NCBI RefSeq assembly: GCF_000801335.2 | Contig: NZ_JSEH01000031.1 | Coordinates: forward strand, 1-41,198 | Reading direction: 5' to 3' | Source of the DNA: Desulfovibrio sp. TomC | GTDB lineage: Bacteria; Desulfobacterota; Desulfovibrionia; Desulfovibrionales; Desulfovibrionaceae | DNA: 41,198 nt | In this document: positions 1-41,198 of the stretch, in pieces | Position numbering within the stretch: position 1 is the stretch's first letter | How the letters are laid out: every line of letters starts with the position of its first letter | Translations under genes and position numbers: made by a program | The notes under the pieces: generated by a model | Seen by the model: the letters and a program-made list of their open reading frames with translations, nothing else | What the model was told of the DNA's origin: nothing | Database searches by the model: none

Positions 1-29
1 GATGCTCTATCCAGCTGAGCCACGGGCGC
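1..29 (-). tRNA. partial tRNA (5' half), probably tRNA-Arg
   Basis: Read on the minus strand, the first 29 bases give a canonical tRNA 5' end: a 7-nt acceptor strand GCGCCCG, the TG linker, a D-stem GCTC/GAGC around AGCTGGATA, and the start of the anticodon stem. The anticodon and the 3' half lie off the left edge, so the isotype cannot be read. An Arg identity is only inferred from the acceptor and D-arm sequence. Confidence 0.75.
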
Positions 30-90
30 ACGGGGGCAACCTAAATGGCCCGTCCCGCGCCGTCAAGCCGGCAATGCCGGGGAGATGTCC

Positions 91-432
91 ATGCCTGACA
101 GTCTGCCGCCCACGAGCGTTGTTGTTTGCGTCAGCCGCGTCCTGGCTCCGATTTATCCGCAGTTTTTGGCGATACAGCGTGAGCATCTCACTGCCCTGGC
201 CGATGCTCTGGAGATCGGCGATGTCGCAACCGCCGGCCGGCTGGCCCACAGCGCCAAAGGCGCGGCCGGCACCTATGAGCTGCCGGCCGCCGCCGCCATT
301 GCCGGCGATCTCGAAGCCGCCGTCGCCAGGGGCGAGGTGGAACTGGCCAGTCGCCTGCTCGGTGAACTGACCGGCTATTTTTCCGGCCTGGATGTGGCCT
401 TCACGGATGCACCGCTCTTGCCCGGGGCCTGA
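91..432 (+). CDS. Hpt (histidine phosphotransfer) domain protein
   Basis: This 113-residue soluble protein is a single Hpt four-helix bundle. The phosphoacceptor motif is AHSAKGAAG, with His53 as the probable phosphorylated residue, followed by the usual helix of small and acidic residues. Such proteins relay phosphate between hybrid kinases and response regulators. I chose ATG 91 over ATG 85 because GGAG at 81-84 is correctly spaced only for ATG 91. A lone receiver gene follows 65 nt downstream on the same strand, so the two may be partners, but no kinase is adjacent. The family call is fairly secure; the partners are inferred. Confidence 0.75.
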   Translation: MPDSLPPTSVVVCVSRVLAPIYPQFLAIQREHLTALADALEIGDVATAGRLAHSAKGAAGTYELPAAAAIAGDLEAAVARGEVELASRLLGELTGYFSGLDVAFTDAPLLPGA

Positions 433-497
433 AAACATCGTAGTGGGGACAACGGATACGGCCAACCCTGCATTTTCCTGCCGACTTTGGAGCTGCG

Positions 498-911
498 ATG
501 CGTTTTCTGATCGTTGACGACGATGAGAGCATCATCCTTTTCTTGCGGACCTTTCTTTCCGCCCATGCCGAGTGCATCACCGCCGCCAACGGCCTGGAAG
601 CCGTATCGGCTTTTGAGGCCGCCATGGAGGAGGGCCGGCCCTTTGCCGCCGTCTTCATGGATATTTTGCTGCCGGGCATCATGGACGGCAATGAAGTGGT
701 CCAGGCCTTGCGCCGCATCGAAGACAGCCGCGAAGGCGCTGTCGCTCCCTTCAAACTCATCATGATCTCGGTTCTGACCGACACCCAAAACGTCAGCGAG
801 TCCTTTTTCCATGGCCGGGCCGACGCCTATCTGCCAAAGCCCCTGCGCCGCGAAACCCTGCTGGCCGAACTGGTCAAGCTCGGACTCGCGGAACTCCCCC
901 TGCCCAACTGA
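498..911 (+). CDS. stand-alone response regulator receiver (CheY-like)
   Basis: The protein has 137 residues and is one receiver domain with no output domain. The acidic pocket is Asp7-Asp8-Asp9, the phosphoacceptor is Asp55 in the VFMDILLPG strand, Ser91 takes the Thr/Ser switch position and Lys114 sits in YLPKP. GGAG at 489-492 serves ATG 498. It follows the Hpt gene and may receive phosphate from it. Its 3' end faces the minus-strand gene at 930 with only 18 nt between. Its target, whether a motor, an enzyme or another protein, cannot be read from sequence. Confidence 0.85.
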   Translation: MRFLIVDDDESIILFLRTFLSAHAECITAANGLEAVSAFEAAMEEGRPFAAVFMDILLPGIMDGNEVVQALRRIEDSREGAVAPFKLIMISVLTDTQNVSESFFHGRADAYLPKPLRRETLLAELVKLGLAELPLPN

Positions 912-929
912 GCCTCCCCACCGCCGCCG

Positions 930-1487
930 TTACGGCCTGGCCTTGGGCCGGCAGGCCCCCTGGCAACAGCCGCCGGAAAGCATCTCGCTGTAGGCGAAAA
1001 GGATGCGCCGTTCCCGGTCAAGCGCCTCGTCGGAAAGCGGCGCGATCGGCCCGGCCAGACCAGGCAGGTCGGCATAGCGCGGCACGGCCCGCATCCCCCG
1101 TCCGATTTCCCGACCGTCGGCCACGGCCAGCAGCACGGCGTCGCGGGTGTCGGTGACCAGCACCAGCGGCACCGGCCCCTGGTCGTAGACCCGGGCGGCG
1201 GCCAGGGATTCGCGCACGTAGGACCCGGGCTCCCCGGAGCAGAAGATGACAAAAAGCAGGGTGCGTCCGGCCTCGTCGGTGGCCGCCAGATCCACCATGC
1301 GGGTGTAGGTGCTCCCGTCGGCGGGAAAGCAGACCCCGACCTTGGGCGTCAGGCGCTCCCGGGGGTAGCCGCGCTCCTCTACCAGCATTCGGGCCAGACC
1401 CTGGCGAAGTTCCTCGTAGGATGTCTCCACCAGTTCCTCGCCGGTCAGATAATCGCGGATCACGTTGCCCAGGGATTCCTCGTGCAT
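930..1487 (-). CDS. solo HsdR N-terminal (type I restriction R-like) domain protein
   Basis: This 185-residue protein resembles the HSDR_N_2 family, the N-terminal nuclease-like domain of type I restriction R subunits. It has an N-terminal helical part (IRDYLTGEELVETSYEEL), then Glu-rich RQGLARMLVEERGYP, then a PKVGVCFP strand followed by VDLAAT, matching the nuclease-fold order. No helicase motor or HsdM/HsdS gene is nearby, so it is not a working restriction system. The C terminus carries a Gly-Gly-Cys-Cys stretch. It lies 12 nt downstream of the membrane-protein gene that ends at 1500, in the same direction, so the two probably form an operon. The cellular role is unknown. Confidence 0.6.
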   Translation of the reverse strand: MHEESLGNVIRDYLTGEELVETSYEELRQGLARMLVEERGYPRERLTPKVGVCFPADGSTYTRMVDLAATDEAGRTLLFVIFCSGEPGSYVRESLAAARVYDQGPVPLVLVTDTRDAVLLAVADGREIGRGMRAVPRYADLPGLAGPIAPLSDEALDRERRILFAYSEMLSGGCCQGACRPKARP

Positions 1488-1499
1488 GGGATGCCTCCG

Positions 1500-3200
1500 T
1501 CAGGGCGTTTGGGAAAACAGCCCGGGCCGGCGACGCGCCAGCCGGCCAAGGGCCAGAATCAGGGCGGCAAAGAGCAGGCCGGCCGCCGGCAACAGGATGC
1601 CCCGGTGGTAGGTCCTGGCCCGCACGATCACTTGGCGCGAGGCCGCCGTCACTTCGAGAACGGCCGGGGCCTGGGGAGCGGTCGTAGGAACGGGCCGGGC
1701 ATTGTCCAGCGTATAGCCGCCAAGGGCCGCAGCCGGCAACCAGGGCAGCTCGATGCGGTCTCCGACAGCGCCGGGCGGCGTGATGACCACCTCCGTCGGC
1801 GTGGCCGCAACCGGCAGCCGGATGTCGCCGCACAAGGCCGTAATGCGGTCGGCGTAGTAATCGGCCAGGGACAGGCGGCCGATGAAATTGGGCTGTTCGG
1901 TCAGTGACGGCATGAGCTGGCGGTTGCGGTCGTAAAAGGTCAGGCAGGTCAGCCCGGCCAGGGCGTAGACGCCAAAGGTCCGCCATTGTTCCGGCCGCGC
2001 CGTCGGCCAGGGACCAAGCCGGGCGGCGAGAAAAAAGAACAGGAAGTTGAGGGCGATAAAGAGGAACCGGAAGGGATAGATTTCCGAGGCCAGGGGCGGG
2101 ACGATCTCGCAGAGGCTGCGCCAGATCGTGCCCCAGCCAAGGAGCAGGAACACGGCGGCCGAAACCAGGGCGGCCAGTTGCGGGCCAAAGCGGTTGCCGG
2201 CCGGCCGGCCGTGGCGGCAGAGGGCAACGACCAGCTCCCCGGCCAGCCACAGGACCAGGACCGCAAAGGCCGGTCCCATGAGGATGGAGCCGTCGTAGAA
2301 GGCCACGCGGTAGTGGGAATAGGTCTCGGGAAACTGGAACATGGGAAAATCAGCGTCGGCCAAAAGCCCCCAGACATCGGCCAGGGACTGGTAGCCGTAG
2401 CCCGGGATGCGCTGCCAGCCGCCGTAGACGGCGGATACGGCGTGGACCTTGGGGGCAACCAGCACGAGGACGCCGGCAAAAAAAGCCCCGACCCGGGCCA
2501 GGGCGGCGGGGCGGCGGGTGAAAAGCGCCAGCAGGACGGCGTAGCAGCCGGCGGCCAGACAGATCCAGACGAACAGGTGCAGCGCGCCCTGGTAGAAGAC
2601 GGCGGCCCCGAGCAGGCAGGCCCCGGCCAGATCCCGGCTGCGCCAGGGGCGTCCGACCAGACAGGCGGCCAGGGCCGGGGCCAGGCACAGGCTGATCTGG
2701 GGCGAATAGCCGATGGCCAGATGCTGGACGAGCCAGGGATTGCCCAGAAACAGGACCAGCAGCAGGACCGCCTGTCCGGTGTCCCAGCCAAGCCGCCTGG
2801 CCAAAAATCGCACCCCCCAGGCCGCCGCCAGCAGGTGCAGCCCGAAATAGGTTTTCACAAAGGCCATGAACGGCAGGACAACGGCCAGAGGGAGCAGGGG
2901 GGAAAGGCTTATGACCTCGGGATTGGACCAGTAGGACAGGTCTTGCAGGGTGGAAAACCAGTCGATCTGCTGGGGAATGACCAGAAACGAGGCCGGGAGC
3001 TGGCTGAACCGGGTCAGGGCGTCGTGGAGGAAGGCGAAATAAAAAAGGTCCTTGGACCAGTCGAGGATGCCGACCCGGTCGGAAAAGAGAAATTCTCCAT
3101 AAAAAAACCAGACAAGGGCCAGGGCGAAGGCCCAATAGACCGCTGCCGCCGGCGATACGGGCGGCGTCCGGAGGGGCGCGGCGACTGGGCTTTTGGGCAT
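1500..3200 (-). CDS. multi-pass membrane protein, GT-C glycosyltransferase-like
   Basis: The 566-residue protein has about a dozen hydrophobic segments. After the first one, an extracytoplasmic loop contains aromatic and acidic residues (GILDWSKDLFYFAF), a layout seen in GT-C fold glycosyltransferases and YfhO-like proteins. A C-terminal soluble part of about 100 residues is followed by a last membrane segment and a basic tail (LARRRPG). The likely activity is transfer of a sugar from a lipid carrier at the outer face of the inner membrane, but the substrate cannot be given. The start at 3200 has only a distant AAGGA upstream. It is divergent from the dynamin-like GTPase gene and co-directional with the HsdR-N-like gene. 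Confidence 0.55.
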   Translation of the reverse strand: MPKSPVAAPLRTPPVSPAAAVYWAFALALVWFFYGEFLFSDRVGILDWSKDLFYFAFLHDALTRFSQLPASFLVIPQQIDWFSTLQDLSYWSNPEVISLSPLLPLAVVLPFMAFVKTYFGLHLLAAAWGVRFLARRLGWDTGQAVLLLVLFLGNPWLVQHLAIGYSPQISLCLAPALAACLVGRPWRSRDLAGACLLGAAVFYQGALHLFVWICLAAGCYAVLLALFTRRPAALARVGAFFAGVLVLVAPKVHAVSAVYGGWQRIPGYGYQSLADVWGLLADADFPMFQFPETYSHYRVAFYDGSILMGPAFAVLVLWLAGELVVALCRHGRPAGNRFGPQLAALVSAAVFLLLGWGTIWRSLCEIVPPLASEIYPFRFLFIALNFLFFFLAARLGPWPTARPEQWRTFGVYALAGLTCLTFYDRNRQLMPSLTEQPNFIGRLSLADYYADRITALCGDIRLPVAATPTEVVITPPGAVGDRIELPWLPAAALGGYTLDNARPVPTTAPQAPAVLEVTAASRQVIVRARTYHRGILLPAAGLLFAALILALGRLARRRPGLFSQTP

Positions 3201-3416
3201 GGGCTGGCGTCATCCTTTGGGGTTGCGGCTGGTCGGCGCGCCGGTCCGGCGCGGGCCGTCCCGGCGCGTTGCGGCCGCGCAGCCCGGGGATAGCGGGTAT
3301 GCGCGGCCCTGGGCAAGCCCCGGGAGAGCGAAATCCGTGGTTTCTTGGTCCTGGCAAGCCTTGCCGCCTCGACGAATCCCGAATCATTTGATAGAGAAGG
3401 CCACTCGACTTGGGCA

Positions 3417-3425
3417 GGGGGGGGG
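3417..3425 (+). repeat. homopolymeric G9 tract at the translation start
   Basis: Nine consecutive G residues end two bases before the ATG at 3427, exactly where the ribosome-binding site of the dynamin-like gene must lie. The tract replaces a normal Shine-Dalgarno sequence. Runs of this length can change by slippage, which would alter the spacing or strength of translation initiation. Confidence 0.85.
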
Positions 3426-3426
3426 C

Positions 3427-4944
3427 ATGGAAGACGGCAGACTGCATGACAGGCTGACAAGCCTCAAGGAACATCTGCAACTGGAGAACCCGCTTCTGGT
3501 CGAGGCGGTCGGCAGTTTCAAAAAACTCGACAAGGTCTGCCGGGGCCTGGGGCTTATTGCCCACGATCAGTCCACGGTCTCCCAGATCGCCTGGTGGCCG
3601 CTCATTTCCATCCTGGGACCCTTTTCCGCCGGCAAATCGACCTTCATCAACAACTACCTGGACATCCCGGTGCAGCAGACCGGCTCCCACGCCGTGGACG
3701 ACAAGTTCACGGTGGTCTGCTACAACGCCGCCGGCGAATCCCGGGTGCTGCCCGGCACGGCGCTCAACGCCGACCTGCGCTTCCCCTTTTACAAGATGAG
3801 CGAGGAACTCGAAAAGGTCGAACCCGGCGAGGGCGGCCGCATCGATTCCTATATCCGGCTCAAGACCTGCCCCAGCGACAAGCTGCGCGGGCTGATCCTG
3901 ATCGACTCCCCGGGGTTTGACGCCGACGCCCAGCGCACGGCCACGCTGCGCATCACCAACCACATCATGGACCTGTCCGATCTGGTGCTGGTGCTGTTTG
4001 ACGCCCGCCGTCCCGAACCCGGGGCCATGCGCGACACCCTCACCCATCTTGTGGCGGCCACCATCAACCGCCGCGACTCCAATAAGTTTATTTATATCCT
4101 GAACCAAATGGACATTGCCGCCCGTGAGGACAACCCTGAAGAGGTCGTGGGCGCGTGGCAGCGCGCCCTGGCCCAGCAGGGCCTCACGGCCGGCAAGTTT
4201 TATCGCATCTATTCGCCCTCGGCCGCCGTGCCCATCGCCGACCCGGCCCTGCGCCAACGCTTCGAGGCCAAGCGCGACGCCGATCTGGCCAGCATTCATA
4301 CCCGCATGAACCAGGTGCGGGTGGAGCGGGCCTATCGCATTGTCGGGGAGCTTGAGAAGCTGGCCCGGGAAGTTGAGGACGTGCGGGTGCCGGAGCTGCG
4401 CCACATGCTCATGCGCTGGCGTTCGGGCACGCTTTCGCGCGACGCCATGCTCTTTGGCGGCATCGGGATCGTGCTTTTGGCGCTGTATCTGCTGACCGGC
4501 CATCCGTTCACGGCCGGGGTGTCGCCGGCCTGGCTTGGCTGGGTGTTCGATGAAACCTGGCGGACCATCCCGTTTCTGGCCGTGTGTCTGGGCGGGGCGG
4601 GCTGGCTGCACATGCTGGCGCGCAAGTGGTCGGCGGCGGCCGTGGCCCGGCTGGTGGCCAAGAGCTATCCCTACGGTCCCATCCGCGAGGGGCTGGTGCG
4701 GGCCTTTTACAAGAATACCGCCCCCTGGCGCTCGATTTTCCGGGTGGAGCCGGCCGGCTGGGGAGCCAAGTACCGAAAGCTCCTCGTCTCGGTCATCGCC
4801 GACAGCGAACGCTTCATCCAGACCTTAAACGACCGCTACGCCCATCCCTCGGGCGTGTCGGCCGCCGCCGTGCAGCAGCAACAGCAGGCGGAACAGGCGC
4901 CAAATCCCCAGGAACCGCCGCATTCGGAGCCGGAGCCGGCCTAG
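3427..4944 (+). CDS. dynamin-like GTPase with two membrane segments
   Basis: The protein has 505 residues. The GTPase motifs are a P-loop GPFSAGKST (64-72), G3 motif DSPG (160-163) and a G4-type NQMD (226-229), in the spacing of bacterial dynamin-like/EHD-like proteins. The region after the G domain is helical. Two hydrophobic segments (about residues 340-358 and 379-397) suggest anchoring in the inner membrane, and the C-terminal tail is rich in Gln, Pro and Glu. A role in membrane remodelling or repair is known for the family but is inference here. ATG 3427 was chosen because the frame upstream codes for a low-complexity Arg/Pro sequence. The gene appears monocistronic. Confidence 0.75.
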   Translation: MEDGRLHDRLTSLKEHLQLENPLLVEAVGSFKKLDKVCRGLGLIAHDQSTVSQIAWWPLISILGPFSAGKSTFINNYLDIPVQQTGSHAVDDKFTVVCYNAAGESRVLPGTALNADLRFPFYKMSEELEKVEPGEGGRIDSYIRLKTCPSDKLRGLILIDSPGFDADAQRTATLRITNHIMDLSDLVLVLFDARRPEPGAMRDTLTHLVAATINRRDSNKFIYILNQMDIAAREDNPEEVVGAWQRALAQQGLTAGKFYRIYSPSAAVPIADPALRQRFEAKRDADLASIHTRMNQVRVERAYRIVGELEKLAREVEDVRVPELRHMLMRWRSGTLSRDAMLFGGIGIVLLALYLLTGHPFTAGVSPAWLGWVFDETWRTIPFLAVCLGGAGWLHMLARKWSAAAVARLVAKSYPYGPIREGLVRAFYKNTAPWRSIFRVEPAGWGAKYRKLLVSVIADSERFIQTLNDRYAHPSGVSAAAVQQQQQAEQAPNPQEPPHSEPEPA

Positions 4945-4951
4945 TGCCGCG

Positions 4952-4981
4952 TTCACAACAAACAAGTATGTTTTTTGTGAA
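4952..4981 (+). repeat. AT-rich stem-loop after the dynamin-like gene
   Basis: Arms at 4952-4964 and 4969-4981 pair over 13 bp with one mismatch around a 4-nt loop (AGTA). It starts 8 nt after the stop codon and is far more AT-rich than its surroundings. A short A/T stretch follows (to 4995), so it may end transcription or mark the promoter region of the aminotransferase gene. Confidence 0.6.
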
Positions 4982-5002
4982 TAAAAATTATAAATGCACA
5001 GT

Positions 5003-5025
5003 GTTGGCGTTTGGCAAACGCTAAC
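5003..5025 (+). repeat. second stem-loop in the aminotransferase leader
   Basis: Ten-base arms GTTGGCGTTT (5003-5012) and AAACGCTAAC (5016-5025) pair around a GGC loop, with one G-T pair. No T tract follows. Confidence 0.55.
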
Positions 5026-5074
5026 GGAAAGGCCCGAACACCACACGCGATTTCCGGCCTGAAGAGGCGATCCT

Positions 5075-5123
5075 GCAACCGCCCGGCCGGGCAGCTCTCG
5101 GGGCTGCCCGGCCGGGCGGTTGC
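5075..5123 (+). repeat. perfect 21-bp inverted repeat in the aminotransferase leader
   Basis: Arms at 5075-5095 and 5103-5123 are perfectly complementary over 21 bases, almost all G and C, around a 7-nt loop TCTCGGG. There is no U-run after it, so it is not a standard intrinsic terminator. It lies about 120 nt upstream of the aminotransferase start. Confidence 0.8.
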
Positions 5124-5242
5124 CGTTTGGAGCGAGGGACCGGCGGCCGGCAAAAAGAGCCGTGTCGTTTCGCGCTCTTGCCGACAGCCGCCCGCAGCGC
5201 TACACCTTCCCGTCTCCACCCACCACAACCGGACGGCCAAGC

Positions 5243-6388
5243 ATGAATCCCGCCTGCAAGGACATCACCTCGTTTCTCGTCATGGACATCCTCGAACGCG
5301 CCCACGCCATCGAGGCGGCCGGCAACCGGGTCATCCACCTCGAAATCGGCGAACCCGATTTCGATATCCCGGACTGCGTCAAGGAGGCGGCGAGAAAGGC
5401 CGTGACCGAGGGGCGCACCCACTATACCCACAGCCTGGGCATCCCGGAACTGCGCCAGGCCATTTGCGACCTGCACGCCCGGGAATACGGCGTGGCCGTG
5501 TCCCCGGACCGGGTGCTGGTCACCGGCGGCACCTCCCCGGCCATGCTGCTGGCCTTCGGGGCCATGGCCAAGCCGGGAAAGCACATCCTGCTGACCGACC
5601 CGGCCTATGCCTGCTATCCCAATTTTCTGCGCTTTACCGGCCTTGTCCCGCGCTACGTGCCCGTGGCCGAGGAGGACGGCTTCCAGTGGACGCCGCAGCT
5701 CGTCTGGGACAGCGTCAACGAAGGGACCGCCGGCATCCTGCTCAATTCCCCGGCCAACCCCACCGGCACGCTCATTGCCCCGGAAGCCGTCGAGGCGGCC
5801 TGCGCCACCGGCGTTCCGGTCATTTCCGACGAGATCTACCACGGCCTGACCTACGGCGAAGCCGCCCGCTGCGCCCTGGAATTTTCCGACGACGCCCTGG
5901 TCTTGAACGGGTTTTCCAAACGGTTCGCCATGACCGGCCTGCGCCTGGGCTACCTGATCGCCCCGGCCCCCATGATGGGGCTGCTCCAAAAGCTCCAGCA
6001 GAATCTGTTCATTTGCGCCGGCTCGGTGTCCCAGTGGGCCGGGCTGGCGGCGCTTTCGCCGGATGGTCTGGCCGCAGCCGAGGCGATGCGCCAGACCTAT
6101 GACGCCCGGCGTCGGGCCTTGCTCGCCGGGCTGGCCAAGCTGGGGTTGGCTCCGCGCACCGAACCCACCGGGGCCTTTTACGTCTTTGTGCGCACCGACC
6201 ACCTGCACCCCGATTCCCTGGCCCTGGCCTATGACATCCTGGAAAAAGCCCATGTCGGCGTCACCCCGGGCATTGACTTCGGCCCCGGCGGCGAGGGGCA
6301 TCTGCGTTTTTCCTACGCCAATTCCCTGGAAAACATCGAGGAAGGCCTTTCGCGCCTTGGCCGCTATATCGCCGGCCACTGCGGCTAG
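5243..6388 (+). CDS. PLP-dependent class I/II aminotransferase (aspartate/aromatic type)
   Basis: The 381-residue length is normal for fold-type I aminotransferases. Visible motifs are EIGEPDFD near the N terminus, the SPANPTG segment (169-175) with cofactor-contacting Asn171, Asp196 and Tyr199 in SDEIYHG, the Schiff-base lysine Lys226 in GFSKRFAMTGLRLGY, and HLRFSYA near the C terminus with the substrate-carboxylate Arg. It should transfer an amino group between an amino acid and a 2-oxoacid in the cytoplasm; the preferred substrate cannot be told. ATG 5243 is the first start consistent with family N termini, since the upstream in-frame extension is Arg/Pro-rich. A terminator shared with the opposing kinase gene follows. 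Confidence 0.85.
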   Translation: MNPACKDITSFLVMDILERAHAIEAAGNRVIHLEIGEPDFDIPDCVKEAARKAVTEGRTHYTHSLGIPELRQAICDLHAREYGVAVSPDRVLVTGGTSPAMLLAFGAMAKPGKHILLTDPAYACYPNFLRFTGLVPRYVPVAEEDGFQWTPQLVWDSVNEGTAGILLNSPANPTGTLIAPEAVEAACATGVPVISDEIYHGLTYGEAARCALEFSDDALVLNGFSKRFAMTGLRLGYLIAPAPMMGLLQKLQQNLFICAGSVSQWAGLAALSPDGLAAAEAMRQTYDARRRALLAGLAKLGLAPRTEPTGAFYVFVRTDHLHPDSLALAYDILEKAHVGVTPGIDFGPGGEGHLRFSYANSLENIEEGLSRLGRYIAGHCG

Positions 6389-6408
6389 GCCCTGGTTTGG
6401 TGTCCAAT

Positions 6409-6436
6409 AAAAAAACCGCCGTGGGCCGGTTTTTTT
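6409..6436. terminator. bidirectional intrinsic terminator
   Basis: AAAAAAACCG (6409-6418) pairs with CGGTTTTTTT (6427-6436) around an 8-nt loop. It ends with seven T on the plus strand and seven T on the minus strand, between the convergent aminotransferase and hybrid-kinase genes. Confidence 0.85.
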
Positions 6437-6479
6437 ATGCGATCATCCTGTCCGGGGCTATCGGGACCGGGCCAGTATC

Positions 6480-8516
6480 CTACTTGGCCATCGCCCGGGC
6501 CATGGCCGCCACCAGCTCGGCCGGCTCGAACGGTTTGGTCACATACTCGTCCATGCCGGCCTCCCGTCCTTTTTCCCGATCCGAATCCATGGCGTAGGCT
6601 GTCAGCGCCACTACCGGGATGGTGGGGGCAAGGCCCTGGACCTGGCCCGACCGGATGAGCCGCGTGGCCTCCAGGCCGTTTAAGCGCGGCATCTGGATAT
6701 CCATGAGCACCAGATCGTAGGCCGCCCGGCCCAGCATGACCAGGGCTTCCCGTCCGTCCGCGGCGCTGTCCACGGTGTGCCCGAGCTTTTGCAGGGCGCG
6801 GACTGTGAAGATGCGGTTGACCGGCTCGTCCTCGGCCAGAAGAATGCGCAGGCCCCCGCCGGGTGGGGCGGCCTGGGCGGCCGGGGCGGCCGGGACGGCC
6901 AGGGGCGGCCTGGGGTGGAGCCGGGGAGGGCGCTCGGCGGCGGGCAGGCCGCATTCCAGCGTGGCGTAAAACGTGCTCCCCTGGCCCGGGTTGGAAGAGA
7001 AGGTGATGTCGCCGCCAAGCATGGTGGCCAGCTTGCGGGCGATAGCCAGCCCCAGGCCGGCCCCGCTGTACTTTTTGGTTAGATAGTTCTCGCCGATGCC
7101 AAACGGCTCGAAAATGGTGGCCGTTGCCCCGGGATCAATCCCGACGCCGGTATCCTCCACAGCCAACAGCAGGCGCACGCGCGTGGAGGTGTTGCCGGTG
7201 CCCTGGTCGGCCGGCTGACGGTCAAGACCCGGCTTGTCCAGGCCGATGCGAACGGCGACATGTCCTTTCTTCGTGTATTTGAAGGCATTGGACAGGAGAT
7301 TGATCAAAATTTGTTTGGCCCGGTTGGCGTCGCCGACGACCCGTGTCGGCAGCAGTGGATCGAAAACGTAGGTGAACTCAAAGGAACGCAGCAGACTCTG
7401 GGCGGCAAAATTGCGCAGAAGCGGCGTGAGTTCGTCTTTGAGGTCAAACTCCCGTTCGGTCAGCCGTATCCGCCCGGATTCGACATTGGACAAGTCGAGC
7501 AAATCACCGACGATATGCACCAGCGTGCTGGCCGACTGTTTGATGATGCCCAGGTATTCCCGGGCTTCATCATCGGTTTCCTTGTCAAGCAGCAGCTGGG
7601 ACATGCCCAGGATGCCGTTTAAGGGCGTGCGCAGTTCATGGCTGATATTGGCCAAAAACTGGGTCTTGGCGGTGTTCGCCGTTTCGGCTGCCCGCTTGGA
7701 GGCCAAAAGCTCCTGCTCCAGGCGCTTTTGCTCGGTGACGTCGTCAAAGGCCCAGATCACGCCTTCGGCCGCATCGCAGGGGCTGATCATCCGGGCGGCA
7801 GCGCGCAAGACCAGCGGGGAACCGTCCGAGCGGCGCAGGGTGTATTCCCCGATATGTCTCCCGTTGGCGCAGAGGTCCTCATAGGCGGTTTTGAGAAAGA
7901 GCGCGTGGCTTTCGGGGCTGGGGAAGAGACTCTCGGCGGTCGCGCCGTACAGTTCCCCGGCAGTGCGGCCAAGCAATTCAGCTCCCCGGGCGTTTATTTT
8001 TTCGCAACGGTGGTTCCGGGCCAAGAGCACGCCGACCAGGGCATTGTCAAAGATGGTTTCCATCTCCCGAAGGGCCTTGGCCAGAATGAGGCGGGCCTCG
8101 ATTTCACCTGAGAGAATAAGGACATGGGCTTCCATGCCCCCGTTTGCGCCGCTCCGTCGGATCGCCCGGGTGCGTACGGCCATGGTCGATCCGTCGGCGC
8201 GGCGCAAAAGCTCTTCCAGACACACCGGACCCTGGCTGGCGGTCAGGGATTCCAGCAGGGGATCGCGTTCCCGGACAGCCCGGTAGAGCGCCTCGCCGGC
8301 CGTGCGGCCAAGCAGTCCTGCGGCATCGTCGTAGCCAAGCGCCCTGGCCCCGGACTTGGACAGCCACTCCAGACGGTCCATGCCGTCTGTGCGATAGGTC
8401 AGATCGCTGTGCGTTTGAGCGGCCTGCTCAAAGGCGCAGAAACCGGCCAGCAACGCCTGGTTGCCGAGCTCCCGGGCATCGGCCGGGCCGGCGTCTCCTT
8501 TCTTGCTGTCAGCCAT
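6480..8516 (-). CDS. hybrid sensor histidine kinase (PAS-PAS-HisKA-HATPase-REC)
   Basis: The 678-residue protein has no clear membrane segment, so it probably senses inside the cytoplasm. In order it has a PAS-like domain (about 30-140), a second PAS domain (about 150-265), HisKA with phosphorylated His293 in NISHELRTPLNG, an ATPase domain (N box NLLSNAFKY, G1 DTGVGID, G2 GAGLGLAI), a Pro/Ala linker and a C-terminal receiver (from about 557) with phosphoacceptor Asp606 and Lys661. The attached receiver implies a phosphorelay through an Hpt protein; the lone Hpt at 91 is a possible partner. GGGAG just upstream supports the start at 8516. Confidence 0.88.
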   Translation of the reverse strand: MADSKKGDAGPADARELGNQALLAGFCAFEQAAQTHSDLTYRTDGMDRLEWLSKSGARALGYDDAAGLLGRTAGEALYRAVRERDPLLESLTASQGPVCLEELLRRADGSTMAVRTRAIRRSGANGGMEAHVLILSGEIEARLILAKALREMETIFDNALVGVLLARNHRCEKINARGAELLGRTAGELYGATAESLFPSPESHALFLKTAYEDLCANGRHIGEYTLRRSDGSPLVLRAAARMISPCDAAEGVIWAFDDVTEQKRLEQELLASKRAAETANTAKTQFLANISHELRTPLNGILGMSQLLLDKETDDEAREYLGIIKQSASTLVHIVGDLLDLSNVESGRIRLTEREFDLKDELTPLLRNFAAQSLLRSFEFTYVFDPLLPTRVVGDANRAKQILINLLSNAFKYTKKGHVAVRIGLDKPGLDRQPADQGTGNTSTRVRLLLAVEDTGVGIDPGATATIFEPFGIGENYLTKKYSGAGLGLAIARKLATMLGGDITFSSNPGQGSTFYATLECGLPAAERPPRLHPRPPLAVPAAPAAQAAPPGGGLRILLAEDEPVNRIFTVRALQKLGHTVDSAADGREALVMLGRAAYDLVLMDIQMPRLNGLEATRLIRSGQVQGLAPTIPVVALTAYAMDSDREKGREAGMDEYVTKPFEPAELVAAMARAMAK

Positions 8517-8623
8517 GGGACTCCCATACTGTTCGCTGCGCTTTCGCTCGATCGTGTCAGGTATCCCGGTCTATAGCCCCAACCGCAGGCTGTCGCAACA
8601 ACAGGTGGAAAGAAACGTACTGT

Positions 8624-8971
8624 TCAGGACGGATCGTGGCGGCGGCAAAACTGGTCGCACAGATCCGATGCCCGATCGAGCACCCCCCCGCAGCCGTTGA
8701 TCAGATTGTCCGTATACAGGGCGTCACTCGTCTTGCGGCACATGGCCAGACAGGCCGACAGCTCGGCCGGCGCCTCGGACAACTCCTGGCGATACCGATT
8801 GCAGATTGGATCGGAAAGACAGGCGTTGGGCGTCGGCAGCGACGAACAAAAACCGTAAAAATCGGACACCGTCATCTTCGGCGGCTGCCCGCCGCCCATT
8901 CCCCCGCCCTGGCCGGCGCACCCGGCCAAGGCCAGGAACGCCAAAACCACCGCTGCCACACGCGCACCCAT
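8624..8971 (-). CDS. small lipoprotein, function unknown
   Basis: This 115-residue protein begins with a lipoprotein signal (MGARVAAVVLAFLALAGC), with Cys18 in an LAGC lipobox. A Gly-rich stretch GQGGGMGGG follows, then a mature domain with many cysteines (CSS, ACLSDPIC, ACLAMC, GCGG, LCDQFC), which suggests disulfides in the periplasm. ATG 8971 is preceded by GGAG at the right distance. I do not recognise the family. The gene is co-directional with the hybrid kinase downstream, with 107 nt between them. Confidence 0.65.
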   Translation of the reverse strand: MGARVAAVVLAFLALAGCAGQGGGMGGGQPPKMTVSDFYGFCSSLPTPNACLSDPICNRYRQELSEAPAELSACLAMCRKTSDALYTDNLINGCGGVLDRASDLCDQFCRRHDPS

Positions 8972-9092
8972 AGATTCTCCATTGGTTTGAGTTGTCACTG
9001 GAGCACCTTGGCCCAAGCGCTGCCCCCCTGTAAAGCTCGTTTGGGATATGGAAATTTATTTTTGACATAGACTGACTGGTCGATGTCCGCCT

Positions 9093-9118
9093 TCCATGGT
9101 CCTTTTGGAAACAAGGAT
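9093..9118 (+). promoter_or_regulatory. hairpin that can mask the ribosome-binding site
   Basis: CCAT and CCTT in the 5' part (split by GGT) can pair with AAGGATGG just before the zinc-ribbon start codon. The AAGGA serving ATG 9127 would then be held in a stem, so translation of the first gene of the phage island could depend on this fold. The stem is short. Confidence 0.35.
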
Positions 9119-9126
9119 GGTGCAAC

Positions 9127-9372
9127 ATGAACACACACTCTGGCCTGCCGGCCATGCCGGCCGATCTGCGCAATGCGGTCCTGTCCAATTACACAACCTT
9201 CAGTGAAGATGGGACATTATGTTATGTCTCGGACAAGGTGCATCGCAGCTGTACGCTCTGCGGCACCGTCTTTGCCGGCTCGATCAGCCGCATGGCCATA
9301 GGCGACGGATATGTCTGTCCCTATTGCGGCGTCAGTTCCTCCAAACCCATGCCCGAAAGCTGGTACGCATGA
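9127..9372 (+). CDS. small zinc-ribbon protein (phage-island gene)
   Basis: This 81-residue protein carries two CxxC knuckles, CTLC and CPYC, about 20 residues apart, the pattern of a structural zinc ribbon. It has no signal peptide or membrane segment. AAGGA lies 9 nt before ATG. Its stop codon overlaps the next start (ATGA at 9369), so the two genes are translationally coupled. Its position at the head of a run of small genes that ends with terminase genes suggests a phage origin. The function is unknown; DNA or RNA binding is only a guess from the fold. Confidence 0.65.
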   Translation: MNTHSGLPAMPADLRNAVLSNYTTFSEDGTLCYVSDKVHRSCTLCGTVFAGSISRMAIGDGYVCPYCGVSSSKPMPESWYA

Positions 9373-9596
9373 ACGGGAACGCCCCCATCGCCTCGCGCAA
9401 ACTCTGGGCCGCCGTCCTGGCCATCGCCGCCGTGGCTCTCAGCCGGAAATGGAGCATGGGCCTTACCCCGGACGAAATCCAGGCCATTACCGATATTGCC
9501 CTGACCGCCATCGGGTCCCAGGCCGGCATCGATCTGGCCGAAAAAGCCCTGCCGCTGCTTGCCAAACCCCAACCATCGCCGGAGGTAAAACCATGA
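9369..9596 (+). CDS. small membrane protein, holin-like (tentative)
   Basis: A 75-residue protein with one hydrophobic segment near the N terminus (LWAAVLAIAAVAL), then a predicted helix with DEIQAITDIALTAIGSQ and a Pro-rich tail. Size and layout resemble small membrane proteins in the lysis or head-gene region of Desulfovibrio prophages, some annotated as holins. The start overlaps the previous stop in ATGA and the stop overlaps the next ATG. The gene is real on coupling and codon pattern, but the holin label is weak. Confidence 0.5.
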   Translation: MNGNAPIASRKLWAAVLAIAAVALSRKWSMGLTPDEIQAITDIALTAIGSQAGIDLAEKALPLLAKPQPSPEVKP

Positions 9597-9859
9597 CCCC
9601 TGATGCCTTGCTGCTGCCTGCCTGGGTTTCCTTTCTCGTGGCCATGGTGCTCTTTTTCACCCGCAAATGGGTCAATGACGTGGCCCGGGCCATCGACAGC
9701 CTCCAGGAGCGGATGCGCGCCTACGAAAAAGCCCAGAACGACTGCCGCCTGGAACTCGCCCGGGGCTACCCCACCCGCAGCGAAATGGAGCGCGTGGCCG
9801 AACGCCTGGAATCCCATGCCACCCGTCTCACCATCCTCGAAGAAAACATGGCCGCGTAA
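9593..9859 (+). CDS. small membrane-anchored coiled-coil phage protein
   Basis: This 88-residue protein has an N-terminal membrane segment (AWVSFLVAMVLFF) followed by a charged helix with coiled-coil periodicity (IDSLQERMRAYEKAQ, MERVAERLESHATRL). This layout occurs in phage DUF2730-like and spanin-like proteins, which often sit just before terminase genes. GGAGG at 9581-9585 precedes ATG 9593, and the start overlaps the stop of the previous gene. The exact role is not known. Confidence 0.55.
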   Translation: MTPDALLLPAWVSFLVAMVLFFTRKWVNDVARAIDSLQERMRAYEKAQNDCRLELARGYPTRSEMERVAERLESHATRLTILEENMAA

Positions 9860-9878
9860 CAGCACAGGAGCACACACC

Positions 9879-9977
9879 ATGTCCCTCGATCGACTGCTCG
9901 CGCTCAATCCCCACCTGTCCCTGGCCGATATTCTCGCCCTGTGGCACTGGTCCGGCCCTTCCCGCCTGTTGCACTAG
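9879..9977 (+). CDS. very small protein (32 aa) in the phage island
   Basis: ATG 9879 follows GGAG by about 10 nt and opens a 32-residue frame rich in Leu, Trp and His (LALNPHLSLADILALWHW). It starts 19 nt after the previous stop and is co-directional with it. The evidence is position, ribosome-binding site and a non-random, amphipathic composition. No function is assigned. Confidence 0.4.
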   Translation: MSLDRLLALNPHLSLADILALWHWSGPSRLLH

Positions 9978-9987
9978 GGACCGGCGG

Positions 9988-10072
9988 CCGGGGCAGTGCC
10001 CCGGCCCCTGCCGGGGCGCTGCCCGGACCCTGCCGGGACGCTGTCCCGGACCCTGGCAGGGCGCTGCCCTGC
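9988..10072. repeat. tandem array of four covarying mini-hairpins
   Basis: Four palindromic units follow each other with centres about 22-23 bp apart: CCGGGGC-AGT-GCCCCGG (9988-10004), CCGGGGC-GCT-GCCCGG (10011-10026), CCGGGAC-GCT-GTCCCGG (10033-10049) and GCAGGGC-GCT-GCCCTGC (10056-10072). They are separated by CCCTG or ACCCTG-type linkers. Stem bases differ between units but remain complementary, and three units share the loop GCT. The block occupies the start of the 432-bp gap between the small phage genes and terS. Confidence 0.8.
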
Positions 10073-10153
10073 ACCCGCCGGGGAGGTCACCCCCCCGGAC
10101 CCCCGGATGGGGTGGCGGCGGTGGAGGCGGCGGCAGCGGAAGGGCGGGAAGAT

Positions 10154-10224
10154 GGGGTCTGGATTTCGGGAGCTGGTCCCGACGCGGAAGCCGCGCCAGG
10201 ATCAGCTCCCGAAATCCAGACCCC
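10154..10224. repeat. perfect 22-bp inverted repeat
   Basis: Arms at 10154-10175 and 10203-10224 are perfectly complementary over 22 bases. The 27-nt spacer contains a smaller hairpin (GCGG-AAG-CCGC). Unlike its surroundings the arm contains an AT-richer heart (GGATTTCGGG). No gene is credible across it. Confidence 0.85.
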
Positions 10225-10233
10225 AAGTCGCCA

Positions 10234-10291
10234 GCGGCCGGGCCGGTTTGCACAAGCAAAGCCTTGCGCAAACCGGCCCGGCCGCATTTTT
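10234..10291 (+). terminator. 18-bp stem-loop with T run upstream of terS
   Basis: Arms at 10234-10251 and 10268-10285 are perfectly complementary over 18 bases around a 16-nt loop. The loop itself contains CAAG/CTTG. ATTTTT follows directly (10286-10291), so it fits a strong intrinsic terminator for the small phage genes or a processed RNA end. Confidence 0.65.
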
Positions 10292-10409
10292 CTGCGGCGT
10301 GCTCACCTGGCAACCGCCCCATCCCTCCGCGTCAACTCCCCACTCCAGCCGCAGACCCAGCCTCGCCAATGCGCGCACTTTCAACCCACAGCACAGAAGG
10401 GATTGCCTG

Positions 10410-10964
10410 ATGCAGGACCAAGTCAAGCGTTTGACGGATCGGCAGCAGCGGTTTGTCGAAGAATATCTGCAGGACTGGGATACGACAGCAGCGGCCGTGC
10501 GGGCCGGGTACAGCGAAAGGAGCGCCCGGGGCGTCGGGGCGCGGCTTCGGGGCCTGGCTCAGGTGTGCGAAGCCATAGAGGCCGCCATGGCGCAGCGTAG
10601 CCGGCGGATGGAAATCACCCAGGACCGGGTAGCCTTGGAGCTGGCCCGTCTGGCCTTTGCCGACCTGCGGGATTTTGTGGCCTGGGGCGGCGAAGGCGAG
10701 GTGCGGTTGCACCCGTCGAAGGCGTTGACGCCGGATCAGGCGGCCTGCGTGTCGGAGATTGTGGAGACGCCGGGCAAGGGGGTGCGGGTGAAGCTTTTTA
10801 GCAAGCCCCAGGCCTTGGCGGCCCTGTCCCGGCATTTGAAAGAAAAGGCCCGGGAAGAGGAGGGCGGCTTGGGTCATGCGCAACCGCTGACGGTGGTGAC
10901 CTGTATACCGTTTCCTGAGCCGCTTCGGGAGGATGAGCAGACGACATTGCTGTCGGACGGTTGA
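10410..10964 (+). CDS. terS: phage terminase small subunit
   Basis: This 184-residue protein matches the Terminase_2 / XtmA type small subunit. The N terminus LTDRQQRFVEEYLQDWDTTAAAVRAGYSERSARGVGARL is the DNA-binding helix-turn-helix signature. A central helical part (RMEITQDRVALELARLAFAD) and a beta-rich C-terminal part follow. In phages it recognises packaging sites and loads the large subunit. AGAAGG lies 9 nt before ATG 10410. The large subunit gene follows 390 bp downstream, but an opposing small gene sits between them, which is unusual. Confidence 0.85.
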   Translation: MQDQVKRLTDRQQRFVEEYLQDWDTTAAAVRAGYSERSARGVGARLRGLAQVCEAIEAAMAQRSRRMEITQDRVALELARLAFADLRDFVAWGGEGEVRLHPSKALTPDQAACVSEIVETPGKGVRVKLFSKPQALAALSRHLKEKAREEEGGLGHAQPLTVVTCIPFPEPLREDEQTTLLSDG

Positions 10965-10971
10965 GCCAGGG

Positions 10972-11265
10972 TCACATCCGGGCGGTGGCCGGGCGGGTGG
11001 TGTCTGACTTGGCGGCCTGCCGGCACTGGAGGAGCAGGCTGTCGAAGGCCTCGTCGGGGATGGCGGTGTCGGGACTTACGGCATGCAGGCGGGCCGCAGC
11101 CATGCGGCAGTCGGTGACGGCGTCCGGAGCTATGGCGGCCTGCCGGCCCAGCAATCGGGAGTAGCCGGTCGGCGCGGGCCGCGACAGCGAGAGCGTGGTT
11201 CCGGCGACGGCCATAAGCACCGTGGCGACGATGATGCAGAGATATTTGAGCAGGTGGGGCCGCAT
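10972..11265 (-). CDS. small exported or membrane-anchored protein between terS and terL, opposite strand
   Basis: This 97-residue protein starts with a signal or anchor sequence (MRPHLLKYLCIIVATVLMAVAGTTLSL) followed by a hydrophilic domain with two cysteines (DCRMAAARL, LLQCRQAA). An AAAGGAGG ribosome-binding site sits 5 nt before ATG 11265, the best in the island, and supports a real gene. It ends 8 nt from the terS stop (convergent) and is divergent from terL. An isolated opposing gene in a late operon is typical of a lysogeny-expressed moron. Its function is unknown. Confidence 0.7.
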   Translation of the reverse strand: MRPHLLKYLCIIVATVLMAVAGTTLSLSRPAPTGYSRLLGRQAAIAPDAVTDCRMAAARLHAVSPDTAIPDEAFDSLLLQCRQAAKSDTTRPATARM

Positions 11266-11357
11266 GGTCGCCTCCTTTGGAGCGCTGGATGTCGATGGGA
11301 GAGAGGGGTGCCTGTTTCGTGCCAGAATAAAACAGTGTTATTTGAGCATATTGCAAA

Positions 11358-12845
11358 ATGGTCTGGATCGAGAGGGAGCTGGGCGTGCAGCAAATTGACC
11401 ATATTTCGGCACATCCTGGGGGGAGCGACCGTCGTCTGGTCCTGGAATATCGGCCCCAGTCGCTTCAGGCCCGGCTCCATGCCTGCCGGGCCAACGAGAT
11501 TGTGTTTGGCGGGGCGGCCGGGCCGGGCAAGAGCCATGCCCTGCGGTTTGAGGCCTTGATCATGTGTCTGCGCGTGCCGGGGCTGCGGGCCTATCTGTTT
11601 CGGCGGACCATGTCGGAATTGGAGCGCAACCATATCCTGCCGGCCTTGGATCAATTCCCCAAGGCGTTGGGGACGTATCGGGACTCGAAACAGCGTTTCG
11701 AGTTTCAAAATGGTTCCATGCTCAACTTTTGCGGCTGTCAGCGCGAAAAGGACGTGTTCCGGTATCAGGGGGCGGAGCTGCATTTGCTTCTGATCGACGA
11801 ACTGACCAGTTTCACGGAGTTTCAGTACGACTATCTGCGAGGGCGGGTGCGCTGCGCCATCAAGGTGCCGGCGGCGCTGCGGCACCGGGTGCCGGGCATT
11901 GTCTGCGCCACCAATCCGGGCGGCGTGGGCCATGGTTTTGCCAAGGCCCGGTTCGTGGATTTCGCCCCGCCCGGGGAATGCCGCCGGGCGCCTGCGGCCG
12001 AGGGCGGGATGCTGCGGTGCTATATTCCGGGCCGGCTGTCCGACAACCGCATCCTGATGGAGCGCGATCCGGGCTATGTTGCCCGGCTTATGGCCCTGCC
12101 CGAGCCGTATCGCACGGCCTATCTGGAGGGCGACTGGGACGTGTTCATGGGTCAGGCCTTCGGATTTTCGCGGCGGCTGCATGTCGTCAAACCCCGGCCG
12201 GTGCCGGAGGACGCGCCGCTCTTCATGACGTTTGATTGGGGCTATGGCGCGCCGTTTTCGGTTGGCTGGTGGTGGGTGGACGCGGATGGGCGGCTTTTCC
12301 GTTTTGCCGAGTGGTACGGGTCCAATGGCTCGCCCAACCAGGGGCTGCGGTTGACGGATTCCCAGATTGCGGCCGGGGTTGTCGAGCGCGAGGCCCGGTT
12401 GGGGTTGGCCGGGCGACGGGTGACCCGTTTGTGCGGGCCGGACTGTTTTGCCAGGAAGCCGGATTATCGCGGCGGCGGCCAGGGACCGAGCACGGCCGAG
12501 GTGTTTGCCGGGGCCGGGGTCTATCTGTCCCCGGGCGACCCCTCGCGTACGATCAAGATCCGCCAGTTTCACGAGCGGCTGCGCCCGCGCGAGGACGGGC
12601 CGCCCATGCTCCAGGTCTACGAAACATGTGAGGATTTTATCCGCACCATTCCGCTCCTTGCCACGGACCGGCGCAATGTCGAGGACATCGACACCACCGG
12701 GGAGGATCACATCTACGACGAGGCCTGCCATGCCTGCATGGCCCGGCCTCTGGCTCCGGGCATGGCCAAAACGGCCAGGATGCCGGCGGCGCAGTTGATT
12801 GACGCGGTGCTGGCCGAGGCCCCAACCGAGGAGGAGTGCAGATGA
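11358..12845 (+). CDS. terL: phage terminase large subunit (ATPase/nuclease)
   Basis: The protein has 495 residues, full length for the family. Walker A is GGAAGPGKSH (51-60), Walker B with catalytic Glu is LLLIDE (143-148), and the ATPase coupling motif is probably ATNPGG. The RNase H-like nuclease half begins with FMTFDWGYG (Asp293 as first metal ligand) and ends near GEDHIYDEACHA, which supplies a late acidic ligand. It would pump and cut phage DNA together with TerS and a portal, but no portal gene follows. No Shine-Dalgarno is evident at ATG 11358, so the true start could differ. The stop overlaps the next start (ATGA). Confidence 0.88.
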   Translation: MVWIERELGVQQIDHISAHPGGSDRRLVLEYRPQSLQARLHACRANEIVFGGAAGPGKSHALRFEALIMCLRVPGLRAYLFRRTMSELERNHILPALDQFPKALGTYRDSKQRFEFQNGSMLNFCGCQREKDVFRYQGAELHLLLIDELTSFTEFQYDYLRGRVRCAIKVPAALRHRVPGIVCATNPGGVGHGFAKARFVDFAPPGECRRAPAAEGGMLRCYIPGRLSDNRILMERDPGYVARLMALPEPYRTAYLEGDWDVFMGQAFGFSRRLHVVKPRPVPEDAPLFMTFDWGYGAPFSVGWWWVDADGRLFRFAEWYGSNGSPNQGLRLTDSQIAAGVVEREARLGLAGRRVTRLCGPDCFARKPDYRGGGQGPSTAEVFAGAGVYLSPGDPSRTIKIRQFHERLRPREDGPPMLQVYETCEDFIRTIPLLATDRRNVEDIDTTGEDHIYDEACHACMARPLAPGMAKTARMPAAQLIDAVLAEAPTEEECR

Positions 12846-13141
12846 CCGGACAGGCAGGAGATTGGCAGTGGCTGGAGGTCTTGGCCCATCTGGGCGCGGC
12901 CATGGCCTTTTTGCTGGTGGGCTGGCGGCTTGGCCGGGAGAGCGCCGGGCGGGCCATGTTCGACTACCGGGCGCTGCCACCGGCCCGGGAGGCGGCCGAG
13001 GAGCCGGAGGAGGCCGACCCCTGGAGCGAGGCCGCCATCGGGGCCACGGCGTTGGCGCGGCGGCCCCGGCCGGTGGATATTTTTGAGACACTGCGGCCGG
13101 CCTGCCGGGGAAATGGCGGCGACAGGGACGGCTTTGCCTGA
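12842..13141 (+). CDS. small membrane protein coupled to terL
   Basis: This 99-residue protein has one hydrophobic segment (VLAHLGAAMAFLLVGWRLG) and an acidic, Pro-rich C-terminal part. GAGGAG lies just before ATG 12842, which overlaps the terL stop by four bases, so it belongs to the terminase transcript. In complete phages a portal gene normally takes this place. It is not similar to a portal and I do not recognise it. The phage-like genes end here. Confidence 0.55.
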   Translation: MTGQAGDWQWLEVLAHLGAAMAFLLVGWRLGRESAGRAMFDYRALPPAREAAEEPEEADPWSEAAIGATALARRPRPVDIFETLRPACRGNGGDRDGFA

Positions 13142-13178
13142 TTTTAGTGTTTTATCCCAGGATGTTGTCCTGCTGCTG

Positions 13179-13199
13179 TGTGTATGGAAACTATACACA
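13179..13199. promoter_or_regulatory. palindromic operator candidate upstream of the Spy-like gene
   Basis: TGTGTAT and ATACACA (13179-13185 and 13193-13199) form a perfect 7-bp inverted repeat around GGAAACT. It stands out from GC-rich surroundings. The remaining 264-bp gap (13142-13405) also holds a small CAGGA/TCCTG hairpin at 13158-13172, and I see no other clear element. Confidence 0.35.
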
Positions 13200-13405
13200 A
13201 ACCCCTGTGTTGCGGCCGGCAATGGGCAGAATCTATGCAGGCCGGTGGCAGCCTGAAAGCCGGGAGAGTATGTCTAATATCAAGTTATAAAAGGGAAAAA
13301 AAGGATGGCACGGCGGCTGCAATAAGTGCCTCATCCAGCGGGCGTTCGCCCGGGAACAACGCAGAGATGCCGGCTGCGGCCGACTCTCCAAACGGAGGAA
13401 TTTCC

Positions 13406-13870
13406 ATGCGCAGCAAGACGCTTCATATCGCACTGGCGGCTTTGGCCACCCTGGCTCTCACTTCGACCATGGCTCTGGCCCGTCCGGGCGGCGGCATGGG
13501 CGGCGGACAGGGCAACTGCCCCGGCGCGGGCAGCGGCATGGCCCAGCTGACCCCGGAAAAGCAGGCGGCCTTCCAGAAACTCCACGATGCCTTTGCGGCC
13601 AAGACCGCCCAGATGCGGGCTGACCTGGGCGTCAAGATGGCTGAATTAAACGCCCTGTCCGTGGGTCAGGCCCCGGATCAGGCCAAGATTGACGCCCTGA
13701 CCAAGCAGATCGGCGAATTGCAGGCCAAGCTTTTGTCTGAGCGCACCCAGTTCCGCATCCAGGTGTCCAAGGAGATCGGCGCAGGCTTTGCCGGCGGCGG
13801 CTGCGGCGGCATGGGCGGCGGCATGGGCGGCGGCATGATGGGCGGCTACCACGGCGGCGGCTGTCAGTAA
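13406..13870 (+). CDS. periplasmic Spy/ZraP-like (metal-resistance family) protein
   Basis: This 154-residue protein has a signal peptide (about residues 1-25, ending TMALA), a Gly/Met segment, then LTPEKQAAFQKLHDAF, the hallmark of the Metal_resist/LTXXQ group that includes ZraP and CpxP-like chaperones. The middle is a long helical hairpin. The C terminus is a Gly-Met-Cys-His-rich tail (repeated GGGMGGGM and YHGGGC) that probably binds soft metal ions. GGAGG precedes ATG 13406. The SHOCT protein gene downstream probably shares its transcript. A role in envelope metal stress is inferred from the family. Confidence 0.72.
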   Translation: MRSKTLHIALAALATLALTSTMALARPGGGMGGGQGNCPGAGSGMAQLTPEKQAAFQKLHDAFAAKTAQMRADLGVKMAELNALSVGQAPDQAKIDALTKQIGELQAKLLSERTQFRIQVSKEIGAGFAGGGCGGMGGGMGGGMMGGYHGGGCQ

Positions 13871-13881
13871 CCAGGGCGTAT

Positions 13882-13909
13882 CCCGGGACAGGCCATGGCC
13901 TGTCCCGGG
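13882..13909. repeat. 28-bp perfect loopless palindrome between two genes
   Basis: Arms at 13882-13895 and 13896-13909 are perfectly complementary over 14 bp with no spacer; the centre is GGCCATGGCC. It fills most of the 56-nt gap between the Spy-like and SHOCT genes and has no T run after it. Confidence 0.85.
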
Positions 13910-13926
13910 TCCGCAACGAGACGACC

Positions 13927-14187
13927 ATGTGTTTCTATGACGGTTATTTCTTTCTGGGCAGGTGGATGACGCCCCTTCTGGTCATCCTCGGACTGGCCGC
14001 AGTCCTCATCCTGGTCCGGATGCTCTTTCCCACCAGGCGCACGGATTCCCGCCGCAGCGCCGATGCCGACCGCGACGACGCCTTGCGCATCCTGCGCCTG
14101 CGTCTGGCCGATGGGGCCATCACCCCGGATGAGTTTGAACGCCTGCGACGCATCGTCGAGGCTCCGACAATCGATGGGAACAGATAG
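13927..14187 (+). CDS. SHOCT-domain small membrane protein
   Basis: This 86-residue protein has one membrane segment (LLVILGLAAVLILVRMLF) and a C-terminal SHOCT domain, recognised from ALRILRLRLADGAITPDEFERLRRIV (about residues 52-77). SHOCT segments are short oligomerisation or interaction modules, often on membrane proteins. It follows the Spy-like gene with a palindrome between them and is followed by a terminator, so the two genes likely form one transcript. The ribosome-binding site is weak. The precise role is unknown. Confidence 0.7.
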   Translation: MCFYDGYFFLGRWMTPLLVILGLAAVLILVRMLFPTRRTDSRRSADADRDDALRILRLRLADGAITPDEFERLRRIVEAPTIDGNR

Positions 14188-14250
14188 GCAGTTCCTGTCG
14201 TCTCCATAGACCAGAACCCGTGAAAGTTACCCTCTGTCTCCTTCCCCTGC

Positions 14251-14282
14251 CCGGGGCGGTTTCGACTGCCCCGGTTTTTTTT
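14251..14282 (+). terminator. intrinsic terminator after the SHOCT gene
   Basis: CCGGGGC (14251-14257) pairs with GCCCCGG (14268-14274), followed by eight T (14275-14282). Confidence 0.88.
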
Positions 14283-14355
14283 GACCCGATGACATTTCCC
14301 GGCGACATTGCTAGGTTGCCGGGCGCACGATATTCCCGCAGCAAAAGGAGAGCCC

Positions 14356-14976
14356 ATGGCGTCCACCAATTCCGGCAATGCAGCCACTGTCAGCCGCAGC
14401 GCGGCTATCTTAGGGGCCGGGCTGGCCCTTTTGGCCGGCGTTTTTCTGGGATTTACCCTGCGGGGCATGATGGATTCCCCGTCCACCCGGGGCGCGGCCC
14501 CGACCGCCCAGCAGCAGATGCCGCCGCAGGCCCAGGAGCAACAGGCCCCGGCCCCGGCCCTGGTCGAGCGTATCAAGGCCCTGGAGAAACAGACCCAGCT
14601 TGAACCGGCCAACGTGGCGGCCTGGACCGAGCTTGGCAACCTCTATTTCGACACCGACCAGCCGGAGAAAGCCATCCCGGCCTATGAGAAATCCCTGACC
14701 CTGGAACCGGGCAACCCGGATGTGACCACCGACCTCGGCGTCATGTACCGGCATGTGGGGAAATTCGACAAGGCCCTGGAATGCTTTAATAAGGCCATTG
14801 CCGTCAATCCCGGACACGTGATTGCCAGCTTCAATAAGAGCGTGGTGCTCGAACACGACAAAAACGACCGGGCCGGGGCGCTGGCGGCGCTTAAGACCCT
14901 GGCCGCGAAAAATCCCCAGGCCGTGCTGCCCGGCAACAAGCCGGTGGCCCAGGCCATCCAGGAACTGTCGCAGTAG
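14356..14976 (+). CDS. membrane-anchored TPR protein
   Basis: This 206-residue protein has a short N terminus, one membrane segment (ILGAGLALLAGVFLGFTL), a Gln/Pro/Ala linker, then about three tetratricopeptide repeats (AAWTELGNLYFDTDQPEKAIPAYEKSL; DLGVMYRHVGKFDKALECFNKAI; ASFNKSVVLEHDKNDRAGALAAL). The layout resembles CcmI/NrfG-like cytochrome c maturation TPR proteins, but no cytochrome-assembly genes are next to it. It probably acts as a periplasmic scaffold. AAAGGAG before ATG 14356 decides the start. It is flanked by terminators on both sides, so it is monocistronic. Confidence 0.75.
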   Translation: MASTNSGNAATVSRSAAILGAGLALLAGVFLGFTLRGMMDSPSTRGAAPTAQQQMPPQAQEQQAPAPALVERIKALEKQTQLEPANVAAWTELGNLYFDTDQPEKAIPAYEKSLTLEPGNPDVTTDLGVMYRHVGKFDKALECFNKAIAVNPGHVIASFNKSVVLEHDKNDRAGALAALKTLAAKNPQAVLPGNKPVAQAIQELSQ

Positions 14977-14998
14977 CGGCGTTGCCCCCGATACCATC

Positions 14999-15029
14999 AA
15001 AAAGCCCCGGGTTACGCCGGGGCTTTTTT
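14999..15029 (+). terminator. intrinsic terminator after the TPR gene
   Basis: AAAAAGCCCCGG (14999-15010) pairs with CCGGGGCTTTTT (15017-15028) and ends in six T; five A on the other side could let it work in both directions. Confidence 0.9.
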
Positions 15030-15407
15030 GTCCTGGTCGCTGGACCGGCGGGCCGCCGGAGGCCTGCCGTCTGGCTGGCGTCGTGGCCAGTGATGGCCGG
15101 CGACCAGGATCGGACGTCGGGGCGCGCTGCCCGGGCCGAAGACACGCAGCAGGGCGGCGGGCGCTTTTGGGACGCGCGGACCGCGCCGGCAGCGGCAACA
15201 GGGCACTGTCCCTCGTCTTGCACTTCCAAGTAGGGTGTGCGAATATTTCGAGCAAGCTTCGGTCAGACGTCCATTGTGCTGATAAAGGATTCCTCTCTCC
15301 CCCGGGCCGTACCTGCCGTTGGTGCCTGAATCCAAGGAGATGGCCTGTTGCGGCTCTCCAGGGGACGTCTCTGCCCAAGGCTTCATCGGCGTCAAGGGGC
15401 GGTTGTT
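15030..15407. other. 378-bp gap before the GGDEF gene
   Basis: No credible gene is seen. Bases 15051-15063 are GGCCGCCGGAGGC, the exact reverse complement of the core found in the 3'-end elements, but it lacks the hairpin that follows the core elsewhere. AAGGAG at 15334-15339 could serve a TTG start at 15348 for the downstream gene. No clear promoter was recognised. Confidence 0.5.
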
Positions 15408-17564
15408 ATGCACTGCATCTATACCGGGACGCAGAAGGTTTGCCATGTCGAAACACTTCCCATGCACAGTCTAGTCCGCGTCCTTTCCCGCAAATTTTGT
15501 TGCGCTCTGCTGTGTTGGGCGATGCTTCCGTTGCTTGGGCTGGGATTTGTCTCCTCGTGCTTTGCCGTTGGAATACCTGAGTATCGCATTATTTTTATCA
15601 ATTCCTACCATCGCGGGTATTCCTGGAGCGATGGCGTTGAAGAAGGATTTCGGGAACGTCTCGGGAGTGTCGGTGAAAACACCGATATTTGTTACGAATA
15701 CCTGGACAGCCGGCGGTTTGCCTATGGCAACCAGCTCGATCCGCTGGCCCAGGCCATGAAGATCAAATACGCCAACTACCGTCCCGATCTCTTGGTCGTG
15801 TCCGACAACGCCGCTTTCGACTTTGCGATCAAATACCGGGAGACGCTTTTTCCCGGCATCCCCATTGTTTTTTGCGGCTACAACTATTTTACGCCGGACG
15901 TGTTGCAGGGCATTGGCAACATCACAGGCGTCAATGAGGAAATCAGCTTTCAGGACACGGTGGCTATGGCCCTGACGGTGCACCCGGACACCCGGACGCT
16001 GGTTTTCGTCCTTTCGACCGGGGACGTCAGCAGTGCGCGCATAAGCCATGTGGCCGAGACGTCTGTCCTGCCCCAGCTGGCGGAGCGGTTTTCGGTGGTC
16101 GTCCTCAAAGACGCCTCCCTGGAGGACATCCGCCAAAGACTGGCCAAACTGCCACGCCAGACGCTGGTGTTCCTCGGCGGCCAGACGCGGGACCAGGCCG
16201 TCGACCGGGCTTTGACTTCGGTGGAAAGCGGCCGGTTGATTGCCGGGGTCAGCCCTTTCCCGGTGTACACCTTCTGGGATTTCCACCTGGATACCGGCGT
16301 CATCGGCGGGCATATTCTGACCGGCCAGGATCAGGGCCGGGCCGCAGCGAAGTTGGCCTTGCAAGTGCTTGGCGGGACCAAGGCGGACGCACTCCCGGTG
16401 GTGATGACGGCCCCAGCCACGGATATCTTTGACTACACGGTCTTACAGAAATTTGACGTTTCCCCCGCCGCCCTGCCGCCGGGCAGTGTTGTGATCAACA
16501 AGCCGTTCTCGGCCTGGGACGCCTACCGCTGGCAGATTGTCGTCGTCGTGGCGCTGCTGGCGGCCCAGGCGTTGCTGGTCATGCAGTTGTTGCGGGTCAT
16601 GGCCCAGCGGAAAAAAGCCCTCGTCGACCTCTCCAAGGAGCGGGCCTTGCTGGAGGACCGGGTCGCGGAACGCACCACCGAACTGCGAAAGAGCGAGGAG
16701 CTTTTCAGGAGACTGTTTGAAAATGCCAGCGACGCCATTTTCCTGGGCGATATGCACGGACGGTTTCTGGATGTGAATCGCGAGGCCCAGCGGCAGACCG
16801 GCTATTCCCGCGAAGAACTCCTTCGCATGGGGCCGGCCGATCTCGACGTCAATCATACGCCGCAATCCGTGGTCGATTTCCACCGGAATATGGATGCCGA
16901 CCGGCCGATTGTTTTTGAAACCGTCAATCGCCGCAAAGACGGGGAACTGATCCACCTGGAAGTGCGCGGGATTCGGCTCTTTGCCGAAGAAACCGGAGCG
17001 GTCCTCATGGGCATTGCCCGGGACATCACCCAGCGCAAGCGCCTGGAAGAGGAACTGCGCGACATCGCTTTTCACGATTCGTTGACCCGCCTGCCCAATC
17101 GCCGGCTCCTGCTCGACCGTCTCCAACAGGCCTTGCCTGCCGGCCGGATCGGCCACGGATATCTGGCCGTGCTGTTTGTCGATCTGAATAATTTCAAGCA
17201 GCTCAATGATACGCACGGCCATGCGGTCGGCGACCGTCTGCTGGTGGAGGTGGCTCGCCGGCTGCTCCAGACGGTGCGGGTGAGCGACATGGTCGCCCGG
17301 CTGGGCGGGGACGAGTTTGTCGTCCTGCTGGAGGGTTTGGGCGACGACGCGGCCCAGGCCGGGCAGCGCGCCGGCCTGGTGGCGGCAAAAATCCAGCAGG
17401 CCCTGGCCGTGCCCTACGTCCTGGGCGACATCCGGCATACCGGGTCGGCCAGCATCGGCATCAAGCTGTGCCAGGAAGAGGATCACGACCCGGACGCGAT
17501 TTTAAAGGAAGCGGACGCCGCCATGTACACGGCCAAGCGCAAGGGCGCGGATGCGGGCGTCTGA
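15408..17564 (+). CDS. ABC-substrate-binding / PAS / GGDEF sensor (diguanylate cyclase)
   Basis: In order: a hydrophobic export signal; a periplasmic ABC_sub_bind-type domain of about 300 residues (IIFINSYHRGYSWSDG, TGVNEEISFQDTVAMAL); a membrane segment (IVVVVALLAAQALLVMQLL); a coiled coil; a PAS domain (LFRRLFENASDAIFLGD); and a GGDEF domain. The active site is intact (RLGGDEF) and an inhibitory RVSD site lies five residues before GGDEF, so it should make cyclic-di-GMP with product inhibition. The start is uncertain: TTG 15348 has AAGGAG, ATG 15408 has AAGGGG, and ATG 15462 gives the most natural signal peptide. Confidence 0.82.
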   Translation: MHCIYTGTQKVCHVETLPMHSLVRVLSRKFCCALLCWAMLPLLGLGFVSSCFAVGIPEYRIIFINSYHRGYSWSDGVEEGFRERLGSVGENTDICYEYLDSRRFAYGNQLDPLAQAMKIKYANYRPDLLVVSDNAAFDFAIKYRETLFPGIPIVFCGYNYFTPDVLQGIGNITGVNEEISFQDTVAMALTVHPDTRTLVFVLSTGDVSSARISHVAETSVLPQLAERFSVVVLKDASLEDIRQRLAKLPRQTLVFLGGQTRDQAVDRALTSVESGRLIAGVSPFPVYTFWDFHLDTGVIGGHILTGQDQGRAAAKLALQVLGGTKADALPVVMTAPATDIFDYTVLQKFDVSPAALPPGSVVINKPFSAWDAYRWQIVVVVALLAAQALLVMQLLRVMAQRKKALVDLSKERALLEDRVAERTTELRKSEELFRRLFENASDAIFLGDMHGRFLDVNREAQRQTGYSREELLRMGPADLDVNHTPQSVVDFHRNMDADRPIVFETVNRRKDGELIHLEVRGIRLFAEETGAVLMGIARDITQRKRLEEELRDIAFHDSLTRLPNRRLLLDRLQQALPAGRIGHGYLAVLFVDLNNFKQLNDTHGHAVGDRLLVEVARRLLQTVRVSDMVARLGGDEFVVLLEGLGDDAAQAGQRAGLVAAKIQQALAVPYVLGDIRHTGSASIGIKLCQEEDHDPDAILKEADAAMYTAKRKGADAGV

Positions 17565-17651
17565 GCCACGGGCAGGGAGATCTCCAGACCGGCCGCGATC
17601 TCTCGTGTCCCGGCTCGCGGGGTCACGAAGGGGCCAAGCCAGGGGGCGGGC

Positions 17652-18887
17652 ATGTTGTTTTTGAGCAGGGAAAGGGCCCTTGTCTATTCGTGGATGCTTG
17701 TCGTCGCCTATACATTGGCCGCAATCGTTCTTCTGATTGTCAACGAGCGCTATTCAACGGCGTCCAATATTCGTTTTGGAAGCGATTATGTCTTGTACTA
17801 CGCGACATCCCAGGTGTTGCACGAGCATTCCCCCAAAGATGTCTACGCCATAACAATTCTCGATGCCTATGAGTCCAAGGCGGCCGGCGTCGCCATGGGA
17901 CAGGCGCTCCCGATGATCTACCCGCCGCCTTTCTTGTTTTTTGCCTTGCCGCTGCGCCTTCTGCCCTTTCCCGCCTCCTTGTTGGCCTTTCTCTGTGTGA
18001 CGACGGGGCTGTTTTACGTGACGCTGGCGCGTTTCGGACCGGTCGGCCTCCCGCTGCCGTTGCCCCTGCTGGTATTTTCTTTTCCGGCAGTGTTTGCGGC
18101 CATTGTCAATGGACAAAACGGCCTGCTGACGGGCGCTTTCCTTGGCGGAGCCTTGCTCCTGGCCGGACGGCGGGACGTTTGGTCCGGCCTTTGCCTCGGG
18201 CTGGCGTTTTATAAGCCGCATCTGGCCCTGCCGGCCTTGGTGGCGTTGGCGGCGGGGGGGCACAGAGCGGCCGTCGTGACCTGTCTGGGGACGGTCTTCG
18301 GCTTGTACGCCGGTTCCTTGGCCGTCTTCGGAATTGGGACGTGGCAGGCTTTTTTCGATAATGCCCGGCTTGCCCAGCAGTTGTTGTCCGGGGAGGCGTT
18401 TCCCCTGGCCAAGATGATGTCCGCCTATGCGGCGGCGCGCGGCCTTGGCTGTCCGAATGCCGTGGCGATGGCTGTGCAGATCGTTGTTTCCGTCGCAGCC
18501 CTGGGCGCGGTCGCTTTCGTCTGGCGAAGCCCTGCGGACAGATGCCTCCGCGTGGCCGTCGCGTCGGTCTGCATTCTGCTTTTCCCGTATTATTCCTTTG
18601 GCTACGACTGGGTCGTTCTCCTGGTCGGCCTGGCATGCCTGTTCAGCTACGCCCAAAGGACCGGTCTGGCGTTTTCGGCCTGGGAAAAGGGCGTTATCGG
18701 CCTGGCCTACGTGTCGCCGCTGTTGGCCTTTGCCCTGTCGGTCAAGACGGGCGTCCAGATTGCCCCGTTTGCGCTGTGCTCCCTGCTTTGGGTTCTGCTG
18801 CGGTTTGTGCGAAGCGAGAGGCGCGCCGGACAATGGCCGACAGCCGCCGCTGGACCGCTGACGGGGAGCGGCCCGGCGGTCCGGTGA
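17652..18887 (+). CDS. GT87 (DUF2029)-like membrane glycosyltransferase
   Basis: This 411-residue protein has about ten membrane segments. After the first, the loop NIRFGSDYVLYYATSQVLHEHSPKDVY carries the acidic residue and the D-x-Y context typical of GT87 polyprenol-dependent mannosyltransferase relatives. YPPPFLFFALPLRLLP and NGQNGLLTGAFLGGALLLAGRR are also characteristic of this family. It would use a lipid-linked sugar at the periplasmic face; the acceptor is unknown. It is 87 nt downstream of the GGDEF gene on the same strand and convergent with fliI. Confidence 0.7.
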   Translation: MLFLSRERALVYSWMLVVAYTLAAIVLLIVNERYSTASNIRFGSDYVLYYATSQVLHEHSPKDVYAITILDAYESKAAGVAMGQALPMIYPPPFLFFALPLRLLPFPASLLAFLCVTTGLFYVTLARFGPVGLPLPLPLLVFSFPAVFAAIVNGQNGLLTGAFLGGALLLAGRRDVWSGLCLGLAFYKPHLALPALVALAAGGHRAAVVTCLGTVFGLYAGSLAVFGIGTWQAFFDNARLAQQLLSGEAFPLAKMMSAYAAARGLGCPNAVAMAVQIVVSVAALGAVAFVWRSPADRCLRVAVASVCILLFPYYSFGYDWVVLLVGLACLFSYAQRTGLAFSAWEKGVIGLAYVSPLLAFALSVKTGVQIAPFALCSLLWVLLRFVRSERRAGQWPTAAAGPLTGSGPAVR

Positions 18888-19016
18888 CGCTCCCGGCCAT
18901 CCGGCGACGGCGCGCGGCGGCGTCGTTGCCCTGCCGCGACGGGCGGCGTCAGGGGACAGCCGGCGGACAGGGCGGCGTCTGGGCGGGAACTGGGGCCAAT
19001 GGAGCGGGGGACGGAT

Positions 19017-20342
19017 TTATTTCTTGCCGATCAGGGCCAGAATGGCCTGGAAGCAGGCCTCGAGGGTCTGGCTTTCGGCCACGTCCTGGCGCAGGAAGGT
19101 ATTGATGGGGCCGATCATGTCGATGGCCCGGTCGATCTCCGGATTGGCCCCGCGGGCGTAAGCCCCGATGTTGACCATGTCTTCCACCCGCCGGTAGGTG
19201 GCCAGCAGCCGGATCAGCTCCCGGGAGGCGTCCAGGGCGTCCTTGGGCGTTACGTCCGAGCGCAGACGGCTGATGCTTTTGAGCACGTCGATGGCCGGAA
19301 AGTGCCCCTGGTCGGCCAGATCGCGGGTGAGCACGATATGCCCGTCAAGAATCGAACGCACGGCGTCGGCAATGGGTTCGTTGAAATCGTCGCCGTCAAC
19401 CAGCACGGTGTAGATGCCGGTGATGCTGCCCAGCGCATTGCGCCCGGCCCGCTCCAGGAGCTTTGGCAACTGGGCGAAAACCGAGGGCGTGTAGCCGCGC
19501 GTGGTCGGCGGTTCGCCGGCGGCCAGCCCCACTTCGCGCCCGGCCATGGCAAACCGGGTGACCGAGTCCATCATGAGAATGACGTCGTTGCCTTCGTCGC
19601 GGAAAAATTCGGCCATGGCCGTGGCGGCGTAGGCGGCGCGCATCCGGATGAGCGGACTTTGGTCCGAGGTGGCCACCACCACCACCGACCGGGCCATGCC
19701 CTCGGGACCGAGGTCTTTTTCGATAAATTCACGCAGCTCGCGGCCGCGCTCGCCGACAAGGCCGATGACGTTGATGTCGGCCATGGTGTTGCGGGCGATC
19801 ATGCCCATGAGCGTCGATTTTCCGACGCCCGAACCGGCCATGATGCCGACCCGCTGGCCTTTGCCGAGCGTCAGGCAGCCGTTTATGGCCCGCACGCCCA
19901 CATCCATGGGGTCGCAGATGCGCGGCCGTTCCATGGGCGGCGGGGCCGGGGCGAAGACCGGATTGAAGCGGCGCGGGGCAATGGGATCGCCGTTGTCGAT
20001 GGGGTTGCCGAAGGCGTCGATGACCCGGCCAAGATAGCGCCGGCCCACCGGAAAAAGCGGCGGCGTGCTGGTGTTGCGAATAAGCGTCCCGGGCGCGATG
20101 CCGCGCAGGTCGCCGTAGGGCATAAACAGGCAGGCCCCGTCGCGAAAGCCCACCACCTCGGCCGGGACCTCGGAGCCCGGGCCGCCGCCGTCCGGCAGCA
20201 TGTGGCACACCGCCCCCACCGGGGCGCGGATGCCGCGTCCCTCGGCAATGAGCCCGACCACCTTGGACACCTTGCCGTAGGTCTTCATCGGCTGCATGGC
20301 CTCAAGCAGGGCAATGCCCCCGGAGGCGTCAACCGTGGGCAT
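19017..20342 (-). CDS. fliI: flagellar export ATPase FliI
   Basis: The 441-residue length is usual for FliI. Walker A is GSGVGKST (170-177), Walker B is VILMMDS (254-260) with MMDSVTRFAMAGREVGLAAGEPP after it, a block highly conserved in FliI and related type III ATPases. The hexamer energises export of rod, hook and filament subunits at the base of the flagellum. ATG 20342 is the right start because the upstream frame is Arg/Pro-rich and overlaps fliH in another frame. The gene overlaps fliH by 14 nt and is last in the operon; no fliJ follows within the window. Confidence 0.95.
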   Translation of the reverse strand: MPTVDASGGIALLEAMQPMKTYGKVSKVVGLIAEGRGIRAPVGAVCHMLPDGGGPGSEVPAEVVGFRDGACLFMPYGDLRGIAPGTLIRNTSTPPLFPVGRRYLGRVIDAFGNPIDNGDPIAPRRFNPVFAPAPPPMERPRICDPMDVGVRAINGCLTLGKGQRVGIMAGSGVGKSTLMGMIARNTMADINVIGLVGERGRELREFIEKDLGPEGMARSVVVVATSDQSPLIRMRAAYAATAMAEFFRDEGNDVILMMDSVTRFAMAGREVGLAAGEPPTTRGYTPSVFAQLPKLLERAGRNALGSITGIYTVLVDGDDFNEPIADAVRSILDGHIVLTRDLADQGHFPAIDVLKSISRLRSDVTPKDALDASRELIRLLATYRRVEDMVNIGAYARGANPEIDRAIDMIGPINTFLRQDVAESQTLEACFQAILALIGKK

Positions 20343-21153
20343 GGTCGTCCCCGGGCAGCCCGGCCTCGCCGGTTTCGCCGGCCGGGCCGTCCTCGCCCGG
20401 CATCTCGGCCGCCGCCAGATGGGCAAACACCGTTTCCACCTCGGCAAACCGGCTGGCGATGGTGTTGTCGACCAGACCTTCGGGATATTCGAGGTAGAGG
20501 CTGCCCGGGATGAAGGCCGGGTTGACCCGCACCGTCACCCGGTCCAGCTGGGGCCGTTCGGTCTTGGCCCGTATGAGCAGTTCGCGCAGCAGAGCCTCGT
20601 CCTCGGGATGGACGGTGAGCGTCGGTTCGGCCTTGGCGTCGATGGCTTCCAGGGACTCGTCGAGGAGATGGGCCAGGATTTCCTGGCGGCGTTCGTCAAT
20701 GGTGACATTGACGGCACGCTCCACGGCCAGCCGCAACAGCGTCAAAAATTCTTCGCGCTGGAGCTGCCACAGCCGGCCGCGTTCGCCGGCCAGGGTCTCG
20801 ACCATGCCGCCGAAGGAGGCGGCCATGCGGGCCAGCTCGGCCTCGGCCTGGGCTTCGGCCGCAGCCGTGGCCTCGGCATGGCCGGCCGCGTGCCCGTCGG
20901 CGTAGCCTTCCTCCCGGGCCTTGGTGCGCAGCCGCTCGGCCTCGGTCATGGCCTCGGCAATGACCGAAGCCGCCTTGGCCGTGGCCTTGGCCCGCAGGCG
21001 CTCCCAGAAGCGGGCTTCGACTTTTTCCAGTTCTTCGGGCGAGCGGTGGGCTTCAAGCTCGGCCACGGTGGTCTCGCCCGGGCCGGCATGGCCCGGGCCA
21101 AGGATGACCCGGCCGGTCAGAACGCCGGGTTCCCCCGCGTCAAATGAAGACAT
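20329..21153 (-). CDS. fliH: flagellar assembly protein FliH
   Basis: The 274-residue protein has an acidic N terminus, a long Ala/Glu-rich coiled coil with the glycine-spaced GYADGHAAGHAEA segment typical of FliH GxxxG repeats, and a C-terminal domain (ERAVNVTIDERRQEILAHLL, RVNPAFIPGSLYLEYPEGLVDNTI) matching the FliH/HrpE end domain. It holds FliI inactive and links it to FliN at the C-ring. It overlaps fliG and fliI by 14 nt each, consistent with tight translational coupling. A Gly/Asp-rich tail of about 20 residues is extra. Confidence 0.88.
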   Translation of the reverse strand: MSSFDAGEPGVLTGRVILGPGHAGPGETTVAELEAHRSPEELEKVEARFWERLRAKATAKAASVIAEAMTEAERLRTKAREEGYADGHAAGHAEATAAAEAQAEAELARMAASFGGMVETLAGERGRLWQLQREEFLTLLRLAVERAVNVTIDERRQEILAHLLDESLEAIDAKAEPTLTVHPEDEALLRELLIRAKTERPQLDRVTVRVNPAFIPGSLYLEYPEGLVDNTIASRFAEVETVFAHLAAAEMPGEDGPAGETGEAGLPGDDHAHG

Positions 21154-22141
21154 CCCCGCCTCCGCGGCCGATGGCGATCTTGCCCTCGGCCTCCAGACGC
21201 CGCACGGTCTTGACCACGTTTTGCTGGGCGCCTTCCACCTCGGCCAGACGGATGGGACCCATGATTTCCAGGTCTTCCTGGATCATGTTGGCGGCACGTT
21301 CGGAGAGGTTTCGGAAAAACTTGTCGCGCAGTTCCTCGGAAGCGCCTTTCAAGGCCTGAGTCAGTTCTTCGTTGGAGACTTCCTTGAGCAGTTCGCGGAT
21401 GGCCCGGTCGTCCAGGGCTTTGATGTCCTCGAAGACGAACATGAGGTTTCGGATGTCCTCGGCGGTCTGGGCCGATTCCTCTTCGATCTCGGAGAGCACT
21501 TCCTCTTCGGTGGCCCGGTCCACGGCGTTTAAGATCTCGGCCACGGCCGTAATGCCGCCGACCTTCTTGCCTTCCTTGCCGCCCATGGCGATCAACTGGT
21601 TTTGCAGGACCTTGTCCACCTCTATGAGCATGTCCTCGGCCACGGCTTCGAGCCGCGACAGGCGCATGAGCACCTCGGCGCGCACGCCCGAGGGAAGGTT
21701 CTGGAGGAGTTCGGCCGCCTGGTCGGGATGGAGATGGCCGAGGATCAGGGCCAGGGTCTGGGGATGTTCGTTGCGCAGGATCTGGGCCAGAATGCGCGGC
21801 GAGACGTTGCTGAGCTCCTGGAAGGGGGTCGGGCCGGTGTCGAGTTCGAGCGTCTCCATGATGTACTTGGCCGTGTCGGAGTCAAGCGTCTTGGACAGGA
21901 GGCGTCGCACCTGATCCGGGCCGCCGGTGACCATGTCGCGGCCGACCTGCAGGGCGTCGTTGAACTCGTGGACGACTTCCTCGACCTGTTCCTTGGGGAC
22001 GGTCTCGATCTCCATCATCGCCTTGGAAATGGTGGCGATTTCCCGCCGGTCCAGGCGTTTGAAGACCTCTCCGGCGAATTTCTCGCCAAGCGCCAGACAC
22101 AGTATGGCGGTTTTTTGCGGTCCGGTCATCATGGCGGCCAT
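21140..22141 (-). CDS. fliG: flagellar motor switch protein FliG
   Basis: This 333-residue protein is full length. The N domain begins MTGPQKTAILCLALGEKFAGEVF, the middle domain has NEHPQTLALILGHLHPDQAAELL (the conserved EHPQ motif), and the C domain carries the charged torque helix (DDRAIRELLKEVSNEELTQALKGA). It forms the rotor ring that contacts the stator and the MS ring. It sits 6 nt after fliF and overlaps fliH by 14 nt. Confidence 0.96.
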   Translation of the reverse strand: MAAMMTGPQKTAILCLALGEKFAGEVFKRLDRREIATISKAMMEIETVPKEQVEEVVHEFNDALQVGRDMVTGGPDQVRRLLSKTLDSDTAKYIMETLELDTGPTPFQELSNVSPRILAQILRNEHPQTLALILGHLHPDQAAELLQNLPSGVRAEVLMRLSRLEAVAEDMLIEVDKVLQNQLIAMGGKEGKKVGGITAVAEILNAVDRATEEEVLSEIEEESAQTAEDIRNLMFVFEDIKALDDRAIRELLKEVSNEELTQALKGASEELRDKFFRNLSERAANMIQEDLEIMGPIRLAEVEGAQQNVVKTVRRLEAEGKIAIGRGGGDVFI

Positions 22142-22147
22142 GCGGGG

Positions 22148-23791
22148 TTATGCCTCCTGCTTGAGCCAGGATTTGAGGAGCGAAATGGACTGCTCCATGT
22201 TTTCTTCGAACAGCTGCAGGGCCAGACCCTTGGCCAGCTCGAACTGCCGGCCCGGTTCCAACATGGCCGCTGCGTCCTCGCTTTCTTCCGCCTCGGCCAG
22301 GGCCAGCCGGGCTTCGCCTTCGGGCAGACGTTCCAAGGTTTCAATCTCCTCTTCGGTAACCCGGGGGCGAATAAGGGCCATCACCACCGGGCGAACCACC
22401 AGGATGAGGAACAGGAAGATCAGCAGGCCATTGATGAAGGGTTTGCCCAGGCGTTGGGCGTATTCCATCATGGTCTGCAACAGGCTCGGTTCGCCCGATC
22501 CGTCCGGAGCGCCGAACTCGAAGCTCGACACCTGGATTTCGTCGCCGCGCGAACCATCGAGGCCGGCCGCCCGGGCCACGATCTGCTTGATGCGTTCCAG
22601 TTCCTCGGCCGAGCGGGGCAGGTACTTAAACGTGTTGGTCCCCTCGACCTTCTCGTAGGTCCCGTCCACGATAACCGCTATGGACTGCCGCTTCAAGTCG
22701 CCAACCGGGCTGACGATGTTTTGTTCTTCCTTATTGATCTCATAGTTGGTGGTTTTGTTCTCACGGCTGGACTTCTGGGTGGACTCGGTGCCGGAGTAGC
22801 CTTCGCCCCGGAAATTGGTATTGGGCACGGCCGTACCGCCGCCGCGCGGGGTGGTGGTTGCGCCGGAGGCGTCCACAGCGGCCGTGCCGGAGGTCGATTC
22901 GTCGCTCTTCTGCTCGCTGCGCACCACCGTGGCGTTGGGGTCGTAGAGTTCCTTGCGGGTGGTGCGCTGGGAAAAGTCCAGCTCGGCATTGACCTTGGCC
23001 AGGGAACGGCCCGGGCCGAGAATGGGGGTCAGGATTTGTTCGAGGCGGTTTTCCAGGTTGGCTTCAAAGGTGTTCTTGTATTCGAACTGGGTGGTGGTCA
23101 TGCCGTCCAGGCCGCTGTCCCCGCGCGGCTGGTACAGGGACTGGCCGGTGGTGTCGGTGACGGTGATATGCTCGGGGGTCAGACCCTCGACGGACATGGA
23201 CACCAGATTGACGATGCCCTGGAGCTGCTTGGCGTCAAGTTTTTGGCCCCGACGCAGGGTCAGGACCACCGAGGCCGTGGCCTTTTTCTGTTCTTCGATA
23301 AACAGGCTTTTTTGCGGCAGCACCAGATGGACCCGGGCCTTTTCGACCTGGGGAAATTCGGCAATGGTGCGGGACAGTTCGCCTTGCAGGGCGCGCGTGT
23401 AGTTGATGCGCTGGACGAAATCGGTCTGGCCCACCTTGAGTTCGTCAAACAGCTCGAAGCCGATGCCCTGGCCGCGCATGGCCCCTTCGCCAGCCACCTT
23501 GAGCCGCTGTTCGTACACGGCTTCGGCCGGCACCATCACGGTGGCTCCGTTGTCGCGCAGCTCATAGGGCGTCTTGGAGGCCTTGAGCAACTCCACCACC
23601 CGGGCGGCGTCTTCAGGGGGCAGTTTGGTATACAGGACGCGCATTTCCGTCTGATTGAGGAAAATGAGCATGACTCCGAAGGCGATGACCAGGGAGGCAG
23701 CCAGTCCGGCCAGGAGGATGCGTTGGGCAGCCGAGCGATTGGACCAGTATTGGATGAGCTTTTCGAAGTGCTGCTTGAGAAAGTCGGACAT
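22148..23791 (-). CDS. fliF: flagellar MS-ring protein FliF
   Basis: This 547-residue protein has an N-terminal membrane segment (LLAGLAASLVIAFGVMLIFL), ring-building motifs (RVLYTKLPPEDAARVVELLK, VEKARVHLVLPQKSLF, ARVHL being a family hallmark) and a second membrane segment near 440-460. The C-terminal cytoplasmic helix binds FliG. A Gly/Thr-rich, low-conservation insert lies near residues 300-350. It forms the basal membrane ring of the flagellum. Confidence 0.96.
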   Translation of the reverse strand: MSDFLKQHFEKLIQYWSNRSAAQRILLAGLAASLVIAFGVMLIFLNQTEMRVLYTKLPPEDAARVVELLKASKTPYELRDNGATVMVPAEAVYEQRLKVAGEGAMRGQGIGFELFDELKVGQTDFVQRINYTRALQGELSRTIAEFPQVEKARVHLVLPQKSLFIEEQKKATASVVLTLRRGQKLDAKQLQGIVNLVSMSVEGLTPEHITVTDTTGQSLYQPRGDSGLDGMTTTQFEYKNTFEANLENRLEQILTPILGPGRSLAKVNAELDFSQRTTRKELYDPNATVVRSEQKSDESTSGTAAVDASGATTTPRGGGTAVPNTNFRGEGYSGTESTQKSSRENKTTNYEINKEEQNIVSPVGDLKRQSIAVIVDGTYEKVEGTNTFKYLPRSAEELERIKQIVARAAGLDGSRGDEIQVSSFEFGAPDGSGEPSLLQTMMEYAQRLGKPFINGLLIFLFLILVVRPVVMALIRPRVTEEEIETLERLPEGEARLALAEAEESEDAAAMLEPGRQFELAKGLALQLFEENMEQSISLLKSWLKQEA

Positions 23792-23841
23792 GGCGGATCT
23801 CCTGGCGGGCTTCGTTTACGCGGCTCTAGCAGGAATCGGGC

Positions 23842-24168
23842 CTAGAACTGGATTTTGACCAGTTCGCGATAGGCGTCGAGGACCTTGCTGCGCACGGCCG
23901 TGGTCATCTGCATGGCGGAACTGGCCTTTTGCAGGTTGATCATCAACTCATGGACGTTTTGGGTTTCGCCGGAGGCAAAGGACTGGACCATGGTGGCTTT
24001 CTGGTTTTGCATGTCGTTGACCTGCTTGAGGGAGTCGGTCAGCGTCTGGCCAAAGCCTTCGGTTGGCGCGGCCGGTTTGGCCAGGGAGCGCGACACCTTG
24101 GACTGGATGCCGGCCGACTGGGACATGGCATTCTGGTAGGCGGACAGGGCAAGGGCTGGGATGGCCAT
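23842..24168 (-). CDS. fliE: flagellar hook-basal body protein FliE
   Basis: The protein has 108 residues with the family C terminus intact (VHELMINLQKASSAMQMTTAVRSKVLDAYRELVKIQF). FliE joins the MS ring to the proximal rod and is one of the first exported subunits. The gene lies 12 nt downstream of flgC in the canonical order flgB-flgC-fliE-fliF. Confidence 0.95.
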   Translation of the reverse strand: MAIPALALSAYQNAMSQSAGIQSKVSRSLAKPAAPTEGFGQTLTDSLKQVNDMQNQKATMVQSFASGETQNVHELMINLQKASSAMQMTTAVRSKVLDAYRELVKIQF

Positions 24169-24180
24169 GGTGTGTCTCCG

Positions 24181-24621
24181 TTAACGCCCGATTTCCAGGG
24201 CTTTGGTAAACATATTCTTGATGGTCCCGATCGACGAGCTCGACGCTTCGTAGCTGCGCATGGCCGTGATCATGTTGGCCATTTCCTCGACCACGTTGAT
24301 GTCGGGGTAGGCGACATAGCCGTCGGCGTTGGCGTCGGGGTGGCCCGGCTCGTAGGACATCCGGAAGGGGCGGTTGTCGTTGACCAGCCCCGTGACCTTG
24401 ACCCCGGCCAGGTCGCGGTCCATGGAGGTCTGCATGGCCTTGGAAAAGGGCGTGTCCACCGGGGTCGATTCCAGCATGACCGACTTGCGAACATACGGTC
24501 CGCCGCCGTTGACTGTGCGGGTGGTCTTGATGTTGGCCAGATTCATGGAAATGGCGTTCATGCTGGTGCGCTGGGCCGACATGCCCGACGAACCGATGTC
24601 CATGGCGGTAAAGAGGTCCAT
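24181..24621 (-). CDS. flgC: flagellar basal-body rod protein FlgC
   Basis: The 146-residue protein starts MDLFTAMDIGSSGMSAQR and contains SMNLANIKTTRT, the rod-protein N-terminal heptad signature, with the C-terminal rod motif DINVVEEMANMITAMRSYEAS. ATG 24621 follows GGAGGAAAG. It forms part of the proximal rod. It starts 1 nt past the flgB stop region, so the two are coupled. Confidence 0.95.
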   Translation of the reverse strand: MDLFTAMDIGSSGMSAQRTSMNAISMNLANIKTTRTVNGGGPYVRKSVMLESTPVDTPFSKAMQTSMDRDLAGVKVTGLVNDNRPFRMSYEPGHPDANADGYVAYPDINVVEEMANMITAMRSYEASSSSIGTIKNMFTKALEIGR

Positions 24622-24622
24622 A

Positions 24623-25033
24623 TTACTTTCCTCCGTCCATGATGACCTTCTGCAGGCCTTCAAAGTCCTTCTTGGCCAGTTCGGTCAGGGCGTTGTACAT
24701 GAGTGTGTTCTTCGCCATCACCGACATTTCCTTTTCCATGTTCACGCTGTCCAGGCCCTGGACCACCCGGGGCTTCCAGCCCATCTCCAGGTTGCCTTCG
24801 AAGCCGGCGGCATTGAACACCGTGGGCATGTGGCCGGCGCTGGTGCGCGTCATCTTGCCCCGCTCGTCGATATTGAGGGCCGACTGGAGTTCTTTTTCAA
24901 AGTCCAGGGTGCGGGCCTTGAACGCCGGGACGTCCATGTTGGCCAGGTTGGACATGACAACATTCTGACGCTCCAGATGCAGGTCCATGACCTTGCCGAG
25001 CAGTCCGATGTTTTCAGGGAGCATTGTTTTCAT
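24623..25033 (-). CDS. flgB: flagellar basal-body rod protein FlgB
   Basis: This 136-residue protein has the rod signature NVVMSNLANMDVPAFKARTLDFE and the C-terminal MSVMAKNTLMYNALTELAKKDFEGL. It is the first gene of the operon flgB-flgC-fliE-fliF-fliG-fliH-fliI. ATG 25033 has GGAGGG upstream at about 10-nt spacing; ATG 25024 is an alternative. I could not find a consensus flagellar promoter on the minus strand upstream. Confidence 0.94.
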   Translation of the reverse strand: MKTMLPENIGLLGKVMDLHLERQNVVMSNLANMDVPAFKARTLDFEKELQSALNIDERGKMTRTSAGHMPTVFNAAGFEGNLEMGWKPRVVQGLDSVNMEKEMSVMAKNTLMYNALTELAKKDFEGLQKVIMDGGK

Positions 25034-25250
25034 TGGCTTTTTCCCTCCGCTTGGGCGGATTGCGTCCGGGCTGGCCGCCCGGTTTCGAAGGCTATTGGGC
25101 AAAAAGCGTTCCAGCCCGGTCGGATGGAGCCGGGAATACGGAATTTTTTTCCGGATATTCGTTTCACTTTCTAATAAAGCGGAGCGGATTTCCCAAAATG
25201 CTCCTTGCTGTCGGGGCGATGGAGCGCCCGGCGCGGCGGGCTGGGCTGGT

Positions 25251-25266
25251 TGGCACAAGCTTTGCT
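25251..25266 (+). promoter_or_regulatory. sigma-54 promoter (TGGCAC-N5-TTGCT)
   Basis: TGGCAC (25251-25256), five bases, then TTGCT (25262-25266) matches the RpoN -24/-12 consensus exactly. Transcription would start near 25278 and run into the TPR gene at 25406. The rest of the 372-bp gap between flgB and this gene (25034-25405) holds an AT-rich block around 25140-25180 and nothing else I can name. Confidence 0.7.
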
Positions 25267-25405
25267 TTACCAGTTTCGCCCGGCAGGTTGCTCCCGCCGG
25301 AGCCGGCGCAAGCCGCACGCACCATCTTGCGCGTTGCTGCCAGGCGGCGCGAAACGGCGAGGCCCCAAAAAAAAGAAATGGGCCGCAGCCAACGGAGGGG
25401 ATGTC

Positions 25406-25978
25406 ATGAGTGGGCAACTGGATTACGAAATCAACAAGGAACTCGGCGAATGTTATCTGTTCATGGGCGACCTGGACAAGGCCGAGGAGTATTACGGCAA
25501 GGCCATGACCAATAACGGCGTGCATCCCGACCCCTACCTGGGTCTGGCCACCATCGCCGTCCAGCGCGGCCAGCTCGATGAGGCCATGGTGCTCTACCGC
25601 AAGGCCTCGGCCATCGAGGCTGACGACCGCTCCCTGTCCGGCATGGCCCTGATCGAAATGGAACGCGGCGAAGCCGGCGAGGCGTTCACCCATTTCAAGG
25701 GTGCGCTGGCCAAGAATCCTGAAAATCTCGTGGCCCTTTTCGGACTGGTGCGTCTGGCCCATGCCGACGAGCGCCTGGAAGAAGTCGTACCGTATCTCCA
25801 GGATTATCTGGCTGTTGACCCCATCAAGCATGAGGTCCGCTTCACCCTGGCCGGCTGCCTGGTCAACCTCGGCCGCCACGCCGAGGCCGGTAACGAACTG
25901 GACCAGATCCTGCTCCAGGACCCGGCCAATGCCGCCGCCAGGGAACTGGCCGAGGAACTCAAGCGCGTCGCCGCCTAG
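25406..25978 (+). CDS. TPR protein next to the flagellar operon
   Basis: This 190-residue soluble protein consists of tetratricopeptide-type repeats: INKELGECYLFMGDLDKAEEYYGKAM, PYLGLATIAVQRGQLDEAMVLYRKAS, GMALIEMERGEAGEAFTHFKGAL, then FTLAGCLVNLGRHAEAGNELDQIL. It has no signal peptide, so it acts in the cytoplasm, probably as a binding scaffold. GGAGG 7 nt before ATG 25406 decides the start. It is divergent from flgB and lies behind a consensus sigma-54 promoter, which suggests co-regulation with motility genes. The exact role is unknown. Confidence 0.75.
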   Translation: MSGQLDYEINKELGECYLFMGDLDKAEEYYGKAMTNNGVHPDPYLGLATIAVQRGQLDEAMVLYRKASAIEADDRSLSGMALIEMERGEAGEAFTHFKGALAKNPENLVALFGLVRLAHADERLEEVVPYLQDYLAVDPIKHEVRFTLAGCLVNLGRHAEAGNELDQILLQDPANAAARELAEELKRVAA

Positions 25979-26011
25979 TTCCCCGCCCTTTGCGCGGATA
26001 TCCCCTCCAGA

Positions 26012-26044
26012 GCGTCCGGTCCGGGATTTGTCCCGGCCGGACGC
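26012..26044 (+). repeat. stem-loop after the TPR gene
   Basis: GCGTCCGG-T-CCGGGA (26012-26026) pairs with TCCCGGCCGGACGC (26031-26044): 14 bp with one bulged T and a TTTG loop. No T tract follows, so termination would be weak or rho-assisted. Confidence 0.6.
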
Positions 26045-26116
26045 CCCGGAACGGCCCCGCCACCCTTGCCAATCCGGCCGCTTTGTGCCACCTCGCTTGA
26101 AAAAGTGAGGTCCTGA

Positions 26117-26710
26117 ATGGATTTTCTGCCCATCAAACGGGCGCTTGTAAGCGTCACGGACAAGTCCGGTCTGCCCGAACTGGCCCGGTTCCTCAGTGCG
26201 GCCGGGGTCGAGCTCGTTTCCACCGGCGGCACCCGGAAAATGCTTATGGAAGCGGGGCTGCCGGTCACCTCCGTCAGCGACGTGACCGGGTTTCCCGAGA
26301 TCTTAAACGGCCGGGTCAAAACCCTGCATCCCCATGTCCACGGCGGCATCCTGGCCGACAAGGACAATCCCGAACATCTGGCCACCCTGGCGGGGCACGG
26401 CATTGCCGCCTTCGATATGGTGGTGGTCAATCTCTATGCCTTCGGCAAGGCCCTGGAGAAAAAACTGCCCCTGCCCGAGATGGTCGAGCAGATCGACATC
26501 GGCGGACCGACCCTGCTTCGCGCCGCAGCGAAAAATTTCGCCTCCATCCTGGTGGCGCCGGACCCGGCCTTCTACGCCGAGATCATGGACGCCCTGGCCC
26601 AAAACGGCATGAAAGCGCCGCTCTCCCTGCGCCAGAAAACCGCCGCCGCCACCTTCCGCCAGACCAGCGCCTACGACGACGCCATCGCCGCCTACCTGGC
26701 CGACGCCTAA
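26117..26710 (+). CDS. purH: stand-alone IMP cyclohydrolase (PurH N-terminal domain)
   Basis: The 197-residue protein matches only the N-terminal, MGS-like half of bifunctional PurH: KRALVSVTDKSGLPELARFL, VELVSTGGTRKML, VTGFPEILNGRVKTLHPHVHGGIL, and IDIGGPTLLRAAAKNF. It closes FAICAR to IMP, the last step of purine synthesis. The AICAR formyltransferase half, normally fused, is absent, and the frame ends cleanly rather than by a break. The transformylase must be encoded elsewhere. GAGG precedes ATG 26117. A 3'-end hairpin element follows the stop codon. Confidence 0.9.
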   Translation: MDFLPIKRALVSVTDKSGLPELARFLSAAGVELVSTGGTRKMLMEAGLPVTSVSDVTGFPEILNGRVKTLHPHVHGGILADKDNPEHLATLAGHGIAAFDMVVVNLYAFGKALEKKLPLPEMVEQIDIGGPTLLRAAAKNFASILVAPDPAFYAEIMDALAQNGMKAPLSLRQKTAAATFRQTSAYDDAIAAYLADA

Positions 26711-26812
26711 ACGGCGCAAGCGGGGGGAGTGGGAGAGGGGAAGGCGCAAGAGTGCCTCCGGCGGCCGGGAGGGGGTAACCCCCTCCCGGACCCTCCCTGA
26801 CTGGGGTCAGGG
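26711..26812 (+). repeat. 3'-end hairpin element, copy 1
   Basis: A purine-rich leader (26711-26753) is followed by the core GCCTCCGGCGGCC starting at 26754. A perfect 12-bp stem (arms 26765-26776 and 26778-26789, bounded by CC and GG) comes next, then ACCCT and a second hairpin CCCTGAC-TGGG-GTCAGGG (26795-26812). It lies directly after the IMP cyclohydrolase stop codon, on the same strand. Confidence 0.8.
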
Positions 26813-27428
26813 CCAGCGAGCTCTCGCGGCGGCCGGCCCGAAGCCGGCTGTCGGCGCGTTGACGCCCGACCAAATCCTCCTCCTCCTTGCTCCCTCGCTC
26901 CCGCCGTCGGGCTCCCCGTCGACCCCTTTTCCGACTGTCGCCGGCATCTGGCCTTTCTTGGCCACCCGGGCCGGCTTGCGGCGACATTTTCTTGACGGCC
27001 AGAGCGCCGCGTCATGTCCGACTCCAGGGCCTGGGTCTTCAAAACGCCGTGCGACGACGTCTGCCCGGGGCACACGGGAGGGGTTGCCTGGGCAACGGCG
27101 TCGTGAAAACTGTATCTGTATCGTTTTTTCTATGTACAATTTCGAAGAGCTGTTTGTGTAAATCAGCCAGTTCCCGGCCGTTGCGACGCCGTGAAGCGGG
27201 ATGTGTGCAGTATGTTCTGCTCCTGCGGTGTGTCTGTTGCCAAGAGAGAGAGGCCTGAAGGCGCAGGGGGCAGACAAAACGGACGCCGTAGCCCCAGGGG
27301 CCAGGAAAGTCGCCGGAGAAACCATTTCCACGGCTGCAAGTGGACAGGTATTCCAGCCTGTGGCATACCGGTAGCATAGTCAGCCGTTGCGTTCCCGCGG
27401 CTGCGCAATCCAGCCAGGAGGGAACGCC
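26813..27428. other. 616-bp gap upstream of the chemoreceptor gene
   Basis: No open frame here has a ribosome-binding site and a believable protein. The first part is GC-rich and the part around 27100-27170 is AT-richer, which could hold the chemoreceptor promoter, but I see no consensus -35/-10, sigma-28 or sigma-54 site. Confidence 0.5.
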
Positions 27429-29483
27429 ATGCGCCTGTCGCTTCGTGCAAAGTTCTTCGGCCCGATTCTCGGTATCGTCATCCTCGGTATGGCGGCCCTG
27501 GTGTATTTCAACGACCGGACAGTCAAAACGGCCTTTAAGAACGTCGAGAGCGAGTCCATGGCCCTGTTGAGTCAGGTCATGTCCAAGGACATCAGCGATT
27601 CGGTCAGCGCCAATCTCAGGCTGCTCGGCAGTTTCGCCCAGACGCCGCTGGTCGCGGCTGCTGCCCAGAACCAGGACACGGCCGCAGCCAGCGCCTTGTT
27701 CGGGGCCATGGCCAAGGGCATGACCGGCGCGGATTACGCCAACATTTTCGACGCCGCCGGATTGGTCACGGCCTCGTCCAATCCGGCCGCCGTCGGCAAG
27801 ATCAAAGTGGACGACCGGGATTACTTCAAACTGGTCATGCAGGAAGGGAAGAGCGATGTGGTCTCCAAGGCCATTATCAGCCGGACCACCAACAAGGCCG
27901 CCATCGTTTTGGCCCAACCCGTGCGGGACGGTTCCGGCAAGCTCGTGGGTATGGTCAATACCGGCATGGACTTGGAGTCCCTGACCGCGGACCTGGCGTC
28001 CACCAAGATCGGCCAGACCGGGTATGCCGTCATTCTGGACGCCCAGGGCATGGTTCTGGCCCATCCCGACAAAGCGCAGCTCATGAAGACCGACCTTGCG
28101 GCCACGGAGATCGGCAAGCGCATCCTGGCCACCACCGGCACCGCCGTCCTGGAATACCACGACGCCTCCGGCGCGCATTTGGCCGCCGTCACCCGCGACG
28201 CCAGAACGGGCTGGCGGGTGGTGGTCGAAGCGCCGCTGGCCGAATTCAGCGCCTTTGCCGACGCAGCCACCCGGCAAAATGCCGGCATTGCCCTGGCCCT
28301 GACCGTGGCCATCCTGGCGGCCATCGTCGTGTTGCTGGGCGTTGCCGTCCTTGGCAAGTTGCGGGTCTGCGTGGAGTTTGCCGCCGCCGTGGCCAAGGGC
28401 GACCTGAACCGCCGCCTGGACATCACTTCCGGCGACGAGTTGCAGACCCTGGGCGAGGCCCTCTCGGCCATGACCGCCAGCATCACGACCAATCTTGCCG
28501 AAGCCCATGCCAAGGGCGAGGAAGCCATGGCCCAGGCCGACCGGGCCGCCAAGGCCCTGGCCGATGCCCAGGCCGCCCAGGAGGAAGCCGAAGCCGCCAA
28601 GAGCCAGGGCATGGTCCTGGCTGCCGACCAGTTGCAGGGCGTCATGGAGGCGCTGACCGACGTGGCCGAACTGTTGTCGCGGGAAATCAGCACGGTCACG
28701 GCTTCGGTGGAAGAGCAGGAGCGTCGCACCACGGAAACCGCCACCGCCATGGAAGAGATGAACGCCACGGTCCTTGAGGTGGCCCGCAATGCCTCCGAGG
28801 CCTCGACCAAGGCCGACGCCGCCCGGGGGCAGGCTGTGGAAGGCCGCGCTGTGGTCGCCCGGTCCATGGCCGCCATCAGCCGGGTGGACACGGTGTCCCG
28901 CGAGGTTAAAGCCGGCATGGACGAGCTCGGGGCCAAGGCGCAAGCCATCGGGACCATCATGAACGTCATTTCCGACATTGCCGACCAGACCAACCTGCTG
29001 GCCTTAAACGCCGCCATCGAGGCGGCCCGGGCCGGCGAGGCCGGGCGCGGCTTTGCGGTCGTGGCCGACGAAGTGCGAAAGCTCGCCGAAAAGACCATGA
29101 CCGCCACCAAGGAAGTCGGGGCCTCTATCGGGGCCATCCAGACCGGGGCCAGGGACAGTATGGCCAAGGTGGACGAGGCGACGCAGGCCGTGGCCACGGC
29201 CACGGAGCTGGCCCGGGCCTCCGAAACGGCGCTGGGCGAGATCGTGGCCCTGGTGGACGACACCTCCTCCCAGGTCCAGGGCATTGCCACGGCGGCCGAA
29301 GAGCAATCGGCCACCACTGAGGAGATCAACCGGGCCGAGGAGCAGGTCAGCCGGCTGTCTTCGGAAATCGCCCATGGGATGCGGGAATCCGCCGGGGTGG
29401 TCGAGTCCATGGCCCGGCAGGTGGATGCCCTGGAAGAGCTGGTGGCCACGTTCCGCAGTCGCGGCGCAGGCAAGTCGCAGTAG
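27429..29483 (+). CDS. methyl-accepting chemotaxis protein with periplasmic Cache domain
   Basis: This 684-residue chemoreceptor has a first membrane segment ([19 protein letters not shown]), a periplasmic dCache-like domain (about 35-285; [34 protein letters not shown]), a second membrane segment (about 293-318), a HAMP domain, and the signalling domain. The hairpin tip is intact ([23 protein letters not shown]). No C-terminal CheR-binding pentapeptide is seen. It should feed CheA/CheW signalling to the flagellar motor; Cache domains of this type often bind amino acids or organic acids, but the ligand is unknown. AGGAGG precedes ATG 27429. Confidence 0.93.
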
Positions 29484-29507
29484 TCCTGCCTTGGCCTCGA
29501 ACGCCTG

Positions 29508-29537
29508 AAAAAGGCCCTGCTGCGGCGGGGCCTTTTT
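29508..29537 (+). terminator. intrinsic terminator after the chemoreceptor gene
   Basis: AAAAAGGCCC (29508-29517) pairs with GGGCCTTTTT (29528-29537) around a 10-nt loop. Confidence 0.9.
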
Positions 29538-29541
29538 ATTT

Positions 29542-29554
29542 GGAATACTATTCC
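29542..29554. promoter_or_regulatory. operator-like palindrome at the 3' end of the repressor gene
   Basis: GGAAT-ACT-ATTCC is a perfect palindrome with the same half-sites as the operator cluster at 30447-30494. A further GGAAT stands at 29571-29575, touching the repressor stop codon. It lies between the chemoreceptor terminator and the repressor gene end. Confidence 0.6.
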
Positions 29555-29574
29555 TTATATGCCTTAAAAAGGAA

Positions 29575-30414
29575 TCAGTCCAATTCCCGGGCGGTCCAGA
29601 TGCAACGACCGATGATTTCGAAATCGTCGGCATCGGACACCAGCAGGATGTTGGCGTCGCTGTCCGAAACGATGCCGAGCTGGCCGCCGACGTCCACCAG
29701 CCGCTTGATGTACATCTGGCCGTTGTGGCGCAGGTAGTAGACCTTGTTTTTTACGAACTGGCGGCGGCCTTCGTCGATGAGCACCACCGATCCGTCGGTG
29801 ATGGTCGGTTCCATGCTGTCGCCAAAGGCCCGGATGGCGGTCATGTATTCAGGGTTGCCCTTGGACCGGATCCAGTCGGTGCGAAAACTCAGGTAGGTCA
29901 GCGTGCGGTCGCCGGTTTCGGTGGACCCCCCGCCCATGGAGGCCGTGGCTTCGCGCAGCGGCACCTCGGTATACACCGACTCCCGCGTTTCCCGGGAACG
30001 CAGGTCCCGCAATATGGAGCGCAGGGCGGCGTGCTCTGCGCCGGTTCCCCGGCCGCCGGCCCCATCGCTGCCGCCGTAGGCCGGTTCGCGCACATGGAAG
30101 CGCCGCGTCGCCGGCCCTTCGGCCGGGTAGGGCATGGCTTCCAGGCGCTGTCGGCCAAGGGTCAGCAGGTCTTCGTAGGGCAGCTCGAAAAACTCGGCGA
30201 ACCGGCGGCGCAGTTTGGCCTTGGGCACCTGCTTGCCGGCCAGAATCTTGCTCACATAGCCCTGGCTCACCCCGACAAAGGCGGCCAGCTCGCCCTGGTT
30301 GGCCTCTTCCTCGGCGGTCAGTTCCACCAGGGCCTTCCAGAACTGCTGGTCCTCCTCGGTGCGAAAAGGACCCTCTTCCGGGGTGGGTTGGGGCTGGTCC
30401 GGACGTATCATCAT
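29575..30414 (-). CDS. phage-type repressor: HTH plus S24 (LexA/CI-like) domain
   Basis: The 279-residue protein has an N-terminal helix-turn-helix (NQGELAAFVGVSQGYVSKILAGKQVP, about 39-64) and a C-terminal S24 peptidase-like domain. The dyad is Ser200 in FGDSMEPTI and Lys237 in MYIKRL. At the place where relatives have an Ala-Gly cleavage pair it reads ASMGGG, Met160-Gly161. It probably binds the GGAAT/ATTCC palindromes upstream and represses both itself and the Mor-like gene. A stop codon lies in frame upstream, so the start is ATG 30414 or 30411. No clear Shine-Dalgarno precedes it, suggesting a short leader. Confidence 0.85.
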   Translation of the reverse strand: MMIRPDQPQPTPEEGPFRTEEDQQFWKALVELTAEEEANQGELAAFVGVSQGYVSKILAGKQVPKAKLRRRFAEFFELPYEDLLTLGRQRLEAMPYPAEGPATRRFHVREPAYGGSDGAGGRGTGAEHAALRSILRDLRSRETRESVYTEVPLREATASMGGGSTETGDRTLTYLSFRTDWIRSKGNPEYMTAIRAFGDSMEPTITDGSVVLIDEGRRQFVKNKVYYLRHNGQMYIKRLVDVGGQLGIVSDSDANILLVSDADDFEIIGRCIWTARELD

Positions 30415-30446
30415 GGGATTGTGCCCCAGTCAGGGAGGCAATGTCC

Positions 30447-30494
30447 ATTCCTTTTTTGGAATATTATTCTTGACAAATATTCCAATTAGGAATA
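30447..30494. promoter_or_regulatory. operator cluster between repressor and Mor-like gene
   Basis: Three palindromes built from the same half-site lie side by side: ATTCC-N6-GGAAT (30447-30462), GAAT-ATT-ATTC (30459-30469) and TATTCC-N5-GGAATA (30478-30494). The block is very AT-rich compared with its surroundings. It overlaps both divergent promoters, as in phage repressor switches. Confidence 0.75.
30461..30466 (-). promoter_or_regulatory. possible -10 box of the repressor gene
   Basis: On the minus strand this reads TAATAT, 47 nt upstream of the repressor ATG. The -35 region is poor. It sits inside the operator cluster, so autorepression is expected. Confidence 0.4.
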
Positions 30495-30498
30495 ATTC
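30470..30498 (+). promoter_or_regulatory. sigma-70 promoter of the Mor-like gene, overlapping operator
   Basis: A perfect -35 box TTGACA (30470-30475) is followed after 17 bp by TAATTC (30493-30498) as -10. The third palindrome occupies the spacer and the edge of the -10, so a bound repressor would block it. Confidence 0.65.
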
Positions 30499-30549
30499 GT
30501 CACGCAGGCAAGGCCGCTGTTCCACCCAAAGACCACGGAGACGGTTGCA

Positions 30550-30804
30550 ATGCGTGAAGCCGAGTTGGAGGCCACATTGGCGCAGAGCCTGGGAGAAGAA
30601 GCCGCCCGGGCTGCTCTGGACGCCCTGATCGCCGCCTGGGGCGGCTGCCGGCTGGATATTCCAAACGGGACATCGTCCCGCAAACGCCGGCGCGATGCCG
30701 AGATCCGGCGACGCCACCGCGACGGCGTGGACCTGTTCGCCCTGCGCGACCTGTACGGGTTGTCCGACCGCCATTTGCGGCGCATCCTGTACACAACCCA
30801 TTAG
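30550..30804 (+). CDS. Mor/C-family (Mu middle-operon) transcription activator-like protein
   Basis: This 84-residue protein shows the Mor signature in short form: an N-terminal helical part, AAWGGCRLDIPNG (matching the Mor GGxxxYIP strand region), a basic segment RKRRRDAEIRRR, and a C-terminal helix-turn-helix DLFALRDLYGLSDRHLRRIL. Mu Mor and C activate middle and late phage promoters by distorting DNA. Its own promoter overlaps the repressor operators, so it is probably silent until repression is lifted. GGAG lies 9 nt upstream. No Mu transposase or late genes are next to it. A 3'-end hairpin element follows. Confidence 0.75.
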   Translation: MREAELEATLAQSLGEEAARAALDALIAAWGGCRLDIPNGTSSRKRRRDAEIRRRHRDGVDLFALRDLYGLSDRHLRRILYTTH

Positions 30805-30861
30805 CCGGGCTGCGGCCCGCCCTGCCTGCCGCCGGACCGCCTGGTCCGGCGGTTTTGTTGA

Positions 30862-30936
30862 TGGGGGAGTGCGGGAGAAGGGGAAGAAGAGCCTCCGGCG
30901 GCCGGGGGCCTGAGGCCCCCGGCCCCCCCAAAGGGG
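30862..30936 (+). repeat. 3'-end hairpin element, copy 2
   Basis: A purine-rich leader (30862-30890) leads to the core GCCTCCGGCGGCC (30891-30903). The first stem is a perfect 9 bp, CCGGGGGCC-TGA-GGCCCCCGG (30902-30922), followed by CCCC-AAA-GGGG (30926-30936). It lies downstream of the Mor-like gene on the same strand. The rest of the gap to 31094 shows nothing I can name. Confidence 0.8.
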
Positions 30937-31094
30937 TTCAGGGGGACGGCGTGAACCCGACGGTGGTCGGGAACGGGAAAAATGATTCCGCCGGGGCTGG
31001 GCAATGCCGCCGTAGCGCAGGCCTGACAGGAACCACCGTTGTTGCGCCGTCCGACAGTTGCGCTGTCCGAAGCCTTGGGGGTCTGGGCGCGGCC

Positions 31095-32540
31095 CTATAA
31101 AATCGGCGCAAACAGGCGGCTCATCATGACGCCGGTTTTGAACAGAAAAGACCGGTCGGTGTAATCATCGGCCGTGGCCCGGACGCATCGGGCAAAATCC
31201 GTGCGCAGCATGGCCTCGACGGCGGCAATGAATCCCGGGTGGGCCACGGCCAGGGTGATTTCAAAGTTGAGGCGAAAGGACCGGTTGTCGCAGTTGGCCG
31301 TGCCCACGCTGGCCATGGTGTCGTCCACCAGGATGACTTTTTGGTGGAGAAACCCGTCCTGGTAGCGGTAGAACTTGACGCCCAGGGTTTCCAGGTCGGT
31401 CAGATAGGAAAACGATGCCAGATAGACCAGGTGGTGGTCGGCTTTTTGCGGCAGCATCACCCGGACATCCACGCCGCGAAGCACAGCCAGTTGCAGGGCC
31501 GAGACAATTTCCCGATCCGGCACGAAATAGGGAGACACGATCCACAGCCGGTCCTTGGCCGCCGAAATGGCCTGGAAAAAAAACAGGTCGCAGGATTCGA
31601 TGTCGTCAGCCGGCCCGGAGGGCAGGACCAGGGCCGACATCTCCCCTCCCGGGGCCGGGCGAAGCTCCCAGGCCAGGGTCGGCGTCTCCCGGGTGGCCCA
31701 GTACCAGTCCTCCAGGAAGCTCAGCTGGACCAGGGCGGCGGCCGGTCCCACGATCCGGACATGGGTGTCGCGCCAATGCCCCAGGCGGGGATTTTGGCCG
31801 AGATATTCGTCCCCGACATTGTGCCCGCCGAGAAAGGCGGTGACGCCGTCGACCACCACGATCTTGCGGTGGTTGCGGAAATTGAGCTGCAGGCGGTTGC
31901 GCCAGCCAAGCGTGGTGTTAAACGGGGAGATTTTCACGCCGGCCCGGGTCAGGTCGGCAATGTAGCCGGGGTCCAGCTTGTGGCAGCCGATCTCGTCGTA
32001 GAGCACGCGTACCGACACCCCGGCCCTGGCCTGGGCGATAAGCCGGTCCTTGAGCCGGCGGCCGAGGACGTCGTCGCGGATGATGAAAAACTGGACCAGG
32101 ACGTAGGACGTCGCCGCGTCGATGGCCGCGAAGATGGCCTCGAAGGTGGCCTCGCCGTCAATGAGCAGGCGCACGTCGTTGCCGGCGGTAAAGGGCAGTT
32201 CGGCCAGCCGCTCCAGGACCGGGAAAAGGCTTGGCAGACCCGGGGCGTGGCTGTCGGGGAAGGCCCGGCCGGCGTTTAATTCCGGGGCCATGGCATTGAC
32301 GATGCGGTCGCCGGCCCGGCGCGAGGCCACGTAGCCCTGGAAGCGGTTGCGCCCGAGAATCCAGTACAGCGGCACAGCCACGTAGGGGAAGGTGATCATG
32401 GCCATGACCCAGGCCAGCGCCCCCTGGGACGACCGGGCGGTGAAAAGCGCCCGGGCAGCGGAAGCAACGCCGATAAGGTGGCACAGGCCAAGAATGACAA
32501 ACAGCAAAGGCCCTCCCCGGCCGGCAGCGAGAAGACGCAC
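31095..32540 (-). CDS. cls: cardiolipin synthase-like phospholipase D family enzyme
   Basis: This 481-residue protein has two N-terminal membrane segments (PLLFVILGLCHLIGVASA; WVMAMITFPYVAVPLYWIL) and two HKD motifs, HRKIVVVD (224-231) and HQKVILVD (399-406), each followed by the usual Gly/Asn-rich segment (GGHNVGDEY; GTANCDNRSF). These form the two halves of the active site that joins phosphatidyl groups to make cardiolipin in the inner membrane. The frame opens with GTG 32540, which lacks a clear ribosome-binding site; TTG 32507, behind GGGGAGGG, may be the true start. It is divergent from the PRC-barrel gene. Confidence 0.88.
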   Translation of the reverse strand: MRLLAAGRGGPLLFVILGLCHLIGVASAARALFTARSSQGALAWVMAMITFPYVAVPLYWILGRNRFQGYVASRRAGDRIVNAMAPELNAGRAFPDSHAPGLPSLFPVLERLAELPFTAGNDVRLLIDGEATFEAIFAAIDAATSYVLVQFFIIRDDVLGRRLKDRLIAQARAGVSVRVLYDEIGCHKLDPGYIADLTRAGVKISPFNTTLGWRNRLQLNFRNHRKIVVVDGVTAFLGGHNVGDEYLGQNPRLGHWRDTHVRIVGPAAALVQLSFLEDWYWATRETPTLAWELRPAPGGEMSALVLPSGPADDIESCDLFFFQAISAAKDRLWIVSPYFVPDREIVSALQLAVLRGVDVRVMLPQKADHHLVYLASFSYLTDLETLGVKFYRYQDGFLHQKVILVDDTMASVGTANCDNRSFRLNFEITLAVAHPGFIAAVEAMLRTDFARCVRATADDYTDRSFLFKTGVMMSRLFAPIL

Positions 32541-32555
32541 AACGGCGTATTGTTC

Positions 32556-32583
32556 TTGACCGGCCTTTGCATCGTTCTATACG
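32556..32583 (+). promoter_or_regulatory. sigma-70 promoter of the PRC-barrel gene
   Basis: TTGACC (32556-32561), a 16-bp spacer and TATACG (32578-32583) form a good promoter. It would give a leader of about 50 nt before ATG 32642. Confidence 0.6.
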
Positions 32584-32641
32584 CACAGAACAGTTCCGGC
32601 AAGAAACGCCGTGATCCCACGCACCCCAACCGGAGACATCC

Positions 32642-33238
32642 ATGCACGAACCGCTGATCAATCTGCCCTTGGCCGCCCCGGTCTACGCCGGCGCAACCCT
32701 GGTCGGGCACGTCGAACACGTCATTGTCGATCCCTCCCATGGCCGGGCCACCTGGCTTGTGGTGCGCGAAAAAGCCCTGCCCAACACCCTGCGTCTGGTT
32801 GCGGAGAAGTTCGTGACGACCAGGAACGAGGACGGTGTGCATCTGTCCTGCGATGCGGCCAAAGTGGCCGGCATGCGCGAATACGTGATTACCGACTACT
32901 ACCCGCCGTCGTTTTTCCTGCATCTGGCTGCGGATGAAAAGTGCAAGCTGCCGCTGGCCCCGTCGAGCTGGACCGTGGAGCGTCCGGCCACGCCGCAAGG
33001 CTCCGTCGCCCTGACCGGGCACGAGGCGGTCTGGGCCACCGACGGCAAGGTCGGGAAACTCGACGGCGTCCACGTCGAGGCCCACACCGGCCGGGTGGTC
33101 GAGTTGCTGCTGCGCCAGGGCCATCTGTGGGGCGCACGCGAAGTGGCCATCCCGGCCGGGCTGGTGGCGGCCTATGAAGACGGCCTGGTGCGCCTGACCG
33201 TCGATACCGCCGCCGTCGGTGCGTTGCCGTCGGTGTAA
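32642..33238 (+). CDS. protein with two PRC-barrel-like domains
   Basis: The 198-residue protein appears to hold two similar beta-barrel units. The first contains AGATLVGHVEHVIVDPSHGRATWLVVREK, and the second AVWATDGKVGKLDGVHVEAHTGRVVELLLRQGHLWGAREVAIP. Both show the PRC pattern of a G-x-(V/L) turn followed by a D/E-x-x-T/S-G-R strand. There is no signal peptide, so it is cytoplasmic. PRC barrels occur in RNA-processing and photosynthetic proteins and in stress-related CsbD/PRC genes. The specific job is unknown. A 3'-end element follows its stop. Confidence 0.65.
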   Translation: MHEPLINLPLAAPVYAGATLVGHVEHVIVDPSHGRATWLVVREKALPNTLRLVAEKFVTTRNEDGVHLSCDAAKVAGMREYVITDYYPPSFFLHLAADEKCKLPLAPSSWTVERPATPQGSVALTGHEAVWATDGKVGKLDGVHVEAHTGRVVELLLRQGHLWGAREVAIPAGLVAAYEDGLVRLTVDTAAVGALPSV

Positions 33239-33331
33239 CGACGAGAGAGGGGGAGGCTGGAGGCAGGAGAAAGAAACGCGCCTCCGGCGGCCAAAGGGAC
33301 TGAGTCCCTTTGGAATCCCCTCCTGGGGGGA
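33239..33331 (+). repeat. 3'-end hairpin element, copy 3
   Basis: A purine-rich leader (33239-33279) runs into the core GCCTCCGGCGGCC (33280-33292). The first stem is a perfect 10 bp with loop TGA (33291-33313), bounded by CC and GG but with a different interior (AAAGGGAC) from the other copies. A second hairpin TCCCC/GGGGA follows (33316-33331). It follows the PRC-barrel gene directly, on the same strand. Confidence 0.8.
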
Positions 33332-33335
33332 GTTT

Positions 33336-33361
33336 GATTTGACCGAGTACGCCGTCAAATC
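33336..33361. repeat. 8-bp inverted repeat
   Basis: GATTTGAC (33336-33343) and GTCAAATC (33354-33361) flank 10 bases, directly after element copy 3. The remainder of this 392-bp gap up to the terminator at 33526 contains no recognisable gene. Confidence 0.5.
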
Positions 33362-33525
33362 GGCGGGCGGAAGTTCGGCAAGAGAAGATGGGAAAAGAGG
33401 CGGGGCCGTACCCTGCGGCGTTTGGCCTTGACGAGAACCGCGGTTGCTTTGGGCTCCTGGCCGCTTTCCACTGGTTGCGCCGCCGGCGCAACCGAACATC
33501 CGGCTCAACGGATGGGATAAAACGC

Positions 33526-33570
33526 AAAGCCGGCCCGTCTTCCCTGGTGGGGAGGACGGGCCGGCTTTTT
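33526..33570. terminator. strong terminator hairpin, probably for the HDOD gene and the plus strand
   Basis: A perfect 14-bp stem (33526-33539 with 33555-33568) is flanked by five T on the plus strand (33566-33570) and by three A (three T on the minus strand). It lies between the convergent PRC-barrel and HDOD genes. Confidence 0.75.
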
Positions 33571-33630
33571 GGGTGGCGTCGGGGCGTGTCTGCCAACCGG
33601 CCAGGGAGCGGCCAGCGCGCCGCCGGGGCG

Positions 33631-34920
33631 TTAGTGGACGCGCTTGCCCGGGGGCGGCGGGGCATCGGCCTGGCTGACGAAAAAGCCGCTGCTGTAGGCC
33701 ATGGCCTCGCTGGCGCAGACCTTGACGGCGTCGAGTTCCAGGCCCAGCCGGCGGGTCAGCTCCGAGAGCCTGCCCCAGTCCGAGTCCTCGATGCACTCGG
33801 CCAGATCGAGCAGGGGCTGGTATTCGTTTTGCGAGTCCCGGCGCAGGGCGGACTTGAGCTTTTCATCCAGGGGCAGATGTTCGGCCACCTTGGCCATGGG
33901 CAGGCCCAGGATGGCGTCGAGCAGGGAAAAAAGTCCGAGCAAAAAGAGCGTGCTGGGATTGAAGTCCCAGAAGTCGTAGCGCATGGTCACCAGTTCCATG
34001 AGCCGGGCGCGCTGCAAGGACAGTTCGGCCAGCTCCCGGGGCATGTCGCCGCCCTGGGACATGTCGGCCAGAAGGACCGCCCGCAGCCAGTTGCGGATTT
34101 TGATGCTGCCAAGGACCATGATGGCCTGGCGGATGGACTGGATTTTTTGCGGAAACCCGAAGGCGGCGCTGTTTAGGTAGGACAAGAGCCGAAAGCTCAC
34201 GGACACGTCGGCGGAAATGGCCTCGGCCAGGGCGTCCACGTCCGGGTCCTCGGACTCGATCAGGGTGAGCAGCTGGAACCGGCTCATCTGGTGGGAGGTG
34301 AGCTTTCGTTCGGCGATAATCTCGGGTTCCTTGAAGAAGCGGCCCTGGAAGAGGGTGAAGCCGGCGGCCTTGAGGCTTTCGAAATGGTCCAGGTTGGCCA
34401 CCCGCGAGGCCCATAAGGTGGCTTTGCCGCCCCCCTTGCGGGCGCGGGCGGCGATGGCGGCCGGATCGCCTTCCTGGCCGGCGTCGAAGCACCACAGGTC
34501 GGCCAGTTCGGCCAGCTCCGGCAGGTTTGGGTGGGCCGGCCCGACGTCCACGGCCAGGGAATAGCCGTCGCTGCGAAGCCGGCTGGCGGCGTCGAGGACG
34601 GCCTTGGCCTGGGTGATCCGGCCGGTGAATTTGACCACGCCGTGGGCCGGGGGCAGGGCATAGGGAGCCTGGGCCAGGAAGCCGGCCTCGTCAAACGGGG
34701 CCACCACCTTCTTGCCGCGTTCCACCGCGTGTTGCACCCCCATGTAGGAGGTGGAGGCCAGGGAGCCGGCCAGTTGTTCCTGGTCGGCAAAACAGACGGG
34801 GGCCGTGCAGGCTTCGGCCCCGCCCTGGATTTCGTAGCCCCACAGCTTGCGCTTGACGTCAAAGAGGGCTTGTTTGGTGAAAAAAAACGGACTGGCGCTC
34901 TGCTGGCCGCTCTCGCTCAT
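33631..34920 (-). CDS. EAL-like / HDOD signalling protein (YuxH type)
   Basis: This 429-residue cytoplasmic protein has a degenerate EAL-like N-terminal half (FTKQALFDVKRKLWGYEIQ, FDEAGFLAQAP, GYSLAVDVG, TLFQGRFFKEPE). It lacks the catalytic EAL/ExL metal residues, so it probably binds rather than cleaves cyclic-di-GMP. The C-terminal HDOD domain (about 210-400) has LLTLIESEDPDVDALAEAISADVSVSFRLLSYLNSAAFGF, its signature. Such proteins act as regulatory scaffolds. The start at 34920 has a weak ribosome-binding site. A 15-bp palindrome sits just upstream, and the two-component genes lie upstream in the same direction. Confidence 0.82.
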   Translation of the reverse strand: MSESGQQSASPFFFTKQALFDVKRKLWGYEIQGGAEACTAPVCFADQEQLAGSLASTSYMGVQHAVERGKKVVAPFDEAGFLAQAPYALPPAHGVVKFTGRITQAKAVLDAASRLRSDGYSLAVDVGPAHPNLPELAELADLWCFDAGQEGDPAAIAARARKGGGKATLWASRVANLDHFESLKAAGFTLFQGRFFKEPEIIAERKLTSHQMSRFQLLTLIESEDPDVDALAEAISADVSVSFRLLSYLNSAAFGFPQKIQSIRQAIMVLGSIKIRNWLRAVLLADMSQGGDMPRELAELSLQRARLMELVTMRYDFWDFNPSTLFLLGLFSLLDAILGLPMAKVAEHLPLDEKLKSALRRDSQNEYQPLLDLAECIEDSDWGRLSELTRRLGLELDAVKVCASEAMAYSSGFFVSQADAPPPPGKRVH

Positions 34921-34957
34921 GATCGACCCCGGTCTTGGTTGACGTTTGGGTGCGGCT

Positions 34958-34972
34958 AAACCAGGCTGGTTT
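34958..34972. promoter_or_regulatory. operator-like palindrome upstream of the HDOD gene
   Basis: AAACCAG-G-CTGGTTT is a perfect 7-bp inverted repeat with a one-base centre, about 40 bp upstream of the HDOD start codon. Confidence 0.45.
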
Positions 34973-35041
34973 GTCCCAAACATGCCCCAGGCGCGCGGCG
35001 TTGACAATGGTTTTCCTGATTCAGTTGCCGGCGTCGCCGGA

Positions 35042-36472
35042 TCAGGTCCGACCGTCCGGGACCGGCTGGCCGGCGGCTTGCGGCGTGGGCAGGGTGAAGG
35101 TGAAGGCGCTGCCCCGGCCCAGGGTGCTTTGCACCTCAATGCACACGCCGTGGGCGAAAAGCACGGCCCGCACCAGGGACAGGCCCAGGCCCAGGCCGCG
35201 GTTGGACCGGCTTTTATCCGCCCGGTAGAGGCGGTCGAAAATGCGGGGAATCTCGTCGGCGAGCATCCCTTCGCCGGTGTCGGCCACCCGGACCGCCACC
35301 CCGTTGCCCACCTGGGTGGCGGCGATGGTCACCTGTCCGCCCGGGGGCGTGTACTTGACGGCGTTGTCGAGCAGGTTGGCCAGCACTTGCCGCATCCGGT
35401 CGGCGTCGGCCACCACCGGCAGGGGACCTTTGACCTGGCCAAGCAGGGACACCTGTTTGGCCTCGGCGGCGTACTCGTAGAGGTCCAGGGCGTCGGCCAC
35501 CAGGACGGCCATGTCCACCGGCCCCAGGCGCAGGCGCATGGCCCCGGTCTCGGCTTCGGAGATGTCCATCAGGATGCCGAGCATGGACACGATGCGCCGG
35601 GTTTCCTCGGCGCAGTCGAGCAGGGCCTCGCGCAACTCTTCGGGATCGTTTTTGGTGGCCGCCGCCACTTCCACGGCCGCCAGGGTGCGGGTGGCCGGCG
35701 TGCGCAGGTCGTGGGCCACGTTGTCGAGCGCCTCGCGCATTCCGGTGATGAGCGTGCGGATCTTGTCCAGCATGGCGTTAAAGAGCCGGGCCAGTTCGCT
35801 CAATTCGTCGTCCACCCCCACTTCCGGCACCCGGGCGTCCATGCGGCCGGTGTCGATGGCCCGGACGGTGTCGATCAGGTCTTTGATCGGGGTGAGCACC
35901 CGCCGGGCCAGGATAAAGCCGGCGGCCAGACCGATCAGGGCCACCGGGACCATGATGCCGGCGAAAATGACCCGGAAGCGGGCAAGGAGTTCCTCGCGTT
36001 CGCTGGCGTCCTTGCCGAGATAGACGGCCCCGCCGCCGGGCAGGGTGCGGCAGGCCACTTCGGTGAGGCTGCCGGCTTGGGTCGGATCGGGCAGGAAAAA
36101 CCACTGGACCGATTGGTCCGGGACGATGGGCAGGATTTGGGGCAGCGGCGGGGTCTCGTCCGGGCCGAAGTTGATAAGAGGGGCGCCGTCCGGACTGTCC
36201 ACGCGCAGCAGATACTGCTCGATGTCGATGTTCTCCCGTTCCAGGCGCAGAAAATCGACCAGACCGGTCAGACCCTTTTTCTGGCTGACCGAGGCGTATT
36301 CCCGAAGCTTCTGGGTCATGGCCGCCCGGTCGCCCTCGCGCACGGCCTGGGAGAGCAGGGAATAGGCCAGCAGGAAAAGCGTGACGGAACTGGCGATGAA
36401 AATGAGGGAATACAGGCCGGTCAGGCGAAGGGTGGTGGATCGGAACAGCGGCTGCCTATTCCTTGAGAACAT
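35042..36472 (-). CDS. membrane sensor histidine kinase (HAMP-HisKA-HATPase)
   Basis: This 476-residue kinase has a membrane segment (LYSLIFIASSVTLFLLAYSLL), a periplasmic sensor of about 120 residues, a second membrane segment (FAGIMVPVALIGLAAGFIL), a HAMP domain, phosphorylated His254 in NVAHDLRTPATR, an N box NLLDNAVKYTPPGG, and G boxes DTGEGM and GLGLGLSL. The general layout matches CusS/QseC-like kinases of OmpR-type pairs. The start at 36472 overlaps the response-regulator stop by 17 nt, so the pair is coupled. The stimulus is unknown; the sensor resembles no ligand domain I can name. Confidence 0.9.
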   Translation of the reverse strand: MFSRNRQPLFRSTTLRLTGLYSLIFIASSVTLFLLAYSLLSQAVREGDRAAMTQKLREYASVSQKKGLTGLVDFLRLERENIDIEQYLLRVDSPDGAPLINFGPDETPPLPQILPIVPDQSVQWFFLPDPTQAGSLTEVACRTLPGGGAVYLGKDASEREELLARFRVIFAGIMVPVALIGLAAGFILARRVLTPIKDLIDTVRAIDTGRMDARVPEVGVDDELSELARLFNAMLDKIRTLITGMREALDNVAHDLRTPATRTLAAVEVAAATKNDPEELREALLDCAEETRRIVSMLGILMDISEAETGAMRLRLGPVDMAVLVADALDLYEYAAEAKQVSLLGQVKGPLPVVADADRMRQVLANLLDNAVKYTPPGGQVTIAATQVGNGVAVRVADTGEGMLADEIPRIFDRLYRADKSRSNRGLGLGLSLVRAVLFAHGVCIEVQSTLGRGSAFTFTLPTPQAAGQPVPDGRT

Positions 36473-37127
36473 ACCCGACCCCGCGCAGGGTATGGAGCAT
36501 CTTTTTGTCGTAGTCCCGGTCGATCTTGTTGCGCAGCCGGCACACGAGCACGTCCACGAGATTGGTCTGGGGATCGAAATGGTAATCCCAGACATGCTCC
36601 ATGATCATGGTCTTGGAGAGCACCTTGCCGGGATTGCGCATGAAGTATTCGAGCAGGGCGAACTCCCGGGGCTGGAGCTGCACGGCCGTCTCGCCCCGGG
36701 TCACGTCCCGGGTGAGCAGGTTCATGGACAGTTCGCCAACCGTCAGCCGGGTCGGTTCGGCGGTGCTGGTGGCCCGGCGGATCAGGGCCTGGACCCGGGC
36801 CAGCAGTTCGGCAAAGGAGAAGGGCTTGGACAGGTAGTCGTCGCCGCCGGTCTCCAGGCCCCGCACCCGGTCTTCCACCGACCGCTTGGCCGACAGGATG
36901 ATGATCGGGGTCATGATCTTGCGCCGACGCAGTTCCTCGATCACCTTGAGCCCGTCCATGCCCGGCAGCATCACGTCGATGATGGCCACGGAATAGGGTT
37001 CCGTGGCGGCCAGATGCAGGCCGTCCGGACCATTGGCGGCATGGTCCACGGCAAAGCCGCTCTGCCGCAGGCCTCCCAGGATGAATGAGGCGATTTTCTC
37101 ATCGTCCTCGACGAGGAGGATGCGCAT
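36456..37127 (-). CDS. OmpR-family response regulator
   Basis: This 223-residue regulator has a receiver with acidic pocket Glu7-Asp8-Asp9, phosphoacceptor Asp51 and Lys101, then a winged-helix DNA-binding domain (PREFALLEYFMRNPGKVLSKTMIMEHVWDYHFDP, ending LRGVGYVL). ATG 37127 is favoured because the frame upstream of it crosses the predicted promoter. An array of GTAA sites at 11-bp spacing lies upstream, between this gene and the divergent peptide gene, and is the likely target. It forms an operon with the kinase. Confidence 0.92.
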   Translation of the reverse strand: MRILLVEDDEKIASFILGGLRQSGFAVDHAANGPDGLHLAATEPYSVAIIDVMLPGMDGLKVIEELRRRKIMTPIIILSAKRSVEDRVRGLETGGDDYLSKPFSFAELLARVQALIRRATSTAEPTRLTVGELSMNLLTRDVTRGETAVQLQPREFALLEYFMRNPGKVLSKTMIMEHVWDYHFDPQTNLVDVLVCRLRNKIDRDYDKKMLHTLRGVGYVLKE

Positions 37128-37199
37128 GGGGCGGTCGTCCTTTGGGCTGATATCGGCGTTCGGGCTGGCGGGCGCCGGCGGCCGTACGGGTTGAGTCTC

Positions 37200-37228
37200 T
37201 TTATACATACCTGGGCACATAATGACCA
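37200..37228 (-). promoter_or_regulatory. sigma-70 promoter of the two-component operon
   Basis: On the minus strand TGGTCA (37223-37228) and TATAAA (37200-37205) are separated by 17 bp. Transcription would start near 37193, giving a 66-nt leader to ATG 37127. Confidence 0.6.
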
Positions 37229-37268
37229 GGGGCCGGTTCGGCCATGACTTTCAGCCTTTTTTCATTTC

Positions 37269-37347
37269 TGTAATTGCTGGGTAAGAAGGAAGTAACATGC
37301 TGAAATGTTCCTGAAAATAGCTTTCAGGGTTGTAATGGGAGCGTAAG
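37269..37347. promoter_or_regulatory. array of GTAA direct repeats at 11-bp spacing (OmpR-type sites)
   Basis: GTAA occurs at 37270, 37281 and 37292, each exactly 11 bp apart, and again at 37332 and 37343. The two outer units (37269-37285 and 37331-37347) share the pattern TGTAAT-N-G-NN-G-N-GTAAG. Between them TGAAA occurs at 37301 and 37312, also 11 bp apart. One-turn phasing of direct repeats is the usual binding pattern of OmpR-family regulators. Confidence 0.65.
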
Positions 37348-37506
37348 CGGCCGGCAAGGGAGCGGACCCTAGACAGGAGCCTGTCGACACGTCGGCGTTG
37401 TTGCCCCGGTCGACGCAGGAGGGCAGGCCCCGCTGGGGGAAGCCTTTCTGGTCGGTAGGGGGGAGTTTTCAGTTAAAACGTTTATCGTCCAATGGGAGAT
37501 TATAGC

Positions 37507-37686
37507 ATGAAAAAGGTCGTCATCTTCACCGTCGTGTCCTGCCTGCTCGCCACCTCCATGGCTTTCGCCGGCACCAAGAAAAAGACCAAAAAGACCACCA
37601 AGGGCGACACCAGCAGCTACTCCGAAGTGCTCAAGGCCAAGAAAAAGACCAAAAAGTCCACCACCACCACGACTCCCGCCAACTAG
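37507..37686 (+). CDS. lysine/threonine-rich secreted peptide
   Basis: This 59-residue protein has a signal peptide (MKKVVIFTVVSCLLATSMAFA) and a mature part of about 38 residues made almost only of Lys, Thr, Ser and Gly, with KKKTKK occurring twice. The charge is strongly positive. GGGAG precedes ATG 37507. A terminator follows, so it is monocistronic. It is divergent from the two-component operon with the 11-bp-phased sites in between, which suggests control by that system. I do not recognise a family; binding to anionic envelope polymers or lipids is only a guess. Confidence 0.7.
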   Translation: MKKVVIFTVVSCLLATSMAFAGTKKKTKKTTKGDTSSYSEVLKAKKKTKKSTTTTTPAN

Positions 37687-37739
37687 ACCTTTTTCGTGGC
37701 CCAAGCGGGAGTGGCCCGCCATATATCGCTGTGCCGTAA

Positions 37740-37766
37740 GGCCGGGGCTTCCCCCGGCCTTTTTTG
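37740..37766 (+). terminator. intrinsic terminator after the lysine-rich peptide gene
   Basis: GGCCGGGG (37740-37747) pairs with CCCCGGCC (37752-37759) around CTTC, followed by seven T (37760-37766). Confidence 0.9.
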
Positions 37767-37803
37767 TGGCCTGCGGCGCGGGATCGCAATCCTTGGCCCT
37801 GGA

Positions 37804-37809
37804 TTGACA
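37804..37809 (+). promoter_or_regulatory. possible -35 box of the amino-acid transporter operon
   Basis: A perfect TTGACA stands 113 nt upstream of the ATPase gene, but no good -10 box lies 16-18 bp downstream. This is a candidate only. Confidence 0.3.
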
Positions 37810-37921
37810 AAACGGGTGGATTCGCGCACTTTTGGGCATTCACGAGCGCCTTGCCGAAAAGCCGCCTGCGGCCGTCGCAAGGCGAGTGCATTTGCTTTTG
37901 CCCAAAGGAATCGGTGCGTCC

Positions 37922-38650
37922 ATGGCCATGATCGAATTTCATAACGTCCAGAAATGGTACGGCGATTTCCATGTGCTCAAGGGCATCACGGATTCCGTGG
38001 ACCAGGGCGAAGTGCTTGTCATCTGCGGCCCGTCCGGGTCGGGGAAATCCACCCTGATCCGCTGCGTCAACCGCCTGGAAGAATACCAAAAAGGCCATAT
38101 CCTGTTTGACGGCCATGACATCCACGGCGACGACGTGGACGTCAACCGCCTTCGCTGCGACATCGGCATCGTGTTCCAGCAGTTCAATCTCTATCCCCAT
38201 CTGTCCGTGCTCAAAAACATCACCCTGGCTCCGATCAAGGTCAAAAAGATGGGGCGCAAGGAAGCCGAGGAGCTGGGGCTGGCCCTCCTGGAGCGCGTCG
38301 GCATCCACGAACAGGCCAAAAAATTTCCGGCCGAACTCTCCGGCGGCCAGCAGCAGCGCGTGGCCATTGCCCGGGCCCTGGCCATGCAGCCCAAGGTCAT
38401 GCTCTTTGACGAGCCGACCTCGGCGCTGGACCCGGAAATGATCAACGAAGTCCTGAATGTCATGAAGGATCTGGCCCGCGACGGCATGACCATGCTGTGC
38501 GTCACCCATGAAATGGGCTTTGCCCGGGAAGTGGCCGACCGGGTGATTTTCATGGACTTTGGCGAGATACTGGAAAGCGCCCCGCCGGTGGAATTCTTCC
38601 AGAACCCCCGGCATGATCGCACCCGGCTTTTCCTCAAGGAAATTCTCTAG
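37922..38650 (+). CDS. polar amino-acid ABC transporter, ATP-binding protein (GlnQ/GltL type)
   Basis: This 242-residue ATPase has Walker A GPSGSGKS (36-43), Q-loop [12 protein letters not shown], signature LSGGQQQR (139-146), Walker B VMLFDE (159-164) and the H-loop in [15 protein letters not shown]. The [14 protein letters not shown] segment is typical of the polar amino-acid uptake subfamily. The dimer drives import at the inner membrane through the two permeases encoded downstream. AAAGGA lies about 12 nt before ATG 37922; ATG 37928 is an alternative. It is the first gene of a four-gene operon. Confidence 0.93.
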
Positions 38651-38704
38651 CGCCAAAGCGGGCAGCAGCCCGCGAACCCTCAAAATGTCTGAAAGGAGGC
38701 TTCC

Positions 38705-39523
38705 ATGCGCATTGCAGCCCGGATCATCGTCCTCGCCTGCCTGCTCACCCTTGTTGCGGCCATGCCTGCCCTGGCCGGCAAGCTCGACGACATCAAGTCG
38801 CGCGGCACCCTTGTCGCCGGCGTCAAGGACTCCCAGCGTCCCTTCGGTTTCGTGGATGAGAAGACGAACCAGATCGTGGGCTTTGAGATCGATCTCATGG
38901 CGGCCCTGGCCCAGCGCCTGGGCGTCAAGCTCGATACCAAGCCCGTGACCTCCTCCACCCGCATCCCCATGCTCACCCAGGGGGCCGTGGACATCCTGGC
39001 CGCCACCATGACGCATAAAAAAGAGCGCGAAGACCAGGTCGATTTCTCCATCACCTATTTCATGACCGGCCAGAAGCTGCTCGTCAAAAAAGACGGCGGC
39101 ATCAAGTCCGTGGCCGACCTGGACGGCAAGAAGGTCGGTTCCGTCAAAGGTTCCACCTCTGAACAGAATGTGAAAAAGGCCCAGCCCGGCTGCACCGTCA
39201 TCTCCTTTGAGACCTACCCCGAGGCCTTCCTGGCCCTCAAGCAGGGCAAGGTCCAGGCCATGACCACTGATGAGTCGATCCTGGTCGGCATCAAGAACAG
39301 CGACGACAAGCCTGAAGCCTGGGACATCGTCGGCGACTACATCTCCCCCGAACCCTACGGCCTGGGCGTTCCGGAAAATGATTCCAAGTTCCGCGATTAC
39401 GTCAACCTGGCTCTTATGGATATGTGGGCCAAGGGCGAATACCAGAAAATTTATGAAAAGTGGTTCGGCAAGGACACCAAGGACTACATCCCACTGACCT
39501 GGAAGATGGAGTACTGGCCGTAG
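38705..39523 (+). CDS. periplasmic amino-acid-binding protein (glutamate/aspartate type)
   Basis: This 272-residue family-3 solute-binding protein has a signal peptide (MRIAARIIVLACLLTLVAAMPALA). The mature protein starts GKLDDIKSRGTLVAGVKDSQRPFGFVDE. The ligand carboxylate Arg is in TSSTRIPMLTQG, and the amino-group Asp is in MTTDESIL. This resembles PEB1/GltI-type binders of acidic amino acids, though the exact ligand is not proven. AAAGGAGG precedes ATG 38705. It feeds the two permeases encoded next. Confidence 0.9.
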   Translation: MRIAARIIVLACLLTLVAAMPALAGKLDDIKSRGTLVAGVKDSQRPFGFVDEKTNQIVGFEIDLMAALAQRLGVKLDTKPVTSSTRIPMLTQGAVDILAATMTHKKEREDQVDFSITYFMTGQKLLVKKDGGIKSVADLDGKKVGSVKGSTSEQNVKKAQPGCTVISFETYPEAFLALKQGKVQAMTTDESILVGIKNSDDKPEAWDIVGDYISPEPYGLGVPENDSKFRDYVNLALMDMWAKGEYQKIYEKWFGKDTKDYIPLTWKMEYWP

Positions 39524-39618
39524 CCGCTGCCGGGTAACGACGTTTGCACGCGGCCGGGGGACATTCCTCCGGCCGCCCTTGCGCCGGGCGCATCCCGGCC
39601 GGCTTTTGGGGAAGACTC

Positions 39619-40320
39619 TTGGCGTATCAATTTGATTTTGGACAGGTGGTCAGCGGGGAATACGGCCAGTGGCTGCTTTCGGGCCTTTCCACCACGCTGC
39701 ACATCTCCGGCATAGCCATTGTGCTGTCGCTTGGGCTTGGCACGATGGTGGCCGTTATGCGGCTGTCCAAGGTGCGCCCGCTGGTCTGGGCTGCGGCCAT
39801 CTTTACGGAATTTTTCCGCAACACGCCGCTTCTGGTACAGATTTTCTTCTGGTATTTCGGCTCGTACAGTGTCCTTCCCGAGGCGGTCAACCAGTGGCTC
39901 TACGCCCGGGATTTCGAGTTCGCCTGTGGCGTTATTGCCCTGACCGTCTACACCGCCGCCTTTATTGCCGAGGAAATCCGTTCCGGTATTTTTTCCATTC
40001 CCAAAAACCAGCTCGAAGCCTCCCGGGCCTGCGGCCTGTCCTTTATCCAGGCCATGGCCTACGTGATTTTGCCCCAAGCCTTCCGGGTGATTATTCCACC
40101 CCTTATTTCCCAGTTTTTGAACCTGATCAAAAATTCGTCCCTGGTCATGACCATCGGCGTCATGGATCTCACCTACATGGCCCGGCAGATCGAGGCCCAT
40201 ACCTTTCACGGCTTTGAAGCCTTTACCGTGTCCACAATGATGTATCTCACGATCTCCCTGATCGTTTCCCTCGGCGTCAACCTCTACAATCGGTACGTGC
40301 TGCACGTCCGTTCACGGTAG
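39619..40320 (+). CDS. amino-acid ABC transporter permease 1
   Basis: This permease of the His/Glu/Gln/Arg type has about five membrane helices. The conserved coupling loop is EASRACGLSFIQAMAYVILPQAFRVIIPP (the EAA motif contacting the ATPase), and EFFRNTPLLVQIFFWYF is the family's N-terminal signature. I favour the TTG at 39619 (GGGGAAG upstream), giving 233 residues. The frame stays open to a TTG at 39544, but that extension is Gly/Arg-rich and unlike the family. The second permease starts 10 nt after its stop. Confidence 0.88.
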   Translation: MAYQFDFGQVVSGEYGQWLLSGLSTTLHISGIAIVLSLGLGTMVAVMRLSKVRPLVWAAAIFTEFFRNTPLLVQIFFWYFGSYSVLPEAVNQWLYARDFEFACGVIALTVYTAAFIAEEIRSGIFSIPKNQLEASRACGLSFIQAMAYVILPQAFRVIIPPLISQFLNLIKNSSLVMTIGVMDLTYMARQIEAHTFHGFEAFTVSTMMYLTISLIVSLGVNLYNRYVLHVRSR

Positions 40321-40330
40321 GAGGCTGACG

Positions 40331-41026
40331 ATGCATTGGGACACCGTTTACAAAAATTTCGACTACCTGCTGGTCGGGGCCTATCCGCAAGGACCGCTTG
40401 GCGGGTTGGCCATGACCGTCATGCTGGCCATCGGCGGCATCTTCGGGGCCTTCTGGCTGGGCCTTGGCTGCGGTCTCATGCGCATCTCCGGCAAACGCCG
40501 CCTGCGCTGGCCGGCCATGTTCTTTATTGAGATCATCCGGGGCACGCCGCTTCTGATGGTCGTCTTCTGGTTTTATTTCCTGGCTCCGGTGCTCTTTGGC
40601 CACAGCCTGCCCGAAGCCCAAAGCGCACTCATTGCCCTGATCGTCTTTACCAGCGCCTATATCGCCGAGATCGTGCGGGCCGGGGTCGAGGCCCTGCCCA
40701 AGGGCCAGATGGAGGCGGCGCGCGGCTCGGGCCTGTCCCATGTCCAGGCCATGGTCTTCATTATTTTGCCCCAGGCGCTCTTCAACATGATTCCGTCCTT
40801 CGTCAACCAGTTCGTTTCCTTGACCAAAGACACCTCGCTGGCCTTTATCATCGGGGTCAACGAGCTGACCAAGGCCGCAACCCAGGTCAACAACCGCACG
40901 CTGACCGCTCCCACGGAAATTTTCATCACCATCGCCCTGCTCTATTTCGTCATCTGCTACTGCCTGACGGAATTTTCCCGCTATCTCGAACGCCGCATCA
41001 ACCGCTACCAGGCCCGGGGCCGGTAG
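40331..41026 (+). CDS. amino-acid ABC transporter permease 2
   Basis: The 231-residue permease pairs with the preceding one. Signature segments are FIEIIRGTPLLMVVFWFYF and the coupling loop MEAARGSGLSHVQAMVFIILPQALFNMIPSFVNQF. About five membrane helices are visible. AGGAGG precedes ATG 40331. Together with the ATPase and binding protein it completes an uptake system for a polar amino acid. A 3'-end hairpin element follows the stop codon. Confidence 0.93.
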   Translation: MHWDTVYKNFDYLLVGAYPQGPLGGLAMTVMLAIGGIFGAFWLGLGCGLMRISGKRRLRWPAMFFIEIIRGTPLLMVVFWFYFLAPVLFGHSLPEAQSALIALIVFTSAYIAEIVRAGVEALPKGQMEAARGSGLSHVQAMVFIILPQALFNMIPSFVNQFVSLTKDTSLAFIIGVNELTKAATQVNNRTLTAPTEIFITIALLYFVICYCLTEFSRYLERRINRYQARGR

Positions 41027-41146
41027 AGGGCGAGGGCGAGGGCGGAGGCGAAGGCGAAGATGCCTCCGGCGGCCGGGGCTTTGCCCCGGACCCCACCGGG
41101 GGGATGATCCCCCCGGACCCCTCGCCGGGAGAAGTTTTTAAGGGGG
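41027..41146 (+). repeat. 3'-end hairpin element, copy 4
   Basis: A purine-rich leader (41027-41061) is followed by the core GCCTCCGGCGGCC (41062-41074). The first stem is CCGGGGC-TTT-GCCCCGG (41073-41089). The second is a perfect 10-bp palindrome with a one-base centre (41096-41116). GGAGGC in the leader can also pair with GCCTCC of the core. A short T run (41135-41139) follows. It directly follows the last permease gene. Confidence 0.8.
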
Positions 41147-41198
41147 TATGGCAGACGTCGCACCCTGCCCCGTAAACCCTTGCCTTCCAGGAAGGATT

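What the first reader, a model, noticed from the sequence alone, without database searches (positions are those of the whole stretch)
26711..41146. Dispersed 3'-end element family with a fixed GCCTCCGGCGGCC core and covarying stems
Four copies (26754, 30891, 33280, 41062) share a G/A-rich leader, the same 13-base core, a first hairpin bounded by CC and GG, and a second hairpin a few bases on. The first-stem interiors differ (GGGAGGGGGT, GGGGGCC, AAAGGGAC, GGGGC), yet every one is perfectly self-complementary. Such compensatory change is hard to explain except by selection on, or copying of, a structure. All four lie on the plus strand 35-86 nt after the stop codon of a plus-strand gene, and they lack standard T runs. 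They may shape 3' ends (stability, rho-dependent ending, protein binding) or be a miniature mobile element with taste for gene ends. A 13-base match on the minus strand at 15051-15063 lacks the hairpin.
Basis: seen in the sequence. Interest (0 to 1): 0.8.

Follow-up and report, generated by a model that had tools for sequence, protein, structure and literature searches.

The report
Tagged hairpin repeats hugging gene ends
Small DNA hairpins marked by one nearly unchanging 12-letter tag sit in many copies at gene ends of sulfate-reducing bacteria; they look like a new branch of the known REP-type repeats, and in one other genus the tag also appears to serve as the ribosome-binding site of the next gene.

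Summary
The 13-base core occurs 277 times in this 5.07 Mb genome (reversed control 1) and 117-363 times in each of 13 same-genus genomes; the genus is Solidesulfovibrio. The 12-mer reaches dozens of copies or more in several other genera of the family, one at 49% G+C. A unit is tag, perfect hairpin, short tail. In the sampled 381 kb, 29 of 35 placed cores follow a same-strand stop codon by 2-86 nt. Compensatory change is not what separates orthologous copies at the one gene end compared closely: the whole hairpin module is swapped. Stop-side stems show no G-T excess. In G165, another genus, about half the tags lie on the start-codon side, where the inverted tag can supply the Shine-Dalgarno GGAGG. 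The tail resembles a parallel complement (mirror image) of the stem, unexplained. Best reading: a REP/BIME-like tagged repeat spread by copying, without GTAG tag or consistent RAYT transposase. A role at RNA 3' ends is neither shown nor excluded. I found no paper describing it.

The parts
26711..26753 (+). G/A-rich leader of copy 1, right after the stop codon of an IMP cyclohydrolase-like gene (26117-26710)
   Evidence: MGS domain plus the start of an AICARFT/IMPCHase domain
26754..26766 (+). copy 1 core GCCTCCGGCGGCC
26765..26789 (+). copy 1 hairpin 1: CCGGGAGGGGG, loop TAA, CCCCCTCCCGG
26790..26797 (+). copy 1 tail ACCCTCCC; after its A it is the parallel complement of stem GGGAGGG
26795..26812 (+). 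copy 1 predicted hairpin 2
30829..30859 (+). canonical intrinsic terminator (hairpin plus TTTTGTT) between the Mor-family gene and copy 2; a like terminator is present in relative G013
30891..30903 (+). copy 2 core
30902..30922 (+). copy 2 hairpin 1: CCGGGGGCC, loop TGA, GGCCCCCGG
31023..31042 (+). 3' module of copy 2, 3 mismatches to TTGACGGGAACCACCGTTGC
33280..33292 (+). copy 3 core, after a PRC-barrel gene
33291..33313 (+). copy 3 hairpin 1: CCAAAGGGAC, loop TGA, GTCCCTTTGG; tail AATCCC at 33314-33319
33428..33447 (+). 3' module of copy 3, 3 mismatches to TTGACGGGAACCACCGTTGC
41062..41074 (+). copy 4 core, after an ABC-transporter permease gene
41073..41089 (+). copy 4 first hairpin: CCGGGGC, loop TTT, GCCCCGG
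41096..41116 (+). copy 4 stacked second hairpin: CCGGGGGGA, loop TGA, TCCCCCCGG
41172..41198 (-). probable end of an inverted partner unit cut off by the contig end; resembles the inverted unit that is whole in G013 and G006
15051..15063 (-). lone core without the CC-stem-GG-A architecture; probably chance or a relic

Best explanation
It is a REP/BIME-like family of tagged palindromic repeats. One unit is a 12-13-base tag (GCCTCCGGCGGC[C]), a perfect hairpin of about 7-22 bp whose sequence is interchangeable, and a C-rich tail. Units stand alone after stop codons, stack, or lie as inverted pairs, often of different type. Inferred: copies spread and are renewed by a copying process, transposition by an unidentified enzyme and/or gene conversion, which keeps the tag uniform and swaps hairpin modules whole. 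They persist where tolerated: after stop codons and, in G165, before start codons, where the inverted tag brings its own GGAGG ribosome-binding site. Shown here: abundance, tag uniformity, anatomy, placement, presence and absence at orthologous sites, module swapping at one site, position of GGAGG before starts. Not shown: the enzyme, movement, translation from that site, or any effect on RNA.
For: 277 exact cores in the genome against 1 reversed control; 117-363 in each of 13 congeners; 12-mer in 169 of 199 genomes of the order, with G165 (49% G+C) at 124 copies and 0 controls. Placement in contig C3 plus window: 29 stop-side of 35 placed cores, one at the 48 divergent gaps (Fisher p 0.003 counting cores against gaps). 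IMP cyclohydrolase gene end: core in 10 of 14 genomes, stems differ. ybaB-recR gap, 16 genomes: exact 11-mer tag in 6, decayed tag by eye in 5, no recognisable tag in 5. Module swap. Unlike inverted units 125-133 nt apart (tag starts) in G013 and G006. G165: 15 of 32 inverted tags close to a start lie 4-10 nt from it, gene caller without Shine-Dalgarno bonus (p 6e-7 against a uniform spread over 61 positions).
Against: No enzyme found: Y1 transposase matches are absent in 9 of 17 high-copy genomes and no other transposase family was searched. No target duplication seen, by eye, in 10 inward pairs. No exact empty site was found: absence is seen only in more distant species, and two of the five tagless recR gaps (G123, G166) still hold a hairpin with a similar tail. 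Promoter gaps are not avoided in G022 (6 of 29 placed cores at divergent gaps). Persistence of the tag at one gene end in 10 of 14 genomes also fits a host function. The mirror-like tail does not follow from copying.
Confidence: 0.6

Rival explanations
1. A host RNA element kept in place by selection: a hairpin that ends, trims or protects mRNA 3' ends (U-less or Rho-assisted), with the tag bound by a protein.
For: Strong stop-side placement in this genus; 23 of 28 element-bearing ends lack a detectable T-tailed terminator, though 111 of 154 ends without the element lack one too; core kept at one gene end in 10 of 14 genomes; RNA fold z-scores -1.4 to -4.0 for 7 copies; start-side stems read on the mRNA strand as 13 G-U to 5 A-C.
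Against: Stop-side stems show 9 G-T and 16 A-C mismatches; T-tailed terminators at ends with against without the element: 5/28 vs 43/154, 13/33 vs 128/372, 4/9 vs 34/179, 3/25 vs 39/191 in G000, G165, G022, G091, no consistent direction; some copies follow ready terminators; in G165 half the placed copies are on the start side.
Confidence: 0.2
2. A classical MITE: its ends are terminal inverted repeats of a DDE-type insertion sequence that moves it in trans.
For: Inward tag pairs 199-307 nt long in G165 (10 pairs); of 28 gaps listed with one tag, about 12 hold, by eye, a decayed inverted tag at the other end.
Against: No target duplications by eye in 10 pairs; interiors differ and some hold terminator-like hairpins; in G022 several pairs point outward; in this genus most units stand alone at gene 3' ends.
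Confidence: 0.1
3. A DNA signal: binding site for a chromosome-organising protein, or a DNA-uptake tag.
For: Long uniform tag in hundreds of copies, as for Neisseria and Haemophilus uptake signals, which also sit in terminators (PMC1852404, passages).
Against: Tags are mostly outside genes (inside: 4 of 40 in G000, 3 of 78 in G165, 5 of 48 in G091, but 12 of 43 in G022) and usually come with a hairpin, whereas uptake signals generally number 1,000 or more (same passages) and also lie in genes (recalled).
Confidence: 0.05

Closest known systems
REP elements and BIMEs (GTAG-tagged palindromes)
   Same: High-copy extragenic palindromes with a fixed 5' tag, arranged as inverted pairs, often of unlike stems (PMC3733652 and PMC8266576, passages)
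   Different: Tag is 12-13 bases and not GTAG; stems are interchangeable; no consistent Y1/RAYT gene; mirror-like tail; inverted tag can act as a ribosome-binding site
CGTC-tagged palindromic repeats (PMC3733652, passages)
   Same: Tagged palindromes said there to lack a dedicated transposase; short unpaired tails
   Different: CGTC tag, tails mostly CCA; 'Desulfovibrio' has 0 occurrences in that text
ERIC-like enterobacterial intergenic repeat units
   Same: MITE-like repeats in intergenic regions (PMC2759123, start of abstract in a listing)
   Different: Units of 103-168 bp with their own sequences; here modular hairpins with a uniform tag
Uptake-signal terminators of Neisseria and Pasteurellaceae (PMC1852404, passages)
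   Same: Short uniform repeat located at gene ends in hairpins
   Different: There two copies of the repeat form the stem; here the tag lies outside a variable stem

Membership tests
REP/BIME (RAYT-associated) | GTAG-type tetranucleotide tag 5' of a 20-50 nt palindrome | tested here: not met
   Tag is GCCTCCGGCGGC[C]; definition from PMC8266576 passages
REP/BIME (RAYT-associated) | Cognate RAYT (Y1 transposase) in the genome | tested here: not met
   9 of 17 high-copy genomes have no Y1_Tnp match, including G010 with 388 12-mers; own genome has one, with a stop inside and no tag in its 2.1 kb locus
REP/BIME (RAYT-associated) | High copy, extragenic, arranged partly as inverted pairs | tested here: met
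MITE | Terminal inverted repeats | tested here: inconclusive
   Inward tag pairs in G165, both inward and outward pairs in G022, mostly single units in this genus
MITE | Target-site duplication | tested here: not met
   Flanks of 10 pairs differ, by eye
MITE | Transposase sharing the ends | not tested
   Only Y1 transposases were searched
Intrinsic terminator | Hairpin directly followed by a T run | tested here: not met
   Tail starts with A and is C-rich at positions 2-7 over 73 distinct arms
Structured RNA under selection | Covariation with tolerated G-U pairs on the transcribed strand | tested here: inconclusive
   Stop side 9 G-T, 16 A-C; start side on the mRNA strand 13 G-U, 5 A-C
A family in Rfam 15 | Match at the gathering score | tested here: not met
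   0 in the window and in L033, L037, L039, L042; at E up to 1 only two sub-threshold hits, outside the copies

The most novel reading that the evidence does not exclude
The unit is tag, X, loop, reverse complement of X, GG-A, then roughly the complement of X in the same direction. A parallel complement cannot arise by copying, so it points to a structure in which the tail lies alongside the stem (a hairpin triplex or parallel pairing, or guide-type contacts as in single-strand transposition), recognised by an unknown enzyme. This would be a new type of mobile hairpin whose tag also lets it sit next to start codons without silencing the gene.
Probability: 0.15. Interest if true: 0.85.

Novelty: new variant of a known kind. 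Interest (0 to 1): 0.6.

Why it matters
It would add a third, long-tagged class to the tagged palindromic repeats of bacteria, abundant in several genera of a family of sulfate reducers, and offers a testable case of a repeat that supplies the ribosome-binding site it displaces. The mirror-tail rule, if functional, would point to an unusual nucleic-acid structure. Practically, it would affect operon, terminator and 3'-end predictions in these genomes.

Tried and rejected
RAYT link: not met. Rfam: no match at gathering score; at E up to 1 two sub-threshold hits outside the copies. Terminator as the sole role: no consistent difference in T-tailed terminators. RNA selection by wobble pairs: stop side 9 G-T to 16 A-C, start side in mRNA sense 13 to 5; undecided, small numbers, and G-T was scored as a mismatch so stem tips were trimmed. 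Tail as direct repeat of the 3' arm: 33 of 90 positions, below permuted tails, against 75 of 90 for the parallel complement at fixed register; but in looser tests the direct-repeat form also exceeds permutation (z 5.9 against 11.4), as does ordinary antiparallel pairing of the tail with its own 5' arm (z 7.1 against 10.2). An alternative hairpin between tail and 5' arm is therefore not excluded. Tail pairing with downstream DNA or leader: not above permutation. Genes bracketed by tags: 0 of 338 in the first 20 G165 stretches. Tag variants GCCTTCGGCGA and GTCTCCGACGGC were noticed by eye and may be by descent. A survey of Sphingomonadales could not be run.
Full report
Observation. Hairpin 1 is perfect in each of the four; distances from the same-strand stop codon are 43, 86, 41 and 35 nt. 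Copy 4 has two stacked hairpins, and a canonical terminator lies upstream of copy 2. In the whole genome the exact 13-mer occurs 277 times (reversed control 1).

Distribution. The 13 other genomes of the genus hold 117-363 copies each; ten genomes of other genera of the family 0-127; sixteen of other families of the order 0-4. With the 12-mer, 169 of 199 genomes of the order have a match; counts run from dozens to over 100 in several genera of the window's family, stay low in others (genus g24 mostly under 20), and are near background in other families. In 198 genomes of the phylum most counts outside the family are near their reversed controls, with one clear outlier, G242, at 76 against 5. 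The genus is Solidesulfovibrio: contigs of G006 and G012 have the lengths of the named S. aerotolerans and S. magneticus contigs that carry the same gene. G165 has 49% G+C and 124 copies, reversed control 0, so base composition does not explain the tag.

Anatomy. Units start with the tag; from its last bases a perfect stem follows (68 distinct hairpins in one survey of part of the loci; commonest loops TGA in 12 and TTC in 9), then GG or AG, A, and a C-rich tail. This genome has stem classes GGGGGGA, GGGGGCC, AAAGGG, GGGGC and others. Some copies carry 3' modules: of 11 hits to TTGACGGGAACCACCGTTGC (reversed control 2), 10 lie 94-146 nt after a core; of 18 hits to CCGGTCGGCTGCGGACCGGGAC (reversed control 10), 11 lie behind a core, six of them at 81-82 nt, and 7 do not.

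Placement. My simple gene caller (not a curated annotation) gives, for contig C3 plus the window: 40 12-mers, 4 inside genes, 35 placed, 29 of them stop-side at 2-86 nt, one at a divergent gap. In G165 (40 stretches chosen around known cores, so rates are biased upward): 78 cores, 3 inside genes, 33 stop-side and 35 start-side in co-directional gaps, 4 convergent, 3 divergent. G022 (20 stretches, chosen likewise): 43 cores, 12 inside genes, 15 stop-side, 14 start-side of which 6 at divergent gaps, often far from genes. G091 (20 stretches): 48 cores, 5 inside genes, 31 stop-side, 10 start-side, none divergent.

Shine-Dalgarno use. The inverted tag reads GCCGCC-GGAGG-C. In G165, with a gene caller without Shine-Dalgarno bonus, 15 of 32 inverted tags found in the 80 nt before a start lie 4-10 nt from it. 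At recR, whose start is fixed by orthologues, GGAGG of the tag ends 7 nt before the start in G165 and G163; in G399 and G400 that tag is decayed (GCCGAAGGC); G020 and G117 keep AGAGG downstream of the unit; of the five gaps without a recognisable tag four have AGAGG and one (G128) has another purine stretch; G123 and G166 among them still hold a hairpin with a similar tail. One of 17 genomes gave no recR. Translation from these sites is inferred.

History. At the IMP cyclohydrolase gene end 10 of 14 genomes have the core, with very different stems; four lack it, one of them visible for only 84 nt. At the PRC-barrel gene end this genome and G013 share the downstream terminator and a similar leader but have different stem classes; two more distant relatives, G004 and G010, lack the tag there. 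So variation between orthologous copies is, at least there, replacement of a module. Stem mismatches in core orientation over four genomes total 14 G-T and 29 A-C: stop side 9 and 16, start side 5 and 13. The stop side speaks against wobble tolerance in the mRNA; the start side, where the mRNA is the other strand, would fit it. Neither is decisive.

Unexplained tail. With one tail per arm and a fixed register, 75 of 90 tail positions over 18 informative arms match the parallel complement of the 5' arm, against 51 for permuted tails (maximum 66 of 5000); the direct-repeat form gives 33. With gapped alignment over 42 arms z is 11.4, against 5.9 for the direct-repeat form, 5.0 for the mirror of the 5' arm and 1.8 for a copy of it. 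Ungapped over 47 arms it is 10.2 against 7.1 for antiparallel pairing with the own arm. Arms are related by descent, so these are not independent, and low-G+C arms of the CTTAAACCC class match poorly. In aligned blocks of long arms C is seldom matched by G (3 of 24).

Beyond the family. Novosphingobium replicons carry the 11-mer tag followed by a GCAAAGGG hairpin and AATCCC tail; two records hold 3 copies each of the 13-mer GCCTCCGGCGGGC, and in the N. humi record two of them form an inverted pair about 217 nt apart, one behind a T-tailed terminator. A typed 38-base unit gave weak matches in 52 plasmid records at E up to 10, many in Pseudomonas; I did not examine these and they may be chance palindromes. 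Of two viral contigs with a 19-base match, one carries two units.

Known relatives. [quoted passage not shown] CGTC-tagged repeats are said to lack a dedicated transposase (PMC3733652, passages). The unit resembles these but fails the tag and RAYT tests, so I call it a new variant of tagged palindromic repeats, not a REP. I found no held paper that describes it: searches, of which I saw listings, plus passages of five papers; most subscription papers are not held.

Noticed in passing
G242 loci L277-L301: A genome outside the order has 76 copies of the 12-mer, several in tandem, often with hairpins like CAAACTTTTGAAAAAGTTTG and tail ATCAAAACTTTT; horizontal spread or older origin is open.
   Followed up: partly
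L304 20001-20220; L305: Novosphingobium replicons carry the same architecture (11-mer tag, GCAAAGGG stem, AATCCC tail); in L304 as an inverted pair, one unit behind a T-tailed terminator.
   Followed up: partly
L303 732 (+) and 4640 (-): A viral contig (IMG/VR) carries two units of the family.
   Followed up: no
L223, L233, L234, L236: In G022 some units point outward with only 33-55 nt between the two tags, the reverse of the G165 arrangement.
   Followed up: no
G165 stretches and recR loci L201-L216: Tag variants GCCTTCGGCGA and GTCTCCGACGGC recur, with paired changes at bases 5 and 11 or 2 and 8 (by eye).
   Followed up: no
G165, e.g. L171, L181, L186: Some units have a recurrent upstream piece like TTGATGCGCTTCGCGCTTTTTGAT...AAAGATTTC before the tag.
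   Followed up: no
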